Below are positions 1-64,000 of a stretch of 64,000 nt of DNA, piece by piece. The position numbers and the translations under genes are program-made. The notes below the pieces were generated by a model. That model was not told the DNA's origin, ran no database searches, and saw only the letters and a program-made list of their open reading frames with translations. The stretch's first letter is position 1. The number at the start of each line of letters is the position of its first letter. Source of the DNA: Cyclobacteriaceae bacterium (lineage in GTDB: Bacteria > Bacteroidota > Bacteroidia > Cytophagales > Cyclobacteriaceae); the NCBI GenBank assembly GCA_016786585.1, contig JAEUUI010000030.1:310001-374000 (forward strand). Reading direction: 5' to 3'.

Positions 1-1162
1 CACGCTCATCGAGTGAACGGAAGCCAGCCAACACCAGCCCTACGGCTGTCGCGTACATCGGACTTTTCACTGCTTCGATTTTGCTTTTGCCCAGGTGTTC
101 GTTCGGATAGCCGATGCGCGTATCCATACCTGTCATGTATTCCACCAGTTGCTTCAGGTTCGCGAGCTGCGCACCACCTCCGGTGATTACAATTCCGCCA
201 GCAAGACGATTTTCAAATCCTGAACTGATGATTTCAGCATGCGCCATCTCGATGATTTCTTCCATGCGCGCCTGGATAATGTTCGCCAGGTTTTTCACGG
301 AGATTTCTTTTGCTGAACGGTTACGGATACCCGGGATTGAAACGATCTCATTCGGAGACGCTTCTTCAGCGATTGCTTTTCCGAAACGTGTTTTCAATTG
401 TTCAGCCTGCTGTGGGAGAACCATCAATCCTGACTTGATGTCGTTGGTGATGATATTTCCGCCAAACGGAATTACAGCAGTATGACGGATAATGTTGTCA
501 TAGAAGATAGCGATGTCAGTCGTACCGCCACCAATGTCAATCAAACAAACACCTGCTTCTTTTTCTTCATCGCTGAGAACCGCGAGGCTTGACGCCAATG
601 GTTCGAGGATAAGCTCTTCGGTTTCGAGATTTCCCCTGCGAACACATTTGTTGATATTGTTAATCGCGTTGGTTTGTGCGGTAATGATGTGAAAGTCAGC
701 TTCCAACCGTACACCCGACATACCAACGGGTTCTTTGATTCCTTCTTCGTAGTCGACCATGTAATCCTGCGGCATTACGTGGATGATCTGGCTTCCGGGA
801 GGAACAACCATGCGGTACATGTCTTGCGTAAGACGCTCAACATCATCGATGGTAATTTCATCTTCTTTCGAAGACCGGGTGATTCCACCATGCTGAATGA
901 AGCTGCGAATGTGCTGACCTGCAATGCCCACATTCACCACTGCGATATCGATGCCCGACTGATCGCTTGCATCCTTAATCGCTTTTTCAATGGCCTGAAC
1001 TGTTTTGTCGATATTAAAGACAACACCCTTCACCACGCCCTCACTTTCCGCTTTCCCCATGCCCAGTACCTCGAGCTTGCCGAACTCATTTTTCCGACCG
1101 ACAATCGCACAGATTTTGGTTGTTCCGATGTCGAGTCCTACTATGATTTTTGAGTTTTCCAT
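1..1162 (-). CDS. ftsA: Cell division protein FtsA, C-terminus beyond window
   Basis: Actin-like ATPase that tethers FtsZ to the inner membrane and recruits later divisome proteins. Translation from the ATG at 1162 begins MENSKIIVGLDIGTTKICAI, which carries the phosphate-1 motif DIGTTK of the actin/Hsp70 fold. About 387 codons are present and the frame is still open at base 1, so the C-terminus, including the usual membrane-targeting helix, lies outside the window. It is the last visible gene of the minus-strand dcw cluster, 49 bp downstream of ftsQ; ftsZ would be expected next (inference from conserved gene order). Confidence 0.95.
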   Translation of the reverse strand, partial: MENSKIIVGLDIGTTKICAIVGRKNEFGKLEVLGMGKAESEGVVKGVVFNIDKTVQAIEKAIKDASDQSGIDIAVVNVGIAGQHIRSFIQHGGITRSSKEDEITIDDVERLTQDMYRMVVPPGSQIIHVMPQDYMVDYEEGIKEPVGMSGVRLEADFHIITAQTNAINNINKCVRRGNLETEELILEPLASSLAVLSDEEKEAGVCLIDIGGGTTDIAIFYDNIIRHTAVIPFGGNIITNDIKSGLMVLPQQAEQLKTRFGKAIAEEASPNEIVSIPGIRNRSAKEISVKNLANIIQARMEEIIEMAHAEIISSGFENRLAGGIVITGGGAQLANLKQLVEYMTGMDTRIGYPNEHLGKSKIEAVKSPMYATAVGLVLAGFRSLDER

Positions 1163-1211
1163 GATCTTATTGTTAAAAAGTGGTTGTTTCGTTTTAGTTG
1201 ATTGTATACTG

Positions 1212-1976
1212 TTATTCTGCAATGATTTGTCCTTCGTATTCGAGGTTAACCCGCTTGTAGGTATTCCAGCCTTTTTGCGGAAGAATCTCTTTATAAAAAA
1301 TTTTCATCTTCTTGAATTTCGTTTCCAGGTTATCAGCAACCCCGAACTCGATAACCTGACCTCCGATCTGCGGAAGCATCGTGATATGACCTTTACTGTC
1401 GATATCGAGCTGAGCAATCTGCGCACGCCAAAAATCATCTTCACGGATCATTTCGAGCATCTTCATCAGGTTTTTGGTTTCCTTTGTCTTATTCAGGTTC
1501 TCGATCGCAAGCAAGCCGCGGATGTATGAACCACTGATCAACACCACACGCGTGGTAAACTTGTCAGACACCGGCATCACCGTTCCATCTTCCGCGATGT
1601 AGCCATCCGGTCCATCGTTACGCACCAACCGGGCAATTGGTCTGCGGAGCTCTGCCTTCACTACCAGGTTTCCTTTCAGATCGCTGTAGAGTTGCGCGTC
1701 TTTTACAAACCGGTTCATGCGAATGCGCTTCTCAAGTTGCTTCATGTTCAGGTTCTCAAGACTTGCACCCTTCAGGTTTTCCTCGTCAAGCTGCATGAGG
1801 TCTGCGACATCGCTTTCATCGACAAACTGGTTACCTTCGATATTTTCAATCTTGATAACAATATCTTTCACTGCAACTGTGCCTTGCTTGCGTTCACTCA
1901 CAGCAATGAGCAGGAACACAACTGCCAGCAGCGCTGTTATTTTGATTTCACGTTTTATGTTGAAATTGATTTTCAC
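1212..1976 (-). CDS. ftsQ: Cell division protein FtsQ
   Basis: Bitopic divisome protein that links FtsA/FtsW/FtsI to FtsL and FtsB in the periplasm. The 254-residue product has a short basic N-terminus, one membrane helix (about residues 12-25) and then a POTRA-like segment (IVIKIENIEGNQFVDESDV) followed by the beta-rich FtsQ domain. The start is GTG, two bases after the murC stop. Sequence conservation in this family is low, so gene order is a large part of the identification. Confidence 0.88.
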   Translation of the reverse strand: MKINFNIKREIKITALLAVVFLLIAVSERKQGTVAVKDIVIKIENIEGNQFVDESDVADLMQLDEENLKGASLENLNMKQLEKRIRMNRFVKDAQLYSDLKGNLVVKAELRRPIARLVRNDGPDGYIAEDGTVMPVSDKFTTRVVLISGSYIRGLLAIENLNKTKETKNLMKMLEMIREDDFWRAQIAQLDIDSKGHITMLPQIGGQVIEFGVADNLETKFKKMKIFYKEILPQKGWNTYKRVNLEYEGQIIAE

Positions 1977-1978
1977 AG

Positions 1979-3376
1979 CTACGCTTCGTATTTCTTGTTC
2001 AACATATTTTTAATCGGCTGCACGAACGTATCGATATCACCAGCTCCCACCGTTGCCAGCACATCGATATCAAGCCTGTCCAGCTTCTCCATCAGATCTT
2101 CTTTCCCGCACCGAATCTTCACCTTGCTGGTGATGTCGTTAAACAACATATCCGATGACACTCCCGGAATCGGCAGTTCACGTGCCGGATAGATGTCCAT
2201 CAGCACAACTTCATCGGCAATGCTTAAGCTTTTTGAAAATCCCGGAGCGAAATCGCGTGTGCGTGTAAACAAGTGCGGTTGAAAAATAACCGTGAGCTTA
2301 CGCTGCGGATACATTGATTTCATCGAACGAAGGAATGCTTCGATCTCTGTTGGATGATGCGCATAGTCGTCAACGAAGATTACTTTCTTACCCTTCACCA
2401 CAAATTCAAATCTTCTTTTCACACCAGTGAATGATGCCAGTGCTTCTTTTATTACACTCATTTTTACACCGCACAGGTGTGCTGCAACAGAGGCCGCGAT
2501 CGCATTCTCTACGTTATGAAAACCGGGGATACCAAGCCTTACGCGCTCATTTTTCGGACCAAATCCGCAAAGATCAAATTCAAAAAAACCACTGTGCGCA
2601 GTAATGTTACCGGCAAAAAATTGTCCCCGGCTCATGCTGTAAATATGTTTGTTCACATGATCAATGTCAGCTGCCAGCAAGTCAGCAATCGATTCATGAA
2701 TGATCAGTGAGCCACCTTTCTTAATTTGTTTGATGTAATCCCGGAAAGACGTTACCAGACTGTCGTGATCCCCATAGATATCCAGGTGATCGGCATCGGC
2801 ATTGGTAACAACGGCAATCTCCGGGAAAAGTCGCAGGAACGAACGATCAAACTCATCGGCTTCAACAACTACGGTCGTTTCTGAATTCACCACGCCTTCC
2901 ATCACCAGGTTAGATTCGTAGTTGGCTGTGATGCCGCCCAGAAACGCCACCATATCTTTGTGTGCAGTCTTCAGGATATGTGCAACCATGGAAGACGTTG
3001 TTGTTTTTCCATGCGTACCTGCAACACCGATAGTTTTGTAACTTTTAGTGATCAGACCCAAAACCTCCGAACGCTTCAGGATGGTGTATCCTTGTTCTTT
3101 CAGGTAGGCGTGCTCTTTATGATCTTTTGGAATGGCAGGTGTATAGACAATCAAAGTATTGTCTTTACCGATCATTACTTCGCCCGGAATGTTGCGAACA
3201 TCATCCTCGTAATGAACGCGCACGCCTTCCCCCTCCAGTTCCTGCGTCAGTACGGTTGATGTTTTATCGTAGCCGGAAACATTCAAGCCGCTGTGCAGAA
3301 ACCAGCGCGCGATGGCGCTCATGCCGATTCCACCGATCCCCAGGAAATAAACGTTATGGTATTGCTTAAGCTCCAT
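1979..3376 (-). CDS. murC: UDP-N-acetylmuramate--L-alanine ligase MurC
   Basis: Cytoplasmic ATP-dependent ligase that adds L-Ala to UDP-MurNAc, the first peptide step of peptidoglycan synthesis. The 465-residue product begins with a Rossmann segment (VYFLGIGGIGMSAIARW), has the Mur-ligase P-loop VAGTHGKTTTSSM near residue 120 and the substrate-loop signature DDYAHHPTEI in the C-terminal half. Length matches the family. It follows murG with a one-base overlap and precedes ftsQ directly. There is no murB or ddl in this cluster, so those steps must be encoded elsewhere. Confidence 0.96.
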   Translation of the reverse strand: MELKQYHNVYFLGIGGIGMSAIARWFLHSGLNVSGYDKTSTVLTQELEGEGVRVHYEDDVRNIPGEVMIGKDNTLIVYTPAIPKDHKEHAYLKEQGYTILKRSEVLGLITKSYKTIGVAGTHGKTTTSSMVAHILKTAHKDMVAFLGGITANYESNLVMEGVVNSETTVVVEADEFDRSFLRLFPEIAVVTNADADHLDIYGDHDSLVTSFRDYIKQIKKGGSLIIHESIADLLAADIDHVNKHIYSMSRGQFFAGNITAHSGFFEFDLCGFGPKNERVRLGIPGFHNVENAIAASVAAHLCGVKMSVIKEALASFTGVKRRFEFVVKGKKVIFVDDYAHHPTEIEAFLRSMKSMYPQRKLTVIFQPHLFTRTRDFAPGFSKSLSIADEVVLMDIYPARELPIPGVSSDMLFNDITSKVKIRCGKEDLMEKLDRLDIDVLATVGAGDIDTFVQPIKNMLNKKYEA

Positions 3377-4497
3377 TAGTTCTTGTTCGCCCCGATTAAC
3401 TTTTCAATTTCATTCACGATTTCGCGCGTAGCATTCGGCTTAGCCAGTTTTGCGATGTTTTCGCTCAGCGCGTTTGCGCGTTGCTCATCGAACAACAGCT
3501 TCATTGCTTCGTCAACGAGCATCTCGTTTGCATCTTTATCCGCTACAAGTTGCGCGGCCTTCTTCTCTACCAACGCCATTGCATTTTTTGTCTGGTGATC
3601 TTCGGCCACATTCGGTGAAGGCACCAAAATGCAAGGCTTACCGGCAATACAGAGTTCCGATACGGCCAGCGCGCCTGAACGTGAAATCACTACATCGGCC
3701 GCTGCATACGCGAGATCCATTTCTTTTAGGAAATCAAACACCCGAATTTTTCTAAGATCTTTGCCCGCAACCTGAGCTGTAACCGCCTCATGGTAACCTT
3801 TGCCGGTTTGCCAGATTACCTGAATTTGCGCATCAATCAGTTTATCGATCCCTGCAAGAATGCTTTCGTTGATTGTTCGGGCACCCAAACTTCCGCCAAT
3901 AATCAACAGTGTTTTACGATTGCTCTCAAACCCCAATTGCATCAACGCGCGCTCACGCTTGGAGTGAATGACAAGAATATCTTTACGCACCGGGTTACCG
4001 GTCAGCACAATTTTCTCTTTCGGAAAATATTTTTCCATGCCTTCGTAGGCTACACACACTTTGCTCACTTTTCCACCCACCTGTTTGTTAACCATCCCAG
4101 CAAACGAATTCTGTTCCTGCGCCACGGAGGCAATACCAAACCGTGTTGCTGCGAGCATAATAGGTCCGCTGGCGTAACCACCTGTCCCGACAACCGCATG
4201 AGGCTTGAATCGCTTCATGATAAATGTTGCACGGATAAAACTCACAATCACCTTAACCGGGAATAACAGGTTTGATAACGTGAGCGTGCGCTGCAGTCCA
4301 CTGATCCAAAGACCGATGATCTTGTAGCCGGCTTCGGGAACACGTGTCATTTCCATGCGGCCTTTTGCGCCAACAAAAAGAATCTGTGCATCAGGATGAC
4401 GTTCACGGAATTCATTTGCGATTGCAACCGCTGGAAAAATGTGACCTCCGGTGCCGCCTCCGCTGATGATCAGTCGATATGGTTGTGTTTTGTTCAA
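3376..4497 (-). CDS. murG: MurG N-acetylglucosaminyltransferase
   Basis: Peripheral membrane GT28 glycosyltransferase that converts lipid I to lipid II by adding GlcNAc from UDP-GlcNAc. The 373-residue product opens with the glycine-rich GGGTGGHIFPA loop (residues 13-23), has a second glycine-rich loop GGSLGARTINES near residue 205, and the nucleotide-binding region SRSGALAVSEL in the C-terminal domain. The start codon appears to be TTG (4497); the MNKTQPYR N-terminus directly before the glycine loop supports it. It lies 49 bp after ftsW, a gap that holds a strong hairpin. Confidence 0.95.
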   Translation of the reverse strand: MNKTQPYRLIISGGGTGGHIFPAVAIANEFRERHPDAQILFVGAKGRMEMTRVPEAGYKIIGLWISGLQRTLTLSNLLFPVKVIVSFIRATFIMKRFKPHAVVGTGGYASGPIMLAATRFGIASVAQEQNSFAGMVNKQVGGKVSKVCVAYEGMEKYFPKEKIVLTGNPVRKDILVIHSKRERALMQLGFESNRKTLLIIGGSLGARTINESILAGIDKLIDAQIQVIWQTGKGYHEAVTAQVAGKDLRKIRVFDFLKEMDLAYAAADVVISRSGALAVSELCIAGKPCILVPSPNVAEDHQTKNAMALVEKKAAQLVADKDANEMLVDEAMKLLFDEQRANALSENIAKLAKPNATREIVNEIEKLIGANKN

Positions 4498-4518
4498 ATT
4501 CTATTTGTTCTTCTTGCC

Positions 4519-4535
4519 CTCTCCCCGCGGGAGAG
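4519..4535. repeat. GC-rich hairpin between ftsW and murG
   Basis: CTCTCCC-CGC-GGGAGAG is a perfect 7-bp stem with a 3-base loop in the 49-bp gap between ftsW and murG. It has no T-run, so it is unlikely to be an intrinsic terminator. It resembles the short CCCTCTCCC...GGGAGAGGG palindromes dispersed in many genomes (REP-like); only one copy was noticed in this window. It could modulate mRNA stability within the operon. Confidence 0.5.
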
Positions 4536-4546
4536 AGCGATCAGGC

Positions 4547-5725
4547 TTATGCTGCTACTGCTTCTACGTTCTTTTCTTTTTTCTCTTTCACTTCGCCTTT
4601 CGACTTTTGATCGAATACTTCATCGCGTTCACCGCGACTTACGCTCAGAATGATTCCCACCGACAATCCTGTGAAGATCATAGACGTACCACCCATACTG
4701 ATGAAAGGCAACGGCTGACCTGTGATAGGCCCTAATCCTACTACCACGCCCATGTTTACCATGGCCTGGCATACCAGGTCGAAACTTAGTCCGGCCGATA
4801 ACAATCCCGCAAAAGCGCGTTCGCTGTTGTAAGCCGCCTTCATGCCCCGATGCAGAAGAAGAAGGTAGAGTGCCAGTACAACTGCACCACCCACCATTCC
4901 ATACTCTTCAATGACAATGGCATAGATAAAGTCAGAATACGGATGTGGCAGAATGTTACGCTGATCGCTGTTACCAGGACCTTTACCAACAACACCACCC
5001 GTAGCAACGGCAATGCGTGCATGCTTTGCCTGGAATGGAAGTTCTTTACCTTCGATAAAATTTGTAATCCGGCTTTTTGCTGTCGCTCCACGAACACCGA
5101 ATTGCAGGGCCATTGCACCCGCTAATACACCCACCAGCACCAGCATCGCCAGGTATTTAACCGGAACGCGACCGATGAACATGATCAGGAAACACGTAAT
5201 CAGCAACAGAATTGCTGTTGACAAGTTTGTTAATGCGATCAACCCGCAAATCACTCCGCACCACATCAGGATTGGAATCAGTGACTCTTTTATATCATCG
5301 ATGTTTTGCTGACGCTTCGCCAGCATACTCGCAATGTTGATGATCAGAACAAGACTGGCGAAATCCGATGGCTGAAATGAACCGAATACCGGAATGGCAA
5401 TCCAGCGCGATGCATCGTTTAGTGAAACACCGTTGGTGAATGTATAGATCAGCAATGGAATACTGATCCATAAGCCGATTTTTGAAAGGCGCGAATAGAA
5501 ACGATAGTCAATGCGATGTGCTACCCACATAGCCGCCAAGCCAATCAAAATATGACCGGTATGTTTCAATAAAATAAACTCGGTGCTCTTTGAACTGCGG
5601 TACGCCATGGTACCGATTGAACTGTACACCACCAGGATGCTGATCAGCGACAAGCCGAACACGGCTGCCCAGATAACTTTGTCACCCTGTAAATTTTTGT
5701 CTGCCCACTCTTTTACTTTATTCAT
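4547..5725 (-). CDS. ftsW: FtsW, SEDS-family septal glycosyltransferase
   Basis: Polytopic SEDS peptidoglycan polymerase that works with the transpeptidase FtsI at the septum. The 392-residue product has about ten hydrophobic segments and the family signatures FQPSDFASL (mid-protein), GKGPGNSDQRNILPHPYSDF and GLGPITGQPLPFISMGG (C-terminal third). The C-terminus is a charged cytoplasmic tail rich in Lys and Glu. Its ATG at 5725 overlaps the end of murD by 4 bp, indicating translational coupling. Confidence 0.95.
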   Translation of the reverse strand: MNKVKEWADKNLQGDKVIWAAVFGLSLISILVVYSSIGTMAYRSSKSTEFILLKHTGHILIGLAAMWVAHRIDYRFYSRLSKIGLWISIPLLIYTFTNGVSLNDASRWIAIPVFGSFQPSDFASLVLIINIASMLAKRQQNIDDIKESLIPILMWCGVICGLIALTNLSTAILLLITCFLIMFIGRVPVKYLAMLVLVGVLAGAMALQFGVRGATAKSRITNFIEGKELPFQAKHARIAVATGGVVGKGPGNSDQRNILPHPYSDFIYAIVIEEYGMVGGAVVLALYLLLLHRGMKAAYNSERAFAGLLSAGLSFDLVCQAMVNMGVVVGLGPITGQPLPFISMGGTSMIFTGLSVGIILSVSRGERDEVFDQKSKGEVKEKKEKNVEAVAA

Positions 5726-7080
5726 ACGAGTTGGTTTTCCTTTTCTTTCTTCAACTTCTCCACTGCCTTCCTGAACTGATCTCCGCGGTCTTCATAATTC
5801 TTAAAGAGATCAAAACTTGCACATGCCGGTGAAAGCAAAACCACATCACCTTTTTGCGCCTCCTGTAATGCGATATGCACAAGCTCTTCCACGCTTTGAG
5901 TCTCGCGGATAACCGGCACGATGTCTCCGAAAAAATCTTTCAATTTCTGATTGTCTTTACCGAGACAGATTAAAGTCTTCACTTTCTCTTTTACCTGATC
6001 TTTGATCAGATTATAATCATTGCCTTTGTCGATACCGCCTGCGATCCAAACTAAGGGCTGCTTGTAGCTTCCCAATGCGTAAACCACCGAGTCGACATTG
6101 GTGGCTTTGGAATCATTGATGAACTCAACTCCGTTCACAACTCCTACAGGCTCAAGACGATGCGGAGCGTTTTTGAATGTCTTTAATCCTTCGCGGATGC
6201 TTTCCAGTTTCGCTCCTGCCAGAAACACCGCTGACACCGCAGCCATGGTATTGATCAGGTTGTGAGGACCTTTTAAAGTTGTATCGGCCTGTGCGATGCT
6301 GAACTTTTCAGAAAGATTAAATTGCATCATCGCACCATCGTAAAACACCGGTGTACCGGAGCTTTTCAACGAAACCGGAATTTTTGTTGCTGGCGTATTT
6401 TTCGAAGCAAGCTCCTTCGCAATGATCTCATCATCGGAATAATAAATAAACTTCGAACCGCTATCCATATTCCGGATCAGCCGGAATTTCGAGTTAATAT
6501 AATTTTGAAGCTGATATTCGTAGCGGTCAAGGTGATCCGGTGTAATGTTCATTAACAGCCCGATTTCCGGTTTGAACATTTTTGTACCATCCAGTTGGAA
6601 GCTACTGATTTCCAGTACGTACCAGTCGGCGTTGCCATTTGCAACCTTACGCGCAAGACTCTCGCCTACATTCCCGGCCAGGGAAACACTAAAGCCAGCC
6701 GTCTTCATCAAATGATAAGTCAGCAGTGTAGTGGTTGTTTTTCCGTTGGTACCGGTGATAGCGATCACTTTTCCGTTGATGTACCGGCAACCAAACTCGA
6801 TCTCATCAATGATTTCAATGCCTTTCGCCTTGAGCTTCTTGATGATTTCGGCCTTGTCAGGAATGCCAGGGCTTTTGATTACGAGGTCAGCATTCAGAAT
6901 TTTGTCTTCTGTATGCTTAAGCTCTTCGAACTCAATCTTGTGACGCACCAGGTCATCGCGATACTTATCTTTGATTGAACCCTGATCGGATACGAACACA
7001 TCAAAGCCTTTTACCTTCGCCAACAATGCTGCACCTGTTCCGCTCTCGCCTCCACCCAATATGACTACACGCTTGCTCAT
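5722..7080 (-). CDS. murD: UDP-MurNAc-L-Ala--D-Glu ligase MurD
   Basis: Cytoplasmic Mur ligase adding D-Glu to UDP-MurNAc-L-Ala. The 452-residue product has the N-terminal Rossmann start [17 protein letters not shown], the ATP-binding [11 protein letters not shown] near residue 115, and the C-terminal signatures INDSKATN and [19 protein letters not shown] typical of MurD. Length is normal. It overlaps mraY by 4 bp and ftsW by 4 bp. Confidence 0.96.
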
Positions 7081-8291
7081 TGCAGTTTCAGGGTTGCGAG
7101 TGAAAGAATTGCCAGCAGGATTCCCACGATCCAGAACCGGGTTACAATTTTAGATTCGTGAATGCCTTTCTTCTGGTAGTGATGGTGCAAAGGCGACATT
7201 AAAAAGATGCGTCTGCCTTCACCGTATTTTTTCTTGGTGTATTTGAAATAGGCAACCTGCATCATCACCGAAAGATTTTCGATCAGGAAGATTCCGCAGA
7301 TCACCGGAATCAACAACTCTTTACGAACCGCTAACGCAAGCACCGCGATCACACCGCCAAGTGTTAAACTGCCGGTATCGCCCATGAACACCTGCGCTGG
7401 ATATGCGTTGTACCAAAGGAATCCTAAGCAAGCTCCAACGAATGCCGTGCAAAAAATTACCAACTCGCTCAAATTAGGGATGTACATAATATTGAGGTAA
7501 TTCGAGAAGTCAACACGGCCAGAGAGATAAGCAAAAATACCAATGGTGATGGCGATGATACCCGCTGAACCGGCAGCAAGTCCGTCAATGCCGTCTGTCA
7601 TGTTAGCACCGTTTGAAACCGCGGTGATGATAATCACAACAGCCAGCACATACGTGATCCAGGTGTAGTCGTCACCCAGGAAAGGAAGAATTTTTTTATA
7701 ATCGAGTTCGTTGTTTTTGAAAAATGGAACAGTTGTTTTGGTTGATTTAATATCTTCGTAATTCTTCACAGGTGTTCCGTCAGCCGCAATTGCCTGAATG
7801 GTTGGATCAACTTTGCGAACCACTACGCTGTCGCTGAAATACAACGCGAATCCCACGATCAACCCTAAGCCCACCTGCCCGACAATTTTAAATCTTCCGG
7901 CAAGCCCTTGTTTATCCTTCTTGAAAACTTTGATGTAATCGTCCAGAAAACCAATCAACCCCATCCATACCGTAGCAGTTACCAACAGGATGACATACAC
8001 GTTGTCAAGTTTGGCAAGCAGCAATGTTGGAATAAGAATGGCAGCGATAATGATAAGACCACCCATCGTTGGTGTTCCTTTCTTTGCAGACTGTCCTTCG
8101 AGGCCGAGTTCGCGAATCTCCTCACCCACCTGTTTCTTTTTCAGGAAGTTGATCAATGCTTTACCGAAGATGATCGTGATCAGCAACGAGATAGCTGCAG
8201 CCATACCTGCCCGGAACGAAATGTATTTAAACACCCCGGCTCCGAAAAAGTCGAATTGCTTGTCTAAATAATCAAATAGGTAGTACAGCAT
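7077..8291 (-). CDS. mraY: MraY phospho-MurNAc-pentapeptide transferase
   Basis: Integral membrane enzyme that moves phospho-MurNAc-pentapeptide from UDP to undecaprenyl phosphate, giving lipid I. The 404-residue, multi-helix product carries GTPTMGG, the aspartate-rich [32 protein letters not shown] and the histidine motif [12 protein letters not shown], all MraY hallmarks. It is longer than the E. coli enzyme because of a periplasmic insertion (about residues 150-205), which is common in Bacteroidota. Confidence 0.97.
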
Positions 8292-9754
8292 TAGTTCGCA
8301 AACAGTTTAAGCATCCGTTCAACTACTTCTCTATCGTCAAAAGGATATTTAACTCCTTTAATTTCCTGGTATGTTTCATGGCCCTTTCCTGCCACCAGCA
8401 CGATGTCACGTTCTTTCGCCATCATGCAGGCAGTTTTGATCGCTTCTTCGCGATCAGCAATGACCAGTGTTTTTCGTGCATCGCTCGGACCGATACCGGC
8501 TTGCATGTCTTTAATAATCGCCATGGGCTCTTCATCGCGCGGATTGTCAGATGTAAGAACAACTTTATCGCTGTAGCGGCATGCGATGCTCGCCATCAGC
8601 GGACGCTTTGTTTTATCGCGGTTTCCGCCACAACCCACGATGGAGATCACCTGCTCATTGCCTGTCCGGAGTTGTGCGATTGTATCCAGCACATTTTTCA
8701 ATGCATCAGGTGTGTGAGCATAGTCTACAATCACTGTAATCTTTGATCCGGGAAGTATCAACTCAAACCTTCCGACTGCGCCTTTGATAGACGAAAGCAT
8801 CGTCAGTACTTGCTCTGCATCTTCACCCAACAAAACAGCTGCTCCAAATACTGCCAGCAGATTGTATGCGTTGAAATCACCGATCAGTTTAAACCAAACC
8901 GGTTTACCGTTTACTTCAAGCTCAAGACCTTCGATGGTATTGCTGATGATCTTGCCTTTAAAGTCAACCATCTTCTTTAACCCGAATGATTGCTTTTTAG
9001 CTTTAGTGTTCTGAAGCATCACCATGCCGCGTTTGTCATCGGCATTCACCAACGCAAATGCATCACCGCTCAGGTCATCAAAGAATTTCTTTTTTGCCTT
9101 GATGTAATTCTCGAAAGTTTTGTGATAGTCGAGGTGGTCGTGTGTGATGTTGGTAAAAATCGCGCCTTCAAATTTCAAACCAGCAATACGATCCTGATCA
9201 ACGGCATGCGAGCTAACTTCCATGAACGCGTGCGTACAACCAGCTTCCACCATCTTAGCCATGAGACTATTCAATTGAATCGGATCGGGCGTGGTATGCG
9301 TTGACGGAACTACCTGATCGACAATACGGTGCTCAACAGTTGAAATCAATCCGGTGCGGTAGCCCAGTGACCCGAACAGTTTGTACAACAACGTGGCCAC
9401 GGTGGTCTTGCCGTTGGTACCGGTTACTCCAACCAGTTTTAATTTTTGTGACGGGTTGCCAAAAAAATTAGCAGCAATAACTCCCAGCGCTTGTGCGCTA
9501 TTTTTGACTGTGGCGTAGTTGATTTTTTCATGTATGGTATCGGGTAACTTTTCACATACAATAGCACCCGCTCCAAGCTCAATGGCTTTCGCGATAAACT
9601 GATGTCCATCGGATTGAGTGCCCTTTACTGCAACAAATACATAACCTGGCTTAACCTGGCGTGAGTCGAAGCACACTCCTTTCACATCCACATTCATATC
9701 ACCGTATGAAGATGTGATCGAGACTTTATAGAGTATGTCTTTCAGCTCAGCCAT
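8291..9754 (-). CDS. murE: MurE UDP-MurNAc-tripeptide synthetase
   Basis: Cytoplasmic ligase adding the third amino acid to UDP-MurNAc-L-Ala-D-Glu. The 487-residue product has [15 protein letters not shown] near residue 110 and the [10 protein letters not shown] motif, whose Asn-Pro-Arg recognises meso-diaminopimelate in DAP-adding MurE enzymes; the cell wall is therefore predicted to contain meso-DAP. Overlaps ftsI by 8 bp and mraY by 1 bp. Confidence 0.96.
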
Positions 9755-11840
9755 TCAGTCTGATAAAAATTTTACTTCCTTTAGAAATGCGCGTTCCGGG
9801 TGTAAGCGACTGGCTTGACACGCGGCCTTTGCCTTCATAAAAAACTTTGAGCCCTGCGCTTTCCAGCAGGTAGATTGCATCGCGGAACGTCATTCCCGCT
9901 ACATCGGGCACCAGATTCTGGCCCATCACATTCTTTTTCCAGTTCACTGCATTGCCGCTCTTAGAGGCGCGTACCCACTCCTCTTCGGTTTGCGTGTGAT
10001 TGGATACACCAAGCTCGTTGCAAAGCATCGTCAGCTCCTGCTGATTACCGGCACGGATTACCGGGAATGCCCCCTCTTCATTCAGATGTTCTTTCGCCAT
10101 GGCGGCATGCAATTCGATGTCGCGCGCGTAAATGTTATCAGCGATTTCCTTTAGTGCCGGGGCAGCAACACTGCTTCCGTATTGATACCAGCCGCGTGGG
10201 TTTTTGATCAACACAATGGCTGTATACTTTGGATTATCCGCAGGAAAATATCCTACAAATGAGGTGATGTATTTTTTTGCATAGCGACCGTTCTCCAGAA
10301 TTTGCGCAGTTCCTGTTTTACCGGCAATGCGGTAATGCGAGTCTTTAATATTTTTTGCAGTTCCTTCCTGCACAACGCCTTCGAGCATAAGCTTCAGCTT
10401 CTTCAACGTGTTATCGGAACAAATACTGCTCACCATCGTTTCTGTTTCGAACTCCTGCTCAACGTGATCGGCTTTGCTGATCTTCGTTACGAAAATCGGC
10501 TTGATCATCTTACCATTATTCGCCACAGCGTTGTACAAGGCAAGTGTATGCAAAGGCGTATTTTCAATTCCATAGCCATAGGCCATCCATGGCAAACTGA
10601 TTCCGCTCCAACCCTTTTCACCCGGACGTTTGAATTTTGGCATCGGTTCACCGCTGATTTGAATACCGATTGGTTTGTTAAGTTTGAGATGATCAACATG
10701 ATCCAGGAATTTCTGCGGGCGTGTGCCGAAATTTTTATCCACCAGTTTCGCCATTGCCACGTTGGATGAATGCTCGAATGCTTGGCGAACGGTAATTTTT
10801 CCAAGTCCGCCTTCTTCGTGGTCGCGAACTTTATTTTTATAAAAAGTGAATTCACCGTTACCTGTATCAACACTGTCAGACAACTCAACTTCGCTGTCTT
10901 CGAGCAATGCGATCATCGTTACCAGTTTGAACGTAGAGCCTGGTTCGAACAATCCCGCGGTAGCGTAGTTAAACTTTTCGCGAAAATGTCCGTTGCCATC
11001 GCTGCTAAGATTTGAGATTGCTTTGATGTGACCGGTTTTCACTTCCATCACCATCACCAATCCATCATCGGCATTATGTTGCGCCATCGCTTTCAGCAAT
11101 GCAGTTTCAGCAACATCTTGTAAGTTGATGTCAAGCGTGGTTGTGATATCAAGCCCATCGACCGCCTTGACATTATTCGCATCGAAAATTGGTTTCCAAA
11201 CACCACCGGCAATTTTCTGATAGTATGCTGAGCCGTCCTGACCACCGAGTTGCTTGTCGAAACTGAACTCGAGACCGGCACCTTTGCCTTCCTCGTTCAT
11301 GTATCCGATGGTTCGGTCGCTCAATCTGTAAAAAGGACGATAACGCTTATCAACCTTTTCGAAGATCACACCACCTGCCAGCCGACCTTCCCGGAAGATG
11401 GGCCATTCGCTCATTGTCTTTTTGTCCTGGTAGTCGATGTTTTGGTGACTTAGAATAATATATTGCTTACCGCCTCCACGAGCGTCCTCAAGCATGTGCT
11501 TATAATCAACTGCTCTTCGGTCGCCAAAAAATCGTGAGAGACGATAGGCTAATGAATCGAGACCTTCTTTCCACACCTTGTCTTTTGGAAGCGTGGCATC
11601 GAAGGCTACTTTATAAAAAGGTAATGATGTGGCTAACAGACTTCCGTTATCGGAGTAGATGTTTCCGCGGGTGGCTTTCACCGTCATGTTGGTGAAGGTT
11701 ACTTTCTCGCCCAGCTTGGCCCATTTTTCTCCTTCAACAAACTGAATATGACCTGTTTTCACCACTACAGCAATGGCGAACAGCAACACAAAAATGAATG
11801 CAACCCGTACTCTGAGTAATATCGACCGCTTAATATTCAC
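9747..11840 (-). CDS. ftsI: FtsI / PBP2-like transpeptidase with PASTA domain
   Basis: Class B penicillin-binding protein cross-linking septal peptidoglycan. The 697-residue product has an N-terminal membrane anchor (about residues 8-30), a dimerisation domain, then the transpeptidase motifs SxxK (EPGSTFKLVT), SxN (SSNVAMAK) and KTG (AGKTGTAQIL). The last 60 residues (from NLVPDVAGMTFRDA) form one PASTA domain, usual in Bacteroidota FtsI but absent from E. coli. Overlaps the ftsL-like gene by 11 bp. Confidence 0.95.
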   Translation of the reverse strand: MNIKRSILLRVRVAFIFVLLFAIAVVVKTGHIQFVEGEKWAKLGEKVTFTNMTVKATRGNIYSDNGSLLATSLPFYKVAFDATLPKDKVWKEGLDSLAYRLSRFFGDRRAVDYKHMLEDARGGGKQYIILSHQNIDYQDKKTMSEWPIFREGRLAGGVIFEKVDKRYRPFYRLSDRTIGYMNEEGKGAGLEFSFDKQLGGQDGSAYYQKIAGGVWKPIFDANNVKAVDGLDITTTLDINLQDVAETALLKAMAQHNADDGLVMVMEVKTGHIKAISNLSSDGNGHFREKFNYATAGLFEPGSTFKLVTMIALLEDSEVELSDSVDTGNGEFTFYKNKVRDHEEGGLGKITVRQAFEHSSNVAMAKLVDKNFGTRPQKFLDHVDHLKLNKPIGIQISGEPMPKFKRPGEKGWSGISLPWMAYGYGIENTPLHTLALYNAVANNGKMIKPIFVTKISKADHVEQEFETETMVSSICSDNTLKKLKLMLEGVVQEGTAKNIKDSHYRIAGKTGTAQILENGRYAKKYITSFVGYFPADNPKYTAIVLIKNPRGWYQYGSSVAAPALKEIADNIYARDIELHAAMAKEHLNEEGAFPVIRAGNQQELTMLCNELGVSNHTQTEEEWVRASKSGNAVNWKKNVMGQNLVPDVAGMTFRDAIYLLESAGLKVFYEGKGRVSSQSLTPGTRISKGSKIFIRLNG

Positions 11841-12228
11841 CTTTCTCTACTACAATTTTGTGTGGGGGCTCAAGACTTTCCTTCAACCCGAACTCACTAA
11901 CCTTACGCGCTACTTCGCTTTGCTTGCTGGCGTACATCATGTCGGATTTCATGGTCGTGTAATCAGCACGCAGGTCTTCAACTTCAGCCTGAATCTGATT
12001 GATCTTACGAACGGTTTTTTCTGCGTAGTGTGTGTTGCCGATGTAGAACAAACACAGGAACATCACAAAAGCAATCTTCGGAATGTTCTTTACCGGAAAA
12101 CCTTCTGCGAAATAACTTTCAAGCTTTAGCTTTTTCTCCAGACCCGAGAAGACACTCGTTCCGCTTCCACCGGTCGACTTGCTGCCGTTGGATGTTTGTG
12201 GTTCGATGCGTAGTTTATTTTCAGCCAT
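11830..12228 (-). CDS. ftsL: FtsL-like division protein
   Basis: Small bitopic divisome protein expected to form a coiled coil with FtsB/DivIC. The 132-residue product has a hydrophilic N-terminal tail, a membrane helix (IAFVMFLCLFYIGNTHYAE, about residues 52-70) and a heptad-rich periplasmic segment ending at KESLEPP. Identification rests on topology and its position between rsmH and ftsI; sequence similarity to E. coli FtsL is not evident by eye. Confidence 0.8.
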   Translation of the reverse strand: MAENKLRIEPQTSNGSKSTGGSGTSVFSGLEKKLKLESYFAEGFPVKNIPKIAFVMFLCLFYIGNTHYAEKTVRKINQIQAEVEDLRADYTTMKSDMMYASKQSEVARKVSEFGLKESLEPPHKIVVEKGEY

Positions 12229-12287
12229 CTCTTACAAGTATTTAGTAGTTAGTATCAAGTAGTTAGAATTCTTTTGGAATTAACTAT

Positions 12288-13208
12288 CTACCGCTTACTC
12301 TCTACCTTCTCTGCTATTCTCAACTTTGCGCTGCGCGCTCTGTTATTTTCCTTTATTTCTTCCTCCGAAGCTTCAATCGGTTTCCGGTTCACCGCTTCAA
12401 AAGGTTTAATCTCATTTCCATAAAAGTCTTTCTCGACTTCGCCAAACACTTTACCCTTATTGATAAAGTTCTTCACCATCCGGTCCTCCAGCGAGTGGTA
12501 GCTCATCACTACCAATCTTCCGCCTGCTGCCATCACTTCGCCACATTGGTGCAAAAAATCTTCAAGCGCTTTCATCTCGGTATTAACCTCGATGCGAAGG
12601 GCCTGAAACACCTGGGCGAAATATTTGAACTCCTTTCCTTTAGGAGCGATGCTTTGTAATGCAAGCTTAAGGTCTTCTGTACGGCTGAACGGATTGCTAA
12701 CACGCTGTTGCACAATCATTTTAGCAGCTGTTCGGGCGTTTTTGATCTCGCCATACATGCCCAGCAGTTTGTGCAGGTCAGCCTCGCTATACGTATTAAG
12801 TATGTCGGCTGCAGTTGTGTTGGCGGATTGATCCATTCGCATGTCGAGCGGCCCATCGAAGCGGGTTGAAAAACCACGTTCAGGTGAATCGATCTGGTGC
12901 GAGGAGATGCCGAGGTCGGCCAGAATGCCGTTAACCTGTGTTACTCCATTCAGCTTCAGGTACTTTTTCATGTACATGAAGTTTGCCTGGCAAAATGTAA
13001 AAGAACGACTTGTTATCTGTTCGGCCTGTCGTTTGGCGTCTTCATCCTGATCGAAAGAGATTAGTCTTCCGCCTTTGATGTTTTCAAGAATCGCTAAACT
13101 GTGACCGCCTCCCCCGAAGGTTACGTCAACATAGATCCCTTCCGGATTTATGTTCAGTGCATTGATACATTCGGTAAGCATGACGGGCTTGTGATAGGTG
13201 TTGCCCAT
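12288..13208 (-). CDS. rsmH: RsmH, 16S rRNA m4C1402 methyltransferase
   Basis: SAM-dependent methyltransferase (MraW) that methylates N4 of C1402 in 16S rRNA. The SAM-binding motif VDVTFGGGGHSLAIL lies near residues 26-40, followed by ILADLGISSHQID and GGRLVVMSYHSLEDRMVK. I chose the ATG at 13208 (MGNTYHKPVM) over an in-frame GTG two codons upstream; the ATG is five bases past the mraZ stop. Length about 306 residues, normal for the family. Confidence 0.95.
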   Translation of the reverse strand: MGNTYHKPVMLTECINALNINPEGIYVDVTFGGGGHSLAILENIKGGRLISFDQDEDAKRQAEQITSRSFTFCQANFMYMKKYLKLNGVTQVNGILADLGISSHQIDSPERGFSTRFDGPLDMRMDQSANTTAADILNTYSEADLHKLLGMYGEIKNARTAAKMIVQQRVSNPFSRTEDLKLALQSIAPKGKEFKYFAQVFQALRIEVNTEMKALEDFLHQCGEVMAAGGRLVVMSYHSLEDRMVKNFINKGKVFGEVEKDFYGNEIKPFEAVNRKPIEASEEEIKENNRARSAKLRIAEKVESKR

Positions 13209-13213
13209 GGTCA

Positions 13214-13654
13214 CTACTCATTCAAATATTTCGCTGCGAGTTTTGACAATTCACTTTGGTCCTGGATTCTGTGCTTCTCATACACGTTTGGATTCCAGAC
13301 CTCAACTTTATTACCGATACCCACCAGCAGCGCCTCTTTTTCAATTTGCGCGTAGGTGAGCATGTTCTTCGGAATCAGAAACCGGCCGTTGCTGTCAAGC
13401 TCGACCGTTGCAATGCCCGCGAGGAAGTTCCGCTGGAGGGCGCGGTACTCTTCGTTGAACTCGTTAAGACCTGAAATTTTTGAGAATACCTTTTTGAACT
13501 CTACCATGGGGTAAATAATGAGGCAAGGCTCGAAACCACGCCTGATCACAAGCTCAGCGTCCCCTTCCGGCAGCTGCGCCTTGATCCGCGCAGGCAGAAC
13601 CAGTCTGCCCTTGGCATCAAGCTTACTTTCATATTCACTGGTAAAAAAGGTCAT
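13214..13654 (-). CDS. mraZ: MraZ transcriptional regulator
   Basis: Ring-forming AbrB-fold DNA-binding protein that represses its own dcw operon. The product starting at the ATG at 13654 (MTFFTSEYESKLDAKGRLVL) has two SpoVT/AbrB-like repeats: LDAKGRLVLPARIK and LDSNGRFLIPKNML, each with the DxxGR signature. An open upstream extension exists but would read through the promoter, so the 146-residue form is preferred. First gene of the cluster; its operator lies just upstream. Confidence 0.95.
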   Translation of the reverse strand: MTFFTSEYESKLDAKGRLVLPARIKAQLPEGDAELVIRRGFEPCLIIYPMVEFKKVFSKISGLNEFNEEYRALQRNFLAGIATVELDSNGRFLIPKNMLTYAQIEKEALLVGIGNKVEVWNPNVYEKHRIQDQSELSKLAAKYLNE

Positions 13655-13684
13655 AGACTGTAGTGGTTGTCTTCTCCTCTTTAG

Positions 13685-13714
13685 CAAACATAAGTAATTT
13701 TCCTCCACTTCCAA
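13685..13714 (-). promoter_or_regulatory. dcw operon promoter
   Basis: On the minus strand TTG (13714-13712), a 19-base spacer, then TATGTTTG (13692-13685) exactly fits the Bacteroidota housekeeping promoter consensus TTG-N19-TAnnTTTG. It sits about 30 bp upstream of the mraZ ATG and overlaps the MraZ boxes, so bound MraZ would block it. It lies outside the transposon, 60 bp from the insertion junction, so the dcw cluster kept this promoter. Confidence 0.8.
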
Positions 13715-13731
13715 CCACTTTGAACCACTTT
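13702..13731 (-). promoter_or_regulatory. Three tandem MraZ boxes
   Basis: Read on the minus strand, three contiguous 10-bp units AAAGTGGTTC, AAAGTGGTTG and GAAGTGGAGG. They match the MraZ-box pattern AAAGTGKNNN described for other bacteria, in the usual tandem arrangement of about three copies directly upstream of mraZ. The first two are exact matches and the third differs at its first base. Confidence 0.82.
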
Positions 13732-13769
13732 TTAACATTTTCTGGCAAAAAGTGCTTTAAAAGCCCACT

Positions 13770-13774
13770 TTTTG
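13770..13774. repeat. Target-site duplication, left copy
   Basis: TTTTG immediately before the TGTCGC transposon end. The same five bases follow the other end at 54112-54116. A 5-bp duplication is the known signature of Tn7/Tn5053-type DDE transposition. Confidence 0.85.
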
Positions 13775-13875
13775 TGTCGCTTTGATTAGAAAACTGGACT
13801 CAACATCAGGAAACCGGACTACCACAGTAAGATGCTGGACTCAATCGAGTAAAAACCCTTAATACAAACTGGATT
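13775..13875 (+). repeat. Left transposon end with four TnsB-type sites
   Basis: After TGTCGCTTT come AAACTGGACT (13791-13800), AAACCGGACT (13811-13820), TGCTGGACT (13833-13841) and AAACTGGATT (13866-13875). These are direct repeats spaced roughly 20-33 bases, the usual layout of transposase-binding sites at a Tn7-like end. From 13876 to 14079 I see no gene; one opposite-facing AGTCCAG near 14038 may be chance. Confidence 0.82.
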
Positions 13876-14079
13876 TGCCATTTTTTTAAGCGCAACTAGG
13901 TCATCCATTCCGCTAATTTTTTATCAAAATCTTATTGAAAACCGTCAGAATGGGCCAAAGTGGGGCGGGGAGATAGTGTTTAAGATTTTTTCGATGAATG
14001 GTAAAAGCTTTTTGAGGTTGGGATGAAAAATTATTTAGTCCAGCAGCCAAAATGATTTTGGTAGAGAAAAGCTAATGAT

Positions 14080-14565
14080 ATGAGTGACCTGAGAATCCTT
14101 TCAAATTCAAGACGTAATTCACCCAGCTTTCTGGGTGCCATGGGTGACTTCCTTCGTGAAACTTTGGATGATGATAAGCTCATCGAAAAGGTTGCCCCTC
14201 AGTACTTCAAACACTGGGGATCTGATTCAAACCGACATTCCGGAAGATCCGCCCGGATGATCCTGAAAGACTACCAGGATAAGCAACTCATAATCATTAA
14301 GGCGATAGACAACATTGGCGATCTGGCCGAGATGGTATTCTTCTCAACCGCCTTGCCAGATGTCAGTGTTGATCTGATCAATGATTTACGCCAACTGGCA
14401 TCCAATCGCTGGTCGGAAGGAAAACTCAGAACGAAGGCTTCTCGAATGAATAAAATGTGTCCTGGCTTGGTTGAATCGCTCAAAAAAGCCGGGTGGAAAG
14501 ACTCAGCCAAAGCAGGATATCTGGAAATAGACCTAGTTAAGAAGTACAAACGGGATCGAAACTAA
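14080..14565 (+). CDS. Hypothetical protein at left end of transposon
   Basis: 161-residue soluble basic protein, not recognised. No signal peptide, membrane segment or familiar catalytic motif. It contains a Ser/Arg-rich N-terminus, an acidic patch (RETLDDDKLIEKV) and a basic C-terminus ending LVKKYKRDRN, with a repeated 'KAGWKDSAKAGY' feel near the end. It converges on the small Cys-rich gene at 14566, with no gap between the two stops. A role in the element, for example at the end or in regulation, is only a guess from its position. Confidence 0.6.
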   Translation: MSDLRILSNSRRNSPSFLGAMGDFLRETLDDDKLIEKVAPQYFKHWGSDSNRHSGRSARMILKDYQDKQLIIIKAIDNIGDLAEMVFFSTALPDVSVDLINDLRQLASNRWSEGKLRTKASRMNKMCPGLVESLKKAGWKDSAKAGYLEIDLVKKYKRDRN

Positions 14566-14808
14566 TCAAACCGTTTTGACCAAAAATTCATACAGATACT
14601 CTATATCTTCTTCATCTCCCATACACCTCGGAGAAATCAGGCCACCATCAATCGATACAAATCCGCAGAAACAACTGACAAAATCATAATTATGCTTCGA
14701 CTCAATAACATGACCGCATAACTTACAACGGACGCTGTTCTTTAATAGCATTTTTTCCGCATATCCTTCCACCAATTCGTAAGACCCTATGATGATTTTG
14801 GTATTCAT
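14566..14808 (-). CDS. Small Cys-rich (zinc-ribbon-like) protein
   Basis: 80-residue acidic protein with CKLCG (CxxC) near residue 33 and SCFCG (CxC) near residue 50, a four-cysteine set suggesting one bound zinc. Function unknown. It is transcribed away from the XRE gene; its ATG is 31 bp from the palindrome at 14839-14860, so both genes may share that operator. Confidence 0.6.
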   Translation of the reverse strand: MNTKIIIGSYELVEGYAEKMLLKNSVRCKLCGHVIESKHNYDFVSCFCGFVSIDGGLISPRCMGDEEDIEYLYEFLVKTV

Positions 14809-14838
14809 AAAAATGAAAAGATCAGTACGAATTTAACA

Positions 14839-14860
14839 GGGTTTGTTTTCGTACAAACCC
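14839..14860. promoter_or_regulatory. Palindromic operator, copy 1 (XRE/Cys-rich divergent region)
   Basis: GGGTTTG-N8-CAAACCC, extended by an A/T pair on each side. It lies between the divergent genes at 14566 and about 14909. A 22-bp copy identical at 20 positions lies in the tns promoter (44214-44235). Inferred to be the binding site of the adjacent XRE protein. I did not find a consensus -7 box at the right distance from this copy. Confidence 0.65.
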
Positions 14861-14908
14861 TTTTACGAAAGTTTATTTTTTGATTTGTGTTGTTCAAAAA
14901 CTACCTTT

Positions 14909-15130
14909 TTGATAACACGAGATGACTTGGCCATCAAAATAGGGCAACGTATCCGGGAGATACGCGAGAAGAAAGGTATATCCCTCAAGCAATTCGAGAA
15001 CTATGAGGATTCGTTAGAAAGAAGCAATATGTCTCAAATTGAAAATGGTACAATATTGCCTACCGTTTATACCCTTTATAAAATAGCTCAGATACTAGGG
15101 GTCAGAGTTTCTGATTTCATAAAGGAATAA
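14909..15130 (+). CDS. XRE-family helix-turn-helix regulator
   Basis: Small Cro/CI-type DNA-binding protein: IKIGQRIREIREKKGISLKQFE...SNMSQIENGTILPTVYTLYKIAQILGVRVSDFI covers a full five-helix HTH_3 domain and little else. The open frame extends back to an ATG at 14843, but that would begin inside the palindrome and add an atypical Phe/Cys-rich stretch, so I prefer the TTG at 14909 (73 residues). Likely an autoregulator and, through the second palindrome copy, a repressor of the transposase operon (inference). Confidence 0.78.
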   Translation: MITRDDLAIKIGQRIREIREKKGISLKQFENYEDSLERSNMSQIENGTILPTVYTLYKIAQILGVRVSDFIKE

Positions 15131-15260
15131 CTGGCGAAATCTCAATCAATACTCAAGTAGTTTTAGAAAAAACGTCAAAACTGCACTCTGATCAGCGGTT
15201 CATCGAAATTTTAGGTACCTGCAACACCATTGCACCCGGTTTTGAATTACTTTTGATTCA

Positions 15261-15572
15261 TTGAAAGCGATCTGGTACATATTGGCCATCACAATCTTTG
15301 CAATGTCAAGCTATCCTTGCTCTGACAATCAAAACCATGAAGATGGTACAGAACAAACTGTGAGCACTGCTGAGCATCAGCATTCTTCCGATGAATCCGA
15401 TCAATGTACACCATTCTGTGTATGCTCATGCTGCAACACACATGTTAACGAGCCTTCGTTCTTCGGGTTTGTTTCAGCATCCGCAGCATTTTCCGAACAA
15501 CATGCCGGTTACACTCCTGCTTTCATTCCATCGATCAGCCAATCCATCTGGCAACCGCCCAAACTCGGGTAA
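15261..15572 (+). CDS. DUF6660-like secreted Cys/His-rich protein
   Basis: 103-residue product with an N-terminal signal-like helix, a His/Glu-rich stretch (TAEHQHSSDESDQ) and the cluster CTPFCVCSCC, as in small proteins commonly found ahead of CusA-type pumps in Bacteroidota (DUF6660). Probably periplasmic and metal-binding, though the biochemical role is not established. Start is TTG at 15261. First gene of the efflux block that runs to 26513. Confidence 0.68.
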   Translation: MKAIWYILAITIFAMSSYPCSDNQNHEDGTEQTVSTAEHQHSSDESDQCTPFCVCSCCNTHVNEPSFFGFVSASAAFSEQHAGYTPAFIPSISQSIWQPPKLG

Positions 15573-15649
15573 TCTCTTCCTCTTGTATTAGCTGCATCGC
15601 AGCTGATCATTCATTCATTACAATTATTCAATACTAAAATCTTTTGCCT

Positions 15650-15829
15650 ATGCGGCAAAAAAGAGTTCGAAGCGCTGTACAGCAAAGCCGTATTGCGTCC
15701 AAGAAAAAAGGCGTAAGCTCAAAGGTCACCGATAACATTATTTACCGGATCATCATCACATTGATTTCCGGTGCGGGGCTTGTGGGCATTATCCTGTTAG
15801 TATCACACACCATTAAAGCACACTGGTAA
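15650..15829 (+). CDS. Small single-pass membrane protein
   Basis: About 59 residues: a strongly basic N-terminus (RQKRVRSAVQQSRIASKKKG) then one membrane helix (IIITLISGAGLVGIILLVS). It ends one base before the RND pump start, so it is co-translated with it. Function unknown; an accessory subunit of the pump is plausible. ATG at 15650 is preferred over TTG at 15644. Confidence 0.55.
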   Translation: MRQKRVRSAVQQSRIASKKKGVSSKVTDNIIYRIIITLISGAGLVGIILLVSHTIKAHW

Positions 15830-15830
15830 T

Positions 15831-18800
15831 ATGATTGACAAAATCATTTATTTTTCAATAAAGAATAAGCTCATCATTGGGCTATTCGCACTTGGGTTAA
15901 TTGCGTGGGGAAGCTATTCGCTTTCACGCCTGCCCATCGATGCCGTACCTGACATCACGAACAATCAGGTACAAATTATAACCTCTGCCCCTTCGCAATC
16001 GGCACTGGATATTGAGCGGCTCGTAACATTTCCGATCGAGCAAACCATGGCGACCATCCCTGACATTCAGGAGATCCGAAGCTTTTCAAGATTTGGACTT
16101 TCAGTTGTAACGATAGTATTCAAAGACAATGTCGATGTCTATTGGGCCCGGCAACAAGTTAATGAACGGTTAACCGTTGCCGGATCACAAATTCCACCTG
16201 GCGTGGGAACTCCCGAGATGTCACCTATTACTACTGGCTTGGGTGAGATCTTTCAATACATCGTTCGTCCTGAAAAAGGTTTTGAGAAAAAATACGATGC
16301 GATGGAACTCCGCAGCATACAGGACTGGATCGTGCGCAGGCAATTGCTGGGCACAACTGGTGTGGCAGATGTTGCAAGCTTTGGAGGTTATCTCAAGCAG
16401 TACGAGATATCGGTTGATCCGGACAAGCTCAGAAGCTATAACCTTGATCTGGCGCAACTGTTCACCGCACTTGAACGCAATAACCAGAATACCGGTGGCG
16501 CATACATTGACAAGAAACCCAACGCCTACTTTATCCGAAGCGAAGGTCTCATCGGTTCGGCCGATGATATCGGAAAGATCGTAGTTAGTAATACACAAGG
16601 CGGCATTCCAATACTGATCCGCGACATTGCACAGGTACAACTCGGTCATGCTACACGATATGGCGCAATGACTTATAATGCGGAAGGCGAAGTGGTTGGG
16701 GCAATTGTGCTGATGCTGAAAGGCGAAAACTCCAATGCCGTTGTCGGACGAGTGAAAGAGCGTATGGAGCAGATCCGCAAAACACTTCCGGAAGGTGTAA
16801 CAATTGATGTGTTCCTGGACCGCAGTGATCTTGTAGGTCGCGCAATTGGAACGGTTGAGAAGAACCTGATTGAAGGTGCCTTGATTGTAATCTTTGTGCT
16901 GGTTTTGTTTCTCGGAAACTTCCGCGCAGGATTGATTGTCGCTTCGGTTATTCCGCTCGCCATGCTGTTTGCCGTTTCGATGATGCATCTTTTTGGCGTG
17001 TCAGGAAACCTGATGAGTCTTGGAGCGATTGACTTTGGATTGATTGTCGATGGCGCGGTAATTATCGTAGAAGCTACGATGCATCATCTGGGACTTCGTA
17101 AGTCTCCTCTCCGTCTTACGCAAGATGAAATGGACCAGGAAGTTTACGACTCAGCTTCCAAGATAAGAACATCAGCAGCTTTTGGTGAGATCATCATCCT
17201 AATTGTTTATCTGCCAATCCTTGCCTTAGTAGGCATTGAGGGTAAGATGTTCAAGCCTATGGCACAAACTGTAGCGTTTGCCATTCTCGGTGCATTTATT
17301 CTATCACTCACGTATGTGCCAATGATGTCGGCTTTATTCCTGAGCAAGAATACGCAGCACAAACGCAACTTCTCGGATAAAATGATGGATTTCTTCAACC
17401 GCGTTTATCAACCCATTATCAAAGCCGCACTGCGCATGAAGGCTGTGGTAGTGATGATCGCGGTGGGGCTACTTGCGGTGACGATCTTCATCTTCACACA
17501 AATGGGTGGTGAGTTTTTGCCCACACTGGAAGAAGGAGATTTTGCAGTAGAGACCCGTGTACTAACCGGAAGCAGTTTATCCTATACCGTGGAAGCTTCA
17601 ACAAAAGCTGCGGAAGTATTACTGCGTGAATTCCCCGATGAAGTGGAAGAAGTTGTCGGCAAGATTGGGTCCTCAGAAATTCCTACCGATCCGATGCCTA
17701 TAGAGGCTTGTGATTTGATGGTTATTCTCAAGCCGAAAGATCAATGGGTTAAAGCGAGCAACCGCGAAGAACTTGCCGATCAGATGGCCGAAGCGCTTGA
17801 AGTTGTTCCGGGCGTATTATTCGGGTTTCAGCAACCGATCCAGATGCGCTTCAACGAATTGATCAGTGGTGTGCGACAGGATGTAGCCGTGAAAATCTTT
17901 GGAGAAGATCTGTCAACGCTCGCAAGCTTGGCCGACCAGGTTGGCAAAGTTGCCGGCAGCGTGGAAGGCGTTAAAGATTTATATGTCGAACAGGTCGATG
18001 GGCTACCGCAGATCGTAATCAACATCAACCGGGACGAAGTCGCTAAGTATGGACTGGATATTGAAACGGTTAATCAGGCAATCAACACTGCGTTCGCAGG
18101 TCAGTCAGCAGGAATTGTGTTTGAAGGCGAGAAACGGTTCGACCTGGCTGTTCGTCTTGCATCGGTTAACCGTCAAAGCATTGAAGATGTTCGCAATTTG
18201 TTTATAACATCACCAAAAGGGGAACAGATTCCGTTGAAGCAATTAGCGGAAGTAGAATTCAAAATTGGTCCGAACCAGATTCAGCGCGAAGATGCAAAAC
18301 GCAGGATCATTGTAGCCTTCAATTCGCGCGGTCGTGATGTGGCCAGTATTGTAAAAGAGTTGCAACAAAAGATTGAGGCTCAGGTAAAGTTCCCCACAGG
18401 CTACTACCCGACCTATGGCGGACAGTTTGAAAATTTACAGGAAGCAAACGCACGATTGTCTGTGGCATTACCAGTTGCCTTATTGCTAATCTTCCTATTG
18501 TTGTTCTTCACCTTTGGATCGATCAAACAATCGCTTCTAATTTTTACTGCCATTCCAATGGCTGCTATTGGCGGAGTGTTCGCCTTGTTGTTGCGTGGAA
18601 TGCCGTTTAGCATTTCAGCCGGTATTGGATTCATTGCGTTGTTTGGAGTTGCCGTATTGAATGGCATCGTTTTGATCGCTGAGTTCAATCGCTTGCGAAA
18701 AGAGGGATATGAAGATCTCGAAGAAGTTGTCATTCTCGGAACTGCTGTCCGGCTTCGTCCGGTATTGATGACCGCTGCTGTTGCATCACTTGGTTTTTTA

Positions 18801-19532
18801 CCAATGGCCCTAGCCACAAGTGCAGGTGCAGAAGTGCAGAAACCTTTAGCAACAGTTGTGATTGGCGGCCTTGTTAGTTCAACGATCCTGACACTGGTAG
18901 TGCTTCCTTGCCTGTACATCTATTTTGAAAGAATGCATTTTAAACGTAAACCGATTGTAGCCGCAGTCTTACTTGTAATGCTCACCGTTTCCGGTGTATC
19001 AGCGCAGGCTCAAGACAACAACCAGGTAGGCATTTTCAAAACCATAGAACAGCTAAAGACTAATCGTCCGGAGCAAATGATTTCCGTGGATATCAATGAA
19101 CAAAACCCTGTGAACGTTACAACCCGGCAGGACCTGATTATCCGAAGCACAAAAGGAACAGTCAAGATCGCTTTTGGTACAGCACAAGGCTATTCCTTTA
19201 ACGGCTCTGTCTATCGGGCGGCCGGGACCAGGGGGTTTCTCAGGAACTATGGCTATTACCGGGTGCTGGATGATTCATGCATTATAACCTATGCCCGGAA
19301 GAACCGGTCACGAAAAGGCGGTGGTTATGAAAACAAATACTACTACAGCGAAAGCTATACGACCCCGGTTAAGAATGCTTACCGCAAAAACTTTCGGAAC
19401 GATTTTGAGGATTTGCCTGAGTTCTACACAGCTATAAGCAAGATAGCTAAGGGGAATTATCTGGCATTGTTTAGCCCTGTTTCCGGATCGCGGATTCTCT
19501 TCAATAAACTGTATTGTGAAACTGTCAATTAA
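15831..19532 (+). CDS. CusA/CzcA heavy-metal RND efflux pump with extra C-terminal domain
   Basis: Inner-membrane proton-driven pump expelling divalent or monovalent heavy-metal ions through a CusB-type adaptor and a TolC channel. Residues 1 to about 1035 form the full HME-RND architecture with twelve membrane helices, including DFGLIVDGAVIIVEA in TM4 and a Met/Glu-containing porter domain. After TM12 (LPCLYIYFERMHF) there is an additional hydrophobic segment (IVAAVLLVMLTVSGVSAQAQ) and about 180 extra residues rich in Arg and Tyr, which are not TolC-like. Total 1,233 residues against about 1,040 for a plain pump. The next gene, tolC-like, overlaps its end. Confidence 0.93.
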   Translation: MIDKIIYFSIKNKLIIGLFALGLIAWGSYSLSRLPIDAVPDITNNQVQIITSAPSQSALDIERLVTFPIEQTMATIPDIQEIRSFSRFGLSVVTIVFKDNVDVYWARQQVNERLTVAGSQIPPGVGTPEMSPITTGLGEIFQYIVRPEKGFEKKYDAMELRSIQDWIVRRQLLGTTGVADVASFGGYLKQYEISVDPDKLRSYNLDLAQLFTALERNNQNTGGAYIDKKPNAYFIRSEGLIGSADDIGKIVVSNTQGGIPILIRDIAQVQLGHATRYGAMTYNAEGEVVGAIVLMLKGENSNAVVGRVKERMEQIRKTLPEGVTIDVFLDRSDLVGRAIGTVEKNLIEGALIVIFVLVLFLGNFRAGLIVASVIPLAMLFAVSMMHLFGVSGNLMSLGAIDFGLIVDGAVIIVEATMHHLGLRKSPLRLTQDEMDQEVYDSASKIRTSAAFGEIIILIVYLPILALVGIEGKMFKPMAQTVAFAILGAFILSLTYVPMMSALFLSKNTQHKRNFSDKMMDFFNRVYQPIIKAALRMKAVVVMIAVGLLAVTIFIFTQMGGEFLPTLEEGDFAVETRVLTGSSLSYTVEASTKAAEVLLREFPDEVEEVVGKIGSSEIPTDPMPIEACDLMVILKPKDQWVKASNREELADQMAEALEVVPGVLFGFQQPIQMRFNELISGVRQDVAVKIFGEDLSTLASLADQVGKVAGSVEGVKDLYVEQVDGLPQIVININRDEVAKYGLDIETVNQAINTAFAGQSAGIVFEGEKRFDLAVRLASVNRQSIEDVRNLFITSPKGEQIPLKQLAEVEFKIGPNQIQREDAKRRIIVAFNSRGRDVASIVKELQQKIEAQVKFPTGYYPTYGGQFENLQEANARLSVALPVALLLIFLLLFFTFGSIKQSLLIFTAIPMAAIGGVFALLLRGMPFSISAGIGFIALFGVAVLNGIVLIAEFNRLRKEGYEDLEEVVILGTAVRLRPVLMTAAVASLGFLPMALATSAGAEVQKPLATVVIGGLVSSTILTLVVLPCLYIYFERMHFKRKPIVAAVLLVMLTVSGVSAQAQDNNQVGIFKTIEQLKTNRPEQMISVDINEQNPVNVTTRQDLIIRSTKGTVKIAFGTAQGYSFNGSVYRAAGTRGFLRNYGYYRVLDDSCIITYARKNRSRKGGGYENKYYYSESYTTPVKNAYRKNFRNDFEDLPEFYTAISKIAKGNYLALFSPVSGSRILFNKLYCETVN

Positions 19533-19539
19533 ATCGAAT

Positions 19540-20763
19540 ATGAAACAAGCCATTATCATACTCGTCATACTTATGGGTTTCGTGGGCAAGCTTGCCGCGC
19601 AAACTGTATCGCTTAACGAGGCTGTACAAACTGCATTGAAAAATAATTTATCGGTTAAAGCAGCCGGGCAGGAAGTACAGTCACAGCAAAGCCTGAAGGG
19701 AACGGCCTTCGATCTTCCGAAGACAAACGTTTCGTTAATGTATGGTCAATACAATAGTTACGATAAGGACAACAACGTTACCGTAACACAGACCATTCCA
19801 TTTACAGCGTTGGGTAGCCAGGGACGGCTCAACCGCGCCAACATTGCACAAAGTGAATTACAAAAAGCGGTAACCGAAAATGATCTCGTGTACCAGGTCA
19901 AGCAAACGTATCTTGAACTGAACTATGCGAAAGCCAGGCAAAAACTATTGCTTCGACAAGACAGCATCTATGCAGGCTTTGCAAAGTCTTCTGACCTTCG
20001 CTTTAAAACTGGTGAATCAAATCTGCTGGAGAAAGCGACCGCAGAGTCGCAACTTAACGAGGTACGCATCCAGATCCGTAAAAACGAATCAACTATAAAA
20101 ATCCTCAGAACTCAACTGCGGACACTGCTTAACAGCGATAACCTTCCGGATGTTGGGGATGAACTCGCGGCATTTGATGGCACCGCACTGGATACACTTG
20201 TACCTGCTGCCAATCCAACATTGCGCCTTATGAATCAGCAGATCGAAGTTGCTTTAAGTCAGAAGAAACTCGAAGCAGCCAGGTTTGCTCCCGATATTCT
20301 TGTTGGATTCTTTACGCAAACATTGATTGGGATACCGAATACAGAAACAGGAAGCGGTGTATCAGCCAGCGGTGATCGCTTTACCGGCTTCCAGGTTGGT
20401 TTATCTCTCCCACTTTGGTTCGGTCCTTATCGATCGCGGGTACGCGCTGCCGAATACAACAAGCAAGTTGCACAAACCCGCTATGCGTATTATGAAAAGA
20501 CGTTGCAAAATGAACAGGTTCAGGCCGTACAGCAGTATTCCGTTGCCCGGAGCAATCTCGAATATTATCGAACTTCTGCCTTGCCGAATGCTGAGCTTAT
20601 TCTTAAACAAGCAGACGCTTCATTCCGAAGCGGAGAAATCAATTATGCCGAGAATCTGATCGCGCTACGCAGTGCTCTGTCAATACAGGAAAATTATCTT
20701 ACTACGCTCAGGGACTTCAACCAGAGCATTATCTACTACGAATATTTATCAGGAAATAAATGA
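19540..20763 (+). CDS. TolC-family outer membrane efflux protein
   Basis: Outer-membrane channel for the metal pump. The start at ATG 19540 gives a clean signal peptide (MKQAIIILVILMGFVGKLAAQ); an upstream in-frame ATG at 19516 overlaps the pump gene. The mature protein has the two alpha-helical/heptad repeats of the TolC fold, starting SLNEAVQTALKNNLSVKAAG and ending with a long coiled segment before YEYLSGNK. About 407 residues. In many Bacteroidota this domain is fused to CusA; here it is a separate gene. Confidence 0.9.
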   Translation: MKQAIIILVILMGFVGKLAAQTVSLNEAVQTALKNNLSVKAAGQEVQSQQSLKGTAFDLPKTNVSLMYGQYNSYDKDNNVTVTQTIPFTALGSQGRLNRANIAQSELQKAVTENDLVYQVKQTYLELNYAKARQKLLLRQDSIYAGFAKSSDLRFKTGESNLLEKATAESQLNEVRIQIRKNESTIKILRTQLRTLLNSDNLPDVGDELAAFDGTALDTLVPAANPTLRLMNQQIEVALSQKKLEAARFAPDILVGFFTQTLIGIPNTETGSGVSASGDRFTGFQVGLSLPLWFGPYRSRVRAAEYNKQVAQTRYAYYEKTLQNEQVQAVQQYSVARSNLEYYRTSALPNAELILKQADASFRSGEINYAENLIALRSALSIQENYLTTLRDFNQSIIYYEYLSGNK

Positions 20764-20771
20764 TCACTTAT

Positions 20772-22025
20772 ATGAAAATCAATCGATCCTTATATTATCT
20801 ATTCATACTTACGCTTGCTGTTACAATCTGTGCCTGCGGCAACAAGTCGTCTGAAGAAACAGCCGAAGAAGATCATCACGAGGAAGCCAGCAATACCGTT
20901 GAGCTTACACAAGGTCAGTTTGACAATGCAGGTATTACGCTCGGCCAGATCGAACGCAGGCAAATCAGCGGAACTATTAAAGTCAACGGTGTGCTGGATG
21001 TTCCACCGCAGAACCTGGTAAGCATCTCTGCACCGATGGGCGGTTTCTTACGAAGCACCGACTTACTTCAGGGCGCTCGCGTGCGTAAAGGTCAGATCAT
21101 TGCAAAGATTGAGAATCTGGATTTCATTCAATTGCAGCAGGATTTTCTAGATGCGCAAGCGCAGGTTGATCTGGCAAAAGCAGACTATGAACGTCAGCAA
21201 CAGTTAGCCAGCGAGAATGTAAACTCTGCCAAAGTTTTGCAACAGGCAAAGTCTGCATTTACCAGTGCACAGGCAAAGTATAGTGGCTTGACGGAGAAGT
21301 TGAAAGTGTTGAGCATCAATGCAACGGAAGTAACGGCTACTAAAATATCCAGCACGATTAATTTGTATTCACCTATTACCGGTTACGTAACACAAGTGAA
21401 TGCCAACATCGGGAAGTTTGTAAACCCGACCGATGTAATTTTTGAGATTGTCGATACCGAACATTTACATGCGGAACTCATTGTGTTCGAGAAAGATGTT
21501 CCTAAACTTAAGATTGGTCAGAAAGTCCGGTTCACACTGGCGAACGAAACCAAAGACCGCATGGCTACGGTGTACCTGATTGGTCGTGAGATCAGCGCTG
21601 ATCGTACCATTCAGATTCATTGCCACATTGATGTGGAAGACAAAGAATTGTTACCGGGCATGTACCTGAAAGCTTCGGTTGAAACCGGTGGTGCTGAAGT
21701 ACCATCGTTACCCGATGAAGCGATCATTGATTTCCAGGGCGAGAAATATGTCTTCGTTGCAACGGAAGCCAAACATACGGAAAGTGACGAAGGTACCGAG
21801 GAATCAGAAAAGAAAGAAAAGCCTGCCAATGAAGAACATCACGAAACAGCACCAGGCCAACACTTTGAAATGATTCCGGTTAAGATCGGCAACAGTGAAT
21901 TAGGCTACACCGAAGTTACGCTGCCTGAGAATTTTGATCCGAAAGCACAGATCGCTGTGAAGGGAGCGTATGCCTTGTTGTCAAAAATGAAAAACAGTGA
22001 AGAAGAAGGTGTCCATGGCCATTAA
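20772..22025 (+). CDS. CusB/CzcB-type periplasmic adaptor lipoprotein
   Basis: Membrane-fusion protein that connects the RND pump to the TolC channel. The N-terminus has a lipobox-like AVTICACGN after a hydrophobic stretch, then an acidic His-rich linker (EEDHHEEAS), a barrel-sandwich domain (VSISAPMGGFLR...GQIIAKIENLDF), a coiled-coil hairpin (residues about 120-190) and a beta-barrel. A second His/Glu-rich segment (EEHHETAPGQH) lies near residue 355. ATG at 20772 is preferred to 20760. Confidence 0.92.
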   Translation: MKINRSLYYLFILTLAVTICACGNKSSEETAEEDHHEEASNTVELTQGQFDNAGITLGQIERRQISGTIKVNGVLDVPPQNLVSISAPMGGFLRSTDLLQGARVRKGQIIAKIENLDFIQLQQDFLDAQAQVDLAKADYERQQQLASENVNSAKVLQQAKSAFTSAQAKYSGLTEKLKVLSINATEVTATKISSTINLYSPITGYVTQVNANIGKFVNPTDVIFEIVDTEHLHAELIVFEKDVPKLKIGQKVRFTLANETKDRMATVYLIGREISADRTIQIHCHIDVEDKELLPGMYLKASVETGGAEVPSLPDEAIIDFQGEKYVFVATEAKHTESDEGTEESEKKEKPANEEHHETAPGQHFEMIPVKIGNSELGYTEVTLPENFDPKAQIAVKGAYALLSKMKNSEEEGVHGH

Positions 22026-22034
22026 GATGAATAC

Positions 22035-22406
22035 ATGAGAGCCAACTGGAAAATGCCGAAAGAACTCAGGGTTCATTATGATGCCGAGCTTCAAAAAGCC
22101 CGCGAACATCTGCTGTTCGATCAGCTGATGTTATGCTGGCGACATTTGGAACGCGCACATATCATTGGTCAGCCATGGGCGGTTGAACATACCTATTCAC
22201 ATTGGCGGATGCTAAAGTTTGCATTCTATATAAAAGACTGGTCTGAGATCATCGGACAATTACCACGATTGATAGTGGGTGGTGTGAAATCCTATGTTGG
22301 CAAAATCCCAACCGGCAATACGGGTGGAGCAAATGTTCCGCCCCTTCAGCCGATGGAAATACCGGAAGATTTAAAGCTTATAATGAAACCCTTTATAAAA
22401 TCCTAA
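22035..22406 (+). CDS. DUF3703 family protein
   Basis: 123-residue soluble protein of a family repeatedly found beside metal-efflux genes; biochemical role unknown. Visible family features are the helix LLFDQLMLCWRHLERAHIIG with conserved HLERAHI, HTYSHWRML, and the C-terminal loop GKIPTGNTGGANVPPLQPM. A decayed second copy lies at 53504-53868 at the other end of the transposon. Confidence 0.85.
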   Translation: MRANWKMPKELRVHYDAELQKAREHLLFDQLMLCWRHLERAHIIGQPWAVEHTYSHWRMLKFAFYIKDWSEIIGQLPRLIVGGVKSYVGKIPTGNTGGANVPPLQPMEIPEDLKLIMKPFIKS

Positions 22407-22431
22407 ACGAATCATTTTCAAAAACGCGCCT

Positions 22432-24426
22432 ATGAAAGAGCAAGATGAAGATAAAAAACAATCACAGCGCTTAACCGTTCAACAGGGAAACAAAAAGAAC
22501 CAGCCAGCTGAGAGCGATCATGCTAATGATGATGGTCATGATCACGGTGCCGAGGCAACCAACAATAAAACAGTCTGGCAAGAACGCTGGCATCTGATCA
22601 TCGCATTCGTGATGGTCGCTGGTCTGCTCACGCTGGAGTATGGATTCAAGATCGTATTGGAAAATCCATACAACCTGATTGTTAATGCGGTTGCCTATCT
22701 GCTGGCGGGTGGAAGTGTTGTCCGGATGGCCTTCCGCAAACTCAAACGTGGTGATGTATTCAACGAATTTGTACTGATGAGCGTAGCAACGCTCGGAGCG
22801 TTTTACATTGGCGAATATACCGAGGGTGTTGCGGTGATGTTGTTCTATTCCATCGGTGAATGGTTCCAGGACTCAGCGGTGCAACGCGCCAAGGCAAGCA
22901 TCAAGGCGCTTTTGGATATCCGTCCTGACGAGGTGACTGTGCTGAGAAACGGTTCTTCTCAAGTAGTAAAACCCGGTGAAGTCGAACTCGAAGAAACCAT
23001 TCAGATCAAGCCAGGAGAAAAGGTTGCGCTCGATGGAGAGTTATTATCAGAGAGTGCATCGTTCAATACTGCTGCATTGACAGGTGAAAGCAAACCTGAC
23101 ACAAAATATAAGGGTGAACAAGTGCTGGCCGGAATGATCAACCTGAACACGGTTTCAGAAGTAAAGGTTAAAGCAAAATTTACCGACAGCAAGCTGAGTA
23201 AAATACTGGAGATGGTGCAGAGTGCAACCGCTCGCAAATCCCAGACACAACTGTTCATTTCAAAGTTTGCCAAGATATACACGCCAATTGTATTCTTTCT
23301 GGCCGTTGCATTGGTTGCTATACCCTACTTCGTAGTTAATGATTATGTCTTCAATGAATGGTTATATCGCGGGCTTGTATTCCTCGTGATCAGCTGTCCA
23401 TGCGGACTGGTTGTCTCAATACCGTTAGGATATTTCGGAGGCATTGGACTGGCCTCGAAGAATGGTATCCTGATGAAAGGCGGAAACTTCCTGGATGTTA
23501 TGACCAAGGTGAACACCATTGTAATGGACAAGACAGGAACGTTGACAAAGGGAGTGTTCAAGGTTCAACAGATTGTTCCGGCAGATGGAACATCCGCAGA
23601 TGATCTGCTTCGCATGACAGCCGCCTTGGAGAAAAACTCAACACACCCGATTGCCAAAGCTGTTGTGGAGAAAGCCGGTGACACTGCAAACAATGTCACC
23701 GTAACCAATGTTGAAGAGATTGCGGGTCATGGATTGAAAGGAAGTGTACTCGGAAAAGAAATCCTGGCAGGCAATCTTAAGCTGTTGAAGAAATTCAACA
23801 TCAGTTACCCGCAAGAAGTGGAAACGATTGTTGACACCATCGTAGTGGTAGCAATCAATAACGCTTACGCGGGCTACATCACCATTGCGGATGAGATCAA
23901 GGAAGATGCCGTGGAAGCGATCAAGCAAATGCACGAGCTTAAGCTGAAAACCGTTATGCTTTCAGGCGATAAGCAATCGGTAGTAGATAAAGTAGCCAAA
24001 GAAGTGAACATCGATGAAGCTTTCGGGGATCTATTGCCCGAAGGAAAAGTTGAAAAGGTGCAGTTACTGAAAGATGAAGGCAAACACATCGCCTTTGTGG
24101 GCGATGGTGTGAATGATGCTCCGGTTGTTGCGCTCGCAGACGCGGGAATCGCGATGGGTGGACTCGGAAGTGATGCCACGATTGAAACTGCGGATGTGGT
24201 AATTCAGAATGATCAACCGACCAAGATTGTAGCCGCTATCAAAGCCGGAAAGATTACCCGGAGAATTGTGTGGCAAAACATTATCCTCGCCATGGTTGTA
24301 AAGGCTGTTGTGCTGGCATTGGGTGCAGGTGGAGTTGCTAACCTGTGGGAAGCGGTGATTGCAGATGTTGGGGTTGCATTACTTGCGATTCTGAATGCGG
24401 TAAGGATTCAACGTATGAAACTTTGA
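22432..24426 (+). CDS. P1B-type Zn/Cd/Pb-translocating ATPase
   Basis: Inner-membrane ATPase exporting divalent soft metals. The 664-residue product has a His/Asp-rich N-terminus (SDHANDDGHDHGAEA) instead of an HMA domain, the ion-binding motif SCPCGL in TM6, phosphorylation site DKTGTLTKG, the P1B hallmark STHPIAKAVVEKAG, TGES and GDGVNDAP. The C-terminal helix contains IADVGVALLAILNAVR, whose Asp fits the Zn/Cd subgroup (ZntA-like) rather than the Cu subgroup. Confidence 0.92.
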   Translation: MKEQDEDKKQSQRLTVQQGNKKNQPAESDHANDDGHDHGAEATNNKTVWQERWHLIIAFVMVAGLLTLEYGFKIVLENPYNLIVNAVAYLLAGGSVVRMAFRKLKRGDVFNEFVLMSVATLGAFYIGEYTEGVAVMLFYSIGEWFQDSAVQRAKASIKALLDIRPDEVTVLRNGSSQVVKPGEVELEETIQIKPGEKVALDGELLSESASFNTAALTGESKPDTKYKGEQVLAGMINLNTVSEVKVKAKFTDSKLSKILEMVQSATARKSQTQLFISKFAKIYTPIVFFLAVALVAIPYFVVNDYVFNEWLYRGLVFLVISCPCGLVVSIPLGYFGGIGLASKNGILMKGGNFLDVMTKVNTIVMDKTGTLTKGVFKVQQIVPADGTSADDLLRMTAALEKNSTHPIAKAVVEKAGDTANNVTVTNVEEIAGHGLKGSVLGKEILAGNLKLLKKFNISYPQEVETIVDTIVVVAINNAYAGYITIADEIKEDAVEAIKQMHELKLKTVMLSGDKQSVVDKVAKEVNIDEAFGDLLPEGKVEKVQLLKDEGKHIAFVGDGVNDAPVVALADAGIAMGGLGSDATIETADVVIQNDQPTKIVAAIKAGKITRRIVWQNIILAMVVKAVVLALGAGGVANLWEAVIADVGVALLAILNAVRIQRMKL

Positions 24427-25001
24427 TGATGGAGCGAAGTAGAAAAGTTGTTGTCGGAGCTTTCGTATTCACGGTTGCCATCTTAACGGTAGGATATATC
24501 GCGTTTGGTCTTGTGACCGATTTGATTTTTGCTTCCGGATTTCTCACCGGGTTTGTGATCTGGTTATTCAGCAAGCAACAACCGGACTCGAGTGAGTTGA
24601 AAGTCCCCTACTGGCTTACGCTGGTAATCTTCATTGGACATCGCGTGGAAGAAAAAGTAGCCGGTTTTTTTAATGCACTTGCTGACATCACAGGCGTGCC
24701 GACACCGGAAATACTTTCAGTGCCTGTCATTGCTTTGGTATTGGTTTCAGTTGGAGCCTGGTTACTCATTCCCCTTCTGATCAAACGAAAGCTTACGTTC
24801 GGGTACTATTTGCTTTGGACATTCTTCTCGGCCATGGGCATAACCGAACTGGCCCATTTTGTTTTGCCTTTCTTCACCGGACAACCTTATGGATATTTTC
24901 CGGGAATGATCAGTGTAATTTTTCTCGCACCTGTGGCTTGGTGGGGAATATATAGGCTCTCAAAAAAACCATTTTACTACGACACAATTGATCAACCATG
25001 A
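24426..25001 (+). CDS. HXXEE-domain membrane protein
   Basis: About 191 residues, five to six membrane helices, with GHRVEEKVAGFFNAL (the HxxEE motif) and a later ITELAHFVLPFF. This matches the HXXEE family, whose function is unknown; the buried His/Glu residues could bind metal. The ATG overlaps the stop of the ATPase (TGATG arrangement), so it is translationally coupled. An upstream open frame inside the ATPase is a shadow. Confidence 0.72.
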   Translation: MMERSRKVVVGAFVFTVAILTVGYIAFGLVTDLIFASGFLTGFVIWLFSKQQPDSSELKVPYWLTLVIFIGHRVEEKVAGFFNALADITGVPTPEILSVPVIALVLVSVGAWLLIPLLIKRKLTFGYYLLWTFFSAMGITELAHFVLPFFTGQPYGYFPGMISVIFLAPVAWWGIYRLSKKPFYYDTIDQP

Positions 25002-25528
25002 TAAAACTTAAGTCTCATTACTTCCAAGTGGTGCTTACGACCGTACTGCTTTTAATATGTAGCAAGGAATCGAAAGCGGGTATCCAGTGGGTAGAAGTTG
25101 GGGTTAACGGGCTAACATGTTCGATGTGTACGCGCAGCGTTGAGATGAGTATCCGCAAACTGGAATTTGTTGATTCAGTAGTTATGAACCTGGAGACAAC
25201 CGAGGGAAGAATCTTTCTTCGTCCAAACGTTCCCTTCAATCTTGGTCAGATTGCTAAAGCCATTGTAAAGGCGGGATTTTCAGTTCAGTTCGTTAAGATC
25301 AGGCTTGATATGGACGACATTACCATTCATCCAACTGGTGTGTTTGTCCATAGAGACCAAACATTTCATTGGATTGACTATTCGCAAGTTTCCAAAAAGC
25401 AAACTACGCTGAAGATTATCAATGAAGGCTTTCTGCCCAAGAAAGAAGCCAGAAAGTTCAAGAAGAAGACAGAGATGCTGAAGAAAAATAGCGCTCAAGA
25501 TGCATTATATGTTGTCGAGGATAATTAG
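24998..25528 (+). CDS. Secreted heavy-metal-associated (HMA) domain protein
   Basis: 176 residues: a signal peptide (about residues 1-27), an HMA domain with the metal-binding VNGLTCSMCTRSVE (CxxC), then about 80 residues ending in a Lys-rich helix (KKEARKFKKKTEMLKKN). Probably a periplasmic metallochaperone; exact partner unknown. Its start overlaps the preceding gene by 4 bp. Confidence 0.78.
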   Translation: MIKLKSHYFQVVLTTVLLLICSKESKAGIQWVEVGVNGLTCSMCTRSVEMSIRKLEFVDSVVMNLETTEGRIFLRPNVPFNLGQIAKAIVKAGFSVQFVKIRLDMDDITIHPTGVFVHRDQTFHWIDYSQVSKKQTTLKIINEGFLPKKEARKFKKKTEMLKKNSAQDALYVVEDN

Positions 25529-26513
25529 TTTATCGGTTTTCATCGCAGTTTTTCTCATCTCTCATGCGAGCATTTGCCAGGAGCTATTCATTTTAAATGA
25601 GCCGGCCAGCTCAGTACCAAAAAGTGTTTTTGGACTTCGCATATATCATCATGCGTATGATGAACTGGATACTAAACGAAAGTTGTTTGCGATAAGAGCC
25701 ATGTACGGTGTAACTTCCAGGCTATCGCTTTTTGTAAATACATCAGTCTCCAATCATCATGATAAGAAGCTGCCTCCGGACCTGATCAATCATACGCATA
25801 CCGGAAATCAAACCAACTATTTCACTTCAACGATCAAAAGAGGACGAAAATATCCCTACCTATTTACCGGAATGAATGTTTTTGCTAAGTATCGCTTTCT
25901 GAGTCTTGACAAAAAGTATGAACATTTTCGCATGGCTGGGTATAGCGAATGGTCCAATGCCAATGTAGCGCACGATGAAGCAGAACCAAATCTTATGGAC
26001 GACACTGCTGGTTTCGGATTCGGGATCATATCTACGTATCTCAAAAACAGGTTTGCTATTTCTTTGAACACAGGCTACATAGTTCCGCAGTCTTATACCG
26101 AGGATCAACCTGACTTTAGCGGGGGACCGAATTTGCCCACTATTATCCACTACGGAAAAGCAATTAAATATAACATATCCATTGGCTACCGATTATTCCC
26201 AAGAAAATATGAGAATAACTACAAACATGTAAACACAAACATTTATCTCGAGTTTACAGGCAAAACTGTTGATGCTGCCCGAGTTATTCAAGCGGGGACT
26301 GAGATCGCCCCGCGAACAGCAGCCCTCAAACGGAGCAACTATATTGAAGTAAGTCCGGGCTTACAGCGCATTTTCAATTCCAATCTACGCGTTGAAGTTT
26401 GCTTCACGTATCCCTTACTTAAAGGTTCTTTTGCTCACTTTACCCCGGCTTTCACGCTGGCTATGCAAAGATATTTTTACAGAAAGACTAAAAAATCATC
26501 AAAAGACAAGTAG
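25500..26513 (+). CDS. Outer-membrane beta-barrel-like protein
   Basis: 337-residue product with a signal peptide (VFIAVFLISHASICQE) and alternating beta-strands with aromatic ends, closing in a Phe-rich C-terminal strand (FTLAMQRYFYRK). Contains several His pairs (IYHHAY, SNHHDK, HTHTG). Fits the transporter-like barrel that ends many Bacteroidota metal-efflux clusters; substrate unknown. Overlaps the previous gene by 29 bp; an ATG at 25509 is an alternative start. Last gene of the left metal block. Confidence 0.7.
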   Translation: MHYMLSRIISLSVFIAVFLISHASICQELFILNEPASSVPKSVFGLRIYHHAYDELDTKRKLFAIRAMYGVTSRLSLFVNTSVSNHHDKKLPPDLINHTHTGNQTNYFTSTIKRGRKYPYLFTGMNVFAKYRFLSLDKKYEHFRMAGYSEWSNANVAHDEAEPNLMDDTAGFGFGIISTYLKNRFAISLNTGYIVPQSYTEDQPDFSGGPNLPTIIHYGKAIKYNISIGYRLFPRKYENNYKHVNTNIYLEFTGKTVDAARVIQAGTEIAPRTAALKRSNYIEVSPGLQRIFNSNLRVEVCFTYPLLKGSFAHFTPAFTLAMQRYFYRKTKKSSKDK

Positions 26514-26601
26514 CGTGATTAGAAAAAAATTATGCCACCACACTTGACCGACAACATCATTCTCCGAGAGACGTTATTAGTGCGGAAAATGTGAAGTAGT
26601 C

Positions 26602-26805
26602 ATGGAGCGGACAAAGAAAGAGGTTCGGGAAGAACTTATCGAATTGTTGGGTGAAGGTGCCTGGCAGTATGCGTATTACAACTTTGATCTAAAAGGTCTA
26701 ATTGCCAAATCCAAGGACATACATCAGCTCGCAGAATTAATTCAGGATTTGATTGCGACAGATCTTCAATCAGAGGACACGACATCGCTTCCTGAATTCG
26801 AATAA
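26602..26805 (+). CDS. Hypothetical small acidic protein
   Basis: 67 residues, helical and acidic, no membrane segment. Not recognised. Starts 88 bp after the metal block and may belong with the two following genes as a small accessory unit. Confidence 0.45.
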   Translation: MERTKKEVREELIELLGEGAWQYAYYNFDLKGLIAKSKDIHQLAELIQDLIATDLQSEDTTSLPEFE

Positions 26806-26872
26806 ACATCAGAATTTTAAAAACTCCTATATTTTGAGTTAATCTCTCTACCTTTATCTGAACATCAGAGTT

Positions 26873-27061
26873 ATGTCAAAATCAGAGGACGAGTCGACAT
26901 TGAAAAATAAAGTGACAAATTCACTCAAACATCCACCGACATTACTTTCTGACCAAGAGATTCAAAAAGGCAATAAGGCATTTGTTGAGTTTGTTAAGAA
27001 ACGCGATAAAATGATTGCTGAAGCAAAGAAAGCTAAGGGAATATCAGATGTTGATGGTTAA
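26873..27061 (+). CDS. Hypothetical small charged protein
   Basis: 62 residues, highly charged and helical (EFVKKRDKMIAEAKKAKG). Not recognised. It lies 59 bp upstream of the caspase-like gene in the same orientation, which suggests a shared transcript and perhaps a regulator or substrate of that protein (inference). Confidence 0.45.
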   Translation: MSKSEDESTLKNKVTNSLKHPPTLLSDQEIQKGNKAFVEFVKKRDKMIAEAKKAKGISDVDG

Positions 27062-27120
27062 TCATATTTTCCTTTTAGACTTGCAATTGGCTAACAAGGA
27101 TCAGGGGGTTATCCATTCTG

Positions 27121-27957
27121 ATGATTCAAGAGATGCCAATGGAATCCGAAACAGTTAAAAAACTTGGACCTATAATTATTGAATCCTTAGGCGCTTCTGA
27201 CAAGAAGACTGGTGAGATATTCCATACAGAAATTCTGAAGTACAAAACTTTCGAAAACCCCAATCTGACTAGTAGATTGATTGTGGCCGATACCAAAGAA
27301 TCATTTCTTAACGCTCTCTCAGAAATTGTACGTTCGATTAGAGAAGAACGCTTCTTTCCGATTCTCCATATTGAAAGTCATGGATGCGATGATGGACTCT
27401 ACCTTGGTTCAAAGGAAACTGTTACTTGGTCCGAGATGATGCCTTTATTCGTTGAGATCAATACCTTACTGCATAACAGATTTATAGTGAGCCTGGGTGC
27501 TTGTTATGGAATCAATTTTCTTTCGGCAATTGATATTACAAAAAGGGCGCCATTCAGATGCGTTATCGCAACTACTCAAGCTATCAAGGAAACAAACCTG
27601 ATAGAAGCATTCGAAGCATATTTTGATTCGTACTATTTCACTTTTGATATTATTGAATCGGTTAAAAGGATGAATTCAGCGATAGGCTCTGATATGTTCT
27701 TTCATGTGTCCCAAGAGTATTGTTTTGACAGAATAACTGACCCGGACATGAATCCATCACGTTTCAAGGACAATATCAAGAAAATTGCTACGGAGCAATA
27801 CACCTTAAATCCAGAACTAAGAAATCAGTCATTTAAGTCGCTTTTGTCGCAAACTGAAGACAAAGCCCGAGCCGGATTACGCGAAGCCCGTAAGAATCGA
27901 CCGGTATTTTGTTTCGAAGACTTCAAGGAAAAAGCTAAAGATTTATCAGGTCAATAG
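27121..27957 (+). CDS. Caspase-like (CHAT/C14-type) protease candidate
   Basis: 278 residues with a possible clan CD His-Cys dyad: strand plus HIESHG (His87-Gly88) and, 41 residues on, strand plus SLGACYG (Cys128). This strand-HG / strand-xxC order is that of caspases and CHAT proteases, which serve as cleaving effectors in several bacterial immune systems. No sensor domain is fused; the remaining 150 residues are helical. The family assignment is by motif only. An ATG at 27133 or 27139 could also be the start. Converges on the Mrr-like gene 11 bp away. Confidence 0.5.
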   Translation: MIQEMPMESETVKKLGPIIIESLGASDKKTGEIFHTEILKYKTFENPNLTSRLIVADTKESFLNALSEIVRSIREERFFPILHIESHGCDDGLYLGSKETVTWSEMMPLFVEINTLLHNRFIVSLGACYGINFLSAIDITKRAPFRCVIATTQAIKETNLIEAFEAYFDSYYFTFDIIESVKRMNSAIGSDMFFHVSQEYCFDRITDPDMNPSRFKDNIKKIATEQYTLNPELRNQSFKSLLSQTEDKARAGLREARKNRPVFCFEDFKEKAKDLSGQ

Positions 27958-27968
27958 CTAAAAAAATA

Positions 27969-28793
27969 CTACGGCAATTCTTCCTGAATCATTCCCATTT
28001 TAGATACGGTGAACGATTTGTCGCCAGACATGGATTTCATGATGAGCCAGATTTCATCCTCTAACGTAAGTTTTCGGCTCAGGTCGGTTATAGTTAGCTT
28101 TCCCTTCAACGTAAATCCATTTATAGGCATTACTTCTTTTGTTACCCGGTTGACAAGATTTGAATCTATTTTATAATATTTCTCAAATACCTTATCTGGT
28201 GGTTGTTTATGCACTTCTGTTTTGAAGGACATGATAAACGTATCCATTGGCACTTCTTCCCCGCTACTTAAGTGAACGTGCAATTGATAATGGTTTCTTT
28301 TTTCAGTGATTGTACCGTAATTCTTGCTATCAACTATGATGTCCAATATTTCAGGACGGTTGCGTTTTATACCAATTTGGATCGTTGCAAACGGGATACC
28401 CAAGTTCCCATCTCGCTGTCTGCGGTCGGCTTCATCAATTTCACGAAGCTCTACCAGTGCAATATTTTTATACTTAGCAAAAGAGACTCCATCATCGGTG
28501 AATCCCATCTTTGAAACAATAACGCCTTTATTTATCCCGGTATCTTCAATGATTTCAGCAATCTTCATAACAATCTCTTTGCTGATTTTATCCTGCCAAT
28601 ACTTGCACTCAATAGCCGTGCGATACGTATGAATCCCATCCGAGTGTGAGGTTAATACATCGATCTGATGGCCCACGCCTGACTTACCCACTACCTTGCA
28701 GGTACTGCCATATCCGTCAACTTTGACACCTGCTTTCCTTCCAAGCGCCTCATAAAGGTGTCGAGTTATTTCTTCGTAGTCTTTCCAGTGCAT
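27969..28793 (-). CDS. Mrr-like restriction endonuclease domain protein
   Basis: 274 residues. The N-terminal half shows the PD-(D/E)xK nuclease core of the Mrr family: GKSGVGHQIDV (Asp near residue 45), then AIECKYW (Glu-Cys-Lys near residue 64), followed by GINKGVIVSKMGFTDDGV. The C-terminal half is beta-rich and unrecognised. Probably a modification-dependent or stand-alone DNA nuclease in defence; specificity cannot be inferred. Confidence 0.65.
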   Translation of the reverse strand: MHWKDYEEITRHLYEALGRKAGVKVDGYGSTCKVVGKSGVGHQIDVLTSHSDGIHTYRTAIECKYWQDKISKEIVMKIAEIIEDTGINKGVIVSKMGFTDDGVSFAKYKNIALVELREIDEADRRQRDGNLGIPFATIQIGIKRNRPEILDIIVDSKNYGTITEKRNHYQLHVHLSSGEEVPMDTFIMSFKTEVHKQPPDKVFEKYYKIDSNLVNRVTKEVMPINGFTLKGKLTITDLSRKLTLEDEIWLIMKSMSGDKSFTVSKMGMIQEELP

Positions 28794-28858
28794 GGTTCAA
28801 TATACTTAAATGAAATATTAAAAATCATTGAAGTCTGCTGCGGTTATAGCAAATATCT

Positions 28859-29425
28859 TCATGATATGTCGTTTAGATTGTCCCTTAAAGTATCCCGTAT
28901 CTCTGTCTTAACCGCAATACTTTTCTCCAGCGCAGCAATTACCGCAGGGTCGTGCTTATAACGAGCATAAATCTGAGATCTTATTCTGCCGCGAAGCCAG
29001 TCTAAGATCAGGTTTGGATCCAAAATTTTGAAAAAGCAAAACAAGCTCAATGCGCCACAAATGACAGTTAAAATACCGATGGTGGCCAGAAATGCATTCA
29101 TGACAGAATAATCGTTCATTAGAAACCAGTAAAAGATTACACCTGTTACCAGTATAAACATCACATTAAACCCGATAAGCCAGCGACTTACCTTGCGATC
29201 CAACGACTGAGAAATCTCCCGGGAAACCCGCAAGCTGTTCAAGTCATTCTCGATTTCTTTATTCAATTGATTAATGTGCTTCTCAAGCCTAGTAAAAAAA
29301 GAGGCACGCGAAGATCGCTCAGCGCTCTGGGTTTCGCTCGCATCATCCTGTGAATATACCCAGATGGCGATCAGAAGTACAATCAATAACACAAAAAGCA
29401 ATGCGATCCAATCGGAGCGTTTCAT
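28859..29425 (-). CDS. Hypothetical membrane protein with three helices
   Basis: 188 residues: one N-terminal membrane helix (IALLFVLLIVLLIAIWVY), a coiled-coil segment (LEKHINQLNKEIENDLNSLR), two further helices (FNVMFILVTGVIFYWFL and AFLATIGILTVICGALSLFCFF), then a charged cytoplasmic tail. Not recognised. Sits between the Mrr-like gene and dam; a defence-effector role is possible but unsupported. Confidence 0.55.
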   Translation of the reverse strand: MKRSDWIALLFVLLIVLLIAIWVYSQDDASETQSAERSSRASFFTRLEKHINQLNKEIENDLNSLRVSREISQSLDRKVSRWLIGFNVMFILVTGVIFYWFLMNDYSVMNAFLATIGILTVICGALSLFCFFKILDPNLILDWLRGRIRSQIYARYKHDPAVIAALEKSIAVKTEIRDTLRDNLNDIS

Positions 29426-29565
29426 GGTTGTCGAATAAAAGGTTAGCTATTTAAGGTAATATGATTTTTCATTGCGATCAAAAGAGACATTTCACCCGTC
29501 ATGAAGTTGGGTCAAGAAAGAAATTAGATCTCAGATGAGAAAACGTCCGACAACTACGAGTTCAC

Positions 29566-30507
29566 TTAGCGGATAGAAACAGGTACGCGGGATTTCTTAC
29601 CACCTTTTTTCACGTTATAAGATTGATTCTCAGTGATCTTAAACGCATCCGGAAGCACCAGGTTATCCGAAGAAATAAAAAGCTCTTTCCCTACTTTAGC
29701 TTTATTGATAAAGTAATTCTTTTTGATCACTCCGATTCCCTTATTGTCATACAGCTCTTTTATCAGCTTAGTATCATCATACGACAAGACCCATTTGAAG
29801 TTCGTAGCACTCTTTAGAAAGAACGCTAGATCCTGATGGTCCGACTTCTCATAAAAATGTCTGTATATGTCTTTCCCGACAATGTCGTATGGAGGATCTA
29901 GGAAGATCAAGAGCCTTTCATCATTGAGAATAAAATCATCAAACAACTTTTTCAGAAAATCGATCGCATCAAGATTGTACAAAAAGATCCTGTTTTTGTA
30001 CATCGCCAAATTTTCAATGCGATTGATCAGATCGGCTTTGTTGTACCGTGCGTTGATCTTGTATTTTCCTTCTTGTTTTATTCCACCAATTGGTCCTGAA
30101 TTAAGAATTCCTGAACGAGTTACACGGTTAAGGAAAAAACCCGTAAACCCTACTTCCAACGGGTCACCGTTTGCCTCATAGTATTTATCATTGAGCAAAG
30201 CATGCTGTCGTCTCCATTCCGCAACACTTACACGTTTGTTCTTGATCATTCCAACCAATCTATCGGTATCATTTATTACAGAATGCCAGAACGAATAGAT
30301 AAAACGATCCTTGTCATTGAGATAAACCTGGAAAACATAGTCATGCATCAGCAAACTCAAAGCCGCCCCTGCCCCACCCGCATACGGCTCGACATGAGTG
30401 CCACCCCACAGTTTATTCTCCATGAGAATCGAAATCAAAAAATCTTTGATGCCTGCTTTTCCGCCCGGATATCGTAAGGGGCTAGCATGATTATGGTTTT
30501 GTGCCAT
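29566..30507 (-). CDS. D12-class DNA adenine N6-methyltransferase (Dam-like)
   Basis: 313 residues. PLRYPGGKAG near the N-terminus is the FxGxG-type SAM motif of D12 methylases, and LLIFLDPPYDIVG holds the catalytic DPPY. Its start overlaps the 3' end of the ParB-like gene by 17 bp, so the two are co-expressed. No cognate restriction enzyme is adjacent, although the Mrr-like nuclease is two genes away. Target sequence unknown. Confidence 0.88.
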   Translation of the reverse strand: MAQNHNHASPLRYPGGKAGIKDFLISILMENKLWGGTHVEPYAGGAGAALSLLMHDYVFQVYLNDKDRFIYSFWHSVINDTDRLVGMIKNKRVSVAEWRRQHALLNDKYYEANGDPLEVGFTGFFLNRVTRSGILNSGPIGGIKQEGKYKINARYNKADLINRIENLAMYKNRIFLYNLDAIDFLKKLFDDFILNDERLLIFLDPPYDIVGKDIYRHFYEKSDHQDLAFFLKSATNFKWVLSYDDTKLIKELYDNKGIGVIKKNYFINKAKVGKELFISSDNLVLPDAFKITENQSYNVKKGGKKSRVPVSIR

Positions 30508-31918
30508 CAGATGGATTAAGTGTTATTTTTAGTAGTCCTTGTAAACTTGACCAGGTTTTTCTCAGACTTGTCTCGTCTGGAATTTCTTCCGGATTGTGCA
30601 CAAGCTGGTTCAGGTTATAGAGAACCGGATCTTCGCTCTTCTGGTCAATAAAATCTGCGATCTTTTTTGACAAATGACCGGACAACGTAGTTGTGGCCGG
30701 ATCAGAAATCCACTTGAGCATTTTTTTAAGCTCGGGTGTCCAATGACCTGTTAGATTCTGACCTTTCTTGGCAGCTGCTTTATGAGCTTCTGCTTTCATC
30801 TTAGCAATTTCCCCAATGCTATCCAGGTGCTTGAACAAAGAAAGCTCCAATAACAATCTAAGAGATATTCCAACTGCATTGGCGTACTTAATGACCGGCA
30901 TGCGTTGGAGTTCGCCAAAGACACTCTGGATTCTTGTCTCTTTGATCGTACAATCAAAATCCATAGGAATTAACCCCTTCGAAGTCGCTTTGCTTCTACC
31001 GGAACCCTTCGTAGGTACGGATGTGATAGAAGTTCCTTTTTGAAGCTGTTTGACAAACTGTTCAGCAGTAAGATGTCCACTTCCTGAACTTTTAAGATTG
31101 ACTTCTCTCTTCTTGTCAGTAATGTATTTCTTCTTGTCTTCTACACTATTTACCATCCTGGAGAAGCTTTTCGAAGTTACCACATCCGTCACGATCGGAG
31201 TGAATCCTTTCTGAAATTCAGAACCTTTAGATTTTATTATAAGTTTTCCGTTGTGATCATAGCTATAACCAAGATATTTCATGGTGTTCTCATCATCCAT
31301 GATCCTGAGCAGGTTCGTCAAGTAAAACTTCTTTTCATTAAGGACAATCTTTTTGATCTCTTCGGGTAAATCGAGCGCCTTCGCGATAAGATAGGCATCC
31401 AATGCCTTATTTGCTTCCGTAAACTTGGCCTTATTATTACTACGATAAGCTTGATTGAAACGGTATTTCGAAATTGGATCCCATTTCAGTCGGCCAGGTG
31501 TGGTGTGAAGGCTCTCGATGAGGTCAATGGCATCCGCTCGTAGTGGCGCAATTACCACCGACATCTTTTTAATAGACGCTTTGTCCGTTGCTGCGCTTAG
31601 CTTGGTAAATCGTGTTCGGTTGCTGTCTGATAGCTTTTCAGGTTGCAATAAAGCTTTACAGGCCGCAAGTCTTCGGTTACCTTCCAACACTATATACTTT
31701 CCTTTCTCCAATACGACTACAAGCGATTCGTGCGGATAAAAACCATTTTCCTCAATACTCGATGCTATTTCATAAACATCATATTCATCGATAAGCGCTT
31801 CCAAGAGTTGCGGTTGCGCTAATCCATGCAGGTGTGGCGGAAATCGCCAGTTTTGATCATCCAGAAAAAGATCTTGAGTATCAATCTCAGTCTTTTTCCA
31901 TTGACTAGGCTTTGTCAT
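30491..31918 (-). CDS. ParB/Srx-fold nuclease-domain protein
   Basis: 475 residues. The N-terminal part has the ParB-like signature GKYIVLEGNRRLAACKALL (GxRR-type motif, near residues 73-92), followed by a long helical region. Such proteins can bind or nick DNA and frequently accompany methylases on mobile elements. Upstream is a very AT-rich 125-bp divergent region shared with the recombinase-like gene. Not a chromosome-partition ParB: no parA is nearby. Confidence 0.7.
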   Translation of the reverse strand: MTKPSQWKKTEIDTQDLFLDDQNWRFPPHLHGLAQPQLLEALIDEYDVYEIASSIEENGFYPHESLVVVLEKGKYIVLEGNRRLAACKALLQPEKLSDSNRTRFTKLSAATDKASIKKMSVVIAPLRADAIDLIESLHTTPGRLKWDPISKYRFNQAYRSNNKAKFTEANKALDAYLIAKALDLPEEIKKIVLNEKKFYLTNLLRIMDDENTMKYLGYSYDHNGKLIIKSKGSEFQKGFTPIVTDVVTSKSFSRMVNSVEDKKKYITDKKREVNLKSSGSGHLTAEQFVKQLQKGTSITSVPTKGSGRSKATSKGLIPMDFDCTIKETRIQSVFGELQRMPVIKYANAVGISLRLLLELSLFKHLDSIGEIAKMKAEAHKAAAKKGQNLTGHWTPELKKMLKWISDPATTTLSGHLSKKIADFIDQKSEDPVLYNLNQLVHNPEEIPDETSLRKTWSSLQGLLKITLNPSDGTKP

Positions 31919-32043
31919 GCAAATGGGGGTTAAATGCGTTCCTTCTGCCCTTCTTTCAACTCTTTCGAAATATAAAAAATAGTATATTAATTTTAAACAT
32001 TTTTTATATAATTTTAATACCCTATTAAAAATATCTATATCTA

Positions 32044-32670
32044 ATGGTTTACGGACTCATGCGTTTGGATGGCAAAACTTCTCTTGAAGCGGGGAAGCGG
32101 CACATACTCGCGTTTATCCGTAAGAAAAAACTTCCGGAACCAGAATGGATTGACCAAACAGATATCAGCAACATTACCCACGCCAATCGGCAGCTTGTGT
32201 CAAAGGTCAAGCCAGGAGACACACTGATCGTTTCTCGGGTGATAAACCTGAGTATGCACCACAAAAATTTGCTTGATACGCTTATCTCACTTCTTAAAAA
32301 AAGCTGTACTGTGTTGATTGTCCAGGAAGAAGCTGTTTTCCCGCATCCAGCCTTTTCAGCTGACGCACAGCTTGAAATTTTTCGCAGGTTGCAAGAACTG
32401 AATAAATCGATCATCCATGAACAACTATCGCGAAGCAGGATGGCACTCAGGAAGTATAAGAAATCCGGAAGACTGGGGCGGCCTAAAGGAAGCAGCAATA
32501 AGGCCAGCAAGCTTGACGGCAAAAAAGATGAGATTCAGAAACTGCTCAATGATCGGATTGGATTGAGCGGGATTGGACGTACCTTCAAGGTTAACCGCTT
32601 AACGGTAAAGTCCTTCATTGAGAGGAACGAGTTAAAACGCCAAAACCCAAAAAACAAAAAGCGCTCATGA
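32044..32670 (+). CDS. Serine-recombinase-like protein, catalytic residues lost
   Basis: 208 residues aligning along their length with MPI-type resolvases: N-terminal fold, KPGDTLIVSRVINLS, then the GRLGRPKGS linker and a C-terminal HTH (GIGRTFKVNRLTVKSFI). The usual YxRVS start reads YGLMRLD, placing Asp where the nucleophilic Ser should be, and the usual SRLGR reads SRVINLS. It is therefore predicted not to recombine DNA but may still bind it. It overlaps the next gene by 4 bp (ATGA). Confidence 0.7.
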   Translation: MVYGLMRLDGKTSLEAGKRHILAFIRKKKLPEPEWIDQTDISNITHANRQLVSKVKPGDTLIVSRVINLSMHHKNLLDTLISLLKKSCTVLIVQEEAVFPHPAFSADAQLEIFRRLQELNKSIIHEQLSRSRMALRKYKKSGRLGRPKGSSNKASKLDGKKDEIQKLLNDRIGLSGIGRTFKVNRLTVKSFIERNELKRQNPKNKKRS

Positions 32671-33554
32671 CGTCTATAAAAACCGACTTTTATCGCGACT
32701 GGATTGACATGCTTTCGCAGGTGCTTTCATCACAAGGCTACACTCTACCGTCCAGCACTTCCGATAACGACATCAGTAATATGTACTTCAATCTCCATAA
32801 CAGGTTGATTGAGCCCAAGCCAAGAGTAGTTTTGCGATCCCAAGAATTTCAATGTCCGGCCGGGTATGAGAATGCCATCAATGAACTCATTACCAGAATT
32901 GCAGTTGGGGAAGATCTTACACCTTTCTTAAGCAAAAAGCTCAAAGATCTAAGCTACAATGATGATCTGATCAATGACTGGGACATCTATCATTTGCATT
33001 TGGGCCGGGTACTGGAACCAGCCGGAGAGTTCATTGTCCGGTCCGGCCCAGTATTAAAAGCAAGATTCGATGACGATCACGCCTACTTCATTAACATCTA
33101 TCAACATAATAACTGGACAAAGCAGGAGATGATTCAAATCATCAATGACAATTGGCCAGAATCTATCGCGGCCTTCAAACTTTCTAGCGACATTTCACTG
33201 CTACATGTGCCTACTGACTCGGACATCAAAGTTGCGAGGGACGGCCATGTTAATACCATGATCCAGCTTCCAACCGGTGAAGTTTACTCGCCAATCGGGG
33301 GTGGATTGACCTCAAGCGGAATTGGTTTTAGGGTTGTTAGGGCGACTCAATACCATCACAAAAAAATTCTCTTGATGGAGGAGAATTTTTCGATATCGTT
33401 TCAAGCAGCTTATCAGGTTGCTCCGGAAAATGTAAAAGCCTTTTTCACTCAGGCTAACGATATAACGTTTAAACTATTTGTTATAAATGGCCAGTTCATT
33501 GCAATCGAACCAATCAGTGGTTTTGAAGTGGACTTGGGGCCAGTACGCAACTAG
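32667..33554 (+). CDS. Hypothetical protein with DWDIYHLHLG motif
   Basis: 295 residues, soluble, not assigned to a named family. The segment LINDWDIYHLHLG (near residues 107-119) looks like a conserved catalytic or binding motif (Asp, His, His), followed by a beta-rich half. Translationally coupled to the dead recombinase, suggesting a two-gene regulatory or toxin-type unit (inference). It converges on pycTM with a 4-bp overlap. Confidence 0.55.
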   Translation: MTSIKTDFYRDWIDMLSQVLSSQGYTLPSSTSDNDISNMYFNLHNRLIEPKPRVVLRSQEFQCPAGYENAINELITRIAVGEDLTPFLSKKLKDLSYNDDLINDWDIYHLHLGRVLEPAGEFIVRSGPVLKARFDDDHAYFINIYQHNNWTKQEMIQIINDNWPESIAAFKLSSDISLLHVPTDSDIKVARDGHVNTMIQLPTGEVYSPIGGGLTSSGIGFRVVRATQYHHKKILLMEENFSISFQAAYQVAPENVKAFFTQANDITFKLFVINGQFIAIEPISGFEVDLGPVRN

Positions 33555-34138
33555 TTTTGCCTTGCTCTTGAATCTAGCTTAATTGATTTGGCATCAGTAT
33601 TACGGACCTTCTTTATCCAGAAAAAAATTTGAAAAGGAATTGGCAAGATCATTCCGGCCAACGTTACATTCAAGGCTATATAGAACATCTTATACTTCAA
33701 CCATGTATTTCTTGCGTTGGCTACAATCTGAGACGCGAGATCAAGATGGTAGGGATTAATGCTTTTTGACTGAGATTGTTCCGATCTCATCTCAACCAGT
33801 TTGAAATATTCATCTGCATTAAAGTCACCGATATGACGAAAGAAGACTACACTTTTCTCCTGTACTAATTTCTTGTCAATTTTAGCGACAACTTCTCTGC
33901 TCAACGTTAGTGCTGGCATGAAAGAGAAAAAGGAGACTACAATTCCAACAAATGCGCAACACATAAAAATACTTACCGGAATTGTTAAACAGGCACTCAG
34001 TTGCTGTATGCCGGTGAAACTTTGCAGGATACCCCAGATCGCAGCTCCATTGAAGGCTATCAAGACCCCATTCTTAGCTTCAGCGAATCGAAGCCATTCG
34101 TTAACATTACCAAAAATAAATTTTAATCGTTCCTCCAT
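33551..34138 (-). CDS. pycTM: Pycsar effector PycTM (transmembrane)
   Basis: 195 residues with the PycTM start FGNVNEWLRFAEAKNGVLIAF, in which the WLRFAEAK helix leads into TM1, a second helix (IFMCCAFVGIVVSFFSF), a cytosolic middle part and a last helix (LNVTLAGMILPIPFQIFFWI). In known Pycsar systems this protein is activated by cCMP or cUMP and damages the inner membrane to stop phage spread. It starts one base after pycC stops, which fixes the pairing. Confidence 0.8.
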   Translation of the reverse strand: MEERLKFIFGNVNEWLRFAEAKNGVLIAFNGAAIWGILQSFTGIQQLSACLTIPVSIFMCCAFVGIVVSFFSFMPALTLSREVVAKIDKKLVQEKSVVFFRHIGDFNADEYFKLVEMRSEQSQSKSINPYHLDLASQIVANARNTWLKYKMFYIALNVTLAGMILPIPFQIFFWIKKVRNTDAKSIKLDSRARQN

Positions 34139-35134
34139 TCATTTAAGGATTTCTTCTATGTGAGTATAATAAACATCTCCACCAAATACCCTTCCAGAAA
34201 CGTCTTTAAATTCATGGTCTCTGATTTCCGTGTAAAGAAGTGTTCCAGATGCATTGTAAAGTTCACTTCGATTTGACTTTGATAGTTCAGAATATACGGA
34301 TTCGGTCATTAAGATATTAGGGATAGTTCTTGTTTCTAAATCTAGCTTTTCAATCTTATGAATTATTCCTGCAGAAAGCCCAAACCCTTTCCCATCCGAA
34401 TTGACAAACAATTTATCAGCTATTTGCTCCTTGGTAAATATAGAATCTTGAGCAGGTAAATATCGTGAAGGTGGCAAACTGTTACTCCCTCCCAGCCGAA
34501 TAACATATCTCCTTCTCGGCTCATGTCTGACTTTATATTTCTGAGTCTCAATTTTTTTGGTTGCAACATCAGTAAGCTTTGAAGCAATGTTCGCAGCATC
34601 TCCGACCCAAACCAGGCTTTTGTACTCAGACTGCTCATCGTGCTTCTTTCGAATCCCTGTTTTGAGGACCAACATTTCTCCAAAATCAATACCGATACCA
34701 ACTTTAAAATCATCAATACCAACATGCGTAGCGAGAATCCGTGTTGCAACGGTATTCATAACTTCAGCACAATTCAAGGCATTTACGTAACAGTTCTTGG
34801 GTTCGAATACTACCATTACCCTGTCACCCACAATATTTCTTACATAGCCATATTCATCGGCAATGGTGGCCATTGCATGTATAAACGCAGAATATATTTT
34901 ACCCAGTCTAATCTTATCTTTCGATAATGACTTTGATATTTTGGTTGAGTTTCTCACATCAACCATTAATACGCAGGTCTTGATAGTTTTGCCCTTCTTG
35001 TCGCTTCCCAGCGGGAAAGTCAAGCCAGGATCGTCTCTTGAAGGGACAACATAGGCAGTTGTCGTCTCGATGGACTTTCCAAAAATATCCTTGACATCCT
35101 GGTTTACCTGGGATAACAGCTCTTTAATACTCAT
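34139..35134 (-). CDS. pycC: Pycsar pyrimidine cyclase PycC
   Basis: 331 residues with a class III nucleotide-cyclase domain. Metal-binding aspartates are visible in CVLMVDVRNSTKIS (Asp59) and VGDRVMVVF (Asp104); VWVGDAANIASKL holds the transition-state Asn (Asn182). With PycTM directly downstream it forms a complete two-gene Pycsar anti-phage system making cCMP or cUMP on infection. The product nucleotide cannot be read from sequence here. The C-terminal third is unassigned. Confidence 0.82.
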   Translation of the reverse strand: MSIKELLSQVNQDVKDIFGKSIETTTAYVVPSRDDPGLTFPLGSDKKGKTIKTCVLMVDVRNSTKISKSLSKDKIRLGKIYSAFIHAMATIADEYGYVRNIVGDRVMVVFEPKNCYVNALNCAEVMNTVATRILATHVGIDDFKVGIGIDFGEMLVLKTGIRKKHDEQSEYKSLVWVGDAANIASKLTDVATKKIETQKYKVRHEPRRRYVIRLGGSNSLPPSRYLPAQDSIFTKEQIADKLFVNSDGKGFGLSAGIIHKIEKLDLETRTIPNILMTESVYSELSKSNRSELYNASGTLLYTEIRDHEFKDVSGRVFGGDVYYTHIEEILK

Positions 35135-35184
35135 GAGGGGATGAGATTTTTATTAAACCGTACAATTAAATTACACAATCCAAA

Positions 35185-36684
35185 CTATTTCGTTGCATCG
35201 CCTTCGATGTTCTCTGACAAAAGTCTCTCCGGATGGCCATTCGTTGCGTAGTCGACATATTTGCCAGTAAAACCCAATACTTTTAAAAACGTTCGATGGA
35301 ACAAGGTTTCATACGCCCGAGTTAATTTAATATGCTCAGGAATTGTTTTTTCATTGACCTCTATATTAGAGTGCGTCATAACATTACGTGATCTTAACGC
35401 CTTAGCCTCTAGTGATGTTGGGGCAAAGGCAAAACCAAGTGCTTTGAAAAACAATCTTTGTTTCTCGGCAACTCCAATTTGGAATGGATTTCTAAGGAAA
35501 TTAAGAACTCTATCTTTAAATGGTGATCTGATCAATTTTCTATCAATTGACTCAACATCGTTCTTTAGAAGTTCTGTGATATCAGATTTCTCTTTTTTAG
35601 AAAATGATTTCAAAATATTATTATGTTGAAGATAGTTCTCTGCAAGGCTTTCCAGAGCACTTGATAATATAGGAAGATTAGTTCCGATCGCAAGATCTCT
35701 TGCAATCCAGTATTTCCATAATACGTCAGACAACTGTAAGGAGTTTCTCAACGACAAATAACCTGGCAACACTTCATTGACGACTTCTTCAAGCTTGTTA
35801 GAATTAGCTTGTTTTGGGAATTCAATTGGCGGGAGAGCAAGCTTTGCACACTTTGAGATAATATTGTTTCCCCACGGATCCTTGCTCAATTTTCGAATTG
35901 CATAGCCACGATGGTCATACTCGGTATAACCAATCTCAAGCAGCTGAGTTCCGGTAATAAAACCTATGATTTCTGCAACAGCTGTTTGAACGTTTTCTTC
36001 CGGAATGCCGAATTCTTCCCGGTATTCGATGGAGATACCGTGACTCCAGGTTGGCAAAAATTCGACCGGAACCTTTTGGACAATACATTTTACTTGTCCT
36101 GAATCAACCAGAAAAAAGTCTCGTGAGAAACCATGTTGTTTGCTATAAACGATTCGGGAAGCCTCTTTGTCAACCCCATCTCTTAACTTGGTAGACACGC
36201 CATCATTTGTCCTTCTAGTGCTTCGCGGAAATATCTGATTTATCTTACCTGTCAGATACCAACACATTTTTTTTGCTGCTGGTTTATCAGTCAACGTTTC
36301 GACAAATGAGCTAAAATCTAATGTTGCCTCGAAACGCGTTGATGGTCGTCCCTGAAAAAGTTGCCCAAACCTTGCATTAGTTATGTAGCAATGATGCAAA
36401 TGATATATCTGACCTAAAGGACTTGTCTCACCGATTAAGGTATCTCCTTTGATAATACTGCCATCTGTCAATTCCCGGCCTTCTTCACGGTATTCAAATG
36501 CTTGGTGATCTTCTGTAAAGCCTTCCATGCTACCAACCAATTTGTATTGATTGTCACGCGCTATAGTTACTCGGGAACTTTCAGGGATTCTATAAAATTT
36601 CCTTCCCGATGTTACATTATCGACAGTGATCGGAAAATCAAACGACTCCCATTCCAAAAGACTTGGGTAGTTTTCTTTAGTCAT
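35185..36684 (-). CDS. HEPN-domain RNase candidate (ApeA-like)
   Basis: 499 residues. Near the C-terminus (about residues 433-438) the helical region contains RNVMTH, matching the HEPN ribonuclease signature Rx4H. The N-terminal 300 residues are beta-rich, resembling the layout of the ApeA anti-phage protein, which is a single-gene HEPN effector. The family match is by architecture and motif only. It lies 21 bp after a STAS-GHKL gene and 50 bp before pycC, all co-directional. Confidence 0.55.
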   Translation of the reverse strand: MTKENYPSLLEWESFDFPITVDNVTSGRKFYRIPESSRVTIARDNQYKLVGSMEGFTEDHQAFEYREEGRELTDGSIIKGDTLIGETSPLGQIYHLHHCYITNARFGQLFQGRPSTRFEATLDFSSFVETLTDKPAAKKMCWYLTGKINQIFPRSTRRTNDGVSTKLRDGVDKEASRIVYSKQHGFSRDFFLVDSGQVKCIVQKVPVEFLPTWSHGISIEYREEFGIPEENVQTAVAEIIGFITGTQLLEIGYTEYDHRGYAIRKLSKDPWGNNIISKCAKLALPPIEFPKQANSNKLEEVVNEVLPGYLSLRNSLQLSDVLWKYWIARDLAIGTNLPILSSALESLAENYLQHNNILKSFSKKEKSDITELLKNDVESIDRKLIRSPFKDRVLNFLRNPFQIGVAEKQRLFFKALGFAFAPTSLEAKALRSRNVMTHSNIEVNEKTIPEHIKLTRAYETLFHRTFLKVLGFTGKYVDYATNGHPERLLSENIEGDATK

Positions 36685-36705
36685 ATCCCTATTGTCACCA
36701 ATTAA

Positions 36706-37524
36706 TCATTGACACTTGAATGTCAGGTTGACCGTAGTTCCACAAAATTCCCTGACCTTTTTTGGTTTGTGGCTTGTGGACCAGTAGGCGTTTCCAGTAA
36801 TAATATCAAAAACTGCACCTGACTCCTTACAGTAATCTAAAATATCCTGGAGTCCAAGGCCCCCAGGGCTATCGGGACTTGTAGTGTTACCTTTTTTTAA
36901 GGCCCATTGTATTGCCTTATTGGATGAGTCGACTTTCCCATTCGTAAACTCTTGAATTGGCTTTAAGTACCCCACTCCGATATCGACCAGTGTAAAACGG
37001 AGAAGTTTTGAATTCTTAAAATACTGCCCACAAACAAAATAAGGATCTTTACTGCGCGCATGCTTTTGAACATTAGAATAGAGTTCAAGTAGCGCACGCA
37101 TCAGCTTTTTCTTTTGATCATCATCGAAGTTCTGGCTTTGATGAGAAAGTAGCTGGCTTTTGATGTACTGAATGAAACGCTGATCCTCGTTTATCTCGAA
37201 ACCCGTTAATTCCAGTGCGGCCATGTTTTCACGTTCTACTATCTCAACACCTGAGATTAGCCCGTTCTTCACCAGAATTCCAAAACGCGACCGGATGTCA
37301 TCGCGATCAACATGAAAGATGAAACCCCTCTCAAGTTCCATTTTCATGAGCATAGCCACCACAAGCGCGGCCATGTTGCCATCCAGCCACTCGAGGTTTT
37401 CAAAATCTATCAGGATATCACTCCCTAGCTTTTGCTCACAGCATTTGTGGTAAAAGTCTGTCAGCATACAATAGCCTTCATGATTAGTTACAATCTTCCC
37501 ATTTCCGATTGGAATATCAATCAT
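36706..37524 (-). CDS. STAS-GHKL protein 1
   Basis: 272 residues. Residues 1-125 resemble a STAS-like fold (ILIDFENLEWLDGNMAALV). Residues 135-270 form a GHKL ATPase with N-box ELYSNVQKH (Glu147, Asn151, His155), G1 box DIGVGY (Asp181) and GGLGL (221-225), so ATP binding looks intact. Resembles anti-sigma kinase and STAS partner domains fused in one chain, but no sigma-factor link is shown. First gene of an apparent operon with the HEPN gene, pycC and pycTM. Confidence 0.75.
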   Translation of the reverse strand: MIDIPIGNGKIVTNHEGYCMLTDFYHKCCEQKLGSDILIDFENLEWLDGNMAALVVAMLMKMELERGFIFHVDRDDIRSRFGILVKNGLISGVEIVERENMAALELTGFEINEDQRFIQYIKSQLLSHQSQNFDDDQKKKLMRALLELYSNVQKHARSKDPYFVCGQYFKNSKLLRFTLVDIGVGYLKPIQEFTNGKVDSSNKAIQWALKKGNTTSPDSPGGLGLQDILDYCKESGAVFDIITGNAYWSTSHKPKKVREFCGTTVNLTFKCQ

Positions 37525-37738
37525 AAAGTATCTTGATTCAGGAGTGAAGGAATGGAAGATTCATTTCGGGACCGCTATAAGACCGCTTACAAAAGAGCAT
37601 GCTGGTCAATCGGTAAAGTAAAGTTTATAAAAACCTCGCAAAACCAAAACTGAATTTTCTTCTTGTATGGGCTAAAAGTCCGAAAGAACGAGCGCAGTCA
37701 AAAATCTTTGTAAAAACCCAAAAAATTCAAGAAATTCC

Positions 37739-37755
37739 ATAGGAGTAACTCCTAT
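37739..37755. promoter_or_regulatory. Perfect palindrome upstream of STAS-GHKL 2
   Basis: ATAGGAGT-A-ACTCCTAT, an 8-bp perfect inverted repeat, in the 321-bp divergent region between STAS-GHKL 1 and 2, about 90 bp before the second gene. Candidate operator for a dimeric regulator of the divergent module. I saw no consensus promoter in the remaining bases of this gap. Confidence 0.5.
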
Positions 37756-37845
37756 TGCCCAGGTATGATTACTAGAAAATATGCGTACTTAAAGCATCGC
37801 TGAGAAGTGCTGGCAAGAAACTTTCTTTTTACTCAAATCATTTTT

Positions 37846-38679
37846 GTGACCAGCATTATACTTGGCGATAATCACATTGAGACAAATCTGGGTGGTTACA
37901 ACACGCTGATTGGTTTCTACGAACGATGCAGGACCTTACAAAGTGGCGAGAAGCAGATCCTGATTGATTTTGAAAAGTTACGAAGTATTGATGCTAACAT
38001 GTCTGCGGTACTGATGGCGATCATCAACAAACTAAACAAAGAACATCAACTCATTTTCTTCGTTGATACGAGCATCCTGAGAAGCCGTTTCCCCGCACTC
38101 ATTAGGAATGGCTGGTTTGCGCAGGCGGGGATACAACTAATTCCCAGTTCCACTGCATCTGAGATACGATTAACAGGTTTTAACAAGGGTGATGATGTTA
38201 AGTTTCTAGAGTTTATTGAAAAGGATTTATTAAGTCACGCTGAGCTGCAGATTAGTGAAAAAGACAAGCTGGAATTGACAAATGCGTTTCTGGAGCTTTT
38301 TACAAACATCGAAAATCACGCTGGAGTAGATATGCCAATTTTCGCATGCGGACAATATTTGCCGGAACCCGCAAGGCTCTGTTTTACGTTAGTGGATACA
38401 GGTGTGGGTTACCTTGCGCCAATACAGGAATTTACCCATGGAGCGGTAAGCACAGCCCAAGAAGCTATCCTATGGGCCTTGGAAGGAAATTCTACAAAAA
38501 CCGATGCCCCCGGGGGGTTGGGCTTGAAATTGATCCAGAAATTCTGCGAAAAGAGTGGCTCTAAATTTGAAATTATCACCGGTGGGGAGTACTGGTCGAA
38601 TTTCCAGCTTTTCCCGGTTCGCGCCCGGTATTTTTGCGGAACGATTGTAAATATTATATTTGATTGTCAAAAACGATGA
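37846..38679 (+). CDS. STAS-GHKL protein 2
   Basis: 277 residues, paralogous along its whole length to the gene at 36706. The GTG at 37846 is the likely start, because translation from it (MTSIILGDNHIETNLGGY) aligns without gaps to the start of paralogue 1; the open frame upstream is hydrophobic and unrelated. The STAS-like part has DFEKLRSIDANMSAV; the ATPase has ELFTNIENH, DTGVGY and GGLGL, all intact. Its stop overlaps the start of the STAS-like gene (ATGA). Confidence 0.75.
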   Translation: MTSIILGDNHIETNLGGYNTLIGFYERCRTLQSGEKQILIDFEKLRSIDANMSAVLMAIINKLNKEHQLIFFVDTSILRSRFPALIRNGWFAQAGIQLIPSSTASEIRLTGFNKGDDVKFLEFIEKDLLSHAELQISEKDKLELTNAFLELFTNIENHAGVDMPIFACGQYLPEPARLCFTLVDTGVGYLAPIQEFTHGAVSTAQEAILWALEGNSTKTDAPGGLGLKLIQKFCEKSGSKFEIITGGEYWSNFQLFPVRARYFCGTIVNIIFDCQKR

Positions 38680-39005
38680 AAACTAAGCTACTAGTTACGG
38701 ACATCATCGCAAAATCCTCTGCGATTCTGCATTCTGACGGCTTAATCCTCTTCAAAAAATTAGTGTCGGAAGGCAACAACGAAATTGTTCTTTCTTTTCA
38801 AGGGATCGAACATTGTACAACTGCGTTCTTGAATGCTTCCATCGGAAATTTCGTATTGGGAAGCCCCTCCAAGTTTGGACAGTTGGAACTGGAAGGCACT
38901 AACGATGATTTGAATGCCAAAATCACTATGGTTGTCGAAAATGCTATCGATCAAAAAAAAAATGATAGCTATTTGAGATTAACTAAAAGTTATGTGAATG
39001 CCTAG
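38676..39005 (+). CDS. STAS-like (DUF4325-type) protein
   Basis: 109 residues from the ATG at 38676. The pattern IVLSFQGIEHCTTAFLNASIGNF, a strand followed by a Thr-initiated helix, is that of STAS-like DUF4325 domains, which pair with GHKL ATPases in several families. It overlaps the STAS-GHKL 2 stop by 4 bp, so the two proteins are probably made together and may interact. Six bases separate it from the PIN gene. Confidence 0.65.
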   Translation: MKTKLLVTDIIAKSSAILHSDGLILFKKLVSEGNNEIVLSFQGIEHCTTAFLNASIGNFVLGSPSKFGQLELEGTNDDLNAKITMVVENAIDQKKNDSYLRLTKSYVNA

Positions 39006-39011
39006 AGCCTA

Positions 39012-39584
39012 ATGGCTTATAATATTCAAAACTTAACAAGCTGCACTCCTCAACCCGGTCGAATATATTTGTTTGATGCCAATGTTTGGCGTTACGTACT
39101 TCTGGCACCACCCAGCATTACTCCCTATGAGCAGGCTTACGTAGATTTCTTTCAACGTGTTTTTCAGTTAGCGATTGATCAGACATCTGATAACAGACCA
39201 AAGATCTTTGTCAATCCAATATTATTATCAGAAGTATATCATGCATGCATGAAAATTCACCTTGACGCATACAATGAAGGCGTAATGGAAGATATCAGCA
39301 TGAAGCAATACCGGGAAAAACATCATTACAAAACACGTAAGGCTGCACTTCTTTCAGACATTGAAATTTATAGAGGTGCGTTGATCGCTAGTACAACTCA
39401 GGCCGTAGATTGTCTTGAAACTCTTATCAGCATCCCAGAGTTTTGTGACTATGCTGACCATTTCTACGCAAAGAATGCAGCGGCAAACAATATGATCTTA
39501 GTTACTATGGATGGTGATTTCAAATTTGAAGATATTGAGATCATTTCCGGTAACGGAAATCTTCTAAAGCTCATGCGGCCTTAA
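39012..39584 (+). CDS. PIN-domain ribonuclease candidate
   Basis: 190 residues. IYLFDANVWRY (Asp22), PILLSEVYHA (Glu74), YADHFYAKNAAANN (Asp149) and VTMDGDF (Asp167/169) give the four acidic positions of a PIN nuclease in the right order. PIN proteins are usually RNA-cleaving toxins or effectors. Third gene of the STAS-GHKL 2 / STAS-like / PIN operon. Its 3' end overlaps the convergent STAS-GHKL 3 gene by 14 bp. Confidence 0.7.
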   Translation: MAYNIQNLTSCTPQPGRIYLFDANVWRYVLLAPPSITPYEQAYVDFFQRVFQLAIDQTSDNRPKIFVNPILLSEVYHACMKIHLDAYNEGVMEDISMKQYREKHHYKTRKAALLSDIEIYRGALIASTTQAVDCLETLISIPEFCDYADHFYAKNAAANNMILVTMDGDFKFEDIEIISGNGNLLKLMRP

Positions 39585-40476
39585 GAATTGAAGCGGAGCT
39601 ACTATCAATAAATTGAGCCATTTCATCTTCAGAATCAATCAATTCAGACTTTTCAATTTTTATTGAAAAATTAATTACCGCGCCCCGGATTGGAGACGTC
39701 AACTTTTGCACTTCATGGACTCCATTCTCTTTATATTCTACCGATGAATTACCGGATACCACCAGCAACGATCCTTCATTGAACCAACAATAATCGCCAA
39801 GTTCTTTCAATGTCCTACTGTAGTCATTACCCTTCACACTGCTTCCATTCATGGCCCACGCTATAGCCTGTGCCTCAGAAGCTATTCCGTCCCGAACGTT
39901 TCTCACCTGTTTTAAAAAACCGGAACCACAATCCGCAATTGTAAAAGTTAAAACGTTGTTCTTAAAACTTGACGAAATGAATATTGGATCATCGGTATTC
40001 GAATGATCGGAACAGTTACGATATAGCTTCAACAAAAAATCCTTTACGTCCACCCAGTAATGTACCGGGATGAATTTTCGCCAGTCGGGCCGAATTGCAT
40101 CTTCTATCAAATAGCTTCTGAACTCCAGCTCACGGTTGGGCTCAATAACCTTAACCTCGGATCCATTTGAGTGAAATGTAAGCCTTTGAAAAGCATAAGA
40201 GCACCTGTAACCGAACATATCCTTTGCCAGCTTCACCTTGTTATACCCGTGCTTGCGCGGACCGATCTCAAGAGAGTTCCGCGATTTACCCAGCACAAAT
40301 CCAATGGAAGCACAGACAGCAGAAATGTTTGCATCACCATGCGAAGCCTTCTCCAGATTAAAGGTCATTTTGGTTTCCGATCTACTACTTGCCTCAGAAT
40401 AGATTTTTGCAAGGGTATCAAAGGCCTGGTGTGTAGTGGACAAAGAAGGAAGTTCGGTTTTACAGGTAACTCTCAT
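39571..40476 (-). CDS. STAS-GHKL protein 3, degenerate ATPase, in tns operon
   Basis: 301 residues, the most diverged of the three paralogues. The G1 box ADCGSGF is kept (Asp182), but the N-box reads KLYRNCSDH, with Lys150 in place of the catalytic Glu, and the GGLGL lid glycines are missing. It may bind but should not hydrolyse ATP. It begins 9 bp after tnsC in the same direction, so it is the fourth gene of tnsA-tnsB-tnsC, the place where TniQ is normally found. No TniQ zinc or HTH features are present. Confidence 0.7.
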   Translation of the reverse strand: MRVTCKTELPSLSTTHQAFDTLAKIYSEASSRSETKMTFNLEKASHGDANISAVCASIGFVLGKSRNSLEIGPRKHGYNKVKLAKDMFGYRCSYAFQRLTFHSNGSEVKVIEPNRELEFRSYLIEDAIRPDWRKFIPVHYWVDVKDFLLKLYRNCSDHSNTDDPIFISSSFKNNVLTFTIADCGSGFLKQVRNVRDGIASEAQAIAWAMNGSSVKGNDYSRTLKELGDYCWFNEGSLLVVSGNSSVEYKENGVHEVQKLTSPIRGAVINFSIKIEKSELIDSEDEMAQFIDSSSASILKAA

Positions 40477-40485
40477 GCTGATTGA

Positions 40486-41367
40486 TTAAGAAACTATTTT
40501 TGATTTTGAAGTATGAAACTTATGCGACTTAACTAAGTCAAGCGTAATGGATTCATTGCCGGACGCTATTGCCACAACAGCCAGTTCCTGGCACAAGCGC
40601 ACAAGCTCACCGATTGTACCATTCGTTTTTTCAAGGATAGTATAAGCCATCTCTGCTTTTACAAGATTTGAAGGTTCTTTCAATGGTAAGGTAGATTCGA
40701 TACTGGAAAGTAATCTTCTGGTATCATCATCCTGTCCCCAATCACGAAGATTGATGGTCGTGAACCTTGAGTGCAATTGAATATCTGAACTTAACATATC
40801 CCCCGCTTCTTCAATTCCAAAAGCAATGATGGGAATTTGTGTGATCGTGGTGATATTCTTCAGAACATCAAGGATAATGCGCTGCCGCTTGTACGGTATA
40901 TGACTGATGTGATGCAACTCGTCAATCAGAATAGCCTTGACTTTATACTCATGCAGGTTTTTGTAAAGGTTACGCAAAACCTGATCGGGCCTGCCAGTAT
41001 GCTCAGGAAGCCCTAGACTGTTAAGCAGATTATTTGCAACGGCTCTCACATCGGATTCTCCCGGCATCACAATAGATATCACAGGCCGTTCAATTTTCCC
41101 AGCCCCGTCAATCTTATCAGGGTAGAGATTCTCAATCCGAACTTTTATTGAGGATTTTCCGGTTTGCGGATTGCCAACTACAAGAAGGCATTGCGGACGG
41201 ATCATCTTCGCACGTGTAATCATCCTGTTTACAATGGTCAGGATCTCTACCGCGAGGGGATAATTAATCCAGGTGTCGGTCAATGCACGGTAGATTCTTG
41301 CCGTGTCGTCTGCGTTACAGGATTTAATAAAATCCTGAACTTCACTAGATAAATGCTTTTTTTCCAT
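40486..41367 (-). CDS. tnsC: TnsC/TniB AAA+ ATPase
   Basis: ATP-dependent transposition regulator that bridges target selection and the transposase. 293 residues from the ATG at 41367; a longer frame to 41379 exists. Walker A is GNPQTGKSS near residue 58, Walker B is AILIDELHHI. Size and motifs fit the compact TniB-type ATPases of Tn5053-like and CAST elements rather than the longer canonical TnsC. Overlaps the end of tnsB by 23 bp. Confidence 0.88.
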   Translation of the reverse strand: MEKKHLSSEVQDFIKSCNADDTARIYRALTDTWINYPLAVEILTIVNRMITRAKMIRPQCLLVVGNPQTGKSSIKVRIENLYPDKIDGAGKIERPVISIVMPGESDVRAVANNLLNSLGLPEHTGRPDQVLRNLYKNLHEYKVKAILIDELHHISHIPYKRQRIILDVLKNITTITQIPIIAFGIEEAGDMLSSDIQLHSRFTTINLRDWGQDDDTRRLLSSIESTLPLKEPSNLVKAEMAYTILEKTNGTIGELVRLCQELAVVAIASGNESITLDLVKSHKFHTSKSKIVS

Positions 41368-43231
41368 AATCAATTTCAAAAGGTGTAATTTCTGTTTCGT
41401 CTAATTTGAATGAAGTGTACATGAGTGGATCAGGCTTGGCCTGCGGCACGTTAAGCTTCTCTTCCCGCTCCTTTTCCTCTTTGCGGGAGTCTGCTTTCTG
41501 TGCGCTCTTGGTTTGTTTCTTAGCCGTTTCCTCAATGGTTTTAAGCTTGCGATGCATGGCGAAAATTGACTCCTGATCAACCGCTTCACCGTTTGTGCGG
41601 AGCTGATTGTACGCCCTGCGATAGTCCCAGACGCTCATTGAAGGACCACCCATTTTTGCATAAGGAATTTCATAGTACTTATGCTGCTTGGGATGCAGGA
41701 AGTAGATCGTCTTGATTTCACGCGGATCCATCTTAAAGATAAATTCCTTCTTGGGTGGCCGGCTTCCATGTTTGCCTTTAGCTTCATCATCTACAGCGTT
41801 GACGTAGTTGCTAAGGATATCGCCCCAGTAGAATATCTTATTAATTTTTATTCCGGTGCGCTGAACTGTCCGTTTGACAAAAGGAAGAAAGTCCAATCGT
41901 AATCGTGCTTCATCCTGGATCACACCAGGGAGCCCAATACCTGTTGCCTTATTATACAATCCATCGTTCCACTTTTCAAGAGGGGCCATTTCTATGCCTG
42001 AATGATAGTCACGATGATAAATTGCAATGGCAATCGTCAACCATTTTTTGAAGTCATCAAGTGTTAACGCTGCTGTTTTCTCAGGCTTTCCATGTGCTCG
42101 TAACTCCTTGCTTACAGCCGTTGTACCACTAAGATCTTTCAACCAGCCACCAAAGGTGCCGATGAATCTTTCAATATATGGGCCGCCTTTTGGACGCTTA
42201 GGTGCGCGAAACTCAAAGTTCATTCCGTAAGCCTTGCTGGCTTCAACTAACATATTGCCTTTGAACTCTTTTGCATTGTCACACCGAATGTTTTTCATCG
42301 TTCCCCAGCATGGCCAAAGTTTTGGATCGAGATCAAGCTCTTTGAGCCATTTGTCTTTCGGAAGCATAGCGTGAACCATAGCTTTCCCTGTACCGAATGC
42401 ACCGGGTGCATCAAATGAAACATAGAACCCAAGTATCATTCGCGAGAACACGTCAATGATGAATGTAATCCATGGCCTTCCAAGAACTTTACGCTTTTTA
42501 TCATTCGAGACGAGTTGAACGTCAGCAATGGTGTGATCGATCTCAATCCAGTGCAAAGGCGCAATTGATTCATGCATGGGAGTTGCTGCATCACCATAGT
42601 GTTGTTCAGCTGTCCGCGGTCCTCTCAGTGCCGCCATCCTCTTCTGTGCATCAAATTGTTTGAGGTGCGACCGAAAGGTATTCTCGTGCGGAACTTTAAA
42701 TCCTTGCTCTTCGCAACGGTCCCACAAATCCATGTACATCGTCCGAAACCTGCTTCCATTTTGAATTCCAAGATCAAGGACTTCGATTACTATTTTGTAA
42801 ACCTTTTCGGGCATTCGGGAAACACCTTTCTTACCTCTGCCGTCTTTATCGATCAACCCGATAATACTTCCATATAGCTCATGCCTGCTGATCCATTCGT
42901 AAAGCGTTGACTTGCTTACACCTGTTTTAGCAGCAATATCCAGAACAGCTTGTTTATTCCCACGATCAGCCAGCAAGGGCTTAATTATTTCAAACCGCTG
43001 TTCTGCCTGTTGCTTTTCCTTGTCTGTTAATGATTCAATTGGCCGAGGCTCATCGACAACCTTTGCCTCACCGGTGGGAAGTCGCACTTCAGAAATTGGT
43101 GCACGGAAATTCTCCCCACGCTTCGTGTTGCGCAGGAGTATTTCAAAAGCATCTGTCGGACGCTTGGCAATCACAAACCGCTCACCCTTGTATTCGACAG
43201 TTTGACCCTCTTTAAATTCTAGCGTTGTCAT
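41345..43231 (-). CDS. tnsB: TnsB/TniA DDE transposase
   Basis: Retroviral-integrase-fold transposase that joins transposon 3' ends to target DNA. 628 residues: N-terminal HTH (AVLDIAAKTGVSKSTLYEW, about residues 95-113), catalytic core with Asp232 (IEIDHT), Asp318 (RCDNAKEF) and Glu354 (YIERFIG), Mu-type beta-barrel, and a charged C-terminal tail (KKQTKSAQKADSRKEEKE) likely to contact TnsC. It presumably binds the repeats at 13791-13875 and 53990-54096. Starts one base after tnsA stops. Confidence 0.93.
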   Translation of the reverse strand: MTTLEFKEGQTVEYKGERFVIAKRPTDAFEILLRNTKRGENFRAPISEVRLPTGEAKVVDEPRPIESLTDKEKQQAEQRFEIIKPLLADRGNKQAVLDIAAKTGVSKSTLYEWISRHELYGSIIGLIDKDGRGKKGVSRMPEKVYKIVIEVLDLGIQNGSRFRTMYMDLWDRCEEQGFKVPHENTFRSHLKQFDAQKRMAALRGPRTAEQHYGDAATPMHESIAPLHWIEIDHTIADVQLVSNDKKRKVLGRPWITFIIDVFSRMILGFYVSFDAPGAFGTGKAMVHAMLPKDKWLKELDLDPKLWPCWGTMKNIRCDNAKEFKGNMLVEASKAYGMNFEFRAPKRPKGGPYIERFIGTFGGWLKDLSGTTAVSKELRAHGKPEKTAALTLDDFKKWLTIAIAIYHRDYHSGIEMAPLEKWNDGLYNKATGIGLPGVIQDEARLRLDFLPFVKRTVQRTGIKINKIFYWGDILSNYVNAVDDEAKGKHGSRPPKKEFIFKMDPREIKTIYFLHPKQHKYYEIPYAKMGGPSMSVWDYRRAYNQLRTNGEAVDQESIFAMHRKLKTIEETAKKQTKSAQKADSRKEEKEREEKLNVPQAKPDPLMYTSFKLDETEITPFEIDYGKKAFI

Positions 43232-43232
43232 A

Positions 43233-43934
43233 CTACTTTACGGGTTTAGCTTTGTACGGGTAAGTGAGAAACTTCTGAGGCTCGTTACCTGCTAACCAGA
43301 ATTCAGAGTTTAGGGTGAGCTCGCTGAAAAGGTCAGTGTAAATCTTTTGATTGAACACCAGCACCCAAAACGGTCTGATCAACGCGTTGTAGTCATCATC
43401 GTCTGTTGCGATCTCTGACAACAAATCATTGCCTGTACATCTATCCTTGCTCTCAAAAGCAGCAACAATGCGTTGCGTCAATGACAGGTCAGCAACATCC
43501 GATCTAAAGTGATCGAGAAAGATGATGCTTTTTAAATAGAGTGTCCGGATTTCTGCATCAGTAATAACCTGAAACTTCATCCCCTGTTCCTTAGCATACT
43601 TTCTAGCAGCGGTAAACTTGGGCTTCAGTTCCTTGGCATTTTTCTCCAGATAGTCGCGGTACTTCACTTCGAATAATACCTGACTGCCATCTGAATACTT
43701 TACAAGGAAATCAGGCACGTAGCTTTTCTTTTTCTCTTTTTCAGAATAAGAAATTCTTACCGGCTGATCATGAACATCCCTTTCAAACACAACATTAGGA
43801 TCAAACTTTAGCATGTAGATGAAATCTTTTTCAAGATTCGATTCATGCTGAATGATCCTACCATTGGTTGATGAGGACATGTAACCAACAATGGTCCTTC
43901 CGTTGCTGCGCACTTTTCTGACTGGTTTTGACAT
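43233..43934 (-). CDS. tnsA: TnsA endonuclease
   Basis: Restriction-enzyme-like nuclease that cuts the transposon 5' ends, enabling cut-and-paste movement. 233 residues from the ATG at 43934 (MSKPVRKVRSNG). Catalytic pattern: Glu in HESNLEKDF (31 or 35), Asp75 (VPDFLV) and the FEVKY lysine (91). The frame is open back to 44045 but those residues do not look like TnsA. First gene of the tnsABC-STAS-GHKL operon, with an unusually long leader. Confidence 0.88.
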   Translation of the reverse strand: MSKPVRKVRSNGRTIVGYMSSSTNGRIIQHESNLEKDFIYMLKFDPNVVFERDVHDQPVRISYSEKEKKKSYVPDFLVKYSDGSQVLFEVKYRDYLEKNAKELKPKFTAARKYAKEQGMKFQVITDAEIRTLYLKSIIFLDHFRSDVADLSLTQRIVAAFESKDRCTGNDLLSEIATDDDDYNALIRPFWVLVFNQKIYTDLFSELTLNSEFWLAGNEPQKFLTYPYKAKPVK

Positions 43935-44097
43935 AAATAAACGTTTAGAGTAAAAAATAGAATCCCCCTGACCAGCTTGGCATAAGCTGGCCGCTATCCG
44001 ATCTCCACGAAAATTTTTGTCTGTTGAAGCAATCAAAATCTTCAAACAGCAATGCGGTATTAAGGTGTGATTATCTGCCCCTGTATCTGGAGCTTGT

Positions 44098-44199
44098 CAG
44101 CCATTCAGGCTGGCAACACGTATGCGGACAAGTGTTGCTACTAAGGACTAATAATATAACCACTGCCTTATGTAGACCATAAGATTTTTTAGTGGTTAT
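44098..44199 (-). other. Structured leader of the tns operon
   Basis: Three inverted repeats in succession: CAGCC-ATTCA-GGCTG (44098-44112), GCAACAC...GTGTTGC (44113-44138) and ATAACCACT...AGTGGTTAT (44156-44199) with an inner CTTATG/CATAAG. With the predicted promoter at 44231-44202 they would all be in the roughly 260-base 5' leader of tnsA, where they could slow or gate translation. Role inferred. Confidence 0.45.
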
Positions 44200-44201
44200 A
44201 G

Positions 44202-44231
44202 CAAAGATAAAAAGGGTTTGCTTTCGAACAA
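44202..44231 (-). promoter_or_regulatory. tnsABC promoter
   Basis: Minus-strand TTG (44231-44229), a 19-base spacer, then TATCTTTG (44209-44202): an exact match to TTG-N19-TAnnTTTG. The TTG is part of the palindrome's right arm, so the operator covers the -33 box and most of the spacer. Confidence 0.72.
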
Positions 44232-44235
44232 ACCC
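44214..44235. promoter_or_regulatory. Palindromic operator, copy 2 (tns promoter)
   Basis: GGGTTTG-N8-CAAACCC, matching the XRE-adjacent copy at 14839-14860 in 20 of 22 positions. Sits between the -33 and -7 boxes of the tns promoter, so bound repressor would exclude RNA polymerase. The remainder of the 44046-44418 gap holds the hairpins and no supported gene. Confidence 0.72.
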
Positions 44236-44418
44236 GAAAAGCTTACCAGCACTAACAACAAACTGATTCCGCATCATATACAATCAATTAAAAGAAGTAG
44301 GTTTTTAGCGTTCTGACCGCTATTTTGTCTTTCTATAAACCTATACTCAGGACTAGGCAAAATTTGCCGTGAGGTTGGGAAAAAAGTTAAATTATTTTTT
44401 TAGCTACTTGATAACATA

Positions 44419-44934
44419 ATGACGTTCAATGATGCTCTTAGAGAGGTAGATTATCATCAATTGATGCGAAGACTTACCTATTACACGGAACAACGATTAA
44501 GGTTACTGAATGTAAAATCACTGCAAGGACTTGAGGCACATGATATAGTTATTGAAACAATCCGGAAAGTGCTGGAAGGGAAACGAACCTGGAAACCAGA
44601 AGTACCGGTCACCGCTTTTCTGATCCAGACGTTGGAAAGCGAAACTTCCAATTTGATCCGGGACGGAAAGAAAATCCGGCCCCTCTTGGAAAAAGACAAT
44701 AATACAGGAGTAGGTGCGTCCGTTGATCTTGTCAGTGCAAAGATCCATGCTATCGAGCAGCTTAGGGCTGCGGGGGCAGATGACATTGAAATTTACGTAT
44801 TTGATTGCTGGATAGAAGGTGTATATAAACCTGCTGAAATTGCAATCGAACTTGAGCTAGATATTAAAGATGTGTACAACGCTCTGAAACGGTTGGGAAA
44901 TAAATTGATTAAACTTCAGGACAATGAAAATTAA
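44419..44934 (+). CDS. Sigma-70-like protein
   Basis: 171 residues with a helical N-terminal region resembling sigma region 2 (LEAHDIVIETIRKVLEG...VPVTAFLIQTLES) and a C-terminal HTH-like part (YKPAEIAIELELDIKDVYNALKRLGNKL) like region 4. Fits a small sigma-factor-like protein; activity not provable. Divergent from tns across the shared regulatory region and coupled by a 11-bp overlap to the next gene, giving a three-gene operon with the ImmA-like peptidase. Confidence 0.6.
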   Translation: MTFNDALREVDYHQLMRRLTYYTEQRLRLLNVKSLQGLEAHDIVIETIRKVLEGKRTWKPEVPVTAFLIQTLESETSNLIRDGKKIRPLLEKDNNTGVGASVDLVSAKIHAIEQLRAAGADDIEIYVFDCWIEGVYKPAEIAIELELDIKDVYNALKRLGNKLIKLQDNEN

Positions 44935-45313
44935 GAATATTATCAACGAAGGCATTAAGAACTTCGCGTTGGAAGCGGACGATCAGGCAGTGAAGGAAGC
45001 GCTAGGTGAATTACTCCCAGACATGAAAGCCTACGAACAAAAAACTGAGAAGTTTAAAAAGGAGCTTAATTTCCTAATGATGGCGCAGGACAATCAAAAA
45101 AAAACTGACATCCTGATGGAGGTAGCCAAGCGTTTTGAAGAGGCTTTGCTTAAGGGAACCGAAAAACCTGTGGCAATGCTTAAACAGCTTATCGCCTCGA
45201 ACCAGGGTTTTGCCTTGAACAAAAGCTTTGAAAATTTGACCAAGGAAGAGATTGTTGAAATTATAAAAGACAAAAACCTGGTGGAACTCCTGAACAAACT
45301 CGATGAGGAGTAG
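44924..45313 (+). CDS. Hypothetical coiled-coil protein
   Basis: 129 residues, helical, Lys/Glu-rich, no membrane segment; not recognised. Overlaps the sigma-like gene by 11 bp and ends two bases before the ImmA-like gene, so all three are probably made together. It may bridge the two neighbours. Confidence 0.6.
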   Translation: MKIKNIINEGIKNFALEADDQAVKEALGELLPDMKAYEQKTEKFKKELNFLMMAQDNQKKTDILMEVAKRFEEALLKGTEKPVAMLKQLIASNQGFALNKSFENLTKEEIVEIIKDKNLVELLNKLDEE

Positions 45314-45315
45314 CT

Positions 45316-46122
45316 ATGGCCGTTCTTTCTGCCGCGCAGTTGCAGGCTAAAAATTTATTAGACTCAATCGGGCTTGATGAGATCACGAACATGGACATCA
45401 AGCTCTTTGCCTCTGGACTTGGCGCAGTTGTCATCGAAGAAGACATGGGCAAATGCGAAGGTAGGTTTACTCCAGGGGCAAAAACCAGCATCATCAAGAT
45501 CAATTCCTCGATCAAGTCCATGGCTAGGAAACGCTTTGTCATCGCCCATGAGATCGGGCATCTCATCATGCACAAGGGTCAAAAGTTGCCGGACGATAAC
45601 TTTTACAATTTTAACCTGATCGAAGGGATTGAAGAGTTTCTCAAATTTGGTCCGCAAGAAGTTGAGGCAAATGAGTTTGCCGGAGAGTTGTTAATACCTA
45701 CTCACCTTTTCGAAATGGAAGCTCGCGGTAAAAAGTTCGGGCCGCAGCTCATCAAGGATCTTGCGACTCGTTTTCAAACCAGCTTAACGGCAGTAGTTCA
45801 TAAATACGTGAAGTCTGAAATAAGTCCCGTCTGCATCATGCAGGTTACTAACGGAAAATTGAGGTACTGGAAAAAGACTTCTACCATGAAAGTTTGGCTA
45901 GAGCCTGGCATTACCAAGCTGCCACCACCCTCCGATTCGGTTGCAATGGAATACGTTCGCAACCGGTATGGATACATTTATTTCTTAGAGGAAAAAGCTC
46001 AGAAGATAAAACGAACCACGTGGTTTGGACTGATCGGTGATCAGCAGGACACTGACTTCTTTGAATACTGCATACCGACTAAGCAGCACAACTCTGTATT
46101 AAGTGTTGTTTGGGAAGAGTAG
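45316..46122 (+). CDS. ImmA/IrrE-type metallopeptidase
   Basis: 268 residues. The zinc-peptidase motif HExxH reads FVIAHEIGHLIMHKG near residue 80, with a downstream acidic segment EVEANEFAGELLIP (Glu ligand). This is the ImmA/IrrE family, whose members cleave XRE repressors of mobile elements such as ICEBs1. The XRE protein at 14909 in the same transposon is an obvious candidate substrate, although the genes are 30 kb apart. Confidence 0.85.
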   Translation: MAVLSAAQLQAKNLLDSIGLDEITNMDIKLFASGLGAVVIEEDMGKCEGRFTPGAKTSIIKINSSIKSMARKRFVIAHEIGHLIMHKGQKLPDDNFYNFNLIEGIEEFLKFGPQEVEANEFAGELLIPTHLFEMEARGKKFGPQLIKDLATRFQTSLTAVVHKYVKSEISPVCIMQVTNGKLRYWKKTSTMKVWLEPGITKLPPPSDSVAMEYVRNRYGYIYFLEEKAQKIKRTTWFGLIGDQQDTDFFEYCIPTKQHNSVLSVVWEE

Positions 46123-46325
46123 ATTATCCGAGCCCGTCTTGCCGCAACGAATTCCATATTACGATAAGGATTCAAAAATATATCGGAATTCAAAATTTTT
46201 GAAGCTCTCCCCGCAATGCTCATCCTTTCAAACTGGCGGGCGTATAACTTTTTTCGGTAATTGTGTAACATTTCCCGGAATCACCTGTTCGACATTTGCG
46301 TTGAACTAGGAGAAACCAAGTTGTT

Positions 46326-48734
46326 ATGACTACAACAGATAATGATATAGAAATCCCCCTGGAGGGCGTTGAAAGCGAGCATTGCGCGCTCATCGTTGAC
46401 AAGGGGCTGCAAAAGGTCCCAGGGATCAGCTCGCACAAAGTAGAGCTCAATAACCGAAGAGCGCTCATTAAAGCTGATAAGCCGGAGACACTGAATGATG
46501 CCGTCAAAGCAATTCGGGACTTAGGTTACGGAGTGACCACCGTTAAGCATTCATTCCCGGTACTTCAGATGACGTGTGCATCCTGCGCGGTGAGTGTTGA
46601 AAGCATTTTAAAATCCCATCCAGGAGTAGTGACTGCTGCCGTAAATTATGCTTCAGCTACTGTCCTGGTTGAGTACTTCCCCAACATCACATCACCAGCA
46701 GATTTGAAGAAAGCAGTCCAGGCGGTTGGATACGACCTCTATATAGAAGACAGCAAATCTGAAAGTCTCGAAGAAATACAAGATAAGAAGTACAGCCAGC
46801 TCAAAAGGAAGACTATTCTATCCATCGTATTAACTATACCAGTAGTGGTCATCGGCATGTTCTTTATGAATATCCCGTATGCCAATGAGATCATGTGGAT
46901 TTTATCCACGCCCGTTATTGTGTGGTTGGGTAAGGACTTCTTTATCAATGCCTGGAAACAGGCAAAGCACCGCTCCGCTAATATGGATACGCTGGTAGCC
47001 CTGGGAACAGGTGTAGCATATTTATTCAGTGTCTTCAATACACTGTTCCCTGAGTTCTGGCATGCTCGCGGGCTTCATGCACATGTTTACTTTGAAGCTG
47101 CTGCGGTGATCATCTCCTTCATCCTGCTGGGAAAACTATTGGAAGAAAAGGCCAAAGGCAGCACATCATCAGCAATCAAGAAGCTTATGGGACTTCAACC
47201 GACTACTGTTACACTGTTAAAAAACAATGAACAAGTAGCCGTGCCGATTGAGCAGGTTGAGAAAGGCAATATCATTGTAGTTAAGCCCGGTGAACGAATA
47301 GCGGTGGATGGTATTGTTACCAGCGGCAGTTCCTATGTGGATGAGAGCATGCTCAGCGGTGAGCCGGTAGCGGTTGAGAAACATGAATCGGCCAGCGTTT
47401 TTGCCGGAACAATTAACCAAAAGGGCAGCTTCCAGTTTCGCGCAGAAAAAGTCGGATCTGAAACGATGCTTGCACACATCATCAAGACTGTCCAGGAAGC
47501 GCAAGGAAGCAAAGCGCCAGTGCAAAAGCTCGTAGACAAGATTGCAGCGATCTTCGTGCCGGTAGTCATCGTCATTGCTATCAGTGCATTCATATTATGG
47601 ATTGTATTGGGTGGCGAAAACGGTTTCACACAAGGTCTGGTTGCACTCGCTACCGTACTTGTGATCGCATGTCCGTGTGCGCTCGGGTTGGCCACTCCTA
47701 CGGCCATCATGGTCGGCATTGGGAAGGCAGCTGAAAATGGGATTTTAATCAAGGACGCTGTCAGCCTGGAACTCGCCAAGAAAGTAAATGCGGTTGTGCT
47801 GGATAAAACCGGCACCATCACAGAAGGTAAACCCAGGGTAACGGGTGAGCACTGGCTGATCACAGATGGGATGAATAAGCAGATCTTAAAAACAATTGAA
47901 GAACAGTCAGAGCATCCGCTGGCCGAGGCAGTTATCAATCACCTGAAATCATCTGCTGAACAAACTGTTCAGATAACAGATTTCACCAGCATTACCGGAA
48001 AAGGAGTTTCAGCAAAGTACCAGGGCAAGCTTTATTATGTAGGCAACCGAAAATTGCTCGTTGAAAAAGGCATCACCATTCCGAAGGATCTTGATGTGCA
48101 GGCAAGCCGCTGGATTACCGAAGCTAACACGGTAATCTGGTTTGCCAACAACTCCGAGGCGATTGCTGGACTTGCGATTGCTGACACCATCAAACCTACA
48201 GCTGTCTCAGCGATTCAAACTCTGCAGCAGAGCGGTATCGAAGTATATATGCTAACCGGTGACAACGAAGGAACTGCAAAAGCCATTGCTCATAAAGCAG
48301 GCATTGCGCACTATAAGGCTGATGTGCTTCCGGAAGACAAGGCAGCTTTCATCAAACAATTGCAGCAGGAAAATAAAGTGGTGGCGATGGTTGGTGACGG
48401 TATCAATGACAGTACCGCGCTCGCGCAAGCTGATGTCAGCATTGCAATGGGCAAAGGCAGCGACATCGCTATGGACGTGGCCAAGATGACCATCATCTCA
48501 TCAGACTTATCAAAAATTCCTGACGCGATACGAATCTCAAGGCAAACCGTTAAGGCGATCCGTCAGAACCTCTTCTGGGCATTGATCTATAACGTCATCG
48601 GGATTCCGATTGCAGCGGGATTGCTTTACCCGATTAACGGCTTTCTCTTGAGCCCGATGATCGCGGGGGCCGCAATGGCGCTCAGCAGCGTGAGCGTAGT
48701 CGGGAACAGTCTGCGACTTAAGCTTCAGAAATAA
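46326..48734 (+). CDS. copA: Copper-exporting P1B ATPase CopA
   Basis: 802-residue inner-membrane Cu(+) exporter. N-terminus has two HMA folds: the first is degenerate (ESEHCALIV, one Cys), the second has MTCASCAVSV (CxxC). Then eight membrane helices with CPCALGLATPTA, phosphorylation site DKTGTITEGK, EQSEHPLAEA (HP motif) and GDGINDSTAL. The last helices contain YNVIGIPIAAG and MALSSVSVVGNSLRL, typical of the Cu subgroup. First gene of the right-hand copper block. Confidence 0.95.
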   Translation: MTTTDNDIEIPLEGVESEHCALIVDKGLQKVPGISSHKVELNNRRALIKADKPETLNDAVKAIRDLGYGVTTVKHSFPVLQMTCASCAVSVESILKSHPGVVTAAVNYASATVLVEYFPNITSPADLKKAVQAVGYDLYIEDSKSESLEEIQDKKYSQLKRKTILSIVLTIPVVVIGMFFMNIPYANEIMWILSTPVIVWLGKDFFINAWKQAKHRSANMDTLVALGTGVAYLFSVFNTLFPEFWHARGLHAHVYFEAAAVIISFILLGKLLEEKAKGSTSSAIKKLMGLQPTTVTLLKNNEQVAVPIEQVEKGNIIVVKPGERIAVDGIVTSGSSYVDESMLSGEPVAVEKHESASVFAGTINQKGSFQFRAEKVGSETMLAHIIKTVQEAQGSKAPVQKLVDKIAAIFVPVVIVIAISAFILWIVLGGENGFTQGLVALATVLVIACPCALGLATPTAIMVGIGKAAENGILIKDAVSLELAKKVNAVVLDKTGTITEGKPRVTGEHWLITDGMNKQILKTIEEQSEHPLAEAVINHLKSSAEQTVQITDFTSITGKGVSAKYQGKLYYVGNRKLLVEKGITIPKDLDVQASRWITEANTVIWFANNSEAIAGLAIADTIKPTAVSAIQTLQQSGIEVYMLTGDNEGTAKAIAHKAGIAHYKADVLPEDKAAFIKQLQQENKVVAMVGDGINDSTALAQADVSIAMGKGSDIAMDVAKMTIISSDLSKIPDAIRISRQTVKAIRQNLFWALIYNVIGIPIAAGLLYPINGFLLSPMIAGAAMALSSVSVVGNSLRLKLQK

Positions 48735-48768
48735 CAAGACAATTAACTCAAATACAAATTATAAATAT

Positions 48769-49206
48769 ATGAACACAACAACCATACAAGTACCGGACAT
48801 GCAAACAGCGCACTGTCAGTCACGCGTTAAAAATGCTGTCGGTAGTCTTTCAGGAGTGACACTGAATTCAATCGAAGCGGGTTCACTTACTGTCAGTTTA
48901 GAGAATCCAGAAGCGTTAAAAGCCGTAACGGATGCCGTGTCAAAAGCAGGCTATACAGTGGGTGGTACGACCTCGGAAGCAAAAAACGCTGACGGATCAT
49001 TTCAATTCAAGACTAATATCAACTGCGGTGGCTGTGTCGCCAAGGTGACACCGGCATTGAACGAAGCCTCCGGAATTGAAAGCTGGCAGGTAGATACTAC
49101 GAACAAAGACAAGATACTTTCAGTGAAGTCAGCCGGCATCACACAGGAACAGGTAATGGATACGGTAAAGAAAGCCGGCTTCCGGATTGAGCCTGTTGAG
49201 CAGTAA
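48769..49206 (+). CDS. Double-HMA copper chaperone (CopZ-like)
   Basis: 145-residue cytoplasmic protein with two HMA folds. The first has a single-cysteine loop (QTAHCQSRV), the second a full NCGGCVAKV (CxxC). Follows copA by 34 bp and probably delivers Cu(I) to it. Downstream (49216-49262) two small inverted repeats without a T-run separate it from the next gene. Confidence 0.82.
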   Translation: MNTTTIQVPDMQTAHCQSRVKNAVGSLSGVTLNSIEAGSLTVSLENPEALKAVTDAVSKAGYTVGGTTSEAKNADGSFQFKTNINCGGCVAKVTPALNEASGIESWQVDTTNKDKILSVKSAGITQEQVMDTVKKAGFRIEPVEQ

Positions 49207-49330
49207 TATTAAAATGAGGTTCCGCATCTGTGATATCAGGGCGGAACTTCGGTTAAATAACCGGTAATGGCGGTCAGGCGTAACCCCTGTCTGGAATTAG
49301 CCGTAAAGAATTCATACCTTTATCATCGCA

Positions 49331-49717
49331 ATGAAGCACAGACAACTGTTTTTACTCGCATTGATTGTTTTCGCAGGGGGCATCTTCGCTCCTGTTGCGG
49401 TCATGGCCTGTGGAAAGAGTGATAAAAAAGCTGTGCACGCGAAATCGTCAGATACGAAGCATTGCAATGAAAAGAAGAACTGCAAGCCTGTCAAGAAGCA
49501 ACAAGGCAAGCAGCAAGCTGGTCACAAATGTCCATCCAATTGCAATCATTCCAACTGCAAGTGCGTTTCAACTTGCGTAACGATTGTACTGCCGGAAGCG
49601 ATTGAGGCACTCAGCACTCCGACTAATTTCAAGGTTGCAAAAGCGGCTCCATACGCCACTCCGGATCACCTGAGCCAGGGATTCCAAACGATATGGCTCA
49701 TCCCTAAAATAAGCTAG
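49331..49717 (+). CDS. Secreted Cys/Lys/His-rich protein
   Basis: 128 residues. Signal peptide to about residue 24, then a Lys/Cys/His-rich core (KHCNEKKNCKPVKK, CPSNCNHSNCKCVSTC), then a hydrophobic C-terminal third. Likely a periplasmic metal sponge. It plays the same positional role as the DUF6660-like protein in the left block but the sequences differ. Confidence 0.65.
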   Translation: MKHRQLFLLALIVFAGGIFAPVAVMACGKSDKKAVHAKSSDTKHCNEKKNCKPVKKQQGKQQAGHKCPSNCNHSNCKCVSTCVTIVLPEAIEALSTPTNFKVAKAAPYATPDHLSQGFQTIWLIPKIS

Positions 49718-49815
49718 CACTATTACGCCCACGGGCGAAGTGTGTCCAGTCCTTAACGACAGCATGCTTTAGTGCTATTTATTTTCAATGTAATTTTTAA
49801 TTCAACTTCTTTTTT

Positions 49816-50646
49816 ATGAAATCAAGATCATATATCATGACAGGATTATTCCTGTTACTCTCCATATCGTTATCGGCCCAGCTGTCGAACACAAAAACAG
49901 AAACAGCAAAAGTGTTTGGAAATTGCGGGATGTGCGAAGACAAAATTGAAACTGCCGGAACAGAAAAAAAGGTGTCCGAAGTATCCTGGAACAAGGACAC
50001 CAAGACCGCAACCATCAGCTATGACTCAAAGCAGACAAGCAAAGACGCAGTGCTTAAGAAAATAGCACTTGCTGGATATGATAACGAAGCTTACCTGGCG
50101 CCTGATGACGTTTATCAAAAGCTTCCTGCCTGTTGCCACTACGCAAGAAATAAAGAAACACCGGCTGAGAATGCTTCCGGACATGACCATAACGCGATGG
50201 CGGTTGCCCAAGATTCCGGACCGCTCAAGCAGGTTACCGATTCTTATTTTGAGCTGAAGGACGCCTTAGTTCAAAGCAGCGGGGAACTGGCCTCTAAAAA
50301 GGCAAAGTCTTTTTATGATGCACTTGCCGCTATCAAAATGGAAAGCCTTAAAGGAGAATCACATGATGCCTGGATGAAGGTTAACGGGCAGCTCAAGGAA
50401 GATGCCGAGCACATCAGCGAAACCAAAGATATCAGCCATCAGCGTGATCACTTTAATTCGCTTTCCAAGTCGATGTACGCATTGCTCAAAGCTTCCCCTG
50501 CGCAAGCAACAATTTACTATCAGCATTGCCCGATGTTCAATGACGGAAAAGGCGGCAACTGGTTGAGCAAGGAAAACGGCATCAAGAATCCGTTCTATGG
50601 ATCACAAATGCTGACCTGCGGAAAGACTGTTGAAACGTTAAAGTAA
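49816..50646 (+). CDS. Secreted HMA plus DUF3347 protein
   Basis: 276 residues: signal peptide to about residue 23, an HMA domain with GNCGMCEDKIE, a CCHYARNKETP linker, and a C-terminal DUF3347 domain (SYFELKDALV...YYQHCPMFNDGKGGNWLSKE...GSQMLTCG). DUF3347 domains occur in CusB-type adaptors and copper-binding periplasmic proteins. The His/Cys/Met set suggests a periplasmic copper chaperone. Confidence 0.85.
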   Translation: MKSRSYIMTGLFLLLSISLSAQLSNTKTETAKVFGNCGMCEDKIETAGTEKKVSEVSWNKDTKTATISYDSKQTSKDAVLKKIALAGYDNEAYLAPDDVYQKLPACCHYARNKETPAENASGHDHNAMAVAQDSGPLKQVTDSYFELKDALVQSSGELASKKAKSFYDALAAIKMESLKGESHDAWMKVNGQLKEDAEHISETKDISHQRDHFNSLSKSMYALLKASPAQATIYYQHCPMFNDGKGGNWLSKENGIKNPFYGSQMLTCGKTVETLK

Positions 50647-50651
50647 GCGGT

Positions 50652-51143
50652 ATGAAACACGAATCACACACTCAGCATTCAAGTCATGGCAACGGATCTA
50701 TGTACCGGAAACTTGCGCTTATGATGGTTTTATCCTTTATCGCGATGTACATCCTGATGTATGCGATGGTCGATAAATTCTCCAATGTTATTGTAAACGT
50801 TAACCAGTTCTACATGGCCGGGTTAATGGCTATGGCAATGCTTGTTATCGAACTGGCGGTCATGTGGAGCATGTACGCAAAACGTAAGCTTAACCTGGTC
50901 CTTTTGGTGTTGGGGATAATTGGACTGACAGCTTTCTACGTATGCATCCGGGAGCAGGCTGCTGTTGGCGATAAGCAATTCCTGAAATCCATGATCCCAC
51001 ATCATGCCGCTGCAATTCTGATGGTGGAAGAAACTCCACTGACTGATCCGGAGATCCGTGAACTGGCCAGCAAGATCATCACCAGTCAGCAAGCGGAGAT
51101 TGAACAAATGAAAGCCAAGCTAAAAGAGTTAGAAAGTAAATAA
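50652..51143 (+). CDS. DUF305 membrane protein
   Basis: 163 residues. Three membrane helices, then the DUF305 motif FLKSMIPHHAAAILMVEE followed by a helix (IITSQQAEIEQMKAKLKEL). DUF305 proteins commonly accompany copper resistance genes and probably bind copper through the HH and Met residues. Starts 6 bp after the DUF3347 gene. Confidence 0.85.
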   Translation: MKHESHTQHSSHGNGSMYRKLALMMVLSFIAMYILMYAMVDKFSNVIVNVNQFYMAGLMAMAMLVIELAVMWSMYAKRKLNLVLLVLGIIGLTAFYVCIREQAAVGDKQFLKSMIPHHAAAILMVEETPLTDPEIRELASKIITSQQAEIEQMKAKLKELESK

Positions 51144-51193
51144 TGTAAATCCCGGAGGCGCGTGAAGTATCCATAGCGTCTCCGGTTAATTCT

Positions 51194-53473
51194 ATGAAAT
51201 TATCACTGATAAAATTTATACTGCCGGTGCTGTTATTCCTGCTGGCGCAAGACGTGTTCGCACAGAAAACTGTGACCTATCACCTGTATGTGCGAGACAC
51301 GATAGTGAACTTCACCGGGAAACAAAAGCATGCCATTGCAGTGAACGGACAGATACCGATGCCAACGCTGACTTTTACCCAAGGCGATACGGCTGTTATC
51401 TATGTACACAATGAATTGAAGGAAAGCACTTCGTTGCATTGGCATGGAGTCTTTTTGCCAAACCAGGAAGACGGGGTTCCCTACCTGACGCAAATGCCGA
51501 TTGAGCCGGGCGAAGTTTATACGTACCGTTTTCCCATCATCCAGCACGGAACTCATTGGTACCACAGCCATAGCGAATTGCAGGAGCAAATTGGCATGTA
51601 CGGATCGATGATCCTTAAAAAACGGGATAACGATCCAATCTTTCGCAAGGGGATCGATGACCTTCCGACCGTGCCGCTGATCTTAAGCGAGTGGACAGAT
51701 TACAAGCCGCATAATGTTGAGCGCATGCTGCATATCGCAACCGACTGGTTTGCGATGCGAAAAGATGCCGTTCAGAGTTATGGTGAGGCGATAAAAGCAG
51801 GACACTTCAAAACCAAACTTGGGAATGAATGGAAGCGCATGCTCGCCATGGACGTAAGTGACGTATACTATGATAAGTTTTTGGTCAATGGTAATGCTGA
51901 CCGGATATTCAGCCCGAAGGAAGGCAATCGGGTGCGCCTAAGGATTTCAAATGCCGGAGCGTCAACCAACTTCTGGCTTCGTTATGCAGGCGGAAAGATT
52001 ACCGTGGTAGCTAACGATGGCAATGATGTCGAACCAGTTGAAGTAGACCGGGTGCTCATCGCAGTGTCGGAAACCTATGATGTGGTCGTTTCGATTCCCG
52101 ACAATAAAATTGCTTATGAATTTATGGCGACTTCTGAAGACCGCATTGGATCTTCATCAGTCTATATAGGTGATGGGGTGCGGCAGCTCATATCCCCGCT
52201 TCCAAGGCTGAAGTACTTCGAAGGCATGAAGATGATGAACGACATGATGAAGATGAATGGCGACCTGGACGACATGGGCATGAATATGAGCCTGAACCAG
52301 ATGGATATGAACGTGGTGATGTACCCGGAGATAACTGGTCCAGCGAATAAAAAGAAAGGCAAAATGGATCATGCAGGCATGGACGGAGATTCTAACAGAG
52401 GCCATGACATGCATGGCGGGCACTCGATGGAAGACCAATACAATTCCAACAAGCTTTCCGATATCGTAACATTGAATTATGCCATGCTCAGGTCTCCCGA
52501 GAATACCAGCCTTCCGGAAGGACCAGTAAGGGAACTGCGCTTTGAGCTCACCGGAAATATGAACCGGTATGTCTGGAGCCTCGATAACCAGGTATTGTCG
52601 GAAGCTGATAAAATCCTGATAAAAAAGGGCGAGAATGTGCGCATCATTATGTTCAACAATTCCATGATGCGCCATCCGATGCACCTTCATGGTCATGACT
52701 TTCGGGTGCTGAACGGACAGGGCGTTAACGCACCGCTAAAGAATATCATTGACATTATGCCCATGGAAACAGACACCCTTGAATTCCATGCAAATGTGTA
52801 CGGTGACTGGTTCTTTCATTGTCACATTCTATACCACATGATGAGCGGCATGGGCAAGGTGTTCACCTATGATAACCAGCCTAAAAATCCGCTGATCAAA
52901 AAATCTTCTTATGCACGAAGGAAACTTTTTTCAGATGACCGGGCATTCCATTTTATGGCAGAGAACGATTTTGCCACAAATGGCAATGACGGGATGTTCA
53001 TGCTTCAGAATACACGTTGGAGCATCGGTACGGAGTGGCGACTGGGCTATAATGACATGCACGGTTATGAAACGGAAACCCACATCGGAAGGTACATTGG
53101 AAGAATGCAATGGTTGATGGTGTTCGCAGGCTTTGATTGGCGCTACCGCAAAGAAGGAATTGATAGCCATGAAGAAAACCTTTTCGGCCAGACCAATTCC
53201 AAGGATGATCGCGCACAGTTTACACTAGGCTTTGCCTACACACTTCCTATGCTGGTTGAATTCCAGACCGAAGTATTCCAGAATGGCAATGTGCGTATTC
53301 AGCTGATGCGGGAAGACATTCCGATCACAAAACGAATCCGTATGGGCTTTATGGTGAACTCGGATGTTGAGTATATGGCGGAGCTGCGGTACATCTTTAA
53401 TCCCTATGTGGCATTGCGAACGCATTACGATAGCGACATGGGCTTTGGAGTGGGCCTGAACATCGGGTACTAG
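51194..53473 (+). CDS. Multicopper oxidase (CopA/CueO type) with C-terminal barrel
   Basis: 759-residue periplasmic or outer-membrane copper oxidase. Signal peptide (LPVLLFLLAQDVFAQ), then three cupredoxin domains with copper-ligand motifs HWHGVFLP, HWYHSHSE, HPMHLHGHDF and FHCHILYHMMSGM. A Met/His-rich insert (MMKMNGDLDDMGMNMS; HAGMDGDSNRGHDMHG) marks copper-resistance oxidases. The last 150 residues form CopB-like beta-strands (EWRLGYNDMHGY). Probably oxidises Cu(I) outside the cytoplasm. Confidence 0.9.
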   Translation: MKLSLIKFILPVLLFLLAQDVFAQKTVTYHLYVRDTIVNFTGKQKHAIAVNGQIPMPTLTFTQGDTAVIYVHNELKESTSLHWHGVFLPNQEDGVPYLTQMPIEPGEVYTYRFPIIQHGTHWYHSHSELQEQIGMYGSMILKKRDNDPIFRKGIDDLPTVPLILSEWTDYKPHNVERMLHIATDWFAMRKDAVQSYGEAIKAGHFKTKLGNEWKRMLAMDVSDVYYDKFLVNGNADRIFSPKEGNRVRLRISNAGASTNFWLRYAGGKITVVANDGNDVEPVEVDRVLIAVSETYDVVVSIPDNKIAYEFMATSEDRIGSSSVYIGDGVRQLISPLPRLKYFEGMKMMNDMMKMNGDLDDMGMNMSLNQMDMNVVMYPEITGPANKKKGKMDHAGMDGDSNRGHDMHGGHSMEDQYNSNKLSDIVTLNYAMLRSPENTSLPEGPVRELRFELTGNMNRYVWSLDNQVLSEADKILIKKGENVRIIMFNNSMMRHPMHLHGHDFRVLNGQGVNAPLKNIIDIMPMETDTLEFHANVYGDWFFHCHILYHMMSGMGKVFTYDNQPKNPLIKKSSYARRKLFSDDRAFHFMAENDFATNGNDGMFMLQNTRWSIGTEWRLGYNDMHGYETETHIGRYIGRMQWLMVFAGFDWRYRKEGIDSHEENLFGQTNSKDDRAQFTLGFAYTLPMLVEFQTEVFQNGNVRIQLMREDIPITKRIRMGFMVNSDVEYMAELRYIFNPYVALRTHYDSDMGFGVGLNIGY

Positions 53474-53503
53474 GCTTGAAGTCATAGAAACCACCTAATA
53501 AAG

Positions 53504-53868
53504 ATTCATTGGAAAATGCCTGACGGACTAAGGCCTAATATGAGGACGAGTTACGTACAGCTTATGAAAATCTTTTGTTTGATAATCTAATGCCTGCCAG
53601 GTGGCATTTAGAATCGTGCACGCATCATCGGGCAGTCATGGGCAATTGGACACACACTTGTTCATTGGTGAATGTTGAAATTTGGGTTTTAATAAAAGAT
53701 AAACAGGAATCATCGGACAGCTTCCCCGTCTGCTGGCAGGGGGTGTAAAATCTTTTGTAGGAAAAGTTTCGATAGGCAATACCGGGACCAATGTTTTCGC
53801 TCGTGGATCCAATGGAGATCCCGGTAGATCTGAAACGTTTGCTTGATCTTTATGTGATGCCCAAATAG
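53504..53868 (+). pseudogene. Decayed DUF3703 gene
   Basis: Full-length but broken homologue of the intact gene at 22035. Fragments in shifting frames read HWKMPDGLRPN, then YEDELRTAYENLLFDNLM-ARWHLE, then RARIIGQSWAIGHTLVHW-stop-MLKFGF, then GIIGQLPRLLAGGVKSFVGK, and finally DPMEIPVDLKRLLDL to the TAG at 53868. At least four frameshifts and an in-frame stop. Shows that the copper block once had its own DUF3703 gene. Confidence 0.82.
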
Positions 53869-53989
53869 CTTAGGTGCTGAAATTTTACAGGGTACAGTAC
53901 TTTAAAAAACTCGCTAAAATCTTTTGGCAAAAAGCTTGTTTCTTGAAATCAAAACGATGTTTTCAGCGACAAAATTTTGGCAATATCCT

Positions 53990-54111
53990 AGTCCAGTTTG
54001 TTATAGTAGAAAATCACCCTAGTCCGGTTTTATAATGGTATAGTCCGGCTCGTTATTGTTGGAATTGGTCAAAAACCGTTATAATAGTCCGGAAAGTTAA
54101 TAAAAGCGACA
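53990..54111 (-). repeat. Right transposon end with four TnsB-type sites
   Basis: AGTCCAGTTT (53990-53999), AGTCCGGTTT (54021-54030), AGTCCGGCT (54042-54050) and AGTCCGGAAAG (54086-54096), then AAAGCGACA ending at 54111. These are the inverted counterparts of the left-end repeats. Between the DUF3703 relic and this end (53869-53989) there is no gene. Confidence 0.82.
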
Positions 54112-54116
54112 TTTTG
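54112..54116. repeat. Target-site duplication, right copy
   Basis: TTTTG directly after the terminal GCGACA, identical to 13770-13774. Confidence 0.85.
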
Positions 54117-54120
54117 TCGT

Positions 54121-54178
54121 TTCCCACAAATAATGAGACTGTGCCACAGTTAATGAGACATTCTCATTATTTATGGGA
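54121..54178. repeat. Inverted repeat next to the right junction
   Basis: TCCCACAAATAATGAGA (54122-54138) and TCTCATTATTTATGGGA (54162-54178) are inverted copies with one mismatch; a further TTAATGAGACA (54150-54160) lies between them. This looks like a set of protein-binding sites or the remnant end of another mobile element. From here to 54659 I find no supported gene. Confidence 0.55.
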
Positions 54179-54659
54179 CAGCCTTTAGTGAGAAGCTTCG
54201 ATTTTAGATTGGTTTCCGCATTTTAAGATCCGCCTTACCGCTCTTTTTTACAGAAAAAAGTTGCCCGCTTTTGTATTTATAAAGGCGGAAGTGTAGCAAA
54301 AGGGCGGGAAGTGGATGGAGAAATAATTTTCTCTGAAAAGCCTTCTAATCGTTGCTGAAACTGATAAAATCTGGGTAGCAAATGGAATCTTTACTTAAAT
54401 ACCTGTCTAAGGAAATGCGAAAAATTGATGGCTAATGGGCGGGAGTCGTAATTATTATCGCCATTCTAAATTTCTGACTGAGCGGAAAGATAACTTCTTT
54501 GCTGAGCGGATTTTGGTAGGCATACAAATCGGTCATTTCCAACAAGCAAGAACTGGATCTGCTTTAGCAGATATCCCACGGCTAACAATCAACGCATCAA
54601 CTACGGCTATTTACTATTACTAGTAAGTTTTTCACATACAGACAAAGATGTGGCGCTAA

Positions 54660-55811
54660 TTACTTTTGAAGAGCTATGCGAGCGATTTCCATAAGACACC
54701 TGTATGGCCTAAGTTTTAAATTCTTCAAATCACTTGAATTAGTTTGAAGCACTACACAAACACCGTAATCCGGAAAATAAACCATCTCTGTCAAATACCC
54801 CGGGAAAAAACCACTGTGTCCATACGTAATGCCGAATGCAGAGGGTCTAATGATTACCCCCAACCCATACTTTGCATCCTTTCCGAGTTTTGCTGGAACA
54901 CCATCAATCATCTGCTTAAATACGTCCACAGAGAAAACTTTGCCTTCATATAAATACTTACCCCAGAGCGCAAGATCTTCTGCCGTGCCATATACTCCCC
55001 CGCCCGTCCATTCAAACTGTGGGTTAACAACAAATTTGCCATCGCTCGCAAGCACCTTTTCCTGTTTTCCAAAAGCGTTTTCCTGTCCAGCATACCCTTG
55101 CGCCAGTTTTTTCATTTTCCGGGAGTCAGATGCAAAAGTATTTTTTAGTCCTAGTTTTTTAAGGTTCGCGGTCATCAGGTCATAGTACTTCTTGCCGGTA
55201 ACTTGCTCAATAATCATTCCCAAAACTATATAATTTGTATCGGAATAATCCCATCCCTTACCTGCTTCAAAAGGAGCTGGTTCATCTAAAACGTATTGAA
55301 TAAGTTCTTCAGGCTTCCAAACCTTATCAGGCATTCTGGTCAAGTCGGTTGTAAATTTATCCTTGAACTCATATCTCATAATCCCGCTGGTATGATTCAT
55401 TAGCATTCGGATGGTGATATCATTGGCATTTGGAACCCGCGTATACCAGTCATAGTGACCTAAATAATCTGAAACTTTTTCATCCAAGCTAATTTTTCCG
55501 GCTTCAACGAGTTGCAATGCAACCGCAGCAACATACGTTTTACCCACACTGCCGTGCAACATGCGGTGACCGGGCTTTAGTAGAATATTTTTCTCCTTGT
55601 CGTTAAAACCCGAACTAAGGGCTATAGATGAGTTATCTGTACTGATAATGGCCAGGTTTAATCCCGGAAAATTTCCTGCTTTACAAAGCGAATCGAGGAC
55701 AAATTGAATGCGAGATGCCTTCTGCTGAGCATATGAAATTTGAATTATCGCTAGAAATAGCGTGACTGTTAACAGTCTCTTTAAAATGCGAATTGACATA
55801 GAAGAATTCAT
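54660..55811 (-). CDS. Serine hydrolase, beta-lactamase class C / PBP4 type
   Basis: About 383 residues. Signal peptide (LTVTLFLAIIQISYAQQ), active-site SxxK as GSVGKTYVA, the Tyr motif YSDTNY, and a late HSGFFPGYL in place of the KTG loop. Periplasmic or secreted esterase, D,D-peptidase or amidohydrolase; the substrate cannot be told. ATG at 55811 or 55799 is preferred to the upstream 55868 because it gives a proper signal peptide. Confidence 0.85.
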   Translation of the reverse strand: MNSSMSIRILKRLLTVTLFLAIIQISYAQQKASRIQFVLDSLCKAGNFPGLNLAIISTDNSSIALSSGFNDKEKNILLKPGHRMLHGSVGKTYVAAVALQLVEAGKISLDEKVSDYLGHYDWYTRVPNANDITIRMLMNHTSGIMRYEFKDKFTTDLTRMPDKVWKPEELIQYVLDEPAPFEAGKGWDYSDTNYIVLGMIIEQVTGKKYYDLMTANLKKLGLKNTFASDSRKMKKLAQGYAGQENAFGKQEKVLASDGKFVVNPQFEWTGGGVYGTAEDLALWGKYLYEGKVFSVDVFKQMIDGVPAKLGKDAKYGLGVIIRPSAFGITYGHSGFFPGYLTEMVYFPDYGVCVVLQTNSSDLKNLKLRPYRCLMEIARIALQK

Positions 55812-56148
55812 GATGGCCAAATGTATAATTTTTCCGGATTTATGAATACCAAAAAGGCTTATAAGCATGATGAAGCTATTGCCAGAACGATACTGCCCGA
55901 TTCTTTCGTTGCTGAACTCAGTTTTAATTGCGAAATGAATTGCCCAAGACCTTCTAGGAATATGGGGGTTACTTGGCGCGGGGACGTATAAACTCTTCCT
56001 CGCGAATGAATCTTTTGCCTGCGTTACGGTATTGAAAAAAGTACGTTCGTTGTCCGAACAGGCGGGGCTTTGTAACCAAGACTGAACACCAAGTTGGTGA
56101 GCAACTATAGCACAATAGAGACGAAGCTCCTGGCATGGAGGTTTTGAA

Positions 56149-57462
56149 TTACCAAGAGCGTTCTGTTCTAATTTCAGCCTTTAAATCATGTAGTATATTA
56201 AATATGCCATAGTAGGTTCTGTTAATGTAAAGTGCATCCTTTACACCACGGGCCCTTTTAGAATTTCTAAATTCCTTCATTGTACTGACCTGCTCACCAA
56301 ATTGATAAAGTTTTTCGAAATACCCTTTTTCGGCAAAATTAAAAGAAGGTGTCTGAAAAGGTTGACTTAGCAGCTCGACCAATTGCTTGAAAACACTTGT
56401 AAAGAACACTTTGTCAGCAGTACTGTCATCAGGATAAACAAATCTCATTTCATAAAAGACTTTCTCCATCCGCGATTCGTCTTTTAGCAGACTTCCATCC
56501 AGAAGCTGGAAATAACTTTTATAAAATGCCGGGGGTATTACTTTAACACAACCGAAATCGATAATACCCAATTTTCGATCGGGTGTTATGATAAAGTTCC
56601 CTGGGTGGGGATCTGCGTGTACGGTTTTTAGCTGATGGATCTGATAGCTATAAAAATCCCAAAGTGCCTGCCCTATCACACGTGCTTCGTCCTGGCTCCA
56701 TTTTTCTGTTTTCAGAAAATCACCGAGTGGCTTACCGTCAAGCCAATCCATAGTCAGTATTTTCTCGCAACTTAAATCGGGATAGTAACTCGGAAAAACG
56801 AGGTTATGGATCCCCTGGCATTGCTTCGTCAAATCAAGCGAACGTTGTAGTTCCAACGTGTAATCAGTTTCCTCCAATAACCGGCTTTCCACCTCACCGA
56901 TAAATTCATTATACTCTACAGGATTCAGTTTAAACATGCTCAGCGCAATCGGCTTGATCAACGTGAGATCACTTTTTACGCTGCTGGCAACTCCGGGATA
57001 TTGAATTTTAACAGCCAGCGTCTTTCCGTTCTTTTCGGCCTTGTGTACCTGACCCATTGAAGCAGCATGTTGCGCAGATTGACTGAACGTATCGAATAAC
57101 TGGCCTGGCTTTTTCTTAAAATACTTTTCGAATGTGCGCGCCACCAAGGGGTAAGAAAGCGGCGGTGCACTGTATTGAGCCATCGCAAACTTTTGCTGAT
57201 ACGCCCCTGGCAAAAGGTTCTTATCCATGCTGAGCATCTGTGCTACCTTAAGCGCACTGCCTTTCAATTCACTCAGCGACTTGTAAATGTCTGAAGCATT
57301 ATCAAGATGCAATTCATCTTTTGGTAAATCGGGATTTACAAGCTTCTTGCTATAGTGCTTTAAATAATTAGTACCGATTTTGGCGCCGGTTGAAATGAAC
57401 TTACCTGCACGAAGAACTTTACTTACCGGAATACTTTCTTGTTCTTTTACTCGCTTAGCCAT
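56149..57462 (-). CDS. ABC1/AarF (UbiB-like) atypical kinase
   Basis: 437 residues with the UbiB-family signature motifs: KxGQ-like KGSALKVAQMLSMD, ASMGQVHKAEKNGKTLAVKIQYPG (Ala-rich loop plus Lys), DWLDGKPLGDFL, and the catalytic VHADPHPGNFII with LGIIDFGCVK. Family members act in ubiquinone/isoprenoid lipid homeostasis; the target here is unknown. Overlaps the TetR gene by 1 bp. Confidence 0.88.
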   Translation of the reverse strand: MAKRVKEQESIPVSKVLRAGKFISTGAKIGTNYLKHYSKKLVNPDLPKDELHLDNASDIYKSLSELKGSALKVAQMLSMDKNLLPGAYQQKFAMAQYSAPPLSYPLVARTFEKYFKKKPGQLFDTFSQSAQHAASMGQVHKAEKNGKTLAVKIQYPGVASSVKSDLTLIKPIALSMFKLNPVEYNEFIGEVESRLLEETDYTLELQRSLDLTKQCQGIHNLVFPSYYPDLSCEKILTMDWLDGKPLGDFLKTEKWSQDEARVIGQALWDFYSYQIHQLKTVHADPHPGNFIITPDRKLGIIDFGCVKVIPPAFYKSYFQLLDGSLLKDESRMEKVFYEMRFVYPDDSTADKVFFTSVFKQLVELLSQPFQTPSFNFAEKGYFEKLYQFGEQVSTMKEFRNSKRARGVKDALYINRTYYGIFNILHDLKAEIRTERSW

Positions 57463-58133
57463 CAGTTTTTTGCAGTCTGAAATAAGAATTTCCCAAAGTC
57501 AATGGCATTCTCTAAAACACCTTTGCCGATAAGATCGAATGCCAGATTAACTGACTTTTCAATGGCCACATCGGTATTTTCAAAGTTTGCGCTATCGTCA
57601 TTACACCAGAATTGCAGGATAAACATCAAATGTGCCCAAAAGAGAACATGGTAACGTTCATCGAGTTGAGGGCGTCTGGCAATCTCACCCGTAGTGACTC
57701 CCGAAGCAATAACCGACTTGATCCACTCATCGAATGCGCCCTTAAAACCTTTCAGGAATGTTGGTATTCTGAATTGTTTACCCTTACCCTTCAATTGATA
57801 TAGTACGAAACTGCGATCATTCTTAAAAACTTCTGCCAGTCCGTAATAAAACGCTAGAATTTTTTCACGGGACGAGAAGCCCTCAAATGAGCTGTCGCTT
57901 TCCAATCCCGCCTCAGTTGCTGAAAAATAGTCCAGCCAAATTGCTCGCTCTACCCCTTCAAAGGAACCGAAGTGCTCATAAAAAGTATTTTCGCTTACCC
58001 CGATCTCTTTACAAAAAATAAAAACGGACGAGGGATTGCCATGATTCAAAACGTACTCCTTATAGGCTTGGGAAATTGACTGAGCCCCTACCGAAGCCTT
58101 TACTTTTTTTTGCGTCTTTTTAGTCGTTGCCAT
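57462..58133 (-). CDS. TetR-family regulator
   Basis: 223 residues. After a Lys-rich N-terminus comes a TetR HTH (FIFCKEIGVSENTFYEHFGSFEGVERAIW) and a helical ligand-binding domain. Co-transcribed with the AarF-like kinase, which it may regulate. The 335-bp gap upstream (58134-58468) holds nothing I can assign. Confidence 0.82.
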   Translation of the reverse strand: MATTKKTQKKVKASVGAQSISQAYKEYVLNHGNPSSVFIFCKEIGVSENTFYEHFGSFEGVERAIWLDYFSATEAGLESDSSFEGFSSREKILAFYYGLAEVFKNDRSFVLYQLKGKGKQFRIPTFLKGFKGAFDEWIKSVIASGVTTGEIARRPQLDERYHVLFWAHLMFILQFWCNDDSANFENTDVAIEKSVNLAFDLIGKGVLENAIDFGKFLFQTAKN

Positions 58134-58468
58134 CGTACTGAATAAACAATACTGACCTGCAATTGTTCCATAGAATTCAATTTTTTTGCCTGACCGAAAT
58201 AATCACTTACGTAATCTCCTCCGATAGTTTGCCACTTCTAAATTCACTCTTTTGCCATTCCCAGCTAATGTATTCATTTGGCACAATGAAATGTGTTGGA
58301 CTCTCCCAGGCTGATAATTGAACGATTGCCGAAATTGAACGAAATATTACGAGCTGTGCTGGCTTTCGGTTCTCGAAACGTGTTAGTGAGGGTCACAAAA
58401 TGAACCTTACGAAATCCCAAATAAGACTTGCTTCCCAGACCGCCCATGCGTACCTGAACCGGTCAAGC

Positions 58469-59146
58469 CTAAATGCTCACAATGTTGTTCTTAATGGCAT
58501 AGATCACCAGGCCTGCCACATTATGAGAGCCTGTTTTCTCCAGTAAGCTGTTACGATGACCGTTGACTGTTCTTGGACTTATGAAAAGCTGTTCCGCTAT
58601 CTGCTCTGTCGTTAACTGCTGACAGACCAACTGTAGTATTTCCTCTTCCCGCTTGGTTAAGGTTTCTCCTGCGAGAGTTGTACTGCGCACTTTGGTTTTT
58701 CGGCCGATATTGTTTTGGATGGCCTTTAATGTCCGGATATTAATATATGAACCATTGTTATAAACTGAACTAATTGCATCACGGACTTCACCCGGATTGC
58801 AGTCTTTAACCAAATAACCATGCGCCCCATGTTCAATAAGTTGTGCGATAAAGTTTTCATCTTCATGGGCCGAAAGGATGATGATCCTAATATCGGGGAA
58901 GTGTTTGCGCAGGGCTACCGTAACTTCTTTTCCGCCAAATTCCTGTTGCCCATTCGGTGGCAGCGAAAGATCGACCAACATGACGTGCGGCAGCCGGTCA
59001 CTTGTATGGAGTTTCTCAAGTACGGTGTACCCTTCACCTGATTCAAATATTACCTCAATCTCAGGCCATGTTGAAAGAATAGATTTCATACCCTTCCGAA
59101 AAAGCAAATGGTCTTCCACAAGACCAACATATATTAGAGATTCCAT
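58469..59146 (-). CDS. LuxR/NarL-type response regulator
   Basis: 225 residues. Receiver domain with acidic pocket (VGLVEDH) and phospho-acceptor Asp in MLVDLSLPPNG, then LxxxAxEDE-type switch region (ILSAHEDENF) and a C-terminal LuxR HTH (LTKREEEILQLVCQQLTTEQIAEQLFISPRTVNGHR). Partner of the histidine kinase 18 bp upstream. I prefer ATG 59146 (MESLIYVG). Confidence 0.92.
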   Translation of the reverse strand: MESLIYVGLVEDHLLFRKGMKSILSTWPEIEVIFESGEGYTVLEKLHTSDRLPHVMLVDLSLPPNGQQEFGGKEVTVALRKHFPDIRIIILSAHEDENFIAQLIEHGAHGYLVKDCNPGEVRDAISSVYNNGSYINIRTLKAIQNNIGRKTKVRSTTLAGETLTKREEEILQLVCQQLTTEQIAEQLFISPRTVNGHRNSLLEKTGSHNVAGLVIYAIKNNIVSI

Positions 59147-59169
59147 AGTCAAAAATCACGTCCTTTTAT

Positions 59170-61194
59170 TCAATTGCCGGCAGCCAGCGGTATTACAAGT
59201 GAAGCATAAAAGCCAGGCAGATGTTTCTTACCAATGGTAAAGCTTCCGTTCATACTATTGATCCGGGCTTCTATGTTTTTAAAACCCGATCCTTTCCCAT
59301 AGTTTTCACCGAGTCCTTTACCATCGTCCGAATAAGAGCCAACAATCTGATCACCTTGTTGAGCTAACCGGATGATGATGTTTCTGGCACCAGCGTGCTT
59401 TAGCGTGTTGTTAATCAACTCCATGTAAACCCTGTAGAGGCCAAGTTCGATGGCATCAACCCACCGGGGCAAGTCTTCATCTACAACAACTTCGAGTTTA
59501 ACATGTTTTGCTTCATTGATTTGTTTACCAATCGCACGCAATGTTTTGATCAGGCCAAACTCGTCCAGTTGAGGAGGCATTAGTTCATGACTAATTCTTC
59601 GCATGGTCGCAATAGCAGATTCCGTAAGCGTTTGTGCCTGCTGCAGTGTAGCCTTGGTATTAATCTCGTTTTCTTCGTTTTCTTGTATTTGTACCAGATG
59701 CATGCGGGCGATAGAAAGTACAGCACCCAACTCATCGTGAAGGTCCTGCGCTATGCGCTTGCGTTCAGCTTCCTGAGTTTGAACAGTGGAAATCAACAGC
59801 AGTCGTTGTTGATTATACTTAGTTTTTTGTTTGCTATTGATGAAAAATCCCAGTGCCGTCAGGATGAATAACAGCAGGATAACGGAAATAGCTGTTAATA
59901 AATTTTGCTGTGTTTTCTTTTGCTGATTCAATAATACTATTTCGCTTTGCTTCTTTTCCAGCCCGTAGGTATAGTCAAGCACAGCCATTTTATTTTTCAC
60001 TTCTATATTCATCATGCTATCGCGATAATGAACGTATTGTTTTTGGTAGTTGTAAGCATTTTCAAAATCACTCATATATGCATACGCGTCCGCCAACACT
60101 TCCGTATTATCCCGCATCACTTCTAAAGATCCAACCGTATTAGCTCGCGCCAGGCCCAGTTGACCATAGTACGAAGCACTGTCTGGCATTTTATTTCTGA
60201 GATACGCTTGCGAGAGAACGCGCGCAACCCATGCTTCAAGAAATACATTATTGATTTTCCGGGCACTAGTAAGCGAACTAGAACCATACTTAAACGCAAG
60301 CGACAGACTGTCGGTTCGTACATACACATCCGCTATTTCCGATTCGATAAAAGCTCTTGTATATAGTGCAGAGCTCTGTTCGAGTGCTTGCCGATAGTGC
60401 CGCAATGCTTCTGCATACCTGCCGGTTAGCCGGTAATTTTCGCCAATTCCATTTAACCGGTTAGATGCAAACAAACCCGTTAGCCCAAGTTGCTGAATGG
60501 CGCTGGTTTGCTTTTCAAAGTATTCATTCGATTTATCATACTCACCGATCAGCGTATGAAGGTATCCCAACTGAAGCCAGGTAAAAACTTCACAACTCAG
60601 GCAGCTAGCTTCTTTGGCACTTTTTTCAGCCTTCAGCAGGTATTCCATCGCCTTTCCAAGATCGCTGCTGTTTCGGTAAACTTCTGCTGCCGTTAGCTGT
60701 GCTTTTGAAAGCAGCTTTTTATCACTGAGCGTTTGCGCAAATTCTTCCGCTTTTAATGCCCACGAAAGTGCTCTCCGGTAATCGTATCCGCGATAACTAT
60801 TGGATTTCCGGATAAGAACCCAAAACTTCAAAACCTGATCATGAATCGTTCCGGCAATGCTGTCGGCTCGGTTCAATAAAGCAAATGCTGTTTCGCGGTT
60901 TCCGGAAAGATAGGCGGCCATTGCCTTGCCGGTCCATGCATAGCCTTCACCGGCAGCGTATTTCAGCTTTTGCGAGATCAGAAGCGCCTCGTTCGCAGAT
61001 TGCTCCATTTCTTCTGCATCTATGCGCGGGACTGCCAGACACAACGCATTTAAACGATTCACGCGAAGGGTATCCTGTTGGGGATGTTCCCTGATCTCCT
61101 TTCGTAAACTTTCTATTTGAAAAGACTGTGCATTTAAAAGTACCGGCACACCTGTACAAAGAAAGAGAATGAACTGTATGCCTGATAGCCTCAT
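59170..61194 (-). CDS. TPR-containing sensor histidine kinase
   Basis: 674 residues. Signal peptide (FILFLCTGVPVLLNAQ), periplasmic tetratricopeptide repeats (about residues 40-390), one membrane helix (LLTAISVILLLFILTALGFFI), then a HisKA_3 phospho-acceptor (IAQDLHDELGAVLSIAR) and an HATPase domain (ELINNTLKHAG, DDGKGL, GSGFKNI). ATG at 61194 gives the signal peptide; an in-frame start at 61227 also exists. Typical Bacteroidota two-component partner of the downstream regulator. Confidence 0.92.
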   Translation of the reverse strand: MRLSGIQFILFLCTGVPVLLNAQSFQIESLRKEIREHPQQDTLRVNRLNALCLAVPRIDAEEMEQSANEALLISQKLKYAAGEGYAWTGKAMAAYLSGNRETAFALLNRADSIAGTIHDQVLKFWVLIRKSNSYRGYDYRRALSWALKAEEFAQTLSDKKLLSKAQLTAAEVYRNSSDLGKAMEYLLKAEKSAKEASCLSCEVFTWLQLGYLHTLIGEYDKSNEYFEKQTSAIQQLGLTGLFASNRLNGIGENYRLTGRYAEALRHYRQALEQSSALYTRAFIESEIADVYVRTDSLSLAFKYGSSSLTSARKINNVFLEAWVARVLSQAYLRNKMPDSASYYGQLGLARANTVGSLEVMRDNTEVLADAYAYMSDFENAYNYQKQYVHYRDSMMNIEVKNKMAVLDYTYGLEKKQSEIVLLNQQKKTQQNLLTAISVILLLFILTALGFFINSKQKTKYNQQRLLLISTVQTQEAERKRIAQDLHDELGAVLSIARMHLVQIQENEENEINTKATLQQAQTLTESAIATMRRISHELMPPQLDEFGLIKTLRAIGKQINEAKHVKLEVVVDEDLPRWVDAIELGLYRVYMELINNTLKHAGARNIIIRLAQQGDQIVGSYSDDGKGLGENYGKGSGFKNIEARINSMNGSFTIGKKHLPGFYASLVIPLAAGN

Positions 61195-61451
61195 ATAACC
61201 TCCCATGGGGTCAATACCAAATAGCAAATTACATCTTCTGTTTTATACATCGCTATCAGACTTTGAAAATTGAAACATCGGAAATCGGTTGAATCATGCG
61301 TCTACAAAACATAACGCACCGGTTAAGCAAATTCAAAGCATTAAAATCCCGGAAGCATGACCCGGTTAGTTCACTGACACACCAGCCACCTTACTAATAC
61401 AAATCTCCCATTAAATCAGCTCTCGGAGGAGTATAAAAATATGGGTTTGTA

Positions 61452-61486
61452 AAAAACAGGTAGAAATACCTGTTTTTATAAACAGG
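61452..61486 (+). other. Overlapping alternative hairpins before the beta-propeller gene
   Basis: AAAAACAGGTA-GAAA-TACCTGTTTTT (61452-61477) is a perfect 11-bp stem with a GAAA loop. The same CCTGTTT strand can instead pair with AAACAGG at 61480-61486, which is followed by a T-run. Two mutually exclusive hairpins suggest an attenuator or small-RNA terminator in the 400-bp divergent gap 61228-61627. No coding gene is seen in this gap. Confidence 0.5.
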
Positions 61487-61627
61487 CGTTTTTGCCCTTA
61501 CCCGCCAGCATTCGTTAGGCGACTTTTAACAAAGCAATAGTTTAACGTAATGCCCAACCTCAAACCCAGTGACCTCCACAGGCTTGCGTATCGGATACTT
61601 GTTTGGGTTTGGAAAAAGAACTTATCT

Positions 61628-64000
61628 ATGAATAGTTTCTCTACATTATCAATGATCCGCCGGTACTCCCGTAACATTACGGTTCCATTACTCACCCTGC
61701 TGTTTTTTATTGTCACGGCCTTTACTCCCAACAAGGGATCTGTAGAAGTTGCAGCTAACGTCACATTCCGCAAAAATTTGTTGCCAGCCTTTCTAGACAG
61801 TAGACATGAATCAGCATCCGATACTAGTAAGTTTGCACTGGCAGCAGTACTCAACGCGGATGGTTCGTTGAAGAAGGGAATTACAGGAACGTACGACCCG
61901 ACAGGCTATACGATGCGCTATGGCGCGAACGGGGAACCCGTATTTATCCCATTGGGCGCAGGAGATGATCGTTGGCAATCAATGCCCAGCCTCGCACAGG
62001 GGGTAAACGGAACTATCAACGCGGTAGCGGTAACCAACAGTAATTTAGTTTATGTAGGTGGTTCTTTTTCTACCGCGGGAGGAGTATCAGCGAACAATAT
62101 AGCTTTATGGAACGGAAGTGGATGGAGTGCGCTTGGTACAGGTGTGAACGGGGTTGTGTATGCCATTGATGTTGACGGTAGTAATGTTTACGCAGGAGGT
62201 GATTTCAGTAGCCCGGCAAACCTGGTGGCACGTTGGAACGGAACTTCCTGGTCGGCATTAGGTACCGGAATTCCGAGTGGAGCTGTACGGGCGATAGCCG
62301 TTTCAGGTGATGGCGATGTGTACGTAGGCGGTCTTTTTTCAACAGCCGGAAGCATTACATCTGCCGGCAATATTGCACGATGGAATCCAGCCTCCGGTAA
62401 TTGGTTTGCACTTGGCTCTCCAGCCTCCGGTGTGTCGGGTGGCGCTGTAGTAGCAATTGGTGCAACAGCCGGAACTGCCATTTATGTAGGTGGATCATTT
62501 ACCTCGGCAGGCGGAGTAAGCGCAAGCAGGATCGCTTACTGGAGTGGCACCGCATGGAGCGCATTGGGTGCAGGACGGAATGCAGAAGTCAGCGCCATTG
62601 CTGTGAGCGGTAACAATGTTTATGCCGGGGGTAGTTTTACCGGATTCATTGCGCGCTGGGATATTAGTACCAGTACGTGGAATGCCATGGGTTCGGGATT
62701 TAGTGACGTGGTCAAGTCGATCGCAATAGGTCCCGGCGTGGTTTATGCCGGAGGACCATTTATTACGACTGGTAGTACAACCGTGAACAGGGTCGCAGCA
62801 TGGAATGGCTCCGCCTGGAGTGCACTCAGCAGCGGTATTGATGGGGTCAATAACAGCATATCCGTTAATGCAATTGGCATTGGTTTTACGGGAGAAGTAT
62901 TCGCTGGCGGAAACTTCACCACTACGGGTTCCGGTGCATCGGTCAACCGTGTTTCTATTTTCAAAGGTGGGACCTGGAGCCCGCTGGGTTATGGCATTAA
63001 TGGTGTTGTACAAAGCGTATCGGTAAGTGGAGCAAACGTGTACGTGGCGGGTACATTTACCGCGATTGGCAGCGTGGCGGCAGCGAACATTGCACGCTGG
63101 AATGGTACCACATGGAGTGCATTGGGTTCCGGATTAAACGGTAGTGTTTATGCTTTGTCAATAAACGGAACGGATATATATGCCGGAGGTGCTTTCACAA
63201 CTGCAGGCGGTACTTCAGCAAACAACATTGCTCGTTGGAACGGCACCACCTGGAGCGCATTGGGGTCGGGTGTCTCAGGCGGAACATTCGGCACGGGTGT
63301 GCGTGCACTTAGCATAAACAATGATAACCTTTACGTTGGAGGATTTTTTACATCTGCCGGTGGTACCTCGGCAAACCGGATCGCGCGATGGAACATAACG
63401 AATTCCACCTGGAGTGCGTTGGCAACGGGTATATCCGGTGGGACAGTTCCTGCTGTATTCGTCATCGAAGCAAGTAGCAGTAATGTTTATGTGGGTGGAA
63501 CATTCACCACAGCCGGGGGTAATGCAGCAAACAATATTGCTGTTTGGAATGGCAGCGCCTGGAGTTCATTGGGGTCGGGCGTATCGGGCGGATCTACTCC
63601 GGTGGTTTTTGCGATTGCAGTTACCGGAAGTACCGTTTATGCAGGCGGAGATTTTACGACAGCCGGAGGCACCTCGGCTAATCGAATTGCTGCATGGAAC
63701 GGTACAACGTGGAGCGCATTAGGCAGTGGCGTAAACAATGTTGTGTATGCTTTGTCGCTCAGAGGAAATGCGCTGTATGCAGGCGGTGATTTCACCACGG
63801 CAGGAAGCGGCACAGCAAATCGCATAGCAGTTTGGAACGGTCTTTCATGGATAAGTCTTGGCACCGGACTGAGTGGGCTTGTCAGAAGTATCTCAGTAAC
63901 CGGAACTAATGTATTTGCAGGTGGAGATTTTACAAGCACCGGAGATGGAAGTGTAGCGGCGGTTAATATCATTCAGCGCAACGGAGTTATTCCTGTGACT
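61628..64000 (+). CDS. Secreted repeat beta-propeller protein, 3' end beyond window
   Basis: Frame open from ATG 61628 to base 64000 (791 codons). Signal/anchor segment (ITVPLLTLLFFIVTAF), an N-terminal 110 residues, then at least 13 tandem repeats of about 42-50 residues with the pattern VYxGGxFxxAGG...NIAxWNGxxWSALGxG. This WNG/SALG repeat is typical of large surface or secreted beta-propellers in Bacteroidota; a C-terminal sorting domain would lie outside the window. Function unknown, possibly adhesion. Confidence 0.85.
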   Translation, partial: MNSFSTLSMIRRYSRNITVPLLTLLFFIVTAFTPNKGSVEVAANVTFRKNLLPAFLDSRHESASDTSKFALAAVLNADGSLKKGITGTYDPTGYTMRYGANGEPVFIPLGAGDDRWQSMPSLAQGVNGTINAVAVTNSNLVYVGGSFSTAGGVSANNIALWNGSGWSALGTGVNGVVYAIDVDGSNVYAGGDFSSPANLVARWNGTSWSALGTGIPSGAVRAIAVSGDGDVYVGGLFSTAGSITSAGNIARWNPASGNWFALGSPASGVSGGAVVAIGATAGTAIYVGGSFTSAGGVSASRIAYWSGTAWSALGAGRNAEVSAIAVSGNNVYAGGSFTGFIARWDISTSTWNAMGSGFSDVVKSIAIGPGVVYAGGPFITTGSTTVNRVAAWNGSAWSALSSGIDGVNNSISVNAIGIGFTGEVFAGGNFTTTGSGASVNRVSIFKGGTWSPLGYGINGVVQSVSVSGANVYVAGTFTAIGSVAAANIARWNGTTWSALGSGLNGSVYALSINGTDIYAGGAFTTAGGTSANNIARWNGTTWSALGSGVSGGTFGTGVRALSINNDNLYVGGFFTSAGGTSANRIARWNITNSTWSALATGISGGTVPAVFVIEASSSNVYVGGTFTTAGGNAANNIAVWNGSAWSSLGSGVSGGSTPVVFAIAVTGSTVYAGGDFTTAGGTSANRIAAWNGTTWSALGSGVNNVVYALSLRGNALYAGGDFTTAGSGTANRIAVWNGLSWISLGTGLSGLVRSISVTGTNVFAGGDFTSTGDGSVAAVNIIQRNGVIPVT

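Follow-up and report, generated by a model that had tools for sequence, protein, structure and literature searches.

A Tn7-like transposon in which an unrelated protein, HATP1, occupies the place of TniQ is inserted upstream of mraZ in the stretch of DNA analysed here (64,000 nucleotides from a Cyclobacteriaceae bacterium, hereafter the window). The element is real and its core genes have open reading frames; what appears to be new is the recurrent use of the mraZ site by its lineage and the selector candidate, HATP1 being a probable new target selector. A first-pass annotation of the same DNA had recognised the element and overlooked both the lack of a detectable TniQ, with an unrelated protein in its place, and mraZ as a recurrent target.

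Read directly from the window, the element proper covers positions 13775-54111 (40,337 bp). The TTTTG flanks and the shared TGTCGCTTT at the beginning of both ends are likewise read directly, and the element and boundaries proposed in the first-pass annotation are thereby upheld. Its description of four repeat sites at each end is correct for the right end, with inverted YGGACT sites at 53990, 54021, 54042 and 54086, and slightly generous for the left end, where three sites are exact (13794, 13814 and 13835) and the fourth is only degenerate (CTGGATTT at 13869). The 5-bp duplication and the TGT..ACA ends with repeated transposase sites meet one criterion for a Tn7-like element. End pairs with 9-bp identical termini, a 5-bp duplication and three GGACT sites per end occurred in none of 60 simulated first-order Markov sequences of the window's composition, compared with exactly one pair in the window. 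The ends of related elements were not retrieved with the window's own GGACT motif because the site sequences vary among elements, and generic searches for target duplications yielded only background outside the window. The features are as follows (positions in the window, strand where it applies).

13214-13738, minus strand: mraZ open reading frame (Pfam MraZ), probable true start about 13654; target gene, outside the element
13770-13774: target duplication on the mraZ side, TTTTG, 5 bp
13775-13880: left (mraZ-proximal) transposon end, TGTCGCTTT followed by three exact and one degenerate YYGGACT sites
14080-14565, plus strand: GNAT-like accessory protein (weak fold match), present in most HATP1-type elements
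15261-25528, plus strand: metal block 1 (DUF6660, RND pump, outer-membrane efflux protein, HlyD-type adaptor, DUF3703, P-type ATPase, HMA protein)
27969-28793, minus strand: Mrr-like restriction endonuclease
29566-31918, minus strand: PD-Lambda-5 defence pair (B 29566-30507, A 30491-31918)
32044-32670, plus strand: serine recombinase (invertase-like)
32667-33554, plus strand: PD-T4-7 defence protein
33551-35134, minus strand: Pycsar system (PycTM effector 33551-34138, PycC cyclase 34139-35134)
35185-36684, minus strand: HEPN protein (Apea-like, weak, under the curated cut-off)
36706-37524, minus strand: HATP2, HATPase protein adjoining the HEPN gene
37807-39584, plus strand: cargo module of HATPase (HATP3), DUF4325 STAS-like protein and PIN protein (weak)
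39571-40476, minus strand: HATP1, STAS-like/GHKL protein of 301 residues in the tniQ position, proposed target selector
40486-41379, minus strand: TnsC (TniB, AAA ATPase; PF05621, 7.9e-40)
41345-43231, minus strand: TnsB (DDE transposase; Mu-transpos_C, 3.1e-08)
43233-44045, minus strand: TnsA endonuclease (PF08722, 2.9e-19)
44419-46122, plus strand: divergent module (sigma-like protein 44419-44934, weak; 129-aa protein 44924-45313; CapP-like ImmA/IrrE protease 45316-46122)
46326-53473, plus strand: metal block 2, copper-type (P-type ATPase, HMA protein, DUF3347, DUF305, multicopper oxidase)
53985-54111: right transposon end, four YGGACT sites, terminating in ..AAAGCGACA
54112-54116: target duplication on the far side, TTTTG, 5 bp
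54115-54182: solo end of an older element at the same target, TGTCGTTTCCC with AATGAGAC repeats

Profile searches recovered the two metal blocks and the defence island that had been reported, and the previously proposed Tn7-like identity is supported by the encoded TnsA, TnsB and TniB/TnsC, with boundaries and a 5-bp duplication that hold. The transposition genes lie in the middle of the element on the minus strand, and TnsB aligns over its full length with the TnsB of TniQ-bearing relatives. The criterion for a CRISPR-associated transposon is not met, as no cas family was detected at E 0.001 among the open reading frames of the element over about 90 aa; one PADLOC match to Cmr5 (E 0.0074) was taken as chance. 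Among the cargo genes, a 278-aa protein without an assigned family (27121-27957) contains HGxxDG and LGACYG motifs, seen by eye, that suggest a caspase/CHAT-like fold, and HATP2 together with the weak Apea-like HEPN protein (35185-37524) might be a variant of the HATPase-STAS-PIN module with another RNase.

The gene after tnsC in the window is HATP1 and not tniQ, an order that is observed directly, and the criterion of a TniQ/TnsD protein is not met by the element. We therefore file it as a derived TnsABC lineage working like Tn7 and not as a standard Tn7-like member. TniQ is called ubiquitous in the Tn7 branch by Faure et al. (2023, PMC10293859), while Benler et al. (2021, PMC8649781) give tnsD/tniQ in 73-97% of transposons per clade, so that elements without detected tnsD/tniQ existed in those data. 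A TnsB search of 196 genomes of the same bacterial family gave matches in 17 genomes (genomes are referred to by G numbers; weak or partial matches in G009, G133, G170, G180, G184 and G101, the second match in G055 and that on contig 5 of G000 were left out). Two kinds of operon surrounded the full-length relatives: tnsC was followed by TniQ in ten, one of them a second element in the window's own genome, and by HATP1 in the window, G122, G033 and one of three elements of G104. A HATP1 profile run on 390 genomes of the family added G370, G223, G258 and G282, giving a total of eight tnsABC-HATP1 operons found in one bacterial family. It also detected two remnants, one of TnsC-HATP1 at another place in G282 and one of HATP1 in G265. 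The same profile on 390 genomes drawn from the order matched four genomes at 1e-25, three of them already in the family and one distant (G610); other orders were outside the scope of the HATP1 search. Plasmids contained no HATP1 match at 1e-5, and TnsB and HATP1 scans of a genome-contig collection returned no relative.

A profile built from ten TniQ proteins recovered all 10 TniQ-type loci and gave nothing better than E 0.77 on the HATP1 loci. That the element is an ordinary Tn7-like one with a TniQ that escaped detection or works in trans is hardly credible: although PF06527 detects TniQ genes in six of the nine carrier genomes, the window's own included, all of them lie outside the HATP1-type elements, which are themselves clean in the TniQ profile search, and no TniQ was detected with PF06527 in the whole genomes of the three other carriers, G122, G223 and G033 (two listed as 100% and one as 98% complete). 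In the window's own genome, contig ends of C4 and C6 hold the second Tn7-like element with TniQ, with a contig break inside tnsB, and on contig C5 (401766-406758) two TniQ genes lie near a distant TnsB-like gene, perhaps a dual-TniQ Tn7-like element. A Methylobacter plasmid element that lacks TniQ by annotation was rejected as a further case, its DNA having a TniQ-like stretch (1.5e-41).

In trees with a TniQ-bearing Deinococcus element as outgroup, the HATP1-type TnsB (8 sequences) and TnsC (7 sequences, the interrupted tnsC of G282 being omitted) each formed one clade with a bootstrap of 100. Both clades were nested among the TniQ types beside G065, with a support of 80 for TnsB and 87 for TnsC, and this placement among TniQ-bearing relatives meets another criterion for a Tn7-like element. 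On these trees, the replacement of TniQ by HATP1 occurred once. HATP1 and TnsB distances were strongly correlated (r = 0.94; exact permutation, 3 of 40,320). The tnsC gene of G282 (L086/L087) is interrupted by about 1.2 kb, which might mean that the element is inactive or that it has an intron.

All eight tnsABC-HATP1 operons lie at the site upstream of mraZ in the same orientation (G223 was judged from its flanks), whereas the ten TniQ-type operons are all on contigs other than that of mraZ, and none was found at this site (Fisher p = 2.3e-5, relatedness not corrected). The distance to mraZ was not measured for every TniQ-type operon, given that the contigs of G104 and G065 end near the operon and the mraZ contig of G094 is short. 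As a possible counter-example we considered G065, which is of the TniQ type and sister to the HATP1 clade; its mraZ flank is on a separate contig that stops about 420 bp into an apparent element end, and its TniQ operon is very unlikely to be at mraZ. The tree has a single joint change of selector and site, so that their association represents one evolutionary event followed by conservation.

Elements delimited at both ends and abutting the mraZ promoter were observed in the window, G122, G282 and G370, with the duplications CAAAA (the complementary reading of TTTTG), GAAAA, ATTTA and ATTTC, respectively. A fifth complete element, in G223, has the duplication GATTT; this assembly is without mraZ and the contig stops before the box, but 1.4 kb of the left flank align at 88% identity with the DNA upstream of mraZ in G152, and the same site is seen at the contig end. 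In G258, G033 and G104 the operon has the same orientation and is 10-21 kb from mraZ on its upstream side; only the mraZ-side end was found in G033, and in G104 the mraZ-near end (272 bp) is unclear and the ends of the element remain unresolved. The HATP1 remnant of G265 is 1.1 kb from mraZ, and the decayed tnsC-HATP1 remnant of G282, which lies at another place without MraZ boxes, is the one exception. A natural empty site was observed in G152, with one copy of GAAAA and matches to the flanks of three elements. Within the genus, mraZ was assembled in 16 of 17 genomes, and by eye an element end upstream of it was clear in eight, degraded in two and lacking in six. This recurrence at mraZ meets the Tn7-like criterion of insertion at one attachment site, the mechanism being inferred. 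No publication describing a Tn7-like element at mraZ, or one that uses a GHKL/STAS selector, came up in our searches (most subscription papers were outside their scope), and the mraZ upstream site is a recurrent and apparently undescribed target.

The shared site and orientation might also be explained by one ancient insertion that diverged in place. This is very improbable in view of the differing 5-bp duplications, an 8-bp offset between G122 and G282, the empty sites within the genus and the insertions beside older element ends seen by eye in the window and G370. Moreover, the hosts of the window and G258 elements have MraZ proteins that are 98.9% identical, yet the TnsB proteins of the two elements are only 40% identical, and the elements therefore move independently of their hosts and return to the same site.

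The older insertions also bear on the empty site predicted by the first-pass annotation, a junction with a single TTTTG. The mraZ-proximal junction of a near relative, G258, almost agrees with it (CCCACTTTCTTGTCGTTTCCC, one inserted base off), and the G265 junction is four bases shorter; the supposedly empty flank, however, is itself the end of the older element, which is of the same kind, and the window element was therefore inserted beside an older end and not into a virgin site. Solo ends at the mraZ site in the window, G173, G248, G094 and G065 mark repeated insertion and decay; those of G173 and G094 were flagged by a pattern scan and those of G248 and G065 were seen by eye, and no transposase was found in the DNA examined at the solo-end loci (2-40 kb each).

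The distance from the element end to the first MraZ box was 36-41 bp in ten of the twelve junctions listed and 49 bp in the other two. Five of the twelve are the solo ends, which are of unknown operon type, and the unclear or degraded junctions of G104, G194 and G237 were omitted; among the complete elements the spacing was 40-41 bp in the window, G122 and G370 and 49 bp in G282. The boxes of the window are a triple repeat at 13705-13733, which we take to be MraZ boxes on account of its likeness to them, with one exact match in the 4.19-Mb genome. Near-constant spacing and a triple box with one exact match in the genome are what might be expected if host MraZ on its operator were the landmark and HATP1 bridged MraZ and TnsC without touching DNA, and the fold of HATP1, described below, is of a protein-protein signalling type. 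Direct evidence is lacking, however, and the distances to the promoter and the start codon vary as little as the distance to the boxes, which are thus not singled out. We regard this special case of our preferred explanation as possible but doubtful.

HATP1 of the window had no Pfam or NCBIfam match. Its structure model (pLDDT 86) matches GHKL ATPases; the lowest E-values were obtained with Hsp90 N-domains, with poor superposition, and the best fit with the anti-sigma factor SpoIIAB (TM by target 0.67-0.70, at an E of only 0.002-0.003), which was also found weakly in a PDB profile search (E 0.8-1). When 25 members of the HATP family were scanned, nine scored as HATPase, one as STAS and one as STAS_2, the window's own protein as neither; with such sparse STAS scores, the STAS-like N-terminus of HATP1 is mainly a reading of pattern and secondary structure. 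The nearest sequence relatives are found in HATPase - DUF4325 STAS-like - PIN operons, STAS and PIN genes following the HATPase in all 20 loci of non-transposon relatives. The GGxGL box, an ATP-lid motif, is present in 16 of 17 aligned non-transposon relatives and in none of the eight transposon copies (counted by eye). HATP1 was probably derived from this type of module, which is also carried as cargo at 37807-39584. Such three-gene modules are widespread (the window copy; loci L059-L074 and L076-L079) and look like partner-switch controlled RNases, perhaps serving defence. The mean charge of the transposon copies is +7.8, compared with -2.5 for the other relatives (p = 0.004), with a net charge of 0 for the window copy, and no DNA-binding domain was recognisable in HATP1. 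A C-terminal Ala-Ala is present in eight of ten transposon HATP1 copies and in none of 20 other relatives; it is a possible protease tag and presumably resembles ClpXP tags.

Two other sets of genes mark the lineage as well and are thus rival selectors, namely the GNAT-like gene and the sigma-like/CapP module. HATP1 could be a regulator, setting the activity or timing of transposition, while the sigma-like or the GNAT-like protein recognises the mraZ promoter. Genes for a sigma-like protein, a protein of about 130 aa and a CapP-like protease (match E 4.5e-53) have the same layout divergent to tnsA in six of the eight HATP1-type elements, the first-position protein has a weak sigma-70-like score in two of five scanned (window and G104), and the anti-sigma-type fold of HATP1 makes a HATP1-sigma pair conceivable. 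The GNAT-like gene was likewise detected in six of the eight, usually immediately after HATP1 in elements other than that of the window, as well as in the G265 remnant and as fragments in G033. The TniQ slot of the tnsABC operon, however, is held by HATP1 alone in all eight elements. Only the protease of the divergent module is similar in sequence; the first two proteins of the window have no detectable similarity to their counterparts in the other elements, whereas a common target would suggest some likeness. CapP-type proteases, moreover, are known regulators, and the search of the G033 stretch gave no protease (in G258 the contig breaks off at this point). One TniQ-type element, that of G094, carries the GNAT-like gene as well, and the part of G104 that was searched yielded none. 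We consider this division of roles unlikely.

The explanation that we favour, and hold to be probable, is that HATP1, a degenerate regulator, was co-opted in a single event in place of TniQ and directs insertion to the mraZ operator. HATP1 would have been co-opted from a HATPase-STAS-PIN module with loss of the ATP-lid motif and would have assumed the role of TniQ, recognising the mraZ operator with its three MraZ boxes either directly or by docking on bound host MraZ. At the operator it would recruit TnsC, and TnsAB would then carry out the insertion some 40 bp upstream of the first box, without damage to the promoter of the cell-division cluster. Both the selector role of HATP1 and its way of reading the site are inferred. 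No experiment stands behind this explanation, and HATP1 as target selector is the likeliest reading and not a demonstrated one. The wider claim, that HATP1 represents a new class of Tn7 selector, in which an ATP-lid-degenerate STAS/GHKL protein from a PIN-nuclease module fully replaces TniQ and reads a host transcription factor or its operator, is more tentative, and we would put it somewhat short of an even chance.

To our knowledge, known Tn7-like elements home on the chromosome via TniQ/TnsD, acting either by itself or as the hub through which other selectors work. If the present lineage homes without TniQ, an unrelated protein is able to direct TnsC to a fixed chromosomal position. This would have a bearing on the relay of the target signal and on the building of new programmable insertion systems. 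The mraZ upstream region would be a new safe site ahead of the cell-division genes, and would account for the place at which genes for metal resistance and defence can accumulate in these bacteria. Should HATP1 indeed be a selector of a new class, the regulator of the cell-division genes would serve as the guide for transposition.

With Tn7-like elements that use TniQ/TnsD, the lineage shares TnsA, TnsB and TniB/TnsC in one operon, the 5-bp duplication, ends with multiple sites and a target gene that is spared; it differs in that an unrelated STAS/GHKL protein is present and no TniQ/TnsD was found, and in its target upstream of mraZ in place of glmS, tRNA genes or comM. TnsE is a selector unrelated to TniQ that directs TnsABC without TnsD. 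It aims at replication forks and conjugative plasmids and is found in the same element as TnsD/TniQ, whereas HATP1 is associated with one chromosomal site and has no TniQ beside it. Like SpoIIAB and other partner-switching proteins, HATP1 has a GHKL fold, in its C-terminal part; unlike SpoIIAB it is fused to an N-terminal STAS-like part, has lost the ATP-lid motif and is encoded with a transposase. The HATPase - DUF4325 STAS-like - PIN operons mostly have an intact GGxGL box and continue with STAS and PIN genes, whereas HATP1 follows tnsC. The TnsE pathway of Tn7 is named in Faure et al. (2023, PMC10293859), and the same paper describes in Tn6022 a similar co-option for target choice of a degenerate protein from another system, TnsF, a tyrosine recombinase. 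TnsF works together with TniQ, whereas the lineage described here has lost TniQ and has co-opted a protein that derives from the GHKL/STAS type.
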